Source: Periconia sp. R9002
Taxonomy: Eukaryota > Ascomycota > Dothideomycetes > Pleosporales > Periconiaceae
Length of the DNA stretch: 64,000 nt
Assembly (NCBI GenBank): GCA_023627715.1
Contig: JAMAHW010000021.1
Span: forward strand, 310,001 to 374,000
Direction: 5' to 3'
Below are positions 1-64,000 of the stretch, one piece after another. Positions within the stretch are counted from its first letter, which is position 1; each line of letters starts with the position of its first letter. The notes below the pieces were generated by a model. That model was not told where the DNA came from and did no database searches. It saw nothing but the letters and a program-made list of their open reading frames with translations. A program made the translations under genes and the position numbers.

Positions 1-1
1 C

Positions 2-322
2 GGCCAATTCGACCCCTTCCTCAGCGCGCTAGGTCTCATGCCCAACTCCGCATGGCCTCCCCATCCCTCCCTCAGCAACTTTCCCTCTCCTCTCCACGAA
101 ACCTCTGCGGCGGCGGCTGGTGCGCCGTCCGCGTTTCCGCAGTCCCAGCAGGGTTTTGACGTCGGAGCGGGGACGGGAAATGGGAGTGTAGGGATGGGGA
201 TGGGTGGTGCGGGTGGAGTTGGAGTGGGGGGTTTGAATACGCTGCAGGATTGGTATTCGGGGTCGCGGTATCTTATGAATCTCATGGAGGAGGATATTCA
301 GATGCCGGATTTGGGGTTTTGA
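2..322 (+). CDS. C-terminal end of a probable fungal transcription factor (partial)
   Basis: The frame is open from the window's left edge to a TGA at 320-322, so this is the 3' end of a gene that starts outside. The visible 106 residues are low complexity: Pro/Ser/Ala-rich, then a Gly/Val/Met-rich stretch, then the compact tail DWYSGSRYLMNLMEEDIQ. Tails of the form DW(Y/F)SG.RY.MNL(M/L)E.D are familiar from large fungal Zn2Cys6 regulators, where they follow a long disordered region. No zinc cluster or middle homology domain is in view, so the assignment rests on this tail only. I see no intron in the visible part. The function (DNA-binding regulator in the nucleus) is inference. Confidence 0.5.
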   Translation, partial: GQFDPFLSALGLMPNSAWPPHPSLSNFPSPLHETSAAAAGAPSAFPQSQQGFDVGAGTGNGSVGMGMGGAGGVGVGGLNTLQDWYSGSRYLMNLMEEDIQMPDLGF

Positions 323-1524
323 ATTGTGAGGAGGGGAGAATAGGGGAGGGAAGAGGTGTGAATATGGGGGTTGGGTTTGGGTTTGGTTGTGGGGTATATA
401 TGTAAGGTTTGGATGGTTATATTCTACTTTCGCCTTTCGTTCTTAAGGATTTGTTCCATGTAAAACGTTATGTATGTGTTCGCGTACAGTTTTTGCACTT
501 CGGATTCTTTTTTTTTCTCTCTTCCTGCTTGGGAATGTATGTACGTACAAGGTTCACCCGTTCATTCATGTATCGTACATATGTACATCACCTTCATACC
601 TTCGAACAACCTCCAAACGTCCCATTTTGTCCCTCTCTCTTCCTTCTCAAATCGAGGAATAGAAAACTTTTTTTTTTTTTTTTTTTTAAAAAAAAATAAA
701 GTCTAACGCTACGTTCCGGCACCCATAGTTCCATTCATGCAACATAAATTTGTACTTACGTTAAGCTACTTTAAACTCTTGTACCATTCATTACTAGGTC
801 CTTCTAGTTTTATAGGTTTGTACACCACCGATCAATTTGCGAAGAAGAAGACACTTCAATAGGTTTGTACACACATCTTACCTCATTTTCTATTTTATTT
901 TCACTAAAGTTACCTACACACCTTCCGCATTACTACATGAACGCAATAACAGCTTCCCCTATTATATTCCGTGATACAAAACGTTACGTCCATAATGTAG
1001 CGTCAGCGTATAGCTTCCGTATCAGGTAACCACCTCTCACCGTAACTAACGTTAACTAGTGAGGGGCAAGTAAAGGCACATGACACACTAAGCATGTCAC
1101 CGTGTCGCATGCACAAACGGCTGGAGTAAGTGAAAACCTACTCGGGATAGATAAAGATAAGGATAAGGATAAGCCGCGCGCGCGCTCATGCATGCAGGGA
1201 GAGGATCCGGATCTGCTGTTTGACAACACATCACTTGCACTACAACGACGACGAGGGACAGATATAAGGGTCAGCGGGGGAAAAACGAGGTGCGCAGCCC
1301 TTTCCGCTGTACGCACGCACGCACGCACGCACCCAGCGAGTGAGTGAGTTTAAAGCATTTCTGCGAGGTTTCGGTCCGGTTGGGGTAAAGAAAGATCTCA
1401 CCTCATCTGCGACAAGGGTTGTAAGGTTTGAAAAGGGTGCAGCATATACACACGAGAAAAGTGCCGAACGCAGGGTCATCGCATATACACACACGCACGT
1501 CATTCTCAGAGATACACAGCAAAG
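323..1524. other. Intergenic region before DUG3
   Basis: About 1.2 kb without a convincing gene. It holds a T-run followed directly by an A-run near 669-698, a GATAAG-like microrepeat near 1150-1172 (possible GATA-factor contacts) and a GCAC tandem microrepeat near 1312-1331. Small ORFs here are low complexity and were not accepted. Confidence 0.6.
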
Positions 1525-2640
1525 ATGTGTCGGTGGTTCGCATACATCAGTCCCACGGAGCCGTGTTTGCTCTCCAATGTATTAATCGACCCCGCGAACA
1601 GCATCAGTAAACAATGTTCGGGTAGGTTGACCTTTCATCCCAGAGAGAATAATGCTGACGAGCGCCATGCAGAGCACTACCTCCCGCACCTCCTCCCCCA
1701 CGACTCTGACCATGATCTCGACCATCACTCGGACCCGCTCGTGCGCATGCGCAACTCGCTGCTCAACATGGACGGCCTGGGCATCGCCTACTACACGCCC
1801 TCTCAATCATCGTACCTCAAATCCATCTCGGGACCGCGACCCGCAATGTACAAATCCCAGTCGCCCCCCTTCAACGACTTCAACTTCCGCTCCCTGTGCG
1901 AGAACACGGAGACGAAATGTGTGTTTGCGCACATACGCGCGAGCTCGGGGAGTGCGGTTACGCAAGTGAATTGCCATCCGTTTGTGTTTGGGCGGCACGT
2001 GTGGATGCACAACGGTGCGATTTCGGGGTTTGACAGGGTGCGGAGGGATTTGACGGACCTGCTTTCGTTTGATGCGTATTGCAATATCCGAGGGGCCACG
2101 GATTCAGAGCACGCGGCCGCATTGTATATGACAAATTTGACGCAGCATGGAGGCAAGGAGACGTGGCAGAGGACGTATCCGCTCGGGGAGATGCTGGCGG
2201 CGATGCGGAAGACGGTGGTGCAGATTATGACGTTGCAGAAGGTCAGGATGGGAGACGAGGAACGGACACCGAATTCTCTAAATTTTTGCGCAACGGACGG
2301 AGAGAAGATGGTTGCGATCCGGTTTCGCAATCACGAGACGCAGCAGCCGCCGTCGTTGTATTGGAGCGAGAGCGCAGGGAGGACGTTGAACGGGAAGTTT
2401 CCGGGAAGCCCGGATAAGGAGGATGGGGTGAATGGAGAGGCGGTTATGAGCGAGGACGATGGGATTGGAAAGCACACGATCATTGCGAGTGAGCCGACCA
2501 CGTACGATGAAAAGGAATGGCATTTGATTGGGAAGAATTGCGCGTTAACGGTGGATGAGAACGGCGTGGAGACGGAGGTGGAGCTGAGTTATGATGCGAG
2601 CTTGAATGCGAAGGATTCATATGTGGGTGAGAAGAAATAG
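1525..2640 (+). CDS. DUG3: Class II glutamine amidotransferase, DUG3-like
   Basis: The start MCRWFAYISP puts Cys2 as the N-terminal nucleophile of a class II (Ntn) glutamine amidotransferase. Further family landmarks are HNGAISGF, RGATDSEHAAALYM and the late SEPTTYDEKEW block. In yeast Dug3 works with Dug2 as a cytosolic glutathione-degrading complex; that role here is by homology. The continuous reading of 371 codons contains an intron at 1622-1672 (51 bp, GTAGGT donor, TGCTGAC branch site, CAG acceptor). Removing it joins SKQCS to EHYLPHLLPH, the usual family sequence, and gives 354 aa, close to the yeast protein. The ATG at 1525 is fixed by the required MC start. No DUG1 or DUG2 partner lies nearby. 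Confidence 0.9.
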   Translation: MCRWFAYISPTEPCLLSNVLIDPANSISKQCSGRLTFHPRENNADERHAEHYLPHLLPHDSDHDLDHHSDPLVRMRNSLLNMDGLGIAYYTPSQSSYLKSISGPRPAMYKSQSPPFNDFNFRSLCENTETKCVFAHIRASSGSAVTQVNCHPFVFGRHVWMHNGAISGFDRVRRDLTDLLSFDAYCNIRGATDSEHAAALYMTNLTQHGGKETWQRTYPLGEMLAAMRKTVVQIMTLQKVRMGDEERTPNSLNFCATDGEKMVAIRFRNHETQQPPSLYWSESAGRTLNGKFPGSPDKEDGVNGEAVMSEDDGIGKHTIIASEPTTYDEKEWHLIGKNCALTVDENGVETEVELSYDASLNAKDSYVGEKK

Positions 2641-4566
2641 AGGCAATCATCTATTAAATATCAGTTGAACCGGTTCTCTTCTTCTCCCTCGACCTCTGCT
2701 GCAGGAAAGAAGGAGTGATGCTACTATCTGTCTAGAATGGTAGTAACTTTCCATGCAAGCGGTAGCAATGGACTTGGAGGTCATATGGGTTCGTCATCTC
2801 TACATTTTCGTACAACCATGCGTAGAAAAACAGAAGAAGATAGGATCCAGGCGTCATTTCGTTCCAACATGATTTGTATGCATGTCCGGTCAAGACTCAA
2901 CACGGGTAGACGGAAACATATTTGTTGGTATCTACATGTATGTGAAGCTTGGCTGAATGTCGCTGGATCCGTTTCCCTTTTTTGTTTTGTTTTTGCGCTC
3001 CTTATCTATGGAGTAAAACCATCTGTCACCGAATCCCGCTGGATATCGATCTGCCGGCCTGGTTCCCTGTTGGGAGAGAAGTACGGTACAGTAGATGGTC
3101 TTGTATCTATTAATCTCCGGCTCACGCGGCCTAAGGGATAACTGAGCTAACCCCTCTGGTGTTTTTGTGGGGAACGCACGGACGGTGGCTGGGCCAGAAA
3201 TGGCGCATGCAATGCCAATGTCGACTGTTTTTGCGAGATTTGGGGCAGTTGGAGTTGCGTGTGCACTGTGAGCACTGGGAGAGCAATCGTTGATAACAGA
3301 ATTTTGTTGGGTATTTCCCGGATTGAACCGCGTTTGGCAGGCGGGAATGAAAAGAGGGCCCACGGATGCTCAGCGATTGACGAAACGGCAGACGGGCGGG
3401 GAGAGGCGCACGCGGAGCGGAATGACGACGGGGCGGCCTCCGGTGGGTGCTAGAGTGAATGGATTCTACAGTAAGAAACTTGTTATGGGCCAAGATCTGG
3501 AAAACATCTGGTGGCGAAGGAAAGATTTGGACTCTTGGTCTTGTTAGTCGCATCATAGAAGGGCAAGATCCACTGTTGGAGCAGGGTGGCAGGTGAAGGC
3601 CCGGTCAAGGCCAAGGTTGACGGCACTTCTAGCTGCTAAAAGATGGCATCGCGGCCTCGAACGTCTCCAGGGACCGACCAGTGACATGTTGCGGCGAAGC
3701 AGTCAGCGTGGATACCGAACAGCAGAGTGTTCCAGATATAGCGATTCCGGTTGCAAAGAAACGAGGCTGAACGGATGGGTGATGGACAATCCCATTAACT
3801 AGGCATGCAACTGACACGGTAGATACTTGGTGTGTAGAAAGAGTGCCTGGGGCGGTGGAGAGACACCGGAGAAGGCTCAGCGGGGCAAAAAAGTTGGATG
3901 CTTGGCCGTACGCTAACCCCGGCCTAGTGCCTCCACCCCCGCTTAGTAGCTTAGTAGGTGGAACCGAGGCACGTGCCAGCGCAGCCAACCAAGCAGAGAA
4001 CGCTGCTAGGGCTTAGCTTAGCGGGTGACCGCCCAGAACTACGGGACTGACTACAGTTACATGTATGTACATCTACCTACACTACTTAGCCACTACATAC
4101 AACGTACTGTACCTGGTACTCTATAGACCGGGACCTGGGAAACGGGACGCCTAGCCCTGGCCTGCCTCGATCCAAGAAAATCTCATCCTTCTATAAAGCC
4201 CCAGCCTTCCCTACCACCCCGGCCACTCTCCCCCGGTCAAGGGCTCTTTCCTTCAGCCGCTTCTTGTACTTGTCAAAAGTCAGCCTGCCAGTGCAGTTGA
4301 TTCAACTATTTCCCACCATTGATTTGACTGTCTTCATGCAAACAGCCGCAGTCGTCCCTTCCATACCTTCCCCAAGCGACTTGCCCATCCCACGACACAA
4401 CCATATCAACAACTCCATTGCGCCTACTCCATTGCGCCACTCCCCATCCTAACCACCAAAGCTTACTTACATACTTAACCTCTCTCCTCTCCCACGCAAC
4501 AACTCCCTCCACGCGACAAAACAATCAATCAATCAATCAATCAGCCATACCTTTAGCCTAGCGACA
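2641..4566. other. Long promoter/intergenic region upstream of the permease
   Basis: About 1.9 kb with no supported gene. Short overlapping ORFs on both strands (for example 3131-3556) lack recognisable sequence or gene structure. The distal end is pyrimidine-rich and carries a TCAA tandem microrepeat at about 4524-4543, just before the permease ATG; it probably serves as a long regulated promoter and leader. Confidence 0.5.
4191..4197 (+). promoter_or_regulatory. TATA-like box of the permease gene
   Basis: CTATAAA lies about 370 bp before the permease ATG and is followed by a C/T-rich leader (4200-4560). This is the usual arrangement of a strongly regulated fungal promoter. The transcription start was not measured. 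Confidence 0.35.
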
Positions 4567-6360
4567 ATGGCAGACCCCACCAAGGTCGAGTACGACCACT
4601 CTAAATACCATGACAAGTCCTACGTCAACGATAGCGGCAGCGGCGACATTGCCCATGGCGAGATGAACGACAACTCGGACGACCTACAGCGTCACTTGGG
4701 TAACCGTCAGATTCAACTCATCGCCATTGGCGGCTCCATAGGCACTGCTTTGTTCGTTTCCATAGGAGGTGCTCTCGCCAAAGGAGGGCCCCTCAGCATG
4801 CTGCTCGCATACACCATATATTCGGGCATCATGGGCCTCGTCAACAACTCCATGGCCGAAATGGCCACCTACATGCCCCTCAGCGGTGGCTTCATCCGTC
4901 TGGCTGGCCACTGGGTCGATGAGGCCCTGGGCTTCGCCGCCGGTTGGAACTTCTTCTTCTACGAGGCCCTGCTCATTCCCTTTGAAATCACAGCTCTCAA
5001 CTTGGTCCTGAGCTACTGGCGAGACGATATCCCCGTGTGGGCCGTGGCCATTGGATGCATTGTGCTCTACGCGTAAGCACTCCCCGCAGCACTTGAGTCT
5101 TCAACATGATCTATCACGTGACTATCACCAAGCATTCATTCATAATTACTGATTCTTCTGCACAGGGCTTGTAATATCCTCGCTGTCAAAGCCTACGGTG
5201 AAGCCGAATTCTGGCTGTCTGGCGGCAAGGTTCTCCTCATCATCCTGCTTTACTGCTTCACCTTCATCACCATGGTGGGCGGCAACCCAAAGAAGGATGC
5301 CTACGGTTTCCGTCATTGGCGCAACCCCGGCCCAATGAACGAGTACTTGGCCACGGGCGATAAGGGACGCTTTGAAGGTTTCCTCGGTGCTCTGTGGGCC
5401 GCCTCTTTCTGCATCGTTGGTCCCGAGTACATCTCCATGGTCAGCGGTGAGGCCAAGCGCCCCCGTGTCTACATCAAGAACGCTTTCAAGACCGTCTACT
5501 GGCGATTCGGCGCCTTTTTTATCCTGGGTGCCCTCTGTGTGAGCATTGTTGTGCCTTACAATGATCCAACGCTCGTGGGCATCTACATTGAAGGCACAAG
5601 CGACGGTGGCGGCACCGCTGCTGCTTCTCCCTATGTCATCGCCATGAGTAACCTGGGCATCTCGGCTCTCCCGTCCCTGACCAACGCTCTGCTCGTCACC
5701 AGTATCTTCTCCGCCGGCAACACCTACACCTACTGCGCTACTCGAAGCTTGTACTCCCTGTCCATCGAGGGACGGGCCCCCAAGTTCCTGCGCAAGTGCA
5801 CCAACAAGGGCGTCCCCATCTACTGCTTCGCTATCACCATGGCGTTTCCCTTCCTCTCCTTCTTGTCCGTCTCTTCCAGCTCCGCCAAGGCTCTCACGTG
5901 GCTCGTGAACCTGGTCACCGCCGGCGGTCTACTCAACTTCATTGGCACCATGATCACCTACATTGCCTTCCACAGGGCCTGCGTGGCACAAGGCTTGAAC
6001 CGCAAGACCCTCCCCTACTGCGGTTATTTCCAGCCGTACCAGACCTATTTTGCTTTGGCCTTCCTCATCTGTGTCATCTTCTCCTACGGATACACCGTAT
6101 TCCTTCCCGGCCACTGGAAAATAGACGACTTCATGGCCTCCTACGCCATGTTGATTGTCTACCCCATTCTCTACGTCTTCTGGAAGGTGGTCAAGCGAAC
6201 CAAGATCGTCCCCTCCAAGGAGGTCGACTTGGTCTGGGACGCCCCGCTGATTGACGCCTACGAGGCTTCGTTCATCACGCCGCCCATTGGCTTCTGGACG
6301 GAGCTCGTACAGCTGGTTGGCCTGCGGCGCAACGTGCCCGTCGACAAGCGGGCCGTTTGA
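4567..6360 (+). CDS. Dicarboxylic amino-acid permease, AgtA/Dip5-like (YAT family)
   Basis: Two exons, 4567-5072 and 5166-6360, joined across a 93-bp intron (GTAAGC donor, CACAG acceptor), give 566 aa. The N-terminus is hydrophilic. The first membrane segment then follows the family signature RHLGNRQIQLIAIGGSIGTA, where the unwound helix 1 contacts substrate. Further family landmarks are the region FRHWRNPGPM, then FEGFLGALWAASFCIVGPEY and AKRPRVYIKNAFKTVYWRF. About 12 membrane segments are expected in the plasma membrane. The closest remembered relatives are fungal proton symporters for aspartate and glutamate (Dip5, AgtA); other YAT permeases share most motifs, so the substrate is inferred. 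The long upstream region suggests nitrogen-responsive control. Confidence 0.88.
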
Positions 6361-7620
6361 GCGCGGCCGCTTCAATATGTTGTTGTTTTGCTCTCCGCAC
6401 TAACACTTGCATAGTCTAACTAGAATAGACTTTGGAACAGAGGTAATTGTTTGCGATTTGTATCTATGCGAACACTGCGGAATCGACATAAAGATACCCG
6501 GCTGGCTAGCTAGCTGATTTTTGCTTGGTTGGACAGGCATGTAAGGAGACGACATGTTTGACGAGATATACGCTTCACGTACAGCTGGGGCCGCAAGAGG
6601 TAACCCACGATGGTTTCTAACCTTTTGCTACCTCATTTTCTTTCTTCGATTCGAAAATATATACCCACATTCCCTGCATCATTACTATTTTTAATTGATC
6701 AGCAAAAAAGTTCGACGGCCTAGACATCCAAAAGCAGCAAATAACCACTTGTACATATACCCTGTGCGACAATATTATCTGTTCTCTTTTATACGTGATT
6801 TGTTTTCGTTGTGTTTCGGGGGTGCGAGAGATGTTGAGAGACATTAAATTGTACACGTTACAAGCTCCTCACACTCTCGCACCGTCATCACTCACCCTTC
6901 TGCGTTTGTTAATATTCGAATATACAAAAGTACTAAAATAACGGACATCGCCGCTTTCCGCCCCTCCACAAAAAACATTTCGCTTCGAATCTCTTTTTTT
7001 TCTCCTCCTCGCGCCACTCACTTTCTCACCAGCGCTAACGTCTTTCAGGCTAAAGCTTGTGCGTGGCGCATTTAGCCCAAGATTTCCTAGCGCCTTGGCG
7101 TTTTGTGATTAGTGCGCCAGTGTGGGGACTGGACTGAAGAGTGAAGCTACATCGAACTACGCCTACGAGGATTGGGTTGGACGACGAATAAGACGATAGG
7201 ATACGAAGGAAGGACAGACGTGAGACTGATCGCACTGAACGGCTGAAAAGAAGAGGTTTTGGGGAATTTCGTGCGTGTGTGTGCGAACGTGTGTGTGCGA
7301 ACGTGTGTGTACTAAGGAAGGGAGAAAGGAAGGGGTTCTGGTTACGACAGGAGGAGGGGATTGGAAAGCTTTTGGTCTGGGGTGTTGATCGTATTTTTTT
7401 GTGTGAGGTTGGTTTTGGTTGGGGCTTTGAGGGGAATTCGTGACTTTGAAGAGACGGGAATTTAGAAGGGTCTGCAAGGGAAGCGTGGCAACGAACGAAA
7501 AGAAGTATACAGCAAAGAACTGCACAAAGGACGGACGGACGCACTCGACACAATAAACCTCAAGTACACGCTCACACCGAGAGAACCAACAAACGAAAAT
7601 CAATAAGAAAAACCCCAAGA
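6361..7620. other. Intergenic region, no gene seen
   Basis: About 1.26 kb. It holds an AT-rich tail after the permease, then purine-rich DNA with a GTGTGTGCGAAC microrepeat near 7275-7310. The long minus-strand reading at 7163-7822 overlaps the next gene's start and is Ser/Arg-rich without domains, so it was left out. Confidence 0.5.
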
Positions 7621-8196
7621 ATGGCAGCAATAAACGACATGGACGTACGCAACCGCCGTCCCCTCGCTCCACCCCAAGACGAACCATCTCACATCGACAT
7701 CGAAAACAACGACATCTTCCTCCCTTCATCTTCCCCCTCTCCAACTCCCCTGCCTTGGACCCGCTACACCACCACCCTCCTCTCTTCCATCCTCTCACCG
7801 TTCCCCGTTCCCCTCCGCTCACCCGTCCTCCTCGTCCTCCGCACTATTGCCCTAGCTCTCGGTATCGCTATCGTGTCCAGGGTTCTACAGGGAGGCATTG
7901 TGAGGCCCGTGGATGAGGTGTGGAGTGTGCTTGCTCCTACGACTACGAATGCCTCGAGTGGTTTGATGCAGGTTCTCTGGGGGTTGGGTGTTCTGGGGGC
8001 GTGGCATGGTGTGCTGGGAGTTATTTTTATGGCTGCGGGTGATAGGGAGTGTGGGGATGAGGGGAGGGGGCTTGGAAAGGGGTTGGTGGGACGGGGCAAA
8101 ACGCTGGGGATGCTGGGTGTGTTCTTGAGTGTCGCTGCCTTTTTAGTGCTGTGTGGACGCGTTGGAATGGCTTTGTTGGGGGGTGGTCGGGAGTAG
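7621..8196 (+). CDS. Small predicted membrane protein, unknown function
   Basis: A 191-residue uninterrupted reading with a good initiation context (AAGAATGGC). The first 55 residues are polar, acidic and Pro/Ser-rich. Three hydrophobic segments follow, at about residues 68-88 (LVLRTIALALGIAIVS), 116-140 (LMQVLWGLGVLGAWHGVLGV) and 163-185. Glycine is frequent between the last two. I do not recognise the family. The topology suggests a small integral membrane protein with a cytosolic tail. It is followed after 215 bp by another same-strand unknown gene. Confidence 0.6.
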   Translation: MAAINDMDVRNRRPLAPPQDEPSHIDIENNDIFLPSSSPSPTPLPWTRYTTTLLSSILSPFPVPLRSPVLLVLRTIALALGIAIVSRVLQGGIVRPVDEVWSVLAPTTTNASSGLMQVLWGLGVLGAWHGVLGVIFMAAGDRECGDEGRGLGKGLVGRGKTLGMLGVFLSVAAFLVLCGRVGMALLGGGRE

Positions 8197-8411
8197 AATT
8201 TTCGTTTCATTATTTCTATGTGCTATACAGGGGGTATATCGCGGCATATCGCCTATTCCGGAAGAACAGGAGCGCATTGCACAGTGGCTATGCAGCACAG
8301 TCAGCTAGCTACCCTCCCTGTTCACCCTCTTAATCAGCCCTTATCTCATCCAAAATTGTCCTCTCTTTACAACACAGCAACTACCAACCTTCCAACCCTT
8401 TCGCCTAAAAC

Positions 8412-8924
8412 ATGTCACTCACCAAGCTCAATGAATTAGTCGAAACCACGTTGGTGACCCGATTTCCCCGCGAGCATCACCGACCTAGCAACAAACTCAC
8501 CATCTCCGAGCAAGACCGCTTGACAAAAACCTTCCAAGAAACATGGAACATAGCACACCGTCTCGCTGCCCCGCAAACCACTCTCTTCGCAGAAGCACAA
8601 CTTCAGCAATCAAAGCTCCAAAGTCTCCTTTGTCTGAAAGAAATCGCCGCCTTCCTCCTCGCCAACATCACGAGCGCTGATAGAGAGAATGTCGCTCGTT
8701 CCTGGCTGCAGCTGCAAGGAAAGAGCGTGGAAGATTATGATGATGCTTGTTTCGTGCGAGGCTTAGAGCGCGTTCTTGCGGTTTTTAATCAGAGGGTGGT
8801 GGATGAGCGCGGTGGGTCGTATTATATTCCTGATGGAGCGCCGCTGGATATTTTTTCGTTGTTTGATCAGTGGCAGGGGGAGGCCGAGGAATGTAGCTCT
8901 CTCTATCAGAATCAAGGACAATGA
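8412..8924 (+). CDS. Small soluble protein, unknown function
   Basis: A 170-residue reading starting MSLTKLNELVETTLVTRF. It is mostly helical in character with Gln/Leu-rich stretches (LFAEAQLQQSKLQSLLCLKE at about 57-76) and an acidic C-terminal half. There is no signal peptide, membrane segment or known catalytic motif. Balanced amino-acid composition and the CAACAC-rich leader with AAAACATGTC start support a real gene, but I cannot name a family. Confidence 0.6.
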   Translation: MSLTKLNELVETTLVTRFPREHHRPSNKLTISEQDRLTKTFQETWNIAHRLAAPQTTLFAEAQLQQSKLQSLLCLKEIAAFLLANITSADRENVARSWLQLQGKSVEDYDDACFVRGLERVLAVFNQRVVDERGGSYYIPDGAPLDIFSLFDQWQGEAEECSSLYQNQGQ

Positions 8925-9032
8925 TTTGCAACGAAACAATCAAACGTGAAAGACGATGGATTGCATAAACACCGAATAACTCCATCAATCTACATCCCCA
9001 CCCCTCCCCATTCTCCGAAACCACCCACAGAC

Positions 9033-9437
9033 CTAACCCCACCAACCCTCCAATCCAAACCCAGAAAACAACAGACAACTATAATCCTCCCCCTCCTTCC
9101 CCTCATCAGGCACACTCGGATCCAATACCCTCCAACTCTGTACCCCCGTCTCAATCTCCGTACAACTTTCCGTCCAACTAAAAGTCTGTATTAAGCTCTT
9201 ATGGCAGCACGCTCCGTCGCTGTACGTAGCCAGCACCAACTTGTTGTCGTCGTCGTCGACCCATCGACTGATGAGTGCCTGCGAGGACCCGGCACCGCCC
9301 GTTTGGCATTCGTTCTGGACTTTGACGCTCGCAGAGGAGGAGAGGCCCGAGCAGTATTTGGTTGGGTATAGGGAGACGTCGAGGGCGGTTGTGGGGAGGT
9401 TGAGGAGGGCGAGGGAGGTGAGGATTGCGAGGAACAT
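9033..9437 (-). CDS. Small secreted Cys-containing protein, effector-like candidate
   Basis: 134 residues beginning MFLAILTSLALLNLPTTALD, a clear signal peptide with likely cleavage near residue 19. The mature part has about six cysteines, including a CC pair in DGACCHKSL, spread as expected for disulfide bonding. Small secreted cysteine-containing proteins of this size are common in plant- or substrate-associated fungi; no specific fold is recognised. It is convergent with the preceding gene, only about 100 bp from its stop. A short undetected intron near the 3' end is possible because the last residues (FGLEGWWG) look unusual. Confidence 0.6.
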   Translation of the reverse strand: MFLAILTSLALLNLPTTALDVSLYPTKYCSGLSSSASVKVQNECQTGGAGSSQALISRWVDDDDNKLVLATYSDGACCHKSLIQTFSWTESCTEIETGVQSWRVLDPSVPDEGKEGEDYSCLLFSGFGLEGWWG

Positions 9438-10531
9438 GGTGGTTGATGGTTTCAGGGTTGAGGAATTGAATAACGGATGATTCCTTTTGAACGACGGTAT
9501 ACAGATATCGCTGTTTGAACCGCTAGTAATCGATGTGTAGAGAAAATGAGGGGGTGAGCAGTTCCTTCTGCACTCGCGCCACGATGTTGCGTTCAGATAT
9601 TTAGAAATGTGGTAAGGGTTAAATACAACGCATGTTCTGTTCTACGCTTTTGGTGCCAAGCTGGGGGAGTTCTTTCATCTAATTTCCCACCCCGTCTGAC
9701 TCGAAGATACAGTAACACATCTCGGAAGCCCCGAAATCTGATCTAGTATAAAAACCCAGGTTTTTAGTCCCAGAACAGAGAAAAACAAGTAAAACCTTGG
9801 TAAATATGTAAAGAAGTATCCCAAAGCAGTGGCCGTACATCTGATTTGCGCACGGTACAGTTTTCCAACCAAAGGTGCACAAAAAGGGATGATAGGGAAT
9901 CAATCGTGATGGATGAATCCCGAGGGGCTTATAGAGTGTGAGCGATCACACACACAAGCTTTGTTAGTTTGGCAAGCCATAACAGTTCCCCCGAATCAGA
10001 AATTGAAATTCCTGGGCTTCTGCGCGCGCACCTATCAGCGCATGGGGGCCCTCATCTGACATGCTTGCTTGGCTTTCTTGGGTTTGCTTACTATGTGACG
10101 GATTTAAGCCTCGGAGGGTGAGCGTACCGGGCGGTTAGTGTGCGACGGATATAGAACTGTGCAGGTTCAAAATTTGTACCGGGAAGTCGATGGGGGGTTG
10201 CTTGGGTTTGAAGTGTGGTTAGGCTGCGGTATGTTTATTTTGATGTGCTTACTCAGAGATGAAGTGGTTTCTCCTGATTGAGTTTGGTTTACAAGGGAAA
10301 TGCTCTTGTTGGATAAGTTCTCTTCAGTCATCATTTGGGGAGTTGATATGGGAATTTGATTGTACAAGAATGGCCGATGGGGATACCATATCAGTAGTAT
10401 CTGTTGCCAGTTCCTTCGTTTGCTTTTATTTCATCTCAAGCTCAATCGCTCTCAGCATACTGTTCTTCCCGGAGAGCTGCATCAAGAACTGATTTTTATT
10501 TATTTCCTGCCTTCTCTTTTCCTCTTACACT
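9438..10531. other. Intergenic region between divergent secreted-protein genes
   Basis: About 1.1 kb of shared upstream DNA between the - strand gene at 9.4 kb and the + strand gene at 10.5 kb. Nothing but short unconvincing ORFs is seen. Confidence 0.5.
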
Positions 10532-13500
10532 ATGAGACAACTGAAGGACCTTTTCTCAACTCTTTTCTTCACCCAACTAGTCCTTCTCCTATACATCATC
10601 GTCTTTGCAGCACTAAGCCACGTCGCTCGAGCCGATGACAATCCCGGTATAGGTGTTGAGCTCGAATGGCGAGGCGGGGTCTTTGTCAACCCTGATCCAA
10701 GGGCAATGGCCGCAAAGATCGACCGCGAGGCTTTGGCCAAAGTCAAAGGAGCGAAAGTTATAGTAGACGGACAGAAGACATTTACCAATGAGTGGAAACT
10801 TACCGCCGAGCATTCCCCCGACATCGACAATAATGGGTTGAAGTATCTCGTCATGGAATGTACGTCTTGCTGGAATAGCGTAATGAGGGTTCCGGATGTG
10901 TACTTATTTGGAACTTTTAGGGATTGTTTTGGGGGAGGTTGTCAAGTTAGACGATTCGTCGAATAAATTGACTGCCATTGCTCAGGATATGCAGACGTCT
11001 TTAGTAAGTCTACATTTTGATCAATAGGTTGCATAGATCCCAAAGACTTACCGAAAATCCAGACAGCTTGGTCTCCGAAGGCCGGCCAAACAATCTCTGT
11101 GGAAGGCATGCCCGAAGCAGATTGGGGAGAATGGAAGGTCGACCAACCGAAATCCTTCAACTCACAGCTCGTCACTTTCGGTCTCCAAGTCACGGCACCA
11201 ATGCCCTTGGCCGCAATCTACGATCTCTTCAAAGTCCTACAAAACAAAGACACATCAAACCCGTTCCTCCCCGGACCCAAGAAACCTGTATTCATTGTGG
11301 AAAAAGAGGATCTGAAGAAGATTGATGTCTTTAATGATGAAGATATTGACGACACGGTCCTTGGTTTCTTCTCGCTTATCATGTCGTATGCGAAAGCGGC
11401 GTGGAAAAAAGGATCGTCGATGAAGACGAACGGTCCCAAGCAGCTTCTAAGCGTGATGCCTCGCACGGATTTCGGCACCATGTATCGAGAGTATATTCGG
11501 ACTAAGCTCACTAATGGCCGTAACTGTCGCAAGAAGAGCATAGACGAAGTGAATCTATTCACTATTGTTAGGGATCTGGCTAAGAAGGAAGGTTTCGATC
11601 GCGAGATCAGCACTCTTGATTTTGAGTGGGATAAGGGATCCTTATCAATCCCAGAGGATGTAGAAGATGCAGGAAGTTGCTCTGGTCCATCGGTACGTTG
11701 AAAATTTGCCAGTCAAGTTGGTTGTCGCAAAATTGACGTTATTATAGACGGGAGGTCCGCCACCTCCACCTCCGCCCCCACCTCCACCAGTAAGTTAAAG
11801 TCATCTTGTATTTGCCGAACTCACGTCATTGCTAACAACACCTCAGCCCCCACCCCTACCACCTAAAACAACCAGGCGCTTTTTGAAAAAGAAAGGCCTT
11901 GAGGAATTCAGCTGGTCCACCAAGACTAAAGATGTTGCCTCAGCGAAACTCAAACTGAAAACATGGCTCGAAGAACTCGAGAAGCAGGGGAAATGCGCAT
12001 TCTCCGTCATGGACAAACTCGTCTATGATAACCAGATCGGCAAGCTCGGTGATCGAACTGAAACGAACCTGTACAATCGTGGACAGCGCCTCCCTATCTT
12101 TGAAATGCGTGATATTCCTGGAGTTTGCTTTTCGCAGACCACGGCATTCCTCGAAAAACTTGAAGAACGTGTCAAGAAATATCACAAAGACGCGGCCTCG
12201 CTCAAGAAGCGGCAATCGAACAGGAAGAGTTGCGACCTTATCCCAGACACCAAATGCGATGGCAACAAAGTCCCCAACCAGAATCGAAAATGTGAAGATT
12301 GTCCCAAAGGCAAAAAGCCAAACGCATCGAATACCTTTTGTGTTTCAGAGAGTACCGGTTGTCTAGACGATGAGATTTCCAAAACACCAGGCTCGTGCGA
12401 AAAGTGCCCTGAAATGGAAGTCCCGGATGCCACAGGAAAGAAATGCGAGAAGAAAAAATTCTTTGAGGACGAGAAGAAACAGGGAAAGTGTCCCAAAGGT
12501 ATGCTTCTGGACCCGGCGCAAGGGGGTCAAGACGAAAATACAGAAGCACCGAGTTGTATTTACGATGTGGATGACAAGTGTCCAGCTGGGCAATTGGCCG
12601 AGGTTCGTCGCGAGCGCGCCGCAGTCGGATCAGACGGTAAACCATCGTGCGGAGAGATTGATCCAAAGGATGTTGATTTTAGATGCCCTGATCCGAACAC
12701 GTACCACGACATGCGTGCAGAGGGCAAGATGGTTCATAGTTGCCGCGCCACTCGAACAGTGGAGACAGAGAAGAAAGAAAGATACCAAGTGCGAGTGGAC
12801 GAAGCAAACAATATCAGGAACGCCGAAGAAGAGAGAAAAGAGAAGGAAAGAAAAGAGAAGGCTAGACGCGCAAGAATGGGCTCGTGCTGGGTCATGATGG
12901 CTCCTGCAGGGGCGTGGCCAGTTGAAGAAGTCGAGTCGATAACGGAAGACGAGGTCAGCGGTATGATGGAACTGTGGGACGACGTCGAAGCCGACCTCCC
13001 CGAACCTCTCGGAACCGGCGAAATCCCCGATTATGTCTTCGAAATATATTGGAGTCCCCCCGTCATGGCGGAAATGGACACATCGGGAATTCTTCCCAAC
13101 TTCATCAAAATCTTCGGCCTGGGCAGCAGCGGCGCCTCCAGCGGCGGGAAAACCGCCATACAAATCGCGCGAGAATACAAAACCGCATCCAGAGGCCGTG
13201 CGCCGGAGAAGGCGACGTCAGCGGCGAAGAGTTCCGACAGGATCAAGAAGATTCTCAAGGACGAGCGGTTCCATGACTGTCTTGCTTCGACAGCTGAAGC
13301 TGCAGGCAGTGGAATGCAGCACGTGGATTGGTATTTTGAGGGTATGGTGTGCAATATCCACTGGGATCGCCCGAGAATCATTTACAAGCCACCGCTCCCC
13401 GACCGCGACATGAGTCTTAAAGTAGGTGCCGAAGAGGATTTCGATTCGATCGGCCCTCATGACACAATTTACACTTATGCTGACGGATACATTCGTCCCG

Positions 13501-13751
13501 ATCGTTTGTTGTATGAAGAGTGCACACCAGCAGAGAACGGGACATCCTATAATATGGACAACAGAATCAAAGCTCTCGAGGTGAAGGACGGATGTTGTGC
13601 ATTCTACGGAGGATCGGACTGTAATCCTGAAGACCTTTTTTTCCTCATGGAGAATCGAGAGCATGGTGACCTTCAGGGTGAGCATAGAAGTTCAATTAGT
13701 AGTTGGTGGTGCACTATGGAGGTTGGTTGCAAGGGAGCACCGGGTGTCTAG
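10532..13751 (+). CDS. Large secreted protein with polyproline linker and Cys-rich region, unknown function
   Basis: Five exons by splice signals and frame closure: 10532-10859, 10921-11003, 11063-11692, 11748-11789 and 11847-13751, totalling 995 aa. Residues 1-35 form a signal peptide or N-terminal anchor (LVLLLYIIVFAALSHVARA). Residues 36-340 are a folded region with GVELEWRGG and LKYLVMEWIVLGE. About residues 347-367 are nearly pure proline, created across the junction of exons 4 and 5. A Lys-rich segment follows. About residues 488-660 carry many cysteines in a CPxGK...C pattern, resembling growth-factor-receptor-like furin repeats. An E/K-rich helix lies at about 675-705, and the C-terminal domain is Trp/Cys-containing. 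No enzyme family could be assigned. All introns are 43-60 bp with good acceptors. Its length and composition suggest an extracellular or wall-facing protein. Confidence 0.7.
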
Positions 13752-14258
13752 TAAGGATTGAAAGTATATGATGTAGTTAGTACATGTAGATATGAATATT
13801 AATTGATACATGTATTTGTAGATGCCAATATACATATGTATGAACCACTAACACCTCAAGCTACTTCCTCGCATGCGGAAGTGATGTATGGTAAGATCTG
13901 CTGCCTCTTGATTCAAGTTTATGAAATTCAATTTTCTTACGTAAAAGTCAATAAATAGTTTCCCTAATTTGCGACTAAATTCCTGATTATAGCTTCATCT
14001 AGCAATTGATCAATTACATACCTATGTACAGATATCCGCGATCCACGTGATGTGACGTTCCCTTATCGATAAGCGCGACTGATGCCTAATGGACGTCAAC
14101 AAATAACAATCCATCCGTCTGGCCTAACACATTGAGGAGCAGTACGCCCGCCATGACTCTCGATCCTTCTCCGAGCCATGTACTCTCTTCGATTGCTGTT
14201 GGGATAACTTGATTCGCCTCCCTTCCCAATTGTGTGTCTATTCGATATATGTAAGGCA
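13752..14258. other. AT-rich intergenic region
   Basis: About 500 bp, AT-rich, with many TACATGTA-like words; no gene seen. Confidence 0.5.
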
Positions 14259-15166
14259 ATGGCTGACACCACCACACCTCCGATCGAAACCGTGGCCGAC
14301 GACGATTTGTGTCCGGTACAAAACACCCCCTCTAATTGCTCGAGAAATGAAATTAATACTAAACACAGATATGCCACCTCCTCCTCTTCTCCCCCGTCCG
14401 CACGCAGTGCTCGCACCTCCTCTGCGCATCTTGCATGGCACAATGGGCCGACACCTTGACGGCGAGCACAAACATCATCCACTCCTCCACAGACACAGCG
14501 CTGCGACACTTCGACGCCAGCTACGACCCATCGTACGACCTCTCCGCTAGCTGCCCCATGTGCCGCACATACACGTCCGCAACCCCCGACGCCACCCTCG
14601 CACTCAACCTCGAACAAAAGTACCCCATCACCTACGCGTCACGCCGACACGACGAAGAGATTGACCGCGGGCTCCGCGCAGCCGCCAATGGCGCCGAGGG
14701 CATCATGATCTTGATCGGGAACCGGCACAGACGCGAGCGCACCGCGAGTGAAAGTATGAACCAGCACGACTGGACCTTCTTCACGCGCTTTAGCCGCACA
14801 GACATTATCCAAGAAGTCCGCGTCAACCTACACCCCACATTCCGTCCTCCCCGCCTCACCTTACGTGCGCCACCGTTCGAGGTGAGGAGGTTAGGCTGGG
14901 GAATGTTTGTGATCCGCGCGACGGTTGTGTTGAAGACCCCGTATGTTTGGGTGAGGGATGAGGAGGAGGAGGGGGTTAAGAATGAGTTGGAATTGGAGTG
15001 GATGTTAGATTTTGAGGGCAGGGGGAGGCAGGGAAGGGTCAGGGCTAAGGTCAGGAGAGAGGAGGGTGTGGAGGGAGAAGGGGAGAGTGTGGCGACGAGG
15101 ACGAGGGGCGCAATTAGGGGGAGGGCGGGCGATTTGGACGCCGAATTGAATGGGGATGAGGATTGA
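14259..15166 (+). CDS. RING finger plus YEATS-like domain protein
   Basis: Two exons, 14259-14315 and 14369-15166 (53-bp intron, GTACAA donor, TACTAAAC branch, ACAG acceptor), give 284 aa. Splicing completes a RING: CPIC, then CSHLLCASCMAQW, then after a long insert CPMC. Residues about 165-230 read HDWTFFTRF, EVRVNLHPTF, PPFEVRRLGWGMFVIRA, the order and spacing of a YEATS domain, the reader of acylated histone lysines. The tail is acidic and then basic. An E3 ubiquitin ligase recruited to acylated chromatin is the natural inference; nuclear location is assumed. The exon 1 start could also be the in-frame ATG at 14232, nine codons upstream. The insert between the RING halves is longer than usual. 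Confidence 0.75.
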
Positions 15167-15932
15167 TGGTGTGGTCCTTCTTCGATGCCTACTTACTTGT
15201 GGCGCCTACATATATTCGAAACGGCATCACTTCGCGCACGACGGCACGCAACTAACGTACAACCCAAAAAAAATCACAAACAAGCCGAAAACTTTCAAAA
15301 TCAAGTGTGAACGAGAAGAATCAAACCCAAATCAAACTGAATTATAACAAAAGGTTTCTTCAAAATATTTTCAGATGTGTTGTCACGTACGTCCCTTTTT
15401 CAGGCCTCGTCCTTTCCGAATACCTACCGTGCCTACTTAAGTATCGATCGGGCATCGGAGCCTTGGCAACAAAATCCGATATGCCGACAAACTGCAGCAT
15501 ATTTACCCAATTCGTTAGTAAGCGGGGCAAGCAGGTAAGCAAAACAGGTTTATCGGAGAATTTTTAGCAGAAAGCGTGATTGGGCTGTCAGGCCATGTGT
15601 CAGGAGAGTGTTTGCCATTTGGTGGAGGTGTAATGGACGGCGTTGATCCGAGTCCCGACGGACGGCGGAAGAATGGATGGGTACTGATATATATATAGAT
15701 TGGGAAAGGCAGGGAGCGTTTTCAACGTCAAAACAATTGAACAACAACAACATTGACTTGCTTGCTTACCTGACGGAACGATCGATCGATCCACCTCACT
15801 TCATTTCAAGCTCACCTCCCGTTCGGCATAAAGAGAAAACAAGACTATCACCCCAACCCTTTTCCACAACAAAACAACAAAACGACAAATATTAATCCAC
15901 ACGAAAACAACAAAACTTCCCTCACACAAACA
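15167..15932. other. Intergenic region, no gene seen
   Basis: About 770 bp; ends in an A/C-rich leader before the next ATG. No feature recognised. Confidence 0.5.
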
Positions 15933-16457
15933 ATGTCCCTACCAACCACCACCCTCCGCATCCTCCCCGCCCTAACCTCGACAACCCTCCTCATGTACGC
16001 CTTCGACGAGCACCTCTTCCTCTCCCCCTTCGTCCACCCCACCACCCAACCCGCCAGCCTCACCTTCCTCCCACCATACTTCCGCGCCTGGCTCGTACGC
16101 GCCAAATACGTCATCTGGATCGGATATCCCCTCACCTTCTTAACTTCTGCATTCAACGTCTACTCCCTCTCCACTCTATCCTCACCAACTTCGTCCACTT
16201 CATCAACGGCGCTGAAATTGTACGCAACGGGCATGGCGCTCAACATGGCGCACATCTTTGTGTTTGGGCCAAAGGCGTTGGGTTTGTTGAATGATATTAA
16301 GGCGGGGAGGCCTGAGGGGAGGGTCACGGAGAGTATGCGGACGTGGTTGAAGATGCATGTGTTTAGGAGCTGGACGACGGATTTCCCGGCTTGGGTTTGT
16401 TTTGTTGGGGCGGTGGTTTTTGGGGTCGCTGGGGAGGGGGTGCAGGGACGGTTGTAG
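15933..16457 (+). CDS. Small integral membrane protein, unknown function
   Basis: 174 residues after an ACAAACAATGTC start. Hydrophobic segments lie at about residues 8-24, 57-78 (YVIWIGYPLTFLTSAFNVYS), 94-115 (LYATGMALNMAHIFVFGPKA) and 148-168 (FPAWVCFVGAVVFGVAG), so about four membrane spans. The polar loop WLKMHVFRSWTTD before the last span looks conserved in small fungal membrane proteins of this size. No precise family name can be given from sequence alone. Single exon. Confidence 0.65.
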   Translation: MSLPTTTLRILPALTSTTLLMYAFDEHLFLSPFVHPTTQPASLTFLPPYFRAWLVRAKYVIWIGYPLTFLTSAFNVYSLSTLSSPTSSTSSTALKLYATGMALNMAHIFVFGPKALGLLNDIKAGRPEGRVTESMRTWLKMHVFRSWTTDFPAWVCFVGAVVFGVAGEGVQGRL

Positions 16458-16950
16458 TAAGGGATAGGGAAGGAGTGGTGATGTTTGCGGGGTGAGGGAA
16501 GAGGGACGATGGGTTGGGTTGGGTTTTGGGTAGGATGGGGTTACGCTGGGGAGGACGGCGGGGATTGATTGTTTGGGGTGGCATGGGAGATTTTAGTGTT
16601 GTTGATGTCTAATTTGGAGAACTATTTGGGTTGATTGTTTATCATGTCGTGGCCCGAGGATTCGTGAGATTTGGAAGAGCAAAAAAAACGAGCGCTTTCT
16701 ATACAAGTATGTACATATCTTAAGGCGAGCGTGGCACTTCTACGATTCAAAACCTTCACATATCGACAAACAATCCATAGGTCATTTTCATCAGCAGCGC
16801 CTTTTATGTACATCATTCTTTCCAACATCTCTTCTTTATCCAAAGCGCACAGCCCTCCTCCACTACATATTCCTCCTTACCCAACAACAAAGAAGAATCA
16901 TAAGCCGTCCGCATCACCAACTTCCAACCTCACCTCTCCTTACCGTCAAC
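16458..16950. other. Convergent 3' intergenic region
   Basis: About 490 bp between convergent genes; G-rich then AT-rich; nothing recognised. Confidence 0.5.
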
Positions 16951-18273
16951 CTACTCCTTCACTTTCTCCACAATCCCCCTAACCATCTCCCTATCCCTCT
17001 CCCCCCAAAAGTACCACCACCGCTGCTTCGCAAACATAACAACTTTGTTCTCCTCCTCGGTCCCCACCAACGGCTGATTCGCCAACAGACCCGTATAATA
17101 CCGATTCACGCGCTCCCGGCCTTTGGTGGGGTGTACCTCCATGTACTCGCGGTACGCGTACGCAAGTACGTTATCGCCTAGCGCGCTGAGACCCGGGAAG
17201 AGGGCCCGGTTATGTTCGATTCGGGCGGATTTCTCGGCGGGGGAGCTGGGGGTGCTCGGGATGTATTGGATGGAGGTGACGGAGGGGGGCTTGGGGATTG
17301 TTTGTGGGGTGAGGGGGGAGACGGGGTGGTATGATGGGGGTGGTGGTGGTTGGTGTTGGGAAGGCGATGGGAGGGGGTGCTGGGAAGGTGATGGGAGGGG
17401 ATGGTGGTAGAGAGGAGGAGAGGATCGCTGGGGATTCGGTAGGGTCTGGTTGGGAGGGTAGATTATATATGGTTGATGCGCGGGGTGGACCGAAGGTGGG
17501 GCGTAGGCGGTAGTAGGAGGGAGATTTGGTGACCCTGGGTTTGTCCACACGCGGGGGACTGGAAGTTTGACGTTGGAGTTGGATGCAGGAATGTCTGGAG
17601 ATCCTGGATTTGGTATGGCGAGCGGTGCCGGACGGTGGACTGGAGGAGCGACGTTGGTAGTGGTGGCAGGGAGGCTTGGGACCCTTGGACTTGATGTGAC
17701 TAGCGGTGCCGTACGATGAGCCGGAGGGAGGACGTTGGTAGCCGTGGAAGAGAGGCTTGTGACTCGTGGACTTGATGTCAGGAGCGGCGCCGCACGGTGA
17801 GCCGGATGGGGGACGTTGGTGTTCATGGTAGCGGAGTTTGAGTCCCCGAGAGTCGAGGTCGCGAGCAGTGCCGCGCGTTGGACTGGACGAGCATTGTTCG
17901 AGGGCGGTGAGCTCGTCAACACGAGTGTTCTCCCCGTCGCGAGCGCTCGTCGCATGTCGTGGAGAGCAGCGTCTGGGTTGCTCAGGTCCAGCTTGGAGAG
18001 GCGATTCTTATGGGTCTCGCAGTTCCTCCAGTTAAGGAAGTTCTGTGGTGAGGTTTTCGCGAAGGTGATCATCCTAGCAAATTGACCAACGGCGGCGGAG
18101 GCGTCCATGTCCCTGAGGAGTGGCGCCACGGCGGCGCTGTTGCCTGCCCGGATGTCGTCGCTGTCGAGGCGGTCATTGAGCGAGGAAAGGTCTCTCCAAA
18201 GTGTTTGCTCCGTCATCTTGGGCGGCGGTTTGTTGGGCTCAGGGTCGGAGGTGTTGGTGTTGTGAGGGAGCAT
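16951..18273 (-). CDS. Pro/Ser-rich protein with internal repeats, unknown function
   Basis: From the first true ATG (18273) this reads 440 aa without interruption. Residues 20-115 are ordinary and helical (LWRDLSSLNDRLDSDDIR). Residues about 120-235 contain four to five degenerate repeats of roughly 25 aa built on PxHRxAPLxTSSPRVxSLxxT. Residues 235-345 are extremely Pro/Ser/His-rich, with PLPSPSQH repeated. A folded C-terminus (about 350-440) ends in Trp/Arg-rich KQRWWYFWGERDREMVRG. I do not recognise the end domains. The regular repeats and stop-free length argue for a real gene. Confidence 0.55.
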   Translation of the reverse strand: MLPHNTNTSDPEPNKPPPKMTEQTLWRDLSSLNDRLDSDDIRAGNSAAVAPLLRDMDASAAVGQFARMITFAKTSPQNFLNWRNCETHKNRLSKLDLSNPDAALHDMRRALATGRTLVLTSSPPSNNARPVQRAALLATSTLGDSNSATMNTNVPHPAHRAAPLLTSSPRVTSLSSTATNVLPPAHRTAPLVTSSPRVPSLPATTTNVAPPVHRPAPLAIPNPGSPDIPASNSNVKLPVPRVWTNPGSPNLPPTTAYAPPSVHPAHQPYIIYPPNQTLPNPQRSSPPLYHHPLPSPSQHPLPSPSQHQPPPPPSYHPVSPLTPQTIPKPPSVTSIQYIPSTPSSPAEKSARIEHNRALFPGLSALGDNVLAYAYREYMEVHPTKGRERVNRYYTGLLANQPLVGTEEENKVVMFAKQRWWYFWGERDREMVRGIVEKVKE

Positions 18274-19820
18274 TTTGAGGTGGGTGGAGGATATGGGCAA
18301 TGTGGGTGGCTTGGATGTATGGAATGAGTGGCTGATGTAATCGAGTGTTGATGTTCTGCAGTGAAGGACGATGGAAGTTGGTTGAACGATGTTGGTGGGG
18401 GGAAGAGGCAGTCTTTATACTCCTGGGCGTGCGGCCTGCGTTTGTATTGCCCATTGCTCTGGATAGCAACAGGAGGTGAATAATGTACGTGGGTTTCTTA
18501 GCACAATAGCTAGAGCTATTGTGGGGTTGGGGAACAAACACGTATATCGTACAATACCAAACTCATCCGGTGAAAAGTAAAACCAAACTGCTTTTTATTG
18601 GCACGAAGGCACGTTTGTTCCTATCAACCATGTTTGCCTATGAATCCACAGCTGGCTAGTGTTGTCAAGCAATATGCAAGTAGACAATCGATGTGTATAA
18701 GGAGGCAAAATGAAAATATAGTATTGGGGGTTTGATGTCGCTAGCGTTGCTCCACAGCAGAAGAACCGCAGTTCTTCACGCCATGATGAAATAAATAGTG
18801 TGTAGTAAAACTTCTAAGTGGATGGGGTGGAAAACCTGGTCGGTAAGGATCTTGGAGATGAATGGGTGATTTCTGAGGCGGTGAACTGGATACGGGAGTC
18901 TGCGCGCTCAACATTATGGACAAATTTAACGACGCCAATGATGGCGTAAATGGCGAAAGTTGGTGGATCGTCTCGTAAGGTGGCGGGGATACTACCAATA
19001 TGACATTTCACCGAGCGTCGGTGGTCTCCCCATTTCATTCTTCCATTCTATCCCGGTGTCCTGTTCGTTCATCAGTAGATAGAACTGTCGTAAAGTCTCC
19101 CGGGTGGCCACCGCATTCTCCCCCAACGCCGAAGTGCGAACAAAGGCGCCTCAGAACCACAAATTACATCGAACCAACCAGTGGAGTAAACGCCGAAGCA
19201 ATCGCTATAGCCGAAAACCGTGTACACTCTTTCTTTTTGGACGACAACAAACCCCCAACTCTACCAGCTCCAAGAAGGTTGTCCGTGAAAAGGCAGCCAC
19301 AGAGGACCACAAGGCCTGGCATCCGAGGATGCCTCGAAAGGAATGCTTCCATTGTCTTTATCCGCAAAAAATAATGACTTATATAAACAGCTTCGAAGAT
19401 ATTGCAACGGTATAGACCTAAAAAACTGATCTGCAGTATATAAAGTAGATTCTCAACCAAAGAGAGGCTTTTTGTATATACTAGGCTTAACACGTGAGCA
19501 CCCTCGATAGGTCACTGGGAGACTGTGGACAAATGATAGTAGCTAGGCTTTTTCTATTGATCTTGAATAATTAAGAAGCGTACACTGGGCGTTTGTTATA
19601 TTTTCTTTGCTTTTATTTGCGTAGGAGAGGTATCACACTTATTTAGTCACCTGATAATATCGTCACGTACAAGCGTTCGACCCATAATCGATCTATCTAT
19701 TTCTTTGCACTTGGAAATGGAAACGCGCACCATAGTGATCAATATGACGCGTACCTTCAGTGATTCAATATCCTGATCCTTTCGAGCAACTATGATGAAA
19801 ATTGAACATGACAAACCAAT
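18274..19820. other. Intergenic region, no gene seen
   Basis: About 1.5 kb. Short ORFs around 19000-19490 overlap on both strands and have no gene-like features. Confidence 0.5.
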
Positions 19821-20858
19821 CTACCCTTTCTTCAATTCCCTCGGCTTTTCCAACCCCTCCTCCACAATCCGAAATGCTTCCTCTCCCAAAATTTCATCAA
19901 ACTTGTAAGCTTGCACATTCTGCTTGAGCTGTTCTAGTTCAAAGCCTTCGGCGATCCATCCTTTCAAGTATCGTTTGAGATCCTGTCTCTCCCTTTCTGC
20001 TATGGTCACAAGCTGCTTCTGGCGAGTTTTCGACCGCGTGAAAAACTTGTCGCGCACCTTGGGGTCTGTCGCGCGCTCAGCTTCCGTTCGGTAAACGCGA
20101 AATTCATGGGTTTTGATATTGTGATCGATGAGTCGCGATTGGCGCAGTTCTCCCAGGGGTGGAGCGAGAGTCCCGGTGATGAGGTGGAGTGGAGTGCTGG
20201 TTTTCTGCTGATTTTCTTCGTTTGGGGTAGTTGTTTGTGAAGTGTCTTTGGGCGGAGAGACTGAAACACGAACTTGGTGAATGTCTTCGGGCATTGAGGG
20301 TATTAATGGAGTGGCTTGCGGTTCGTTGGTAGGAAGTGGGGTTGGGACCGTTGATTCCCGAGCGTTTTCGAGAGCTTGCAGTATCAAGGGAGTGAGCGTC
20401 AGGACGCTGTTGGGTGAGTGATGATTATTCCCTGAGAAAATGCCAGAGTTTAGCCTATGATAGCTTTCTTGGAGTGTTGATTCGAAATCTATACCTTCCC
20501 ATTCGGGAAAATCCCAATTTTCTATGAGTTCAAGGGCCTCCCGGGTAAGATCGGCGTCGTCAAGGTCTTCCAGGGTGAAATTGAAGTCAGTCTGATACTG
20601 ATCTTGTACTCGGCTTGTCTCTTCAACATTTCCTCCATTGGATATTTCATTAGGATATTGATTATCATATCGTATATGACCATCTTGAGTGTTGATATTC
20701 ATTGAGGCCGTGTGCTGAGTTCGATGAGTAGATCTAGAGGCTACGTTGGGAATGATTGCGTTCGCGCCACCTCTTGTTCCTTCGCGTCCAAAGCGGCGGA
20801 GAATGTCTTGTATGAGTTGTCCCAGTCCCTCGCGAGTGTAGTCATAGTTGTTGTTCAT
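19821..20858 (-). CDS. Hypothetical protein with charged helical C-terminus
   Basis: The frame is open from 20987, but the ATG at 20858 (MNNNYDYTREGLGQLIQDIL) is preferred because the 43 codons before it look untranslated; this gives 345 aa. The middle is acidic and disordered (DFNFTLEDLDDADLTREALE) and then Thr/Pro-rich. The last 110 residues are strongly charged and helical (RQKQLVTIAERERQDLKRYL). No known domain, signal peptide or membrane segment is visible. It may be a lineage-specific gene. Confidence 0.5.
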   Translation of the reverse strand: MNNNYDYTREGLGQLIQDILRRFGREGTRGGANAIIPNVASRSTHRTQHTASMNINTQDGHIRYDNQYPNEISNGGNVEETSRVQDQYQTDFNFTLEDLDDADLTREALELIENWDFPEWEGIDFESTLQESYHRLNSGIFSGNNHHSPNSVLTLTPLILQALENARESTVPTPLPTNEPQATPLIPSMPEDIHQVRVSVSPPKDTSQTTTPNEENQQKTSTPLHLITGTLAPPLGELRQSRLIDHNIKTHEFRVYRTEAERATDPKVRDKFFTRSKTRQKQLVTIAERERQDLKRYLKGWIAEGFELEQLKQNVQAYKFDEILGEEAFRIVEEGLEKPRELKKG

Positions 20859-21886
20859 GTTTTGTAGCGCTTGAGGAACGCGATATACTATCGCGGCTTG
20901 CGGACAAAAATTTCGCTGGGAGCTGTAGCCCTCAGATGTAGTGATGGAAAGAAAGTGCGCGCAAATCGAATTTTTGGCTAGAAGCAATAGAAATGATTCA
21001 CTGTTGCGCGGGTTGCTTGGAATAGTCTGATGTCAAAGGTGAAGATGGTTGAGGTGCGCATATGACAGTGAGGAAGGAGGTGGTCACTTTGTAGCAACGA
21101 ACTAACGCACTGAAGGCACCAATGAACCCATGGCTTCCCCTAGTGATCAAAGCGTTCAGCTGAACCAGTATCACCTGGAGATTTTCAGGAGAAAACCTGA
21201 TTAGCAAGATATAGTTACATCTGGGCAAGGAACATATCAGATCGCACTTGCACAGTGGTATGAAAAACTAATGAAGGAACAGCGGCTGCGGTGATTACGT
21301 CTTTCCAAAGCAAATTCATGATTTCAAAGCCGCGTAGCCTGGAGGAGTCATTTGGCGCATGTCACCATCATAAATTGTTGAAGGGCTCGAAGACAGCTAG
21401 AACGACATACAAGTCAGGAGACATGATCACTCACAGAAGTGGAAGGATGGCGATTTACTCAGAAGTCCAGTTATTCATTGTTTATTCTGTCTCAACTTGC
21501 TCAACAATCAATCTCCTGCTTTTCAAACGTCAAACGCACATGCCACTTCTACTCCATGTGATAGTAGCGATCCCCTTGTAGAGAAAAACACACGTTGATC
21601 GACTCTGCCATTACTTCCTCCGCCGCATTAGTTCCTTCCCCTCACTCCCCCTCCCCGATTATAATAGAATTATTCGTCGATGTCCCAAGAATGCACGAAC
21701 CCCTCGCGATAAAGAACATCCATCATTCAACAGAACACGTGGATTAGATTAGCCCCATTAATAATCATACGGATTAATGAAGCTGGCCTCACCTTCTGAC
21801 CGAGGACATGAATGAGACAAGCACGGTGCGCTCAAAGCAACAGATATATTCTGATCAGAGAAATCTGTTCACGTTTCGGGTTTGAC
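20859..21886. other. Intergenic region, no gene seen
   Basis: About 1 kb with only short unsupported ORFs. Confidence 0.5.
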
Positions 21887-23162
21887 CTAGACATATTGAG
21901 ACTGAGTGGGCGTCGTCTCCGACGATGACTCCGACGATGACTCCGACGATGACTCCGACGATACTTCCTCGGGACTCACGCGGTTTGGTAGAAGAGAGTG
22001 TTGACGAACAGCAAGGTCCTCTGGGCTGACAGCTGTGATTGGATCAAAGCCTCGGTCCAACGCGATTGCAATCAAAGGGAGTTCAGAGAGAAGTATGTTG
22101 ACGTTATTCTCCGCGCACCATTGTAGGCTCTTTGTGAAAATTCCCGCTGCCTCACCCTCAGGGAACTTCTTGAGTGATTTCGTCATGTCCAGGACCCGAT
22201 AGTCCACACGAGCATGTGTTTTGTCGCGTAAGACATTGATGGCGTCCGTAGCCTCACAGTCATTGACAGTACGGAAAAACTCACCGAAGCGAGCTTTCCA
22301 GTCCTCACCGAACATGCGAATCCCGCGCCTAAGAGCTGTCGTCATTTTCACACTGCATGTGTTTCGGATGTAGCCGTGTGGCTTGACCTCACGGTGGTTG
22401 TTGATCACATCAGTGATCTTCGCCGGACCCCATTGCCTACCATAGAGGCGTAGAGCCACTATAGGGTAGACTGTTGAGTTATAGAAAAAGACGATAACTT
22501 CCTCATCAGTCAAGGGAAGAACTGGGATACAGACGTTCGGAGGAGGAAGTTGTACCGACAGATCGTGCACGCCTGGCCTCGTGATCATCGTCGGACCACC
22601 ACGTGAAGTGAAAGGCGTCAACACTGTCGCACTAGGAGGAGCAACCGTAATGAAGCCGGTGTTTGGCGGCGGCAAGGTTCTCGTAGGGGGATAAACAATT
22701 CCGCCCGTCGAATTTGGAATCTAGCAAGGTCAATTGTACTGCACCGTACATTGCATGGAGACCAACACCACTTACACCAGAGATCGGCGTAGCCAATGCA
22801 CGCGCAGCAATGCCGTCCGGGTCAAACTTCGGGACCGAGATCTTGAGATCTAGCCTTCGGGACTTTTTGGATGGTGTTAGTCGCGCCTGCAGCTTCTCGT
22901 TCTCTTGCTCCAGACGAGAAACTTTCTCGTTCAACATCTCGACTTGCTGTGAGAGGTCTTCGCTTTGGTCCGTCAATTTGGCGACATTTTTCTCACATGG
23001 AGTAGCTAGACAATTAGTAGACCGTCCGTGTAGTATATTTCAGAAGCGCTCACCCTTTTTCTGTGCACTTGTTGCTGGAAGCTCGGGAGCTTCAGGCCTG
23101 AAAGGCGACCCATCCTCGGTCACGCTCTTTCTGCTCCGGGGAGCCTTTCGTCGAGAAGACAT
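21887..23162 (-). CDS. Coiled-coil protein of unknown function
   Basis: Three exons on the - strand: 23162-23054, 23005-22776 and 22720-21887, joined by 48-bp and 55-bp introns with GTGAGC and GTAAGT donors and TAG acceptors; frames close exactly to 390 aa. The N-terminus is basic (MSSRRKAPRSRKS). A coiled coil of about six heptads (DLSQQVEMLNEKVSRLEQEN) runs from residue 50 to about 77, followed by a Lys/Arg patch (TPSKKSRRLDLK). The C-terminal 240 residues hold a folded region with VYPIVALRLYGRQWGPAKI and end in a Ser/Glu tail coded by a 12-bp tandem repeat. A small DNA-associated or scaffold protein is possible; no family is recognised. Confidence 0.6.
21917..21963 (-). repeat. 12-bp tandem microrepeat inside a gene
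   Basis: About four copies of a GACGATGACTCC-type unit code for the SSES repeats near the end of the coiled-coil protein. Length variation between strains is likely. Confidence 0.7.
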
Positions 23163-24140
23163 TGTACAAACAAAAGTGTGGTATTTGATATTTGATTGTC
23201 GTCGGTATGTTGAGAACACTCTTGCCGCGTTTGCAGTTCGTAATCTGTAACTCTATTGGGTTGTCAGAGAGTGGATCAAGAAGTAAACAACAAGACGCAG
23301 AGAAATAAAGAAATTGCTGCAGTCTACTGCAATATCCAGTAAACAACAGTTGAACACGGCACTTTGCAGTAATTTCCAGCTAATTGCGGCAATTTGCTTG
23401 TTATGGTTGACCACATTGGTGGCATAAAATTAGGCGACCGCGCGCGCGGACTGACCATATCAATGTAAACAAAACTAGTGGCGGTGGAGTACGTAAGCAA
23501 GCCGCCCCTTCTTCATGTTAAAGTAAGTAAGAGGGGTTTACATGGTAGTCATTGTCATGTGATATCGTTCTGCGTGGACGTGAGAGGGCCGTCCTTCTTG
23601 GGCTGGGCTTGCACTTTGAGTGTGTTCGTTTGAGGCACTCTCATCTCAGAATCGCCCGACCAGGATGAAATCAATGGTACGACAGGAAGATGAGAGAGCA
23701 CAGCTCCAGAAAGACGTCTGGTGCGGCACCTGCTCTGCAAGTAAAGAAATGTATCGACGCAGTTGGTACGAAAACTCAGTTTCCAAACAGCTGGATTAGT
23801 TGAACCATTCGCCTGTCGTTTTAGCATGGGTAAAAATCATGTGACATACACAATAACCATCAAACATATGTAGGGACAAGATTGGGAAGGGGAAGTTTGT
23901 GGCCCAAAAATTGCAAATTGTCTATATGCCAGAACCATGTATCAGCGAGAAGTGAGACACATCTCACGCCAAGCTGTGAAAGAAGAGAAAGTTTAAAGCT
24001 GCAACCAAGGCCAGAAAATACACCACATGTCAAACACATCCGCAACACCCTAGTCTCACTTGGCCCGCACAGTAAATCATCTCACAGATGGTTCACCTCA
24101 CCTCCAATCTACCATCACCACTCAACTTATAATAAGCGAG
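23163..24140. other. Intergenic region, no gene seen
   Basis: About 980 bp between two - strand genes; no feature recognised. An isolated CTACTGCAATATCCAGTAAA near 23325 only partly resembles the dispersed core repeat and was not counted. Confidence 0.5.
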
Positions 24141-25211
24141 CTAGTAAGACACAGGAGCGGGGATGCAGGAGCCGGATTGGTCGGAGACGAAAGGGGATTC
24201 GTCCTTGAGTTTGCAGATAAATCCATCGGGGCACTTAATGTTTGCGATTCCTCCGCACATTTTGGGAGTTCCAGTGGTTTTGGGAGTTCCGGTGGGCTTG
24301 GTGGGGATCGATGTGAAGGAAGACAAACTAGCTGTGGGGACGCAGAAGCCGGCTTGGTCAGCGACGGGAGAGAAACTCTCTCTGAGTTTGCAGAAAAATC
24401 CATCGGGGCACTTTATGTTTGCAATTCCTCCGCACATTGTAGAAGTGCCGGTGGGCTTGATGGGGGTTGATGTGAAGGAAGACAAACTGGCTGCGGGGAT
24501 GCAGAAGCCGGATTGGTCAGCGACGGGAGGGAAGCTCTCCCTGAGTTTGCATACAAATCCATTGGGGCACTTTATGTCTGCAATTCCTCCGCACATTGTA
24601 GAAGTGCCGGTGGGCTTGATGGGGATCGGGATCTTGGCCGTGACGGTCGGGATGAAAGTGCTTCCAGGGAGACTGGTGAGGGGAGTATTGGTAGGTACGT
24701 TAAGGGATGTAACGGACCTCCCGAGCCTGCAGACTCCGGGAATATCGGAAACCTTCCTCGGGTCGACCTCGTGGTAGCATTGGTAACCGTCAGGGCATGC
24801 TTTGAGGCCGCGACCATCACACTTTTGCTTGAGGGTCTCAGTCCTCTGTACGCATTTGCCCTTGGCATCAGCAGCTACAGGGAAAGCGGCGTCTTCGTAA
24901 GAGCAGACAAGTGAACCGCACTCCTCGTCCTTTGCGTCCTTGCCTCCACATGGCTTGCCCAAAGGATTGGAGGAACACGAGGCGAGTCTAGGTTTGGGGC
25001 ACTCGTTAGGCAACGCATCGTAGCATTCTTGCAGCGCTTTCAACTCGCATTCGCAGCTCTGAAGTATGTGAGTAACTTGCCGAAATAACAGTGAAAATAA
25101 ACTTACTTCTGGGAAGGTCTGGAGGCACATCACTTTTGGGTTGCACACACATTGGTCGTACGGGATAGCGAGGACCGCGGCGAAAAGTGCTGCGAAAACG
25201 ACTGACTTCAT
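24141..25211 (-). CDS. Cys-rich secreted protein with three tandem repeats
   Basis: Exons 25211-25107 and 25058-24141 (48-bp intron with GTAAGT donor and CTTCAG acceptor) give 340 aa. Residues 1-16 are a signal peptide (MKSVVFAALFAAVLAI). The N-terminal half has about 18 cysteines, including CVCNPKVMC and GKPCGGKDAKDEECGSLVC. The C-terminal half has three copies of a 53-59-residue unit, MCGGIAxIKCPxGFxCKL...VADQxGxCIP, separated by Thr/Pro linkers. The four-Cys units resemble small extracellular disulfide modules. Neighbouring secreted genes and the absence of membrane segments suggest a secreted or wall protein; binding target unknown. The intron is in frame and stop-free, so an unspliced model would add 16 wrong residues. 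Confidence 0.75.
   Translation of the reverse strand: MKSVVFAALFAAVLAIPYDQCVCNPKVMCLQTFPEVSLFSLLFRQVTHILQSCECELKALQECYDALPNECPKPRLASCSSNPLGKPCGGKDAKDEECGSLVCSYEDAAFPVAADAKGKCVQRTETLKQKCDGRGLKACPDGYQCYHEVDPRKVSDIPGVCRLGRSVTSLNVPTNTPLTSLPGSTFIPTVTAKIPIPIKPTGTSTMCGGIADIKCPNGFVCKLRESFPPVADQSGFCIPAASLSSFTSTPIKPTGTSTMCGGIANIKCPDGFFCKLRESFSPVADQAGFCVPTASLSSFTSIPTKPTGTPKTTGTPKMCGGIANIKCPDGFICKLKDESPFVSDQSGSCIPAPVSY
24180..24640 (-). repeat. Three near-identical in-gene repeats
   Basis: The word ATTCCTCCGCACAT recurs at 24247, 24424 and 24583, i.e. spacings of 177 and 159 bp (59 and 53 codons). DNA identity between units is high, so the duplication looks recent. Confidence 0.75.
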
Positions 25212-26174
25212 GATGAATTTTTTGGATGTAATGAATGAAACAAGATAAAAAAGATTCTTGAAATGGAGTCTTCAATGCAATAAACGAATGTGAGTAGAAG
25301 TAGGAGAGTGTAGCTAAGGAAACAAGGAAACTGAATGAGAAACTGAATGATGATGGACAACGATGAGAGGCTTAGAGAGATTTATTCTTATATGAATGGA
25401 TATCTTTGATGCAACGACGACTCTGAGCATTCCAGCTGAACGGAATATTGCTGGAGTCCATGCTCTCAAACTTCTAAGCATGCCGTACAGCCCCTGTTGA
25501 TTCTAGTGGACACCAAATTTGGACGTGGCGCAAGCCCGGATCTTCGAGCGGGTTATCCAGATTGGGTACATACAGTGCAGCTTACTTGCAGGTGTGTTAT
25601 AAGAATTCGATTAAACGAACAACCTTTCATTTAGCAGTGGTAGGGAATAGCATGAAGCACTCAATCTAGGCAATGAGCGAAAATTACAGAGCTTCCCATG
25701 CGGGGATTTGATCTTATCAAGGGCTTGGCTGCTTATGCTTAGCATAGTTTCTCGACACCTACCCAATAAGCAATCAGCTTAATGTCCGTTTGTCATCTTG
25801 GAGAAGCCGCTAGGTGGTACTTGCGATACAACTGTGCAGTGGCTTTGAATATCTGATTAAGCTGCGGACGTTTCAACTTTGGCCATTGATTGGATGTATC
25901 GTATTATCAGCCAACCTGATGTAGAAAATTCGACTGACTTTGCGGTGTCATTCTGACGGTCGCGAGTAAGCGTGTATTTTATTTCACGATCAGAATAGAA
26001 CAGGAGTCCAGCCAAGAAGACAAGGTACGTATACATTTCCCCTTCGGAGTCTTTTGTAGGGACATTGACAAGGTTGTGCGAACAAGTCAAGCGGACCCGG
26101 TTCATCTCTTTCTCACCGTGCTATTTGTATTTTTCTGGGGTAGCAATCTCAGGTATTGTGCGAAACAATATCCT
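25212..26174. other. Intergenic region, no gene seen
   Basis: About 960 bp; promoter side of the Cys-rich gene and 3' side of the reductase gene; no further feature. Confidence 0.5.
25386..25393 (-). promoter_or_regulatory. TATA-like box of the Cys-rich secreted gene
   Basis: On the - strand the sequence reads TATAAGAA about 175 bp before the ATG at 25211, a typical distance in filamentous fungi. Confidence 0.3.
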
Positions 26175-27197
26175 TCACAAAGAACTCTTGGATTTCACCT
26201 GATCCCTTACATCTTGAGCCATGCGCAAGAGCGCATACAGTGTTTGCAATCTAGGCATCTCAAATCCTCTTTCTCTTGCTAATCTGATTGGATTACCGAG
26301 GATGACCTCCAGTTCCATCTTCTTTCCTTGTTCCCAGTCTAATGCCATCGAAGGTTTGCTTCCACTGGTGTTCTTCTGCGTGCTACGGAGGATCTGCTCG
26401 GGCGATGCGAATTCTTTGGGTAGCGGTTTCCCCAAGACTTTCGGGGCTGTCGCAAGAACTTCTTCCATGACACCTTTCAAATGTATCGATAGCTCTGAGT
26501 CGAGAGCCATTTTGTTGTTAGATACTCCGCCACTGAGAACAGAGGAAGGGTTCATGGAAGCATTGATGGCGATCTTGTGCCAGCGGACAAGTTGTAACTT
26601 GGCATGATCGTATGCTTCAGCGTCCTTGATACCTCCTTCATTCAAAAGCGCGATAAACGCATTGTTCTTCTCAACAGCCTGCCTATCCGTGCTACGGGGG
26701 GTTCCGGTATCGAGGTGAGGTAGGTATGGACCACTGTTGATACGAGTCCAACGATTATGTTTGATGTGCCCATGGCTCGTCTGCGCACAGCTGGCGATGG
26801 TCACAGCACTCAATATGGGAGCTTCTGGAAATCTTTTCGCATATGGGTCCTCTACACCCAGTCCATTCTGGATCAACACAATTGATGTATTCTGGGAAAC
26901 CAACCCTTCGAGGATAGCTGAATCGTCGCTGACGTCGGGCAAGGCCTTTGTACTGACAACTATATAATCCCATTCAATACCGCTACCTCGTGCCTCATCC
27001 GGATTGGCAAAAGTATGAGACGGTGTATATGTGTAATCGCCATACTGTGGGGAGGTGATTTGAAAGCCATGCTCTTTCACAGCGGCATAATTCGAGCGAC
27101 AGATGACAGCCACAGCAACGCCTTGAACTTGAGCCAGTCGCGATGCATAAAAAGCACCAATGGCACCAGCGCCGACAGTGAGAATTTGAACCGGCAT
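26175..27197 (-). CDS. 2-dehydropantoate 2-reductase-like enzyme (ApbA/PanE family)
   Basis: Starting at MPVQILTVGAGAIGAFY the protein has 340 aa; the frame is open 50 codons further upstream, but that part is unlike the family. Residues 9-14 are the GAGAIG dinucleotide-binding loop. CRSNY at about 35-39 follows strand 2, where NADPH specificity is set. VLIQNGLGVED and the second-domain block WHKIAINASMNPSSVL hold the catalytic Lys and Asn of ketopantoate reductases. The family reduces ketopantoate to pantoate with NADPH for CoA synthesis. Fungi carry several paralogues, so this copy may act on another 2-oxo acid. Single exon, cytosolic. Confidence 0.85.
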   Translation of the reverse strand: MPVQILTVGAGAIGAFYASRLAQVQGVAVAVICRSNYAAVKEHGFQITSPQYGDYTYTPSHTFANPDEARGSGIEWDYIVVSTKALPDVSDDSAILEGLVSQNTSIVLIQNGLGVEDPYAKRFPEAPILSAVTIASCAQTSHGHIKHNRWTRINSGPYLPHLDTGTPRSTDRQAVEKNNAFIALLNEGGIKDAEAYDHAKLQLVRWHKIAINASMNPSSVLSGGVSNNKMALDSELSIHLKGVMEEVLATAPKVLGKPLPKEFASPEQILRSTQKNTSGSKPSMALDWEQGKKMELEVILGNPIRLARERGFEMPRLQTLYALLRMAQDVRDQVKSKSSL

Positions 27198-28394
27198 TAG
27201 AAGATGTGCGTGATCTGTAAAGAGAAGTAGGTGGGTGAAAGAACGCCGTGGCCATGACGGAGATAACCTCGGCATCTTGTTTGCGCAAGCTAACCTATGT
27301 AGGCTAGTCCAATTTTTGCTACTAACGGATGAACGATACTCCGTCAAACCCCTTCCTACACTTCCTGTGCTGTCATACAGTCATCTCAACTCCCTTCGCC
27401 TTACCGACTAGGTCGAAATTCCAAATGCTACGACTCCCTCGGCTCTTTGTTTCCTTGGCCTTCAGGTTTCAAAACCAGGTGTACAGAGTTTGACCCTCAC
27501 GAGTTCTGCTGAGGTAAAACGCGGAATGAAACGTTGGCCGTACAACATCATGACTTGTGGACGAACAGGAAGCGTTACCCCGGATCTTTTAGCGCTGCCT
27601 CAGCTGTAGCTCGTTTTAATATTTCACGTCGATGTCAATAATGGTTTCCCGTTCCAATTGTCAGTCTGTCAACTGGACAGCAATGAAATAGATGACTTTG
27701 TAGGAGCCAAAAGCGACGAGACAAATATTCCGAGCGTTGGGGCAACTTGCCAGAACAACCAGGTCAGTTTGAGCATACTGTTTCACCAAACAGGCAGCGA
27801 TTTGTCATTGAAGTATTAATAGAGTCAAAAACAGAAATCCTTGAAGGCAGAAACAAGACTTGTAAACTCACTCGGCGCCTACCCGGCTATGGCTGTTTGC
27901 CTAGAGCATCTTTCTTACATATCCACACCACACGCATTCAGCGGGACCTGCACAAGCGTGCTTGCTTGATACAGCCAAGCCTATACAGAAACGTGATTGT
28001 GTCGCCAAGGCCTACTTTTGCATCCCATGAGGCAAACAATGCTGCGCCTTGAACTCAATGTAGCGTTTCTTTCTATTTCAGGTATTCAATGCCCTTTGGA
28101 CCCGAGGAACTTAGTTGGAACAAAGCACAATGGTTGGTCAAATGCGGTAATAGGCTTGAAGGTCAACAAAAGCGTGAGGCGGTTGCGATGAGCATCGTGG
28201 AGTATATAACGGAAGACAACCGCACCTTTGCAGAATCATCATCATCAGCCTCTTCAGCCTCATCCTCTTCTACTACCTCCTCGTGTTCTTTTCTCCGTAA
28301 TAAGCCTGGAGCTTCCTTTTCTTGCTATTTAACTATTTAACTTATTTCCCCCCTCAACTCTTCTTCTAGTCTAGATCTCCTATATTTCACCAAT
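27198..28394. other. Divergent promoter region, reductase and Egh16-like gene
   Basis: About 1.2 kb between divergent genes. ORFs at 27747-28340 overlap each other and were not accepted. The proximal part has a TATA-like word and an ATC/CTC-rich leader before the Egh16-like ATG. Confidence 0.5.
28202..28209 (+). promoter_or_regulatory. TATA-like box of the Egh16-like gene
   Basis: GTATATAA about 190 bp before the ATG at 28395, followed by a pyrimidine-rich leader. Confidence 0.3.
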
Positions 28395-29420
28395 ATGCAC
28401 TTCACCAAGCACATCGCTGTCGCCGTTGGCCTGGCAAGCTATGTCTCTGCCCACGGAACGGTCGTGTCGATGAACGGTGCCAACGGTGTCACCATGCCTG
28501 GTCTCACAGTCGCTGACGGCACTCCCCGTGACTGCTCTTCCAAGTATGTCGTTCAAAACTTCCAACATAATCCAGTATGCTAACGCCAGATCAGCGGATG
28601 CGGTTCTCAAGCCGACACAGCAATCATCCGGGACCGCGAAATCAGCTCCGGAAAGTGCGGACCTCTTGGCCGAACTCAGGGCAACGGTCCCGTTGACGCC
28701 GCAGTGATGATTGCTAATTTCATGGGAGCCGGTGCTGCTCCTACCAACAAGGGCGCTGCAAGCTCGGTTGGTGTCGAGGACAACATTCAGGGTGCCGGTG
28801 CCACGAAGCGACAACTTCTCGGTGGGCTCCTCGGTGGCGGTAAGGGCAAAGGTGGTGGCGGTGCTACTGGCATCGGTGGCCTTCTCGGTGGAGGTGGCAC
28901 CAAGGCGGAGGGCGCTCCGGAGTCTCGCGTTGCTGCTTCAGCAGGTGAGGGTTCCAGCTCTGGTATGCCTACTGCAGGCGATGATGGGTCTATCGATATG
29001 ACTTTCCGCCAGGTATGTTCCTTCGTCATCTCGTGGTCTTCATGAAATGGCACTAACACTGCTTAGATCAACCAAGATGGTGCTGGTCCTTTCGAGGCTG
29101 CCGTTGATGGCACAAGCGGCGGAACTGATCCCGCTGCCTTCCAAAAAGCCACAGTCACTAAGGACGTCCCGGGCCTCGGTGTCCAGGGTATCTCCCTCGC
29201 CACATCAACTGAATTCGAAATGGTCGTCCAGATGCCCGCTGGCATGACCTGCGACGCCACTGTGGCCGGTGTCAATAACGTCTGCGTTGCCCGTGTGCGC
29301 AACGGCGCTGCTGCCGGTCCCTTCGGTGGCTCTGTCGCTTTCACCCAGAGCGCGGCCAACAGGAAGCGCGCCATCGCCTACAGGCTCAAGAAGAGGATGG
29401 AGATTGGTAACATTCACTAG
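28395..29420 (+). CDS. Egh16/MAS1-like secreted protein
   Basis: Three exons, 28395-28543, 28595-29012 and 29067-29420, with 51- and 54-bp introns (branch GCTAACG and CACTAACAC) give 306 aa. Residues 1-19 form the signal peptide; the mature N-terminus begins HGTVVSMNGANGVTMPGLTV. The spliced junction creates DCSSNGCGSQADTAIIRD. The middle has a Gly-rich insert (GGLLGGGKGKGGGG), and the end has GMTCDATVAGVNNVCVARVR and SAANRKRAI. This pattern matches the Egh16/GAS1/MAS family, secreted proteins often made during appressorium formation or host penetration; the biochemical activity is not settled. The N-terminal His is also typical of copper-dependent secreted proteins, but that is only a resemblance. 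Confidence 0.85.
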
Positions 29421-30818
29421 AGGGTTAATAATGCGAGGATGAGGCTGGGTTCAGCTGGATGAAATAAAAGGCAAATAAGGAGCAGCCGTGGTGGAATACG
29501 TGTGCATACAGGATTTTTGGGTAATTGCTCTGCTTGTGCATAGACGCCTTGATGATGTCGTCCGATCTTTACTTGGTTTTGGGCAGACTGTTGTCTATAC
29601 GGATCAGGCATCCTATTACACAGCACTTATGAATTGTAAATAAATGGAAGCATTTGAAACTAATTTGATTCGATTCCTGGGGTGTGTACTACCACCACGT
29701 CATCTGTCATTATCCCACGCTGGCACTTCTCCAGGGATTGGCCAACACGCATTACCTACCACATCCCGGAACTCCGCCGCAGGTTCCTGGGAGTGCAATA
29801 AAACAAGGATGACCTTTAACAGAATCCTAGGCGAGCAAGTTTGTTTCGACTTCAAGAATGTAAACTTTCGTGAAGCAATACACTCTATCTACTGGAAAAT
29901 TTTGTTGTAGATCCACCAGGACTGATGCAAATCATTCGCGGCAGTTCATTCAAAGCATAGCTCGTCTTGCCGAGCAAACACCAAAGTAAAATAGGAAGCT
30001 GAATGGAGCACACCTCACGATGTCACTTGACTATCTTGTCGCCGAGCAATATCGGTAGTCCTCCAACTGCATAGATGGAAACCCAATGGAAGGTCAGTGC
30101 AACCCTGCATGTGCGGGACCGGGAGATCCAGGAAGTGCATCAATTTAAGTCTACAAAAGACGGGATCGCCGATATATGCACATCATTTGCACCCTGATTG
30201 AACTTACAAGTAACAGCAAAGTCAGACAATGACAAGCCTGGAGACTCATATCAAAATGATTCTGACACCAAAAAAGCCATGGCTTTTGTCGCATGAGTTC
30301 CTACTCATCTTTGAAAGTGAACCCCAGAATGGCGGGCTCGCGGGCCATATATATTTGACTCTCGCGTCCGGCCTCGCTTCGCTTGTGGCGTCACTAAAAG
30401 GAGCTGAACGGCGACCACCTGCGCACCTAAGCGGGACGGGCGCAGCTGGCGTCTGGGTCTACATCGACTCTTTGCGGCAATCCGATGCAAATCAATCGCT
30501 ACAGTCTTCCGAATACGGACGGGTGGGCATCGTGTTTATATAGTCATTGGTCTCGTTCCCCCGTGGAGGTTGCAAACTATGGCGCGAACTTCGTGCGTCG
30601 AGCCGTGAGTGGCTACCGCGAGGCTTCGTATCAAAAGATGGGTCCGAGTTCTCGGAAGGTTAGGAAAAGTGTAGAAATGCTCATTGCTCCGCGTGTTCGC
30701 AGTTTTTGAACCCTTCGATCCTTTCGCACTTGCGCTTTTTGCTTTGCTGCACTGGTTTCTTAAGCTTTACGTGTCGTGATTGCGTTTGTGTAGTGATCAT
30801 TTGCTTGTTAATTTGTTA
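29421..30818. other. Intergenic region, no gene seen
   Basis: About 1.4 kb. ORFs at 29644-29910 and 30229-30709 overlap others and lack domains. No repeat core is present here. Confidence 0.5.
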
Positions 30819-31936
30819 ATGGTGGCTGTTATGGACTTCCTCCCTGCAGTTTTCAGACGCCGAGAACGCGTCCAGTCTGTAGAAGATGGCATGACTGAAA
30901 GCTCTTATCTGCCGCAAACTCTCGGCGAAAGTCAAGCAACGGTACTATCTCCCCAATTCTCTTTTCTTAATTCTGTTTAATTCGAAGGTAGATGGTGACA
31001 GAGGACAAACTTGCTATTTTCCGGCATCTTGTTGGCATCCATAGCACGCGATCGTTTGCGCCGTCAAAAACCAGTACTGGCCAGCCGGATCTGTCGCACA
31101 ATAACCTCCATTTCGACGGACGCGCCGCTCCGAATTTGGGAATCTACAATCGTGTGTGTCATCGCGAGCAGCAGGCGAAGCGAGGCTACAAGTTCGCGTC
31201 CGTCTTGATCAACACATGTCTCGGTACGCAAGTTGTTGTCGCAGCCGCTCTGACAGCATTGGGCGCTGCGAACTCTTCTCACACGGCCGTCACCGCATTC
31301 GGAGCCATCAACACCATGATTGCTGGCATCTTGACATATTTGAAGGGTAGCGGTCTACCGAATCGCATCCGTTACTACGAGAACGAATGGAAACGGATAC
31401 GGGAATACATTGAGCAGCGAGAGCGCGATTTCAGTCGACCCAACTGCGGCCTAGATGTCTATGAGATCGTGAGGGTGGTCGAGTCAATGTATGAAGAGGT
31501 CAAAGTGGATATCCAGACGAACACGCCGGATAATTACGTCAGTGTAGGCGAGATTCGAAGCCGTGTGTCGGCGAGCACGCACCCAATTCCAAGGATAGGT
31601 GGTATACGGAACGCAATCACTGCGCACGCAGGGAGTGCTCCAGAAGGGAAACTGAAAGAGTTGGAGATGAAATATGGATCCAGGGTGGTGGATCTGCTCG
31701 ACGGTTTGGCCGAAAAAGAGGAGGAAAGGTTGAAGACGCTTGAGAAGGAGCTGGAGGATCGGAAAAATGGAGTTTTAAGGAAGGGTGAGGACTTTGAGAA
31801 AGAGATCGAATCGCGAGGTTCCAGACTGGTGGAGCTAGAAAAGGACGTCAAGAAAGAAGTTGGTGAGAGGAGGGACCGTCTGACCCGGATAGGGCAGGAA
31901 CTCAAAGATGAGATTCATATTCATCCACGAGAGTAG
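30819..31936 (+). CDS. SLATT-type two-TM protein (fungal SLATT domain)
   Basis: Exons 30819-30941 and 30992-31936 (50-bp intron ending in TAG directly before ATGGTG) give 355 aa. Residues about 95-185 hold the fungal SLATT pattern: a basic lead (HREQQAKRGYKFAS), one hydrophobic segment (VVVAAALTALGAA), then FGAINTMIAGILTYLKGSGL, PNRIRYYENEWKRIREYIEQ and the RERDFSRP end. The C-terminal 100 residues are a charged coiled coil (ERLKTLEKELEDRKNG). SLATT domains are two-TM modules that in bacteria are predicted effectors of nucleotide-signalled conflict systems. Fungal versions have no proven role; membrane damage or sensing in nonself response is inference. The HET gene lies 2.7 kb away, convergent. 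Confidence 0.8.
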
Positions 31937-32404
31937 CGAGTGGTGTTGGGAGCGTAAGGGTTATAATGCACGAAGAGAATTGGAGGGTCCGCTCGTGAAT
32001 AAGTGGAGAAATGGTCTGAAGTAGCTGACGTAATGTCCTCCATCCTAATATCCAACTACCCTTAAACATGACGATTATACCCTCTTATATATTAAATGAT
32101 CATTGTCTAGTTCTGCAAACTTTTTTCATTCTCTTCTCGTTAAATCCGGCATTTGAAGTAGCGAGACAATAATGGCTGAGAGCATTTGAGAGCAAGGGAA
32201 GTTTTTCGAATCATACTGAGCATAGATTTATGATACCTATGATGTCTCTCCTCAGTCTCTCGTACTCTACTTGTAATGATATTCCATATGCCGTCTTCAA
32301 CTATAGTCTGGTGCGCGCAACATACCTTTGTAGCACTGAGCGAAAGTAATGCCCCATCGATTGAATGTTTCGATCTCCGGAGAATATATTTCTCTCGTCG
32401 TTGA
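31937..32404. other. AT-rich intergenic region before the left repeat cluster
   Basis: About 470 bp, AT-rich, no gene. The first core repeat begins at 32405. Confidence 0.5.
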
Positions 32405-33419
32405 CACTAAAGATTGCAGTTGAAAGCCGTTATGGCGCCGGATTGCTCCACAAATGGCATGTGCTAGCTCGTAGTGTGCACTAGAGATTGCAGTGAAGAT
32501 GAGCCTTGTTGGGCGTTCTGCTGACCAGCCTCAGCCACAGAATTACCAAGAAACCATAAGGAAACGGGCGAACCATCGCCTCGCTCATAATCAATGGACG
32601 ACACGTATTTGAAATTCACAGGAGGCGTCTGTTTAGCCTGCATGACGTGATCTACAAATATTTCTAACTTATCTAAGGTTGCCTAGATGTGTGTACTACC
32701 CCACTCCTGCGTTAAAGATTGCAGTAAATTAGGCAGCGAGGCAATACCACGTACGTAGCATTATATATGTTAGCGGATTTAATAAACTAGGACGTGCTCA
32801 CCTTTACTGTAATTTTTACCCTAGCCTAGAAGATGTTCTAAATTCCTACTAACTGCTACCTGCAAAAGGCTATAGTATTATGCTAACGACTCCTCTCTAG
32901 GGTTAAACATTGCAGTGAAATCTAACGGACTAACTGACTCAAAAGATTTCTGTAACTCCAATCTAAGACACTTAATTTATGTTTGTAAAGGAAGCCGATA
33001 TTAGCCAACTTCTGGTCTACTAAATAATTCCTAAAATAATAGTAGTGGAATTCCACCTCATCCTTAGACCCGCGAAATTATGTCCTTTCTTTTAGACTGT
33101 CGCTCTTATATCTTTTGTCGCGCTCTATTAAGTTATTGTTCGCTTACTATTAATTTCGATATTTAGCGCATCCAACGAATGATGTTAAATCTTTCTTGAA
33201 ATTGAAGATTGTAGAGAAAGGTTGCCTAGATTTATTACATATGACTTTCCTAAAAATTACTTGATTAGATATATTTAAGCGGGCTTTATAAACCTTATAG
33301 TAAGCCTTAGCCGAGCCGATAAGGTCTTCGCATACTTATATGTAAATAAGCTCTTACGGGGGCTAAAGATTGTAGTAAAAACTGCCAAGCCATGCGAAAT
33401 ACGGTTTAAATAGGTGCTT

Positions 33420-33722
33420 CTACACACTGCTGTCAAGATATACAGCGGACGTTAAGAATGTTAGGTTAGTAGGTGAGTCTAAACTAATAATAGGAAAGGC
33501 GAATGTAGCGAGTGCGGTAAGTAAGGATAACCGCCACTTAGCGTTTTTTACTGCAATGTTTAGCCCCTGTGAGGAGTCGTAGGCTTCTAGGTATAGTACT
33601 AAGTTGCAAAGTGGTCCTGTAAAGTGTAGTAGTAGGTAGGGAAGGGAACGCTCAGCCAACACCACTGTAAGGATTTCTTCCCTACTGAGAACTATTCGCG
33701 GGGGCTAAACATTGCAGTAAAG
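33420..33722 (+). repeat. Compound repeat, copy 1
   Basis: Contains TAAACTAATAATAGGAAAGG (33482), an inverted core at 33546, GAGGAGTCGTAGGCTTCTAG, a GTAGGGAAG/CTTCCCTAC inverted pair (33636-33644 and 33677-33685), and a + core at 33703. It shares this order with the copy at 36.9-37.2 kb. Confidence 0.75.
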
Positions 33723-33944
33723 AATACTAGGATATTAGGATTTAGATACTTGCATACACGGCGACAACTCTTCCCTAGGGCTAAAGGTTGCAGTGAAAGT
33801 AAATAAAAGCCTATACATCAACCGCCTTACTTTCTATTATATCTACCCTAGTTCTTGTAGTAACAGGACGTTGGAACGCAGGTAATGAAAGTGAATAAGA
33901 ACCTATGCATCACCCGCCTTATATCTACCGCCTTACCTTGGGTC

Positions 33945-34126
33945 GTTCACTATAATGTTTAGCCTCCGCGAGAAGTTGTAGGCTTCTAGGTATAGTTGTA
34001 AAGTAGTTAGGCTTATAGAGTGTGGTGGTTGTAGGGAAGGGGACGCTTAGCCAATACTACCACTACTACTATAAGGCTTTCTTTCCTATAAATAACTGTT
34101 CGCGGAGGCTAAGAATTGTAGTGAAA
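33945..34126 (+). repeat. Compound repeat, copy 2 (shorter)
   Basis: Bounded by an inverted core at 33945 and a + core at 34107. The inside keeps GGCTTCTAGGTATAG, the GGGAAGGGGACGCTTAGCCA segment and a CTTTCTTTCC segment, with further C-to-T type changes. Confidence 0.7.
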
Positions 34127-34655
34127 GTTGCCTAACGTATTCTAATGCTTCGGGCAGCAATACTCTATAACGATCAATTTGCATTTTATGCTGATGCCTC
34201 GCTAGGGCTAAAGATTGCAGTAAAAGACGCTAACCGTTATCCGCAACTTGTAAAGTCCCACCTTGCTTCTGGAATAGGCGATGTGGCGCGAGTAGCTTTC
34301 TCTGTATACACCTCACACTCCTCCCCCAAGCTAACAGTTGTAGTGAAGAACGCTAAGAACCATTTTTACTATTTATTATTCTATACTAATACAAACTAGT
34401 TGCTCCGTATCTACACTAGTCCATCGTTTAAGCTACACGATCGACTTAATGCTGTATTTTACTGTAGTTATTATCGAGATCTTTCCTATACGTCTAGCTC
34501 TACTCGAGCTGACGAATTTTTTGAGATCTTTGTATAAATTCTTATTACAAATTGTAGGAGCTTGAGATTTCCAACTAGGCCAATTTCTGCCATCTATAAC
34601 GTGTAAATCAACTAGGATAGAAAGCATCTCCCCTGCAAAGGCTTGAAGGGAGACT

Positions 34656-36398
34656 CTAGTAGTAAGGGGAAGTGAGCTCTTGAAGCTCATCAAGCGTGAT
34701 ACTAAGACGTGTTGAATTGCTTCCGTCATGATACCTCAACATAGACTGTTCTTCCATATCCTGAGCAAAGACCGACACATCTTGATCTGTACCAAGTATC
34801 ATTGCTCTTCCAACTAGGACGTATCCATCATCCTCCATCTTCATAACTGCCGCGACAGCGGAGTCGGTGAATCGACATATAACATTCCCCGCTGTAGTAT
34901 TTGACGGAGCGTAGCAAAATTTGTCTCCGAACCCGCCCCCTACTAAGAATTTCCGGATGGGGGAAGTCTCCGGTTCTGACGAACGAACACGAAACCAGCT
35001 TCTGATATACGCCTTTAAGTAATTTCTTTCACCTGAGCTAGTACAGTCGGACAGAATCGGCTTGACGAAACCTGGATGTGCCCACCACATGTCGCCAGGT
35101 TCTGGCTCAACAGGACCAATAACAGTACCATATGTTGAACCCATAATTTCCAGCTTTGTTCTCTTAAGCAATTCTTTACATTCCACGTCTTGAAAGAGTC
35201 TCGTTTGCTCGGATACGCTCGTCGACAATCCAAATAAGGCTCGTTGTATTAACTCGCTATCATGTACGTTTGACCACGTTTGACCTCCGCCCGGTAAGTC
35301 TGAGCATGAATGACTTAAGGCATGCAAAGCAACATCACAATACACTTCTGCCAGGCTCTTAGTATAGTCGGGCACGATCCGGCCGTTCTTGCAGTCAGAG
35401 GCAAGTCCAATCATGCCATACACCTTATCTCTAGGATCGGAACATGAGGAGAGTTCACTAAACTTCATCAGTTTCATCAGTGTTAAATCATGAGTCTGAG
35501 AGATCCAACTTCTTCGTAGGTGAAGGATTCGAAATCCGGGAATCATAAGCAGACTTTCCATGGTAAAGCCTTGGCGGAGGATGTGCCCACAGAGAGTGTA
35601 GAATTTGGCGCCATCAACCGAGATGTTCCCGAGACGTATTGATATATTTTCCCCAAGGACAACCTCTTGGATAATCCAGGTTCGGTGCCAATAACCGAGA
35701 GAACACAGGGCTTCGACATCTGTGTACGAGATACAGATCTCTGAATTCTTCGGTTGATGAGCCCATGTTGAGAAAGCTGCAATGGAGGTTTTGCCGGCCT
35801 TTGGGAAAGATATATCTCCACTGAGCAAGTGAGAATCATCGTGATTCAGTTCCAAGGCGTTTATCTCGTTCCAGTCGCCCGTTAAATCTTGACCAGACAG
35901 AGCAGCTAGCCCGGAGGTATTCGACATGATCTTGAGTTGTGTCATAATTCGCCCAAAATTCGTACTTCCATCTTCTTTCCCAAGCCAGCAAATCACGTCG
36001 GCATTGCGGTAGATCGAGCCCATCATCGAAACTTGATTTCCAAGCTCAATCTTATCGTCTTGGTTGATACAAAGAGCATCAATCCATAACCTCTCACGGC
36101 CAGCACCTTTCTGAGGATCCCATGCGCAACGATCGCCCAGATCTTGTCTGAGGTGCCACAGCGCGGACCAGAGATTCTGCCGTACAGAAACCTCCCCCCC
36201 ATTTATTGTAATGAGCTTTTGATCATCCGCAGGCCCCCATTCATACGATAATGCTTTGTACTCGGGCTCGTCGTTAAGATTTGTATGGATCAAGCGGCAA
36301 CAGATTTGGGAGTCGTTTGAACCAGGCTCCAGGATCAGAATCCGTATTCCACCACCAGGATGCAGTGGCTGGTAGATTGGACCGCCATTCTTCGGCAT
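34656..36398 (-). CDS. HET-domain (heterokaryon incompatibility) protein
   Basis: The first ATG (36398) gives 580 aa with no intron. The HET domain spans about residues 40-255, with its three hallmark blocks: YKALSYEWGPADD, ERLWIDALCINQDDKIE and RNADVICWLGKED. The C-terminal half holds SSCSDPRDKVYGMIGLASD, which is common in HET proteins, and a final part with GYVLVGRAMILGTD. HET domains trigger death or growth arrest on recognition of nonself in fusions between strains. The gene is embedded in repeat DNA: core copies end at 34348 and resume at 36824, with compound repeats on both sides. A 23-bp A run (36431-36453) lies just upstream. Its composition is far less AT-rich than the flanking DNA. 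Confidence 0.88.
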   Translation of the reverse strand: MPKNGGPIYQPLHPGGGIRILILEPGSNDSQICCRLIHTNLNDEPEYKALSYEWGPADDQKLITINGGEVSVRQNLWSALWHLRQDLGDRCAWDPQKGAGRERLWIDALCINQDDKIELGNQVSMMGSIYRNADVICWLGKEDGSTNFGRIMTQLKIMSNTSGLAALSGQDLTGDWNEINALELNHDDSHLLSGDISFPKAGKTSIAAFSTWAHQPKNSEICISYTDVEALCSLGYWHRTWIIQEVVLGENISIRLGNISVDGAKFYTLCGHILRQGFTMESLLMIPGFRILHLRRSWISQTHDLTLMKLMKFSELSSCSDPRDKVYGMIGLASDCKNGRIVPDYTKSLAEVYCDVALHALSHSCSDLPGGGQTWSNVHDSELIQRALFGLSTSVSEQTRLFQDVECKELLKRTKLEIMGSTYGTVIGPVEPEPGDMWWAHPGFVKPILSDCTSSGERNYLKAYIRSWFRVRSSEPETSPIRKFLVGGGFGDKFCYAPSNTTAGNVICRFTDSAVAAVMKMEDDGYVLVGRAMILGTDQDVSVFAQDMEEQSMLRYHDGSNSTRLSITLDELQELTSPYY

Positions 36399-36430
36399 GG
36401 TCAGAATAAGATTTAGCAATAGTGATTTTC

Positions 36431-36453
36431 AAAAAAAAAAAAAAAAAAAAAAA
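36431..36453. repeat. Homopolymer A tract (23 bp) upstream of the HET gene
   Basis: Starts 33 bp before the HET start codon when read on the gene strand, where it is a T tract. Poly(dA:dT) tracts exclude nucleosomes; a copied poly(A) tail was considered but there is no supporting structure. Confidence 0.8.
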
Positions 36454-36689
36454 TTAGAGGTAAGAAGGTTGAGGGAAAAGGCAAGCACACAAAAGCCAAC
36501 TAGCCATAGTTAGGTTTGAAGGCAGAAGTGTCTTGGCGTTGTGGCTCAGCATGAAATCTTGCTGTGTTCTGGCCGGAAGCCGATTTTGCAATCGACCGTA
36601 GTAATCTACAGGAGCTATGCAGGGTTTGAAAAGCATGTCTTAAGGATAATAACAAACACTATTCAAATGGGGCGGTACTTAATGTCACA

Positions 36690-36843
36690 ATTGCTAGCAG
36701 GGAGGGCGGCCGACCCTTGCACGGAAGGCGATAATATGGTGGTCGTGGGGAGGAGGACGCTCAGCCAACACCGCCACCACCACCACCGGAAGGCTTTCTT
36801 CCCTGCTGGCAACTGTTCGCGGGGGCTAAAGATTGCAGTGAAA
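36690..36843 (+). repeat. Compound repeat, copy 3 (3' part only)
   Basis: Keeps the GGACGCTCAGCCAACACC and AAGGCTTTCTTCCCTGCT segments and ends in an intact + core. It lacks the inverted core at its left. GC content is higher than in copies 1 and 2. Confidence 0.7.
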
Positions 36844-37453
36844 ATTGCCAAGCCGGCGAAACAGGGGTAAAATGCCCTTCTGCGCCTTCTGCCGAGATAG
36901 GGGTAAAATGCGCTTTTGCGCCTGCTGTCGAGATATGCAGTGGGCGGTGAGAAGGTTAGATTGGTAGGTGAATCTAAACTAATAATAGGAAAGGCAAATC
37001 TAGTAAGTCTAATGAGTAAGGAAAGCGAGAGATTTAGCGTTCTTCACTGTAATATTTAGCCCCCGCGAGGAGTCGTCGGCTTCTATACCTATTTCTAAAC
37101 TAGTAAGGCTTGTAGAGTGTAGTGGTAGCTGGGGAGGGGCATACTCAGCTAACACTGCTACTACCACCACCACTACCGTCGCAAGGCTTTCTTCCCTGCT
37201 AGCAACTATTCGCGGGGGCTAAAGATTGCAATAAAAAAATACTAAGCAAGGGCAAAAGACTAGTGGATTGGCCTACTCTAATTATCCTGCGAGCGTGTTC
37301 AAACACCGTACGTACGTCAACAGGTCCTCGCGGGAACTAACTATTGCAGTGAAATAACCTTAAACTCTCCTCACCGGATCACCTACTTACCCCTGCTCTC
37401 ACCCCACTACCACTATCAACAACTCCTCCCCCGGGCTAAAGATTGCAGTGAAA
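36824..37453. repeat. Left repeat cluster, part B (five core copies)
   Basis: + strand cores start at 36824, 37217, 37335 and 37434; a - strand core starts at 37042. Those at 36824 and 37434 match the 20-bp consensus exactly. A GGGTAAAATGC-based unit is duplicated at about 36866-36934. Confidence 0.9.
36910..37236 (+). repeat. Compound repeat, copy 4 (full length)
   Basis: Repeats the order of copy 1: TCTAAACTAATAATAGGAAA, inverted core at 37042, CCCGCGAGGAGTCGTCGGCT, CTCAGCTAACACTGCTACTA, GGCTTTCTTCCCTGCTAGCA and a + core at 37217. It is less AT-shifted than copy 1. Confidence 0.75.
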
Positions 37454-37762
37454 TTGATATGCTGCGAGAAGAGTCACACTTCACTTCCTGTATGTATACC
37501 TATTCACATCCTACTCACTGTGGTTTCCCAGCGTATATTCTGTCAACCCCCAGGCGTGGCACAGGTAAAAGAAAAAGGTCTATACTGGCGCCAGCACTTC
37601 TAAAGATTCGTCAACGACAAGTATTGTCCTTTTTTTCAATCTATGCTAAGTCTGAGGGTTTGACAAAATACAGGTAGAAAACTGTAGGAGGTAGTAGGTA
37701 CTAACCCCCTGCTCCTCCTCACCAACCCCCAACCCTTACGCACATCGACGACTCCTCGCGGG

Positions 37763-38373
37763 CGCCAAAGATTGCAGTGAAATTGTGATATCCCCCAGGA
37801 CTTACTGTATAAACAACCCCCCTTAACCTATCACCACCACCCCCCCCCCCCCCCCCATCAGTCCATCTTCACCTACTCACCCCTGCTCTATCTCACCCCC
37901 TCCCTCCCGGACACATCTTGACAACCCCTCGCGGGGGCTAAACATTGCAGTGAAATTGCCTTTTGCTTATATGTACCTATATATATAACCACCTCAGACT
38001 ACCTATCACACCCCCCGTCCCTCCTGCTCACCCCCACCACTATGGACGACTCCTCGCGGGCGCTAAAGATTGCAGTGAAAAAAAACCCTGTGAGATGTTT
38101 TTCCCCCTCCTTTACACACCCCTCACACTTCTCGCGGGCGCCAAAGATTGCAGTGAAATATCCCTGTTCAGCCCCTGCCCTTTTACACCTTTAACCCCCT
38201 TCTGTACACACCATCAACAACTCCTCCCCTGGGCTAAAGATTGCAGTGAAAAACCCCGGCTCCCTCTCACCCACCCTCGCACTCGTCCCTTTCTCTCCCT
38301 CTCTCATTCGTTCCTTCCCACACTCCCCTCTAACTCCTCCAACTCCTCGCGGGCGCCAAAGATTGCAGTGAAC
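37763..38373 (+). repeat. Left repeat cluster, part C (six intact + cores)
   Basis: Cores start at 37763, 37936, 38061, 38139, 38232 and 38354, separated by 58-153 bp of C/T-rich DNA. All read on the + strand and nearly all match the core exactly. Each is preceded by the cap ACTCCTCGCGGGCG or a variant. A 17-bp C run lies at 37840-37856. Confidence 0.92.
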
Positions 38374-39038
38374 AATCCCTGTTGTTTTAAGCCTCTTCTG
38401 CTGATGGGTGATGGCTGTGAGTCGCTGCCTACACTCCACTCCTAAACGTAACCCCCGCCCCCCCCCCAAAAAATAATCTGAGCCGCGCGTGTACATACAT
38501 GCACGTATACGTATACGGATACAGAGGTTCGTAGGTATATGATGTATGTGGCGTGTATAAACCAACAGTAACAGAACGTAGAAAGTGCCACTCAGTAGCA
38601 TAAAAGGGTATGTTTATTTATCTGATGGAGAAGAAGAAAAGAAAAATATAAAGGAAAGGTAGGTAAATATAAGTATCCAAGTACATCACTAGAGAGAGAT
38701 GGATGGAGAGAGGAGAAAGGAAGTATTACAAAGAGATGATAAGTTTTTGCGGGAAAGCGAATTTTTGAACAGAAGTACGCTTAATAACAACAACCTGTGT
38801 ACCACGAAATGAAGCGAATAAAAAGAGACAGAAAGAACGGGAAGGTATAAATTCGATGGAAATGCAATGTTTAATGTAAACATAATCGTACAACATCTAA
38901 AAAACCCTTGTATGAATTCCAATTGCGAATGCCCTAAAAACATGCGACCAAACACTCATCACACGATCAGACTTCCCGCCTACCATCCTCCACCTCCACC
39001 TCCTCAAAAGAAACACGAAACCACTCGCACCTCGCCCC
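38374..39038. other. Intergenic region 3' of the YIP5-like gene
   Basis: About 665 bp without a gene or core copy; the TACGTATAC-rich and later purine-rich parts hold nothing recognised. Confidence 0.5.
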
Positions 39039-40098
39039 TTAAAAAAACAACATCCGTATCAAATCCCCCTTCTTCTCCCCCTCTCCACCCTCAGCCCCGG
39101 ACCCAGCGCCAGGCCCATCTTTCGGACCGACGGGACTCGTAGCGGCGAAGAAGAGCACCTTGATAGCGATGGCGAAGCCAGCGTGCAGTGCGAGGACAAC
39201 GACGAGTAAGATTTTCGAGGTTTTTGCCTCGGTAGAGGAGAGCACAGGGTACAGGTTGCGAAGGAGGAAGAAGACGGAGGCGGCGAAGCCTAGGGCGACG
39301 AATATGAAGTTTAGGACTGTGTTTTCGTTAGGTTCGTACTGTTTTAGGGGAGAGGGGAGGGGGAACGTACTGTTAATCGGACTGCAACTAATAAGCGCGA
39401 CGGGTATCCAAATCAAATTCGCATACCCATACAAACACACACACTCCAACAAATTCGCACTCTCACTCCCATACCACTTGAGCACGGCCCACAGCCCCGC
39501 GGGGACCAGCGCGGTATACCCATACACCATGCCGGCACCGCCGCTTAGGAGCTTGAAATCGTACGCGAAGTGGTCTTTGCCCTGGTGCGCAAGGTACTGG
39601 TTGATGGTGCCCGTGAGGAACAGGATGACGACGACGGTGGTGGCGATCCATACGGGGCCGTAGAGATCGGGGTTGCCCTCGAGCACGTCGAGGAAGTTTT
39701 GGCGCGGGTACAGGGTTGCGGTGCAGCGGTGCAGGACGGACGAGGTGTCGACGTCGAAGGCTTGCGCGTAGAAGGAGAGGGTCCAGAGGTAGTGTTTGCG
39801 CGAGGAGGACGAGGAGGCGGGGGCCGGGAGGAAGCCGGTGGTTGCGGTGTCGGGTTGGATTTTGTTACGGGAGGAGGGTGTGTTTTCGAAGTCTGCGGGT
39901 GGGTTAGGGAGCGCTCGCAATGGGTTGTCTTGTCGGCGGGCTTACTGGAGCTGTGGAATTCGAGATCCTCGCGGAGGTCTGTATGGCCTAGGTCGCCCTG
40001 CGAGGATGTTAGTTTTAATGGAGTGAAGCTAGTAGTGATTGGAAGCTTCGCACCTCCTGGTCCACGTCGACAACGACATCGTATCCTCTGTTCGCCAT
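39039..40098 (-). CDS. YIP5: Yip1-domain Golgi membrane protein, YIP5/YIPF1-like
   Basis: Four exons on the - strand: 40098-40054, 39997-39946, 39892-39371 and 39316-39039, giving 298 aa. The introns are 56, 53 and 54 bp. The N-terminus reads MANRGYDVVVDVDQEGDLGHTDLREDLEF. LWTLSFYAQAFDVDTSSVLH and NPDLYGPVWIATTVVVILFL are the YIPF1/2-Yip5 signature before the first span; about five membrane spans follow. The third intron is a multiple of three without a stop; removing it restores SPINILNFIFVALGF, as in relatives. Yip1-family proteins bind Rab GTPases and act in Golgi vesicle transport. One intact core repeat lies about 190 bp upstream of the ATG. Confidence 0.88.
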
Positions 40099-40286
40099 GG
40101 TGGTGGTTTGATGAGCTAGTAAGTAGCTGGAGCTCTGCGGCCAGATTGCGTCGGAGGTCTGGCGTTGGATCGCAGTGATACGGAGCACCGTCAGCCACAG
40201 GATAGGGAGCGTTGCAGGGATGAGCTTAGTCACGCATCTTGAACAGTGTGATTGGCTAGGTACTCTAACCTCAGACTCCTCGCGGG

Positions 40287-40306
40287 GGCTAAAGATTGCA
40301 GTGCAA
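40287..40306 (+). repeat. Isolated core copy upstream of YIP5
   Basis: GGCTAAAGATTGCAGTGCAA, one base off the core near its end, with the cap GACTCCTCGCGGG directly before it. It lies in the promoter region of the - strand YIP5-like gene. Confidence 0.9.
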
Positions 40307-40716
40307 AAACGTCAGCTTTTCGAAATATATAGTGTTGTTGCCTAAGCTTATTCCTCACTTTTATTAAAACACGAGAGGTTAGGTCGTCCCAGCCGTTTTC
40401 AACCATCTAAATTCCATATACCAAACCAAACCAAAACGCACACATAAAAAACCATACTCATCCTCCTCCTCGTACTCATCCATATTGACAATCCCAAAAC
40501 TCTACTAGCCACTCAACTCCCCCGCAGCAGCCGCAAACACATCCCACAAACTACCCATCCCAGCGAAAAAAAAGACAAATACGCTATACCCCATCTCAAA
40601 CGACCGACCAGATACTTAACTGCACAGCCGTTCGTTGCTGGTGGCAGCGGCCCCCCAATCTCCCTGTGGGAAGTCCTCCACGTCCCATCTCACGTCACCT
40701 CACAACGTCTCGCGCG

Positions 40717-40736
40717 GGCTAAAGATTGCAGTGAAA
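40717..40736 (+). repeat. Isolated core copy 3' of glycogen phosphorylase
   Basis: Exact match to the core, with cap CGTCTCGCGCG. About 350 bp beyond the stop codon of the - strand GPH1 gene; the last copy of the left cluster. Confidence 0.9.
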
Positions 40737-41086
40737 AAAGACGCTAAGCCACTCTTCGACTTTTCTCCTATCTCATCCACGTTAAAATTAGAAGGACGCA
40801 GACGAATCAGAGGAGGGGGATGGAGTGGGGGTCAGTGTCAACGTGATTTGATATGAATGTTGGTCAAGTAACGCTTTGATTAAGTCATTATATAATAGGT
40901 AAGAAGAGGAGAATAGAAGCTTGTAGGGGAAAGGGGAGGAGGAGGGGATAGGTAAAGGGGTGTATGAATGGAGAGGTTACAAATTGATGAAGGTATGGAT
41001 AAGTCTCATGCAGGATGAGACAGAGACTGAAGATAAGTCAAGCATCTCCCTTCCACGCGTTCGTGCTATAAACCTCGTCGGAACCC

Positions 41087-44000
41087 TCACTCATCCCCCT
41101 TCTTGTCCTGCACAAGAGGCTCAATATTCCAGATACTCTCCGCATACTCATCAATGCATCGATCACTGCTGAAGAAGCCCATCCTGGCAACCGTCGTGAT
41201 AGCCTTGGTCGTCCACTCCTCAGTGTTCTTGAAGCTTTCGTCAATGAGCGCCTGTGTCTGGATGTACGAGGCGAAGTCGTCGGAGACGAGGTAGTAGTCG
41301 CCGTGCTCGACGATGCCGTTGAGCAGCGCGGTGAAGGAGCCGGCGTCGCCAAACTGGCCAGAGTGGATGGCGTCGAAGACGTTGGCGAGGTGGGGGTCGA
41401 GCTGGTATTCTTGGTAGAGGTGGGCGTGGCGGAGGTCTTCGACGTTTTCGGCGAGGTTGCCGAAGAGGAAGATGTTTTCCTCGCCGATTTCGCGGGTGAT
41501 TTCGATCTAGTGGGGTTAGGTGAGCTGTGCAGGTTTGAAGATCGGAGGAGGACTTACGTTGGCACCGTCGCATGTGCCGATGATGAGACCGCCGTTTAGA
41601 CAGAACTTCATGTTGCTCGTGCCGGAGGCTTCTGTGCCGGCCGTCGAAATGTGCTCTGAGATGTCACTTGCTGGGCAGATAATCTCGGCCTTGCTGACAT
41701 TGTAGTCCTCCAAGAAGATCACTTTGAGAAGATCTCCAACATCCGGATCGTTGTTTACGACCTTTCCAACCTGGTTGATCAGATGAATGACCGTCTTCGC
41801 CATCCAGTATCCGGGGGCAGCCTTTCCACCGAAGATGGACACGCGAGGAGCGAGCTTCTTCCTATCTTCGGCAGACATCTTCTTGATTTCCAGGTAACGG
41901 TGAATGACACCAAAGATGTTGAGCTGCTGTCGCTTGTACTCATGCATACGCTTCACCTGCACATCAAACAGCGCAGATGGGTTCACGGTGACACCGTTGT
42001 GTTCCTTGATGTGTTTCGCGAGCCGCACCTTGTTTGCGTACTTGATCTCACGGAACTCCTTCCGGAACTCCTTGTCGTCGACAAAAGCCTCCAACTTGTG
42101 AAGCAACGTCAAATCTTTCAAAAACTCATGCCCACCCAATTTTGACGCAATCAAAGCTGAGAGTCTCGGGTTCGCCTGGTGCAACCATCGTCGCGGTGTG
42201 ATACCGTTGGTGACATTGGTAAATTTATCAGGGCCGTATATTAATACAAAGTCCTTAAAAATGGTAGTCTTGATGAGATCAGAATGCAACTCCGCAACAC
42301 CATTGACCTTGTGGGAGCCAATGACGGCCAGGTAGGCCATGCGAACCATCTTGGGGTTGGACTCTTCGATTATCGATACGCGACTGAGCATGTCACGGTC
42401 CTTGGGAAATTTACGTTCGACATATTGCAGGAAGTTCAAGTTGATGTCGTAGATGATTTGGAGGTGTCGAGGGAGGAGGTGCTGTAAAAGCGGAACGGAC
42501 CACTTCTCTAGAGCTTCCGGAAGTACAGTGTGGTTGGTGTAGCCAAATGTCTTGGTCACGACTACTGTGTGTTAGTCTATAGCTCGTACTTTACGAAGGA
42601 CAAACGTACTGCTCCATGCTTCGTCCCAGTCAAGTCCTTCCAAATCAACCAAAATGCGCTGGAGCTCAGGAATAGCAAGAGTTGGATGCGTGTCGTTGAG
42701 CTGGATAGCGACTTGATTGGGGAACTCCTTCCATGATCGCTTGGTTTTCTTGAACCGTCGTACGATATCATACAGCGATGCTGCACACCAGAAATACTGT
42801 TGCTTCAAACGCAGCTCCTTGCCTCGCTCCAAGCTTGAATAAATTAGCTGACCGCATTGCATCCGATATCCGCTGTCCGGACTCACTTGTCGTTGGGGTA
42901 GAGAACCGCGGAAATAGTCTCCGCACGTTGCTGATCAGCAACTGAACTCTCGTAGTCACCCGAGTTGAATTTCTGGAAATCAAACTCGCCGCTAGCGGCC
43001 TTGCTGCCCCAAAGACGGAGGTTGTTGCAAGTCGGGGTCTGGTATCCGGGAACTAGACACACCAATCAGCATCAGCCTTTTCAAGTCACGATCCAGAAAC
43101 TGACTTGGCACATCAAAAGCCACAGCTTGCACAATCTCTCCGCCCTCCCAGGAAGTGTGTTGATTTCCTTCCTCGTCCTGCCAGCGGTTCACATGGCCAT
43201 AGAACTGTATGTCCACCGTGATGTCGTGACGCTGGAATTCCCAGGGGTTGAAATCGAGCCAGTAGTCAGGAACCTCGACTTGGTACCCATCGACAATCTC
43301 CTGCTTGAAGATTCCATACCTGTATCGCAAGCCGTATCCCCATGCGGGGTAATTGAGCGAGGCCATGGAATCGAGGAAGCAGGCGGCCAGACGCCCAAGA
43401 CCGCCGTTTCCGAGCGCAGCGTCGTGTTCCTGCGAAATAACATCTTCCATGCGGAAACCGAGATTCCCCAACCCCTCTGTATCCCGTAAGTTTCCCATTC
43501 AGACCAATTCATCTGAAATTTATCACGTACTGGTAGCAGTGTCCTTTTGCTCCACATTCAGCATTGCATTATCCAAAGCCCGCCCCATCAGAAACTCTAG
43601 AGAAAGATAGTACACGCGTTTCTGGTCCGCAAACGTTTGGTTCTGCTGGGTTTTATTCCAGTCCAAGACCAGGCGGTCTCGGAAGGCCAGTGCGGTCCCC
43701 GCGTACGCAGCGGCTTCATCGCAATTGTAGAGGGAGCGGGCGAGCGTGGTCTCGATGTGTCGGACTGCCTCGGCGGTGAATTGATCGGGGTTGGAGAAGG
43801 GTTTTGGCGTCTAAATATAACACACATCAATATAAAAAGTAACCATCAAAGCCAACCAGTTTGAATACACGATATGAAATAAACTCACAAACTTCCTCCA
43901 AGCCTCTCTCATCTCCTCCGGGATGCTCGCCTCAACACTCTTAATCTCCCCCGGCCCAAAGCCCGTGACAGTTCTCTTGTGTTTAGGGCGCGTGAATTGA

Positions 44001-44104
44001 GGCGGGCCAACGGGGCCTGCAAAGTCTGATAGCGGCGCGCTAATCGACGGGCGCCGCTCACGGGGGTTACCCGCAGGATTGGAGGAGACGGCTGCGGTGG
44101 CCAT
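41087..44104 (-). CDS. GPH1: Glycogen phosphorylase
   Basis: Seven exons on the - strand: 44104-43889, 43810-43531, 43476-43105, 43052-42887, 42833-42610, 42561-41558 and 41506-41087. All frames close to give 893 aa, the usual fungal length. It degrades glycogen to glucose-1-phosphate using pyridoxal phosphate. Landmarks are [78 protein letters not shown] and [20 protein letters not shown]; the last contains the PLP-binding Lys. The N-terminal tail (about 70 aa) has [11 protein letters not shown] and KHKRTVTGF, likely phosphorylation sites as in yeast. Introns are 48-78 bp. Intron 5 ends in tandem acceptors CAGTAG; the second gives the usual SIVTKTF. Confidence 0.95.
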
Positions 44105-45652
44105 TGTTTTCTGGGGATTGTTTTCGACGGCCGTCGAAAGTGCTTTTGTTTATATGTAAGAGAGCGGGGAGGGCGGGGTAGTGGGGCGGCCCCGGATGGG
44201 GGGATGGGGATGACGTTGCGGAGGTGGGCGGGGAAGGACAGAAGGAGGGGGTGTCAAGTGGGAGGGTTGGGGCCTACAAAGACAAGAAGGGGAAGGAACA
44301 ATAAAAAAAGAAAAGGAGAGGGAGGAAGGAGTAATGAGAGTTATATATATTGGCAGAAGGTAGACGCAGACGCAGCTCTAGAATCCCAACAGCGAGTAAG
44401 TAGCTAGTTAGCTAATGAACTCGGATGACAATTCTGAACGCTGCTGCGGGAGAGCAGCAGCAGCTAGCTTTAGCTTCCTTCGTTTCCCCGGGGGGTGTTG
44501 GAGCTACACGCATTTGTTGCGTTCTGGGTTCTTTACCATGTACAATTCCTATCGATGCGAAGGAAACGATAACGGCATTTCCATCTCACGAACTCTGACC
44601 ACCTACATCCCTTCATACATACAGTACTAAAGCTTGCTGAACAAAGCAGACATGCATATTGATACACACCTACATACGATTACATACACCTCCCGCAGGC
44701 ACCTAGCAGTGCAAGTAGCTTAGCTTCCCTTGGGGATGCTCCCACCATCAGACCAGAATGACGGAGTTGAAAGCGCGGGGTGGGTGGGTCGATGTATGTA
44801 CAACCGTGTAGAAACTTGGCATCTATTTACTTCTTCTAGTCAATTGGAAGATGGGTCGTGTTATTCGTATCTACCTACCTACCTCTATGAACTGTTTGCA
44901 GTTTTCGTCCCCCACGTTCTGCCCTTTTCTGTTGAGCTCGCGTGATGCAAGAAGCATGCCGTCCGACGCATACGAGGGTCGCGAAGTGGGGTAGTTACAT
45001 ATATTGCCTAGCACGTCAGCTTTTTGGCTATCGTGCTACAGTTATCAAATCCAACTCCAGATAACTTAGGAACTGTGAAAAGCCGTTGGTTAACATCACG
45101 CTTTCGTATATGAATGTATTTTCGTGATTAAATGATGTAATGCTATACATAAATGCAATGCTATCGCTATCGTAGGTGAACGCTGGTTCACTTTGGGGTA
45201 TCATGCTAATCAACTGATGCGCACGGTCAAGGAAAAACAACGAAATCGAAGAAAAAGCGGAAAAAAGCGACGACTGAGCAAGTAGCCACCGTGCAGCACT
45301 ATACCGCCCATGACCTCTCCGTAAACAATTTTGCAAAAGGAAAAGCCAGAAACCCTCCATGGTGGTGGGGACAAAACCGAGCCAGGTTTTTTTGTGTTAA
45401 CCAATGGATTCATCTCCCCGCTGAGATAGTACGCCGGATCCCAAAAAGATTAGAAAATATGCACGCTATGGTTTCGCGAATAAGGGAAGTTGAATCCTGA
45501 AGAGAGATGAAGACGGAGAGATGCTGGGTATCGTAAGGGGTGGTGGTAACGAGATGCCGAAAGATGGAGAGAGTAGATCGATGCTAAAAGTGAGGAACGA
45601 ACGCCCTAGAAGCCGCACCGCGTATGCACCAACGCTCCCCGTCTGCCCTCGC
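44105..45652. other. Intergenic region upstream of GPH1
   Basis: About 1.5 kb between the GPH1 start and the 3' end of the cyclin-like gene. It is G-rich near GPH1; short ORFs at 44415-45500 have no support. Confidence 0.5.
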
Positions 45653-46847
45653 TCAAGGGCTAGGCTCAGGGGTCTGGACACCAAAGGTCCAGATGGCTTG
45701 CCCCTGTGGGGTTATGCTACGCGCGTCTTTCAACCGCCCACTATCCTTATCCGCGGCGGTCGCCGCGTCACTGCCGCAAGTGATGGAGAGAAGGGGATCG
45801 GGGAGACGGCGGTGCATGTCCTTGACCATGGCCTGAACGGCGGTCTCGGTGATGTGCATCAGACCGAAATCGATGTCGAACAGGATAGCCATTTTCGCTC
45901 GCTGTATCTCTTGCGGGGGGAATCGGCCGGCAGATTCAACAAGGTACCAGTGTCGGTCGGAGCGCCCACGGTCATCGAGGTAGCCATGTGCGATGGAGAG
46001 GGCAGCAAGAATGGTCAATTCCCGCTCGGAGCCCTCTGGCCGCGCCTCCAACATTTCCAGCACACACCCAGCAAAGGCGTACATTTCGACGGGCAGGTTC
46101 GCTCGGCGCAGGAATTCCTCTACGGTTTGGACGAGCCGTTCATCTTGGTGGTTGCCACCGGTGACAAGGTCCACGAGGTGGCAAGCATAAACTGTTTTAT
46201 CGACGGTTAGCACCGATCCAAGTCTCGAACGCAACGCACACGCCCAGTATGATGAAAAGACGACGACATGTGCCTGAAAATGACGAGATGTGCACAGGGG
46301 CCATTGCAGGAGACAGAGAGGGAGGCTGTCAAGAATAGCAGCGATGGTCAGGGGCCAAACAATGGCTGGTCCCTATGACGATAGCCGCGCCGGCGGCCGA
46401 GCAACCGTCGAAGGCGCGTGCGCAGGGATCATGGCGGATGCCAGTCCAGTCCCCTAACAAATTGGCCGGCCACACGACGACATGCCCGAAGCAGCGCTGC
46501 TGACGTGCACTGCCTGCACCCCCACGGAGCACCAGCAAAAAACATCGGAGTCGGGAAATAACAAGGGAGAAAAGGAACAATGATGAAAAAGGAGAGTACG
46601 TACCATGTATCTGGAGGTCGTGGTGATGCTGCACGACGGGTTCGGGAGGCGGAGTTGGCAGAGTAGGGGTGCATAAGGCGGGCGGGTGTGGGTGGAGATG
46701 GGCTGGTATCGATTGCACCTTGGCCGGAGGGGTTGGCAGATTGGACAGGGGAACGCAGCTGGCGAGGTACAGCTCCAACTCGTCATCGTCCATGTTGGAA
46801 AAGTCGCTCAGGGCGGGCGAATTCACGGCCATGTTGTCGACAGTCAT
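45653..46847 (-). CDS. Cyclin-fold protein (fungal cyclin-like)
   Basis: Proposed exons 46847-46604 and 46191-45653 give 260 aa; the junction (GTACGT donor, GCTAAC branch, AAACAG acceptor) joins LQIH to VYACHLVDLV in frame. The N-terminus is acidic (MDDDELELYLASCVPL) and then Pro/His-rich. Residues about 85-200 resemble an N-terminal cyclin box: ACHLVDLV, VEEFLRRANLPVEMYAFAGC, LTILAALSIAHGYLDDRGRS, RAKMAILFDIDFGLMHITE. Similar Pezizomycotina proteins have a cyclin fold of unknown partner. The intron of 412 bp is much longer than all others here, so an extra exon inside it is possible. The 3-kb upstream region suggests complex control. Confidence 0.65.
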
Positions 46848-49800
46848 GGGGAGCGAAGGAGAAGGTTGGGTTGATTTCGAGTGGTCGTGGTGATGGCGAT
46901 GGTCGTGGTGATGGCGATGGTCGTTATGGAGGTAGTGGTTGCTCGGTCATTCCAAACCCCCTCCCCCCTCTCAGCTAGCTGCAGTGCCAAGTGAAAGTGA
47001 TGGTACAAAGGTAGGTAGGTAGGTGGACAGGAAGGTAAGAAGCGGGTTTGTAGGTGGTGGAAGGTGGAAGGGTAGGTACGGGATCGATGCAATGCAGAGC
47101 GGGAGAAGAGCAGAAAGGGAGGTTGATGTAGGAGGGCGACAGGCGTCTATATAGGTTTTGGCCTTGGACGAGGAGAGGCATGCATACCTGGGTAGTAGGT
47201 ACATGTGTACATAACGTCTGTGCAGAGAGGCCTGAACGGGAGATGGCCGCCAAAGGATGGACGGATGGATGGTATTGCAGTAGTGAGTTGACGGTGAAAA
47301 GCGGCTGACGTGGGCCCATTTCCCTCCCTCAGGCCTCAGACAATCCAATGCTTTTCTTCTGCCACGGCCACGGCATGGGGCTGCCACTGGGCCTAGGCCG
47401 CATTGATGCGCTTTTTTGTTGCTGCCAAACGCTCCACAGTGTGCGACAAAAAAAGATACTTCTCCACGACAGAAGCACGCTAGAATCTATCGAAATCGTC
47501 CACCAACTATCGAAAAAAAAATTATTTGGGAAAAGAATCCACCGCCGTGAAACACGTACACCTGTCATGGACCAAGAAGAGCCGTTCTCCCGGGCGTACA
47601 TACATAACAAAACTATGTACACGCACACGCAATATCAAAACCACGCACGCCATCACCCACAACTATAGTCGCATATGCACTCCAATCTACACAAGGACCA
47701 TACACACCTCGTCAGCACTATCCCGTCTCCCTATGCAAATTAACATGCAGTCCCCCCAGACCAGTCTAGTCCCCCAACTCCCCCTCATCCGTTTACCGAA
47801 CCGCAATTCAAATGCTCCCCCCTCTCTGTAGTTCTGGTGTGTAGTTAGACACCACTGTGGATAGAAATGATGATAAAGCCCGACCGAGCGGCACTTGACC
47901 CGCCCCTCCCCATAGTGATAGTCGATGCAGTACATATTGTGGCAGCGAACCAGGCCCCGCCGCCCAAACATTATTGCTCGCACGTAATGTAATGTGTGTA
48001 GCGTCCTGCACTGTGTTCGTCGCTTCACTAACTAGTCGCTTCTTTCCAAACCATCTTTTTCTTTCTCTTTCTCTCTCGCTAGCGGCCGAAACTAATTCGA
48101 GCTATTGGAACTTCTCAAGCCTATTTCACACAAACAGTGCCTATATTGTTCTTGCAATTTCCATGCTGCATCAAGTGCGCATCATGGCTGGCTGAACGTA
48201 CATTACTTCGTCTCGACTTCAAAACGAGTCGTCGGTGATTGAGTGATCAGGATCATATTCTTAGCACCGCCGTGGGTAAGCCATCGCCCGCAAAGTTCAC
48301 ATGTAGGTGAGCACAGGCACATAATCCTCCGCGAACCTGCCCGCACGTACACAATGCCCAAAGACGGGATTCTGCATCAAATATCTACATACGTACCAAC
48401 CGACTGTGATGTCCATTACCTACCTCGCGGCCCCCCGTGCGAGATGAAGGGAGGAGATGGAGCGAGCCTAGAGGATTTTCAGCTCTCGCCCATTCTCCGC
48501 CTCGTCTCCCTCCCAATTCGCCCGTGGCTTGTGTCTTTTAGTGTGTCCATGTACCTACCTCCTGACGCTCCGTGTGCGGATTAAAAGTGTGGCTGCGTCG
48601 TCTCTCCTCCCCACACCGAACCCCGTTCTCCTGGCTACGCCGTAGGCTGCATCACCCACCCACCTCATCTCCTCTCCATCAATCTCACACCACCAGACCC
48701 ATTCGCTGCATGCCGAGAAACATTGCGCACTGCAGCATTTGTTGACCCGTATCCACAAACACACACTCTCTCTTTCTTTTCAATCCACTCTCTGCCCAAA
48801 ATCGTCCGATGCTCGTTCGGTGAGGAAGAGTTCGTGCGAATGGATGAAGTGTAGTGCCCCACTTTGAGCCGGTACACGCCGGGAACGCACAAATCCTACG
48901 CACAGCACATAGACGAAACCAAGGATATTGCACGGAATCAATTCAGTCTCATCATCAATGATTATTATCCATGGATACCTATCCACAATGGCCTACACTG
49001 CAACACTAGCGCTCCCATGTCTGACATGCTGACGCCGCAGCCAGTACCTACAGTACCTAGAACCACACCTATATACATAACAGGAAAACCACCGTGAACA
49101 AACAACTCCATATCCACATCTCCCTACATAAGTACTCTTGCTCCGCACACGCACACATATCCAAAATATGCGCGTTATGTCGGCATCAACACTGACTCCC
49201 CTAACCCCTTAACCAAAACTACCAATCCCGCCGCCCAAGCAAACACTTCCACATCCGGAACTAGTACCTACACCGCCTCCTCTTGAGTCTCTGTGTGCTC
49301 TCAACTACATACCGCTACTGCGGGGCGCTGCCTGTTAGGTGTATGGTTTGCCTGACTCGCTCGCGGGTTTGGCGAGGGAGTGCTACAAAGGGTACTGACA
49401 CCCTCGTTGTCAAGGAGGTTGTCAGGTAGCTTTTTTTGTTTGTTTGTTGGTAAGCAGGGACGGGATAGATGGGCAGGCTTCTCCGAAGGACACGTGTGAC
49501 CGTTATGAATTAATTAATCAAAGTATATTTGTATTCGCAAATGATTGATAGAATTATCCACGGCATCAACACTAGGTATAGGTAAAGTCCTTGGCTGAGA
49601 CGTGCACACCGGTAGATATATGTCACGTGATTGAGGAGCTTGGGATTACATAATGTGTCATCTCCAGAAAATGACTTCTGTTGTCCAACATCCGCCTTCA
49701 TGGTTCAGTCAATATGCAACCAAGGAACAGAAATCACCACAAGTGATCACTCGACTGATTGTTCACAGTAGTGACACAAATATGGTGCCCGGCCTAGGAC

Positions 49801-49889
49801 ACACAATCCAAGAGTTGAGTACGCGGGAGAGACCACACAGCCACGTTCACCTTCTCATCAAGGCAGAATACTGATATCGATACAACAAA
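46848..49889. other. Three-kilobase divergent intergenic region
   Basis: Lies between the cyclin-like gene (-) and the F-box-like gene (+). It has an 18-bp GGTCGTGGTGATGGCGAT direct repeat near 46882-46922, a GGTA microrepeat near 47011 and C/T-rich DNA. Many short ORFs overlap on both strands; none is convincing. No core repeat occurs here. Confidence 0.55.
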
Positions 49890-51602
49890 ATGATTTCTTT
49901 TTCGATGGAACATGACCTCCCAGAAGAGATAGTAGACATCGTCGTCTCGCACTGCACACCCGCGTCTCTAATCGCTCTATGCTGCTGTTCAAAGAAGTTG
50001 AATCGTATCGCCACCCCGCGTCTCTACGCCATAGTCTGTTTCCGATTAAAACCCCCAGAATCAGATTTTCCCCGATCAGTTGTCAACAATGACTCGAGAT
50101 ATGCGGCTGAGGATGAAGACCGCCGTGCGACCCACAGCTCCATGTGGTCGTTCCTCCCTTTTGCACACCTGCTGCTCACCTCGCCAGTCCATGCCGGGTA
50201 CGTGCGGTCTCTGACGATTGGACACTTTGAGCAAGATAAACCGTCGCCGGAATGGGCTGTCCGACAGCTTCACCAGTCGTTGGGACAGATTTGTCAGAGG
50301 TGCACTGCGAACGAAGATGATGCGCATGCCGTTGCTGAATTCGTCAACAGCGGAGTCGACAATGCTGCTCTCTTCGCTTTACTCTTCATGCATCTTGGCA
50401 ATCTCCAAAGACTTTGTTTGCCTCCCAACAATCCCGATCGAACCTTCCGCCACAGTCGTTGGGAGAGTCTCATCCGCGTTCTGCGCCTTGTTGCATATGG
50501 CCAACAAGGCGGGTCGGCAGCAGCGCGGCACTATGCGCCTCTCGACATCATGTTCTTCGGTGGAATACACTGGGGTCACCCATCATCAACTGAAGTGGTC
50601 GCTTTTCTCCTTAGCCGCCCCAATATTCGCTCTCTATATGTTTGGAACCTAGGGATGCTACACCTGTACAAACCTGCTCTACAGCTGTTCCAAAAGGGCA
50701 TGGACCCAACCCCCCTGGATGGAACGGCAATCTCCATCCTCCAGCCTCGTTCGCTGGGGTTGGAGTTTGTAGAACTCAAGGAGACGAATTTTTCCGGCAG
50801 CCAGATTCACCATTTTATGGGGGCCTTAATTCCTGGTGTGCTGAAAACGCTAATCTACAAACTTGATTCGAGCTCCGGATCTGGCCACAACGAAATCCTA
50901 GAGAGTCTGACTGCCCACCACGGGACCCTAGAACGTTTAGAATGGCCGAATATTCGCAGGACCCGACTCAACAGTCGTGCCACCATCCTACCTGTCTCTT
51001 TCCAAGCCTTCACCAACCTCAAAAAACTCAAAGTCGCCCCAATCTCCATCTGGGGACGGAGTAGATTACGGGACCAGGTTGCAGTCCAAGATCCCTCTTC
51101 TATACCGATGCTGCGAGACGCGCTACCGTCTACCCTCGACGAGCTCTGGATCACCAACCTCGACGCCGATAAAAATGGCCAGCCTGGATACATCACCACC
51201 CTTGTCCTCCCCGCCCTCTCCCTAGTCATCTCGCACCGCGATGACTCCTTCCCTCATCTCACGCACGTATATCTCTCCTTCGAAAAGGTAACCGATTACG
51301 GTTACAGACGCGCGGATCTTAAATGGTTGAAAGCGCTTCCCCCTATTGCTTTATCCGCCAGGAAAGCGGGCATAACGCTCGTCGCCAATCCTAGATACGA
51401 GTATGACTCCAACATTCCACGTCCCTGGGGCTGGTACGAAGATGTCAAGTGGAAGCAGTGGGAATGCGAGTATGATGACTTCGAGGCCGTTTCGCGGCGT
51501 ATCGTGGTCGCGGACGTAGGGGATGTGGTGGAGGCCGTGAAGGCCATGCCATTGCCAATTCTAGTTGACGAAGAATCGGAAGAGGATGGATGCTCTTTGT
51601 AA
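49890..51602 (+). CDS. F-box-like/LRR-like protein, unknown target
   Basis: A single 570-codon reading. Residues about 8-50 resemble an F-box: DLPEEIVDIVVSHCTPASLI, then ALCCCSKKLNRIATPRLYAI. Behind it are irregular leucine-spaced segments (LQRLCLPPN, IRSLYVWNLGMLHL, LGLEFVELKETNF, LKTLIYKLD, LDELWITNL), as in fungal F-box proteins with degenerate LRRs. Such proteins recruit substrates to SCF ubiquitin ligases through Skp1. The start could be the ATG at codon 1 or codon 6 (MEHDLPEE). Fungal genomes carry many rapidly evolving F-box genes of this type. Confidence 0.75.
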   Translation: MISFSMEHDLPEEIVDIVVSHCTPASLIALCCCSKKLNRIATPRLYAIVCFRLKPPESDFPRSVVNNDSRYAAEDEDRRATHSSMWSFLPFAHLLLTSPVHAGYVRSLTIGHFEQDKPSPEWAVRQLHQSLGQICQRCTANEDDAHAVAEFVNSGVDNAALFALLFMHLGNLQRLCLPPNNPDRTFRHSRWESLIRVLRLVAYGQQGGSAAARHYAPLDIMFFGGIHWGHPSSTEVVAFLLSRPNIRSLYVWNLGMLHLYKPALQLFQKGMDPTPLDGTAISILQPRSLGLEFVELKETNFSGSQIHHFMGALIPGVLKTLIYKLDSSSGSGHNEILESLTAHHGTLERLEWPNIRRTRLNSRATILPVSFQAFTNLKKLKVAPISIWGRSRLRDQVAVQDPSSIPMLRDALPSTLDELWITNLDADKNGQPGYITTLVLPALSLVISHRDDSFPHLTHVYLSFEKVTDYGYRRADLKWLKALPPIALSARKAGITLVANPRYEYDSNIPRPWGWYEDVKWKQWECEYDDFEAVSRRIVVADVGDVVEAVKAMPLPILVDEESEEDGCSL

Positions 51603-52188
51603 CTTGACTCTTTTTTTTTTTCCTTAAGAGAGAGAGAAAGAGTGATGAAGAGCTGTGGTGATGTTCTCATTCTGCCGATCTGGTATAGGAATAATCTAAG
51701 TGAATCGCTGTCTTAAATCAACACCTTACTATTCTATCTTAACTCGTTCCCTATTGTCCCACTTCTGTCTTTTATATAATCTTTGCTACGCCATTGAACT
51801 TGACTTGATTTACCTCATTTACATACATACCCACACATACCCTTCTTCCTCCCCTATCCCCCTAAACAAAGCGCGCAAACTGAACCATAGATCAAACGTA
51901 TAGATCCCCCTTTCTTCTCCCAACCACCTTCCCCCTCCTCCCCGCCTTTATTTCCCTCCAATCCAATCCAATTCAATCCAATACATTTCACAACCAACCA
52001 ACCAACCAAATAAAAACACACCAACCTGTCCCAAAACCCCCACATTCCAACGCCATAATCAATTGAAGATCACTGCACTTCCCTAGCCCCGCCGTTTATT
52101 AAGAGTAGGGCTAAAGGAAGAAGTGTGTGTTGTGTTAATCCATGTTAAAAGGTCGACTAATCTAGACTAGCCTAGGTACAACTCCTTG
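51603..52188. other. Intergenic region before the right repeat cluster
   Basis: About 590 bp, C/T/A-rich, with CCAAT/CAACCAAC-like words at about 51955-52005. No gene. Confidence 0.5.
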
Positions 52189-52964
52189 CATCACTGCAAT
52201 GCCGGGAGCTTCACTGCAATGTTTGGCGCGCTGGAGGAGTTGGGGGAGTTCGTGAGGAGGGGGCGGCGAGGGGCGAGGACACAGTGTGTATGCCTTATTT
52301 CACTGCAATCTTTAGTCCGGCTGAGGAGTTGGGGAGTTAGTGTGGGGCCAACGTTTGAGCCAACTGGAAGGTAACAGGCTTCACTGCAATCTTTAGCGCC
52401 CCGGAGGAGTTGGTGAGTGAGGGAATGCGGCTGAAGGAAGTGGTGTCTGTTGTGTTGTTTTGTCAAACGAGGTTGATTAAGCAGGCAATTTCAGCCAAAC
52501 ATGTCAAAGCTTCTTTCACTGCAATCTTTGGCGCCCCGGAGGAGTTGGAGAGACCTCATTGCGCGGTGCCTTACATGCATGAAAAAAGTATTATGCACTT
52601 GGAATAGTAATGACTACCTAGGTTGCCTAGGCCTAGTTTGGAAAGGTTGTTGTAAAAGGTGTTTACTGCGACAAAGACCGTATAATCCCGACATGCATAT
52701 TTCACTGCAATCTTTAGCCCCGCTGAGGAGTTGGACAGACCTCATGCACATAAGCCTAGGTACCTATTGCCCAATCACGCAACGGCGTCTTTCACTGCAA
52801 TCTTTGGCGCCTCGGAGGAGTTGGAGACGGCAAGTATTTTTCGAATTACCGTTGTAGTAGTTGTTACTGCAATATCTAGCGCCGCAGAGGAAATATGTGT
52901 ATTTCTGTGTAAGGAAGTTTACGATAGGTCGGTATGGACCCACATTTCACTGCAATCTTTAGCC
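52189..52964 (-). repeat. Right repeat cluster, part A (nine cores)
   Basis: Cores read TTTCACTGCAATCTTTAGCC on the + strand (- orientation), starting at 52189 (truncated), 52209, 52298, 52379, 52514, 52700, 52790, 52862 and 52945. Most are followed by GCGCCCCGGAGGAGTTGG-type caps. Spacing is 20-186 bp. There is no ORF of note. Confidence 0.9.
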
Positions 52965-53405
52965 CCAGGGAGATATTGGCAAACCGGTGAACCCATCAGC
53001 CTCATTTTTTACCTCCTATGAAGGGGTGAGAGGGTGGATAATCAAACAGTTTTGAATTTCTTTTTCCTCTTTCGTGACAGTGATTTTTAGATAGAATTAT
53101 TTTGAAAGAGAGATGACAGGCATGGAGTTTGATATTTGTACTCCAACGTTGGTAGTAGGCAAGTATATAAACATAAATGACGCATAAATCCAAATTCCAT
53201 CTACCGTGACTTCACATCTTCTACATTTACGAGGGAGAAGAGAGTTGAATAGTCAATACCAATTCCCAATGCGAGGAGAGTGTAAGGAGATGCAAAAATT
53301 GACCGACCAATGATTGCACTGGTTTGATTCGTATATAACTCAAACAGAGAGGAGGCTGAAAGGCCGGAAAGGGCAAACTAAGCACAGACGTCAAATTGCG
53401 TGCGA

Positions 53406-54204
53406 TTTTACTGCAATCTTTAGCCCCACTGTGGTGTGTGTGTGTAGCACGTGTAATGCAGGGTGGCTGATTTGGCTTGGCGCACATGTTACATCAAACT
53501 AAAGAGGTGCTACGCGTAATCACCTTCAGTGCAATCTTTGGCGCCCCGGAGGAGTTTGCACTGGTGGCTAGTCAGCTGATGAAAGGGTGAGGCTGTACGT
53601 GGAAACAAACTATCCAGTGTAGAGCTCATACTTCCACACCTTTTCTCGCATACTGTTATTATGTTAACTACAATCTTCTGCATCCCAGGGGAGTTTGCGA
53701 TAATCAGCTATCCAAAGGTCAAAGTTGTATGAATCAGAAAACAGGCAGTAGCAATTTACTACGATCTTTCGTGCTCCTGAGGAGTGTGAAGATTGCGCAT
53801 GGTTAGATTTGTAGGTGTTGATTCATGTTTTCATCTTTCGTTGGAGATATGACGCTGCTTCTTATACGCTCACCGGAAGTGTGGTATGTCTATTTTATCC
53901 TCTCCGTTATTGGTTTCACTGCAATCTTTGGCGCCGCAGAGAAGTGCGATAATCAGCGTATATGTAAGTAAGCAAAGTCATGCACACCCTCAATCTGTTA
54001 GAAACACAGAGATGATTGGTCGGCTAATCTGCTTCTACACACTTCCTATCTTGGAAGAAATACAAACCAATCACTAGACAAAGTTTGATAGGCTTTCCTA
54101 ACCTTGCGCCTTTCACTGCAATGTTTAGCCCCAGCAAGGTGTGTGTTAAAAAACCGGTGACATTACGACCTGAATTGAGCCTTCCTTCACTGCAATCTTT
54201 AGCC
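53406..54204 (-). repeat. Right repeat cluster, part B (seven cores)
   Basis: Starts at 53406, 53524, 53662 (degraded), 53754 (degraded), 53914, 54111 and 54185, all in - orientation. Spacers of 54-178 bp separate them. No gene is present. Confidence 0.85.
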
Positions 54205-54351
54205 CCCGAGAGGAGACGAAAAGCTACCTACCATAATCACACCACGCACGTCCATCAGCACGAACTCTAAGCCAACGATCGCCAATCATGAGCTCCCAAC
54301 AGACATGTGTATATATGGGGATACCGGTGAACTCTCCCACCGGTTGATCCT

Positions 54352-55268
54352 TTTCACTACAATCTTTAGCCCTGGGGAGATGTTGCAAAACCGGTGAACC
54401 AAAGACATTTCCAGCGCCTCGTCAATGGTTGCCTGTTGATTGCCTTCTTCTTCACTGCAATATTTAGCCTCAACGCGATGTTGCAGAACCGGTGAAGTGA
54501 AGAGATTTTCGACCTTGTACAACAGAGCTTACCTTTTTGTTGAATACGAGATATTATTCACTGCAAACTTTGGCGCCACAGAGGAGTCTGGCCTCCTGCT
54601 AGACGATGGGTAGGTATTCAATCAAGTATAGGATCCGCGTGTGATGTCACCTTACTTACACCTTCACTGCAATCTTTAGCCCCAACGCTGTGTTGCAAAA
54701 ACCGGTGAAGGTGATCTTTAGCCCCCCAGAGAAGTTAGAAAGTTACCTGTCATCAGCATGGCCCTCTAGCTAAACACGCTTCGTTGTTAATAGAAGCGGC
54801 CCTCAAAAAAATTCACTGCAATCTTTGGCGCCCGCGAAGAGTTGTAAATCTTGGGACAGTAATTCCCTTCACCCGTGACACGGCGAACACTAATGTCATT
54901 CCCCCTCCACTGCAACCTTTAGCCCCCCAAGGGATTCATATATTTGCTTGAAAAGTCACTATAACACTGAGTTTACTGCAAGCCCTTACCCCCCACACGA
55001 TCTCTCCAAACTAGTCAAAGTGAACGTTTTCTCAAATGTAGGGTTGTGTATGCGTATTCCACAGTCTTTCTTTGCCGCTATGCATATTTATCATGCAAGT
55101 ACGTATTGATTCCATTGCAGGAGGGATGTGCAATTGATATCCACTGCAATCTTTGGCGTCCGCGAGGCGTTGGAAATAGTTCGCATGTGACACACGGCGA
55201 ACGTCCTGGAAGACTCGAGCGTTAACGTCTTGTCTTGACCCGAGCGTTTTCACTGCAATCTTTGGCGC
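54352..55268 (-). repeat. Right repeat cluster, part C (ten cores)
   Basis: Starts at 54352, 54450, 54556, 54662, 54708 (5' truncated), 54811, 54905, 54970 (degraded), 55139 and 55249. Copies at 54352, 54450 and 54662 have the CAACxxxxxGTTG-type or related cap, with ACCGGTGAA 18-20 bp beyond the core. All are in - orientation. Confidence 0.88.
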
Positions 55269-55372
55269 CCGCGAGGAGTTTGTGAACAGTTATGTAGTTA
55301 CCCTAGACATTCACCCCCCCTACTCACCCAACTAAGCCTACATGTGAACCACATACAGGGCCTCCACCTCCC

Positions 55373-56274
55373 TCTTTACTACACTCCCTAGCCCCAACGC
55401 AGTGCCGCAAACAAAGCCCCTCCTCTCTCTGAGCAAACCTTTACTATATCTGACTAACCGTATCCCTGCACTCTACCGCCGCCTTGGAATTTGCACTGCA
55501 ATTATTAGCCCTCCAAAGGAGTCTGAACTACGCGAGTACTGGCTGAATTTGATAATAATGAAGACGCGGAAAATGGTATACTCCGATTAGGAGGTAGAGA
55601 TATAGCTCCTCTCTGCCCCAGAGAGGGAAGTGGAAGAATTAAGGAAGTGTTTCGTTAGTACTAATATTCTGAAGTCGTGGATTCCAGCGAGCGAAGAGTG
55701 ATGACTAGGATTATCTTGTTCTTCCTCAGATTTTGGTGGATGTTAGGCAAGGGTTCACTGCAATTTTTAGTCCCCTCGAGGAGTTTGAGCCGGTGAACGC
55801 GAACCTTTTGCTGTCATGTATGTAAGTATTAATGGATATATATTCCATAATCCCTCGTGATTCATGATTAGATTGCAGATTTTCCCATGGATCTTGGTGG
55901 CCACCGGTTGCACCGGTGAACTCGTCCCTCACCTATTTCACTGCAATCTTCATCCCCCAGAGGATTTGAGACCGGTGAAGGTGAACCATTCGTGTTTATG
56001 CATCCCTGAATTCCGATGAGACGGACCTTTCACTGCAATTCTTCGCGCCCGCGAGGAGTTGAAAATGTTTACCCAAGACATTCAATCCCTCCAACTCACA
56101 CCAATAAGCACAAGACTTCTCCCACCCTCTCCACCCCATGCTTCATGTAAGAGGTAAGAGTAGCCTCTAATCTCTTCACTGCAATCTTTAGCCCCCCAGA
56201 GTCATTTGCACCGGTGAACCTCTCGGGTTTGTGAGATCCTTTCGGCTAAACATTGTTCACTGCAATCTTTCGCG
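55373..56274 (-). repeat. Right repeat cluster, part D (seven cores)
   Basis: Starts at 55373 (degraded), 55491, 55753, 55936, 56028, 56174 and 56255. Those at 55753, 55936 and 56174 have the downstream ACCGGTGAA or GCCGGTGAA. The last is directly preceded by a truncated + strand core. Confidence 0.88.
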
Positions 56275-56364
56275 CCCGCGAAGAGTCGTCTGTAAACAAT
56301 CCAACAACCATCCATCCTACATGTTCACACGTGACATCAACTCACACCCACATACCCTCCATTA

Positions 56365-56496
56365 CGGGGTTTGGCACACCCTGGGAATACTTTCCGACAG
56401 AAATCAAAGTCTAGATTGTACGTTAAGAGGGTGTTAAACAGTATTTTAAAGTAGAAAGTGCGGTTAACACCCTATCCTAAGCCTAGCCAAACCCCG
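56365..56496. mobile_element. 132-bp MITE of Tc1/mariner (Fot1/pogo) type
   Basis: Perfect 11-bp terminal inverted repeats, CGGGGTTTGGC at the left end and its complement at the right, are flanked on both sides by TA (56363-56364 and 56497-56498). A second inverted pair, AGGGTGTTAA and TTAACACCCT, lies inside. TA duplication and these ends fit Tc1/mariner elements such as Fot1. With no coding sequence it must rely on a transposase elsewhere. It sits in a spacer of the right repeat cluster, so it arrived after or independently of that array. Confidence 0.75.
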
Positions 56497-56521
56497 TAAT
56501 GTCTCCGCCCCCACCATACAT

Positions 56522-57525
56522 TTTCACTGCAATCTTTCGCGCCCGCGAGGAGTTTGTAGCGCTGTAAAATGCAAGCGAACACGATTTCACTGCAATCTTT
56601 AGCTTTCTAGAGGTCGTTTGTAGATAGTTACTTGCCCTTGACATATACACCCTTCACCAACTCGCACAACACACTAACCGCTATAATCTCATCCTCCATC
56701 GTATCGAAACATCCCGGAGCGCGGGGTCGATTTCACTGCAATCTCTAGCCTTAACGTAGCGCTGTAGAAAAAACTGGTGGACTAAAATATACTCGACATT
56801 GTAGTATTAATCCCTGTCCCTGATTCGTAACACTAACGTTATGTTTACTTTCACTGCAACCTTTGGCGCCAGGGAGGAGTTGGGACCGGTGTAGATGAAC
56901 CCCTCCCCTTTCCATCATATTCGTGTTCTATAGTACATACATCCTTGTGGGAGGCCGACCATTATTTTCACTGCAATCTTTAGCCCCCCGGAGGAGTTGG
57001 GACATGCAAGGCTCTTCACTGCAATCTTTAGCCCCCCAGAGGAGTCGAAAAACTCGAGGGAAGTGTTCGATTGGTGATGAGTGCTACCGAATACGAGCGG
57101 TTCCGTTGACTTCACTGCAATCTTTGGCGCCAGGGAGGAGTTTGTTACCAGTTGTGTAGTTACCCAAGACATGTAACCCCTCCCCCACCCCCATGCTTAC
57201 ATGTAAAAGACATGGGACCTGGTACTTGCGCTACGATCTCTAGCCCCAACGAATCGTATTACGGAAATAGGCGCGCAGGCACCACCGTTCCAATCGTCCG
57301 GTATTTGCACTGCAATCTTTAGCCCCCCAGAGGAGTCGAAAGACTTCGAGGGAAGTGTCCGATTGGTCACAGGTGCTACCTTATATATGTTGCGGCTCTG
57401 TTGCACTGCAATCTTTGGCGCCCGCGAGGAGTTTGTGAACGGTCACCTTGCTCACCCCCTTCCTCTAGTACCGCGACATATCTTGTCCCTACGTCCGTAC
57501 CTCCGAATTTACTGCAATCTAAAAC
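56522..57525 (-). repeat. Right repeat cluster, part E (eleven cores)
   Basis: Starts at 56522, 56585, 56731, 56849, 56966, 57014, 57110, 57226 (degraded), 57305, 57401 and 57506 (truncated). All are in - orientation. The spacer between 57014 and 57110 is similar to that between 57305 and 57401, so a two-core unit has been duplicated. Confidence 0.9.
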
Positions 57526-57580
57526 CCCCCACCCCTATCCCGCCTCTATCATTCCATCCTCCACTCACTCACTGACTCAG

Positions 57581-59272
57581 TCATTCATCCGCCTCCCCAA
57601 AAAGCCCAGCAACGTCCCCGAAAATCGAAGATACCGGAGAGGGAGTGTCTCCTCCATGGTATGAAGGTTGTGAAGGGATGGACCACGACATGACATCGTG
57701 TTCTTCTCCGTAGTAGTCATAAGAGGGGGAAAGGGGTGGTGAAGAGGGAGGGGTATCGTGGCAGTCTGGTGATTCGAAGACGCAGCCTGAGGAGTGTGTG
57801 ATGCGTTAGCGAGGTCTAGCAATAGAGAGGGGAAGAGGGGGAGGAGGAAGAGGAAATAAGATGTGATGAGATGGAACGGGATCGGTACAACCTTGATAGT
57901 CACTCTCCATGAGAATCCTCCGTCCGGGGTGATCTGCGATGGTGATAGTGTGGGGTAATGCACGGCGGAGTTGAGAGGGGATGTCGACGCTCCGGCGTAG
58001 GGCGTGGTGGTAAAGCAAGTCGTCGTCGTTGTCGTCGTCGGTTGAGTTGTCGTCTGCATGAGGGATAGGATGAGGCTCGAAGCCGAACAAGCTGAGTGTT
58101 TGGAGCGCCGTGAATTTCTCTTCTTTCTTCTTGTTTGCGGGTTTGGAGTCAGGTGAGGAGGAAGAAGATAGGAAGAGAGGGAGTACAATATCCACAAAAT
58201 GTTGATATGAAGATCCACCCACGCAGAGGAGTAAGAACCCGTCATTTTTCATCCATAATCCATCCCGCACATGAGCGACGGGACGGGCGTCGAGGATGAG
58301 GTGTTGCAGCGTATTTTGTGTAGCAATGATGACATTTTTCCATTCTTCGAGGATGGCGATGTCGGATTGTTCGGAGAATATTAGTTCTCTGTCGGGGTAG
58401 TGGGTGCCGGTGGACGGTTTGATTAGATGGAGTTTTTTCAAGTTTGTGTTTGCGAGGGAGTGGAGGATGGAGGGCGTGAGACAGGGTAGGCCGCGCGGGG
58501 CGTCGTCCCCGTGGTCGAAGTTTTCAATATATTCGTGTTCAGCGGGAGTGGCGTTTTCAACGTTGGGGGTGGTGTTGGAGAGGGAGGGGGAGTCGAGGAT
58601 GCCTAGTTGTAGTTCTTGGAGATGGGGTGGAGAGGGGGGTTGGAGGAGCCATTGAATGAAGGCAACGTCGATGTAGCCGCGGAGTTTGAGGGTTTGTAAG
58701 TTGTTGAGTTTGATGTTTGAGAAAGGAGGAGTGAAGGGTATGCAGGATTCTGGAGGTTCCCAAAACGCGCTGAGTTCGAGGTAGGTGAGGTTTGGGAGGT
58801 TGGTGAAGGGGGCCCAGATGTCGTATGGTTTTTCGACCGTGTGAGACCCAGGGGGGATGGTTAGACAGAGAAAGGTTATCAACCCCCCCAAGTGCGTAAT
58901 CCTCGTGAGTGGCAATCCCCTGCCGAAGTTTGGTTCCAGGGAAAGGGTTTGGAGGAGGATAGTGGAGCGGTGGTGAGCTTCGAGTCTGAGGACATTACCG
59001 CTGGTAAGTTGGTATTTCTCTTCTGCAAGTTGGGGAGAGCGAGTGTATGATAGGTTCCTAAAATCGGTGTATTCTTTTGCGCGGAGTGCGGCGTGGGCTT
59101 GTCGTATGTGGAACTTTGGAGAGTGCAGTTCGATTTTGGTCCAAAGGATTGGAGCAAGGAAGGTATGGTAGGGTTTAGAGACGCGCATCAGGCGTGTGAT
59201 GTCGTCATTGTTTAGATGGGTTATGATGTTTTGGAGGATTTCGGTTGGAAACGCTTCGATTGGTGACGGCAT
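57581..59272 (-). CDS. F-box protein
   Basis: Exons 59272-57892 and 57786-57581 (105-bp intron, CGCTAACGC branch, CTCAG acceptor) give 528 aa. Residues 1-45 are a good F-box: SPIEAFPTEILQNIITHLNN, then DDITRLMRVSKPYHTFLAPI. Leucine-spaced segments follow (LPNLTYLELSAFWEPPE, LNNLQTLKLRGYIDV, HLQELQLGIL, LKKLHLIKP). An acidic loop (STDDDNDDDLL) precedes the end. The spliced tail is GCVFESPDCHDTPPSSPPLS and ends with an acidic GEADE; without splicing the frame would run into proline-rich nonsense. The likely role is a substrate receptor of an SCF ubiquitin ligase. The stop codon lies about 55 bp from the last repeat core. Confidence 0.82.
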
Positions 59273-60068
59273 TGCTTCGTTGTGGCCGAAGAGTGGTGAG
59301 AGTCGAGGTGTTGATGAACTTTACGGATAGTGGTCGTAGAGAAGAATGCCTGGGATCCTTGTTCGTCTCAGGTACCACACTGGGAGGATTCCACCTGAGC
59401 AAGGTTCTCTGCACGGCAAACCCCGTGACTAACTCATTTCCCTTTAGTAAGGAAAGTGGAAGTTTTGGACCTATAATATATGTTGATAAAGTTTTACGCA
59501 ACCAATCGCACTACATAACCGATTAAAAAAAACGACATGCACAACAGGGCAAAACCAAAAATATCACAAAAAGGTCTTATTCTTTACTACTTCTCTCGCA
59601 AAAGACACCACACATACCGCATAAACGTAGCTCGCCCCATGCATAATCATCACTCACCATTCGGCCGTTTCTCATGTCCATCCCCCTCTTTTCCATTCCA
59701 CAATGCATAACAGATGCAGACATGATTCCGTATAGGTCCTTTACATGCCCAATACGTCCCAATCCCATTCCACTCCATATTTCTATTCCCCTTTTCCAAA
59801 CCCCCAACCTTCGGAACCTGAAAAATAACCCATCATACGGTGGAGCCAAGCCTACCATAATCATAGCTACCACGCTTTCACCCAAAGTTGTGAAACCCGT
59901 GTGCTCTATTTTGAGGCCGCCTCCAGCATATCCCAAATTTTCCACTTGACCGTTCATCATTCACCGTCGCTGTTGCCTGTTATTCTGCACCGACCACGAA
60001 AAACCTTCAACAAGACAAAGTCCGTCCACGCTAAAGACTGATCGTGGTCTACGTTGAAAGATGTCCGC
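59273..60068. other. Intergenic region, no supported gene
   Basis: About 800 bp. A 127-codon - strand ORF (59577-59960) exists but has Met/Gly-rich composition and no similarity that I recognise. Confidence 0.5.
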
Positions 60069-60971
60069 TTACTGCGCCTTCTTGGGCGCAGATTGCTGTC
60101 CACCGACATACTTGCGAATGTCGGTCGCATCGGCTGCTTGCCTGACAACGTTCTTGAAGGTACCCCAGGCCTGGCGGGCGGCCGGAGGAATGCTTTGGTT
60201 GGCGAGCTGAGCGTCGAGGCGGGCAGTCAGCTGGGTGATGGCGCCTTGCACGAAGGGGCTCTGGGCGAAGCGGGCGCGGAAGAAGACGGTGTAGACGGAG
60301 AGCAGAATCCAGGAGCCGGTTTGGAAGAGGAGGGCAGAACCGAGAACACGGAACCACAGGGCAATCTCCAGGATGGCGACCAAGGTCATGCTGCCATCAT
60401 AGTAGTCCTTGACGAACTTGCCGATGAAGTCGGCGGCAGCCGAGGACTGGGGCTTGGCACCGGGGGTGGAGGAAGCCGGCGGGGGCTGGATAGTGGGAAT
60501 CAGGTTGGTGCGAGCATAAGTAGCAACGTGAAACACAGAGTAGACGGCGAAGGGAAGTATGGCGGCGGGGATCTGGCGTGAAAAGAGCCAGACAAGGGCC
60601 ATGACTGGTCGGTGGTGTTAGCTCACAAAGCTCGGGGAGCTGGAGGGGTAGCAAGGCCACGACATACTCAAATATTGCACATTTTCATCCGTGAGCAGGG
60701 ACAAAACACCGCTCTGCTTTCCAGCCCTCATGCGTGCACGGTATGCCTTGTAGACGACAATGCCGTAGGTGACGGTGGCAGACAGAAAGGCAACGCGGTA
60801 GGTGAAGGCGGCCATTTTGGAGGAGGTGTTGAAGGTGATGTAGGACAAGCCATAGCGCAGGGCGGACAGCAGCAGGGAGACATGGCCAGCGAACCAAGCA
60901 AACTGCAGCGTCTGAGCGAGGGCAGCAAGGCGCTGGGTCAGCGGCAGGTTGGAGTTTGGTGGAGGGGCCAT
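60069..60971 (-). CDS. POM33: Pom33/TMEM33-family membrane protein
   Basis: Exons 60971-60668 and 60604-60069 (63-bp intron) give 279 aa, the length typical of Pom33/Per33. The N-terminus (PLTQRLAALAQTLQFAWFAG) is followed by TM segments at about 27-45, 60-78 and 101-125, with the diagnostic DENVQYLIMALVWLFSRQIP spanning the splice junction. A later TM lies near LVAILEIALWFRVLGSALLF, and an amphipathic C-terminus follows. In yeast, Pom33 helps nuclear pore complex distribution at the nuclear envelope and ER. The intron lies inside the conserved segment, which supports the splice call. Confidence 0.85.
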
Positions 60972-62286
60972 GGTGGTGAATCAATTGTTGTTGGATTCAG
61001 GCGGGAGCGGTGTCGTGTGGGTAGATGTGCGTGCAGCGCAGCAATGTGGGGTGAGAGGTGTGATGGCTAGCTTCGCAGGATCAGTCAGCCGGGAGCTCTT
61101 ATAAGAGGTACAGCTGCGGTGAAGGGGAGGTGAGGAGCAAGAAGGGACGGCGACGAGAGCAGTGGAGAGGAGAATGCAAGGCAGTCGAGGTGCAATGTGG
61201 CATGAAGCTGGTTGGGTGGCTGGTACGCGGCATCCGTCGTCCGAGACTAGGCCTATGACGACGATGCTCGTGCCCTGCCGTGTAGGCTGGCTGCCTTTGT
61301 CATGGTCCAAGGTGGGGTGGGGTGGATCAAGACTTACATACAACAGCCTGTACCGGAGGGGAGCAGCGACAACAATCGTGGGAGGAAGGATATAAGTTAC
61401 AATGTGGGAATATCTCGAGGGGGAGGAGAGGTTATGTAGTGCAAGTGTGATTTCACACCGAGCAGGAAATTGGTTTGGGCGGCTCTGGTGACGTGACGAA
61501 ATGGTTGCTCCTCTCTGTCCTCGCTTGCCTTTGACCTCACCTCCACCTCACACGCACGGCCCTTGCAACCTTGGAAGACACATGCCGGTACATGTACCTA
61601 TTCCTAGCCCTGCCGATCCCATGATCCTCTCGTCTGGTACATCTTCTCTTGGGTCACTATGAGCTGCTTGCATCCACTTGACAATTAGTTCGCCTTATAT
61701 CAGTCTGGTCGCAACTAACATCGTGTCATGCATCAACCCCCCCACCAGATCATCCTTACTCACTCCAAATGTTTGAATCACAAACTGAACACGTGCAACA
61801 ACTTGAGCACAAAACAAAAGGCACACATCATCGACGACAAAAGAGATGCCACTTGGGTGCTACCTAGGTAGGATGAACTGTAGAATACACCACGAGAAGC
61901 TACCCTACCCTCCATCCATGCTCCCCGCTGCCTTCCAACACTACATCTGCCCGTGTACTAAATAATAAAAAAGGAACAAGTATCAAAAAGGTAAAGGGAA
62001 AAAAGGGGAACAAAAAGAAAAGAAAGGGAAGCCGGAAGGAACGCAATGCTGCTGGTATCAATCAACAACCGAAGCAACGGACCAAGGAGATAACACCGCC
62101 GCGCCCAATCTGCAACCACTGGGGCCCGTCATCTATCTCGGCCGTGCCACCAAATTACAAGGTCTGATACGTGTAGAAGAGGGATGAGAGAAGGTTTTGA
62201 GAGCCGCCTGGAATAAGCCTTTTGAAAAAGTGTCTTCATGCTGCCGCGTGACGCGTCCACCGGGACATCGTAGACCCACCACCGCC
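60972..62286. other. Intergenic region upstream of POM33
   Basis: About 1.3 kb between the POM33 start and the septin 3' end; G-rich near POM33, with a short A/G-rich stretch near 61960-62040. No gene accepted, including the 62129-62740 shadow reading. Confidence 0.5.
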
Positions 62287-63779
62287 TTAGCGGAGCGAGA
62301 ACTTGTTTCTCTGCTTCTTCTCCTCGAGGGGCCGGCCTTGCTCGATGCGCGTCTTCTTCTCCTCGAGCTCCTGTTTTTGTCGCTCTAGCTGCTCCTTCAT
62401 TTCTCGGTGGCGGGCGTACAACTCCTCCTCGCTCTGTCGTAGCTTGCTCTCCTTCTCCGCCACCTTTTGCTGGAACACCATCTTCATTTCCATCTCCATC
62501 TTTTGCAGCTTGGCCTCGTGCAGCGAACGCTCTTCCTCCTGCTTGACCGCCGGGTTGACCTCCTTGAACACGCTCATGTCCTGCTTGCGGCCCATGCCAA
62601 TGAGCTTCTCCGAGCGGTAGTTTTCGTAGAGCATGTTGTTGGTGTGCTCCTTGAGCTCTTCCATGTGTGTCCTGATGAGCATCTGGCGAAGCTTGACGAA
62701 ATCGCAGTGTTCTTCGTTGTCCACCTCGATGATGCCCCATGGGTACCTGCGCCCACGGACTTTGCGACCATCGGCAGTCGTGACCTCAGTGTTGGCACCA
62801 ACGACAGCGAAGGGAACCTTGGACATGATTTCTGCGTTTTCAGCGACCGTCTCCTCATCGTCAAGCTCGTAACGAGGGCCCTCAAAGATCTGAATCCTGT
62901 GGTGCTCGATATCCGCGAGAATCTGGTCATGTCAGTCTTGCTTGTTCTGTCAGAAGAATAGGATATACGCACTCTAGCCTTGAAGCTGGTGATTTCCTCA
63001 TCGGTCAAGGTATCAGCCTTGGCAATGACAGGTATCAAGTTGACCTTGGTGTGCAGCTTCTTCATCACCTCGACATCGAGGGGTTTGAGCGAGTGACCGG
63101 TGGGCTGGATGAAGAAAACGACGGCGTGAATGCGGTTATCGACAATGTTCATACGGTTAACCTTGTTCTCTTGCTCATGATAGGCGTCGAATCGTTGCTC
63201 AATGTTCTTAACAATGGGGTCCCAGGATTCGTCATTGTTGATAAAATCCCCAAAGCCCGGGGTGTCAACCACGGTCAACCGCAGACGGACACCGTTCTCC
63301 TCAATGTCGGCGCTGATGGACTGTATCGAGACGGTCTTGGAGATATCGAGGGACGGGGGCTTGCGCTCCTTGGGTGGGTAAAGGGACGTGTTAAATAGTG
63401 TGTTGACCAGGGTGGACTTTCCAAGTCCCGACTCGCCTAGTAGAAATGTTAGAATCTCGGTAAACGTGAGTAGGTGGGAGCTTGAATCACGCACCGACTA
63501 CCATGACATTGAAGTTGAAGCCCTTGCGCACACTCTTGCGGTGCCATTGGTTGGGCAAATTGGCGAAACCAACGTATCCGGTGAGTTTCCTGCGAACAAT
63601 GTTCATATCGTTGGCGGCTTGAGCGGCCATCTTAGGGTCTTTGTGGGTAATCGTGGCAGGAGCTGCGGCTTGAGCGTTAGCCACGCGGTTCAAGTGTTCG
63701 TCGAGTGGCGATCCGGCGGCGGACGTTGGGGGCGAGGGGGACGCACGCGTAGGTGCAATAGGAGATGCGCCGTTAGAAT
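62287..63779 (-). CDS. Septin, Cdc3/AspB-like (5' end unresolved)
   Basis: Exons 63779-63495, 63436-62973 and 62922-62287 code for about 461 residues; a phase-1 exon must precede them, probably near or beyond the window edge. The order is a disordered Pro/Ala/Ser N-terminus, [15 protein letters not shown], a polybasic lipid-binding run ([20 protein letters not shown]), P-loop GESGLGKST, switch [20 protein letters not shown]4 motif [14 protein letters not shown], the septin unique element and a C-terminal coiled coil ([20 protein letters not shown]). Septins polymerise into GTP-binding filaments at septa and hyphal tips. The match is best to the Cdc3/AspB group. The acceptor at 63780 has a TTGCTGACC branch site upstream, so the true ATG lies further upstream. 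Confidence 0.85.
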
Positions 63780-64000
63780 CTGTTGCCCGCTGGTCAGCAA
63801 AGAGGAACACGGGGAGCCATGTTGGTGTAGCCGTTGGGACAGGGACATGGACGGCTGCAACGATAGCGACCAGATGCTCGCAACACCGACTGCTACACTC
63901 CCATTGAACATGAATGGGCGGCCGCAGGGTCGTGTAGTGTGGGACAATGGCTGGTGCGGGCGGTGGATGAAAGTGTGGATGGATGGATGAGCGATCTCCT

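What the first reader, a model, noticed from the sequence alone, without database searches (positions are those of the whole stretch)
32405..57525. About 70 copies of an unrecognised 20-bp core in two clusters that face each other
The core GGCTAAAGATTGCAGTGAAA occurs about 26 times at 32.4-40.7 kb (23 on the + strand) and about 44 times at 52.2-57.5 kb (all on the - strand). Spacing is irregular (about 20-450 bp) and spacers are mostly unrelated. Such strict orientation within each cluster, with opposite polarity across about 11.5 kb of single-copy genes, is not expected from random transposon insertion. A repeated local duplication mechanism, a directional protein-bound array or a once-joined array split by inversion could explain it.
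Basis: seen in the sequence. Interest (0 to 1): 0.88.

Follow-up and report, generated by a model that had tools for sequence, protein, structure and literature searches.

The report
Clustered 34-base motif arrays between genes
In this fungus a 34-base DNA signature is repeated about a hundred times, packed into a handful of mostly one-direction arrays that usually lie where two neighbouring genes run towards each other, which suggests a set of protein landing sites of unknown job rather than scattered junk DNA.

Summary
A 34-position profile finds 61 copies at E<=0.0013, all in the two stretches: 24 in 32.4-40.7 kb (21 +, 3 -) and 37 in 52.2-57.4 kb (all -). The core belongs to a bipartite unit: AACTCCTC, a degenerate 4-base linker of nearly fixed length, then GGGCTAAAGATTGCAGTGAA. 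In the 42.9-Mb fungal genome it is not scattered: 72 of 74 places with <=2 mismatches lie in arrays on four contigs. With motifs masked, all 24 spacer matches among nine array stretches are within one locus: arrays grow locally, and the two window clusters are not one array split by inversion. Core letters show no locus structure although the cap does. Seven of eight array intervals lie between convergent genes, against 1 of 21 array-free long intervals in the stretches held. No convincing target-site duplication, Rfam match or printed core was found. Best reading: arrays of a constrained, polar protein-recognition site, reshuffled by local duplication and inversion. A fork-barrier or architectural role is possible but unshown; a fossil transposon end is the main rival.

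The parts
32398..34347 (+). Cluster 1a: 11 motif copies at E<=0.01 (9 +, 2 -) and a weak one at 34317 (E 0.12); AT-rich, RIP-like; between SLATT-domain ORF (+) and HET ORF (-), convergent
36739..38373 (+). Cluster 1b: 11 motif copies (10 +, 1 -), the first within a half unit at 36739-36843; between HET ORF (-) and Yip1 ORF (-), the one tandem interval
40274..40736 (+). Two isolated + copies between the Yip1 and glycogen phosphorylase ORFs
33539..33724 (.). Head-to-head (inverted) unit, motif - at 33546 and + at 33703; one of three related units (177, 182, 195 bp) seen only in cluster 1
33940..34127 (.). Second head-to-head unit; its outer flanks differ from those of the other two, no target-site duplication seen by eye
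37035..37240 (.). Third head-to-head unit
52210..57433 (-). Cluster 2: 37 motif copies (E<=0.01), all on the - strand, between two convergent F-box ORFs
56966..56999 (-). Example of the full 34-bp unit (best-scoring copy): cap AACTCCTC, linker, core
56357..56502 (.). Spacer stretch matching a dispersed repeat on many contigs (79% to the best-scoring other copy)
53279..53348 (.). Spacer stretch matching a second dispersed repeat (six other places, 89-96%)
52586..52664 (.). Spacer stretch matching two other places (86%)

Best explanation
These are arrays of a constrained, asymmetric, bipartite DNA-recognition site (8-base cap, degenerate 4-base linker of nearly fixed length, 20-base core), bound by a protein not identified here. 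Shown: the site, its confinement to a few arrays, its polarity, its uniform core across the array loci, locus-private spacers partly made by local tandem and inverted duplication, and the position mostly between convergent ORFs. Inferred: that a protein reads the site; that sites standing in a row make the region prone to template switching, which duplicates spacer-plus-site blocks and now and then flips one; and that the position at shared gene 3' ends points to a chromosome-level job (polar replication-fork pausing or termination, or an architectural boundary) rather than to promoter control. The fork-barrier step is the least certain (about 0.15 on its own).
For: Information falls to background outside a 34-bp unit in 95 copies chosen on the core alone. 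A cap with <=2 mismatches stands at one offset, alone (60) or tied with a second offset (8), in 68 of 93 copies; 4 are at other offsets and 21 have no such cap. Linker letters depart from consensus in 158 of 372 cells against 170 of 744 in the cap, p=2.6e-11. Core letters are as alike between loci as within (2.64 vs 2.66 mismatches, permutation p=0.49), while caps keep locus structure (6.99 vs 6.49, p=0.002). In the eight compared pairs outside cluster 1, aligned spacers differ at 223 of 775 and cores at 13 of 159 positions (my sums). Neighbours share orientation in 86 of 103 cases (p=3e-12). Array intervals are convergent in 7 of 8 cases against 1 of 21 array-free intervals over 1.5 kb, p=3.9e-5; against a flat 25% expectation p=4e-4, against one third p=0.003.
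Against: No binding protein, chromatin, replication or RNA data. Many copies are decayed (3-6 mismatches), so constraint is loose, or relaxed in part. Copies were found by core similarity, which inflates core conservation in the pair comparison. An old burst of identical inserts would also leave cores without locus structure. Arrays between convergent genes might only mark the places where extra DNA does least harm, and the comparison intervals come mostly from the same contigs with ORF-based gene marks. Orientation is mixed in one array, and the cluster pairs do not keep one polarity rule. No protein with a long row of zinc fingers stood out (150 of 179 candidates scored).
Confidence: 0.45

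Rival explanations
1. Fossil terminal repeats of an extinct DNA transposon or MITE. The 34-bp unit was the inverted terminal repeat; local duplication multiplied stray ends.
For: Three related 177-195 bp head-to-head units in cluster 1 end at TTCAC...GTGAA, and one of them has different outer flanks. A bipartite 34-bp end is what a transposase could read. A single copy stands at C44 and a pair at C58.
Against: No convincing target-site duplication around 87 units; the inverted unit has no relative outside cluster 1; no carrier element with such ends turned up in the genome-wide pattern searches; one-way orientation is not expected of insertions; spacers are locus-private.
Confidence: 0.3
2. 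A recombination-driven selfish satellite without host function: the core persists because only units with matching cores keep being exchanged and copied.
For: Duplicated spacer-plus-core blocks; inverted duplications such as the palindrome at C57:87137-87202 and C30:271588-271752; strongly RIP-marked stretches, cluster 1a and C59.
Against: Local exchange should make cores more alike within than between loci; they are not. It does not predict a degenerate linker of nearly fixed length.
Confidence: 0.17
3. Rows of tiny transcription units that share a promoter motif, like nematode 21U-RNA genes, each spacer giving its own small RNA.
For: Shared bipartite motif, private flanks, clustering and common strand; nematode piRNA loci carry an upstream motif and sit in clusters (abstract beginnings).
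Against: No 5-mer at a fixed distance in the flanks survives correction for about 20,000 tests a side (best p 4.4e-6 for CACCG, 8.7e-6 for TAATA), and no strand bias of 5' splice-site words (11 vs 10); no Rfam match to E 0.5 in 32-58 kb; one spacer is only 14 bases long (56966/57014).
Confidence: 0.05
4. One array split by an inversion into two facing clusters.
For: Opposite polarity in the window.
Against: No spacer match between clusters 1 and 2; five further arrays on other contigs, with other spacers.
Confidence: 0.03

Closest known systems
RTS1 polar replication fork barrier of Schizosaccharomyces pombe (Rtf1, Myb-domain)
   Same: A row of repeated motifs, four in about 450 bp, giving a barrier that works in one direction; arrested forks restarted by recombination give slippage, ectopic template switches and inversions (passages of PMC10473836 and PMC3475662).
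   Different: Here up to 37 sites per array at several loci; the two motifs were not compared by sequence; no barrier activity tested; one array has mixed polarity.
Satellite DNAs with a conserved CENP-B-box-like motif (Meloidogyne Box 1; human alpha satellite)
   Same: A short conserved box inside otherwise divergent units, with rearrangement junctions at the conserved motifs (abstract and passages of PMC3694981).
   Different: Units there are tandem monomers of about 170 bp; here spacing is irregular, loci are small and lie between ordinary genes, and the unit is 34 bp. Likeness to the CENP-B box was not tested.
Terminal repeats of DNA transposons and MITEs (recalled)
   Same: Bipartite end sequence and inverted pairs in cluster 1.
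   Different: No convincing target-site duplication, no dispersed family, mostly single ends in one orientation.
C. elegans Type-I piRNA (21U-RNA) loci with the Ruby motif (search listing and abstract beginnings only)
   Same: A shared motif beside private sequences in clusters.
   Different: No sign of transcription units, far fewer copies, no corrected positional signal in the flanks.
Jeffreys minisatellite core; E. coli Ter sites; V(D)J recombination signals (all recalled)
   Same: A core shared by different loci; oriented site groups; a fixed-length degenerate spacer inside a bipartite signal.
   Different: No likeness of sequence was tested; settings differ as recalled.

Membership tests
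Polar replication fork barrier (RTS1 kind) | A row of repeated motifs, mostly in one orientation | tested here: met
   (arrangement only; binding not shown)
Polar replication fork barrier (RTS1 kind) | Arrests forks from one direction, needs a Myb-type protein | not testable with these tools
   Needs 2D gels or polymerase-usage sequencing
DNA transposon / MITE | Target-site duplication around copies | tested here: not met
   87 units, 77 boundary pairs, six lengths, 30 shuffles each. Highest z 4.3 is for 2-base words that lie inside the conserved unit (8 full matches vs 6.1 in shuffles); largest excess of full matches 6 vs 1.9 at 2 bases; for 4 to 8 bases no listed excess
DNA transposon / MITE | Dispersed copies with the same interior | tested here: not met
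   the inverted unit has three matches (itself included), all in cluster 1
DNA transposon / MITE | Paired inverted ends | tested here: inconclusive
   seven head-to-head neighbour pairs under 600 bp among 111 copies
Satellite DNA with conserved box | Tandem units of near-constant length | tested here: not met
   One search reports no tandem array spanning the clusters (longest period sought 500); spacing 48-243 bp and more
Satellite DNA with conserved box | Box conserved more than the rest, duplicated blocks ending at the box | tested here: met
   pairs were chosen through their cores
Structured RNA family of Rfam 15 | Covariance-model match | tested here: not met
   Searches (whole window, gathering; 32-58 kb, E<=0.5): 0 matches
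Small-RNA transcription units with shared promoter | Fixed-distance start or stop signals beside the motif | tested here: not met
   nothing survives correction

The most novel reading that the evidence does not exclude
A dedicated chromosome-landmark system of a filamentous fungus: directional arrays of a long bipartite site, placed between convergent genes at a few loci, read by one protein to stop forks or set a boundary at the shared gene ends.
Probability: 0.22. Interest if true: 0.82.

Novelty: new variant of a known kind. Interest (0 to 1): 0.6.

Why it matters
A 34-bp asymmetric site this specific, kept the same at several loci while its surroundings change, is a ready handle for pulling out an unknown DNA-binding protein. 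If the arrays pause forks or bound domains at convergent genes, they would give filamentous fungi a natural counterpart of RTS1 or ribosomal fork barriers at ordinary genes. If instead they are fossil transposon ends, they show how ends can become one-way satellites that partly escape repeat-induced mutation.

Tried and rejected
Scattered repeat: rejected; 72 of 74 places with <=2 mismatches are in arrays on four contigs, and all 63 matches of the cap-plus-core pattern are on those contigs (62) or C44 (1). Captured cassettes: four array sequences were used as genome queries (cluster 2, cluster 1a, C30a, C30b; not 1b, C57a, C57b, C59). Outside their own locus they found dispersed repeats, motif-sized matches and, for cluster 1a, one 90-bp match at C58:250266 that I did not follow; one search scored 40 of 127 first-look candidates. 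Splice signal (branch point plus 3' splice site): set aside because the arrays lie outside the long ORFs and flanks show no strand bias of 5' splice-site words. Coding peptide: not tested; ORFs inside the arrays were listed but not scanned for domains. Helical phasing: none. Published sequence: four spellings of the core gave 0 papers; topic searches on Periconia genomes, fungal arrays, minisatellites and fungal satellites gave listings with nothing on point (listings and abstract beginnings only). Viral contigs: 0 matches of a 19-base core; prokaryote genomes: 0 exact matches of the 32-position pattern. Another array of the same build: no other dispersed 12-mer with five or more copies in 10 kb in 294 kb held.
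Full report
What was checked. The core GGCTAAAGATTGCAGTGAAA occurs 49 times with at most 3 mismatches in the window, against 0.01 expected by shuffling. A sequence-only profile of 34 positions built from these 49 copies finds 61 matches at E<=0.0013, 24 in 32.4-40.7 kb (21 +, 3 -) and 37 in 52.2-57.4 kb (all -); with E up to 0.5 there are 66, still none outside the two stretches.

The genome. The window is part of a 42.9-Mb genome in 267 contigs. A 570-aa F-box protein of the window has two relatives at E<=0.001 among the 8000 candidates scored, in Periconia macrospinosa (53% identity) and P. digitata (33%), so it is probably a pleosporalean fungus (placement of Periconia recalled). HET and SLATT_fungal domains fit a filamentous ascomycete (inference).

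Anatomy of the unit. In 95 copies chosen on the core alone (<=3 mismatches in the stretches then held), information is confined to positions -15 to +19. There are two blocks: AACTCCTC and GGGCTAAAGATTGCAGTGAA, 4 bases apart. Of 93 array copies, 68 have the cap (<=2 mismatches) at offset -13 (60 uniquely, 8 tied with a second offset), 4 at -11, -12 or -14, and 21 have none. The linker is more variable than the cap (158 of 372 vs 170 of 744 non-consensus cells, p=2.6e-11), though less than the outer flanks, and within the core some positions are free and others nearly invariant (chi-square p=8e-12, 85 copies). A site of nearly fixed geometry with a free linker is what a bipartite reader leaves; a plain decaying insert would not be expected to do so.

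Distribution. With <=2 mismatches there are 74 places genome-wide and none for the reversed control; 37 are in the window, 23 on C30, 5 on C57, 7 on C59, 1 each on C44 and C58. With <=3 there are 98 against 2 for the control; of the five places off the arrays that I read (C3, C5, C61, C44, C58), C5 and C61 lack a cap and look like chance. The stricter cap-plus-core pattern has 63 places and no control match. The profile over 244 kb of other fetched stretches, 40 kb of them control sequence from C1, gives 48 matches at E<=0.01 and none in the control stretches. Together 109 copies lie in eight array intervals, one further window interval with two copies, and a few places off the arrays.

Orientation. 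Neighbouring copies within a cluster agree in 86 of 103 cases at <=4 mismatches (p=3e-12). Cluster 2 (35 of 35) and C59 (9 of 9) are one-way; cluster 1 is 21 of 24, C30b 10 of 11, C57 6 of 7; C30a is mixed, 17 and 5. In cluster 1 the three - copies belong to head-to-head units of 177, 182 and 195 bp that share their interior; a fourth - match with 5 mismatches at 32802 does not. At C57:87137-87202 a perfect palindrome with 31-base arms starts inside a core (sequence), and C30:271588-271752 is a 77% inverted repeat around two copies.

Spacers. With motifs masked, a sensitive comparison of nine array stretches gave 24 matches at E<=0.01, all within a locus (1a and 1b counted as one) and none between loci. 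Upstream flank similarity (score >=10) is seen in 28 of 1195 within-locus pairs and 13 of 4890 between-locus pairs; downstream the contrast is weaker, 6 of 1195 and 11 of 4890. Some of the between-locus scores probably come from neighbouring motifs in the flank. Twelve chosen pairs, not all independent, show spacers of 63-87% and cores of 75-100% identity; in the eight outside cluster 1, cores differ at 13 of 159 and spacers at 223 of 775 aligned positions (sums mine). These pairs were picked through their cores, so the contrast is biased upward. Most spacers have no detectable relative. Three spacer stretches in cluster 2 match repeats elsewhere in the genome, at 79%, 89-96% and 86% identity; they show that the array has taken up other sequence but do not date it.

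Why not simply copies of one another. Local tandem growth should make cores resemble their own locus most. They do not: 2.66 mismatches within and 2.64 between loci (p=0.49), whereas caps do (6.49 and 6.99, p=0.002). Leaving out C59 and admitting 4 mismatches, cores are 3.08 within and 3.18 between (p=0.16) and caps again differ (0 of 500 permutations). This favours constraint on the core to one consensus; a single old burst of identical inserts would also give it.

Position. With ORFs of 220 aa or more as gene marks, the eight intervals with three or more copies are 7 convergent, 0 divergent, 1 tandem; 21 array-free intervals over 1.5 kb in the stretches held are 1, 8 and 12 (Fisher p=3.9e-5). 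Other marks: 200 aa, p=9e-6; 250 aa, 6 of 7 against 3 of 25, p=6e-4; 300 aa, 5 of 6 against 3 of 23, p=0.0025. Gene marks are crude, the stretches are mostly the array contigs, and convergent intervals without arrays are usually short (recalled), so the fairer figure is 7 of 8 against a flat quarter, p=4e-4, or a third, p=0.003. The flanking genes show no common theme: Pam17 and pyruvate carboxylase, two kinases, F-box and zinc-cluster proteins, a fungal rhodopsin and an MKT1/XPG-like protein, BBC1. The three F-box proteins are not close paralogues in the two comparisons made. Such a position speaks against promoter elements and is compatible with fork termination, cohesin or boundary roles, or with mere tolerance.

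RIP. Cluster 1a and C59 have TpA/ApT 1.48 and 1.60 and (CpA+TpG)/(ApC+GpT) 0.84 and 0.43, as after repeat-induced point mutation; cluster 1b (1.35 and 1.01) is partly so. Cluster 2 and C30 are slightly raised in the first index only (0.92-1.01; second 1.10-1.14) against 0.73 and 1.14 in a neighbouring genic stretch; C57 shows 0.78-0.94 and 1.32-1.39.

Mechanism. The best reading is a polar protein-recognition array that is locally duplicated and inverted. The closest working model is RTS1 of fission yeast, four repeated motifs read by a Myb-domain protein, whose arrested forks yield slippage and template switches (passages of PMC10473836 and PMC3475662). The closest structural model is satellite DNA whose CENP-B-box-like motif marks the junctions of divergent monomers (PMC3694981, abstract and passages). 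Neither sequence nor function was shown to be shared. The main rival, fossil transposon ends, is weakened by the lack of convincing target-site duplications and of a dispersed family.

Limits. No expression, chromatin or replication data; no related fungal genome could be searched; gene models are ORF-based; genome searches score best candidates only.

Noticed in passing
window 34656-36419 (-) and flanks: A HET-domain ORF sits inside cluster 1; the array on its two sides holds related segments (33.4-33.7 kb and 36.9-37.2 kb, 72%), so gene and array may have been rearranged together. A 23-base poly-A lies just upstream of the ORF.
   Followed up: partly
G000:C57:87137-87202 (in L015): A perfect palindrome with 31-base arms and a 4-base loop that begins inside a motif core, apparently a recent fold-back duplication.
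   Followed up: partly
window 56357-56502, 53279-53348, 52586-52664: Three stretches of cluster 2 spacers match repeats elsewhere: many contigs, six other places and two other places.
   Followed up: no
window 30992-31936 (+): ORF with a SLATT_fungal domain next to the array.
   Followed up: no
window 24285-24628 and 17569-17820: Tandem repeats of 159 bp (inside a 356-aa ORF) and 81 bp.
   Followed up: no
21-30 bases upstream of eight cores, mostly in cluster 2: A second short word, TTCACCGG, precedes a subset of copies, possibly a sub-lineage mark.
   Followed up: partly
G000:C58:162803-162858 (L022): Two tail-to-tail copies 16 bases apart, away from any array.
   Followed up: partly
window 33350-33740 vs G000:C58:250266-250355: Cluster 1a as a query gave one 75% match of 90 bp on C58 (query 599-687, window 32948-33036) that is neither motif nor a known repeat here.
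   Followed up: no
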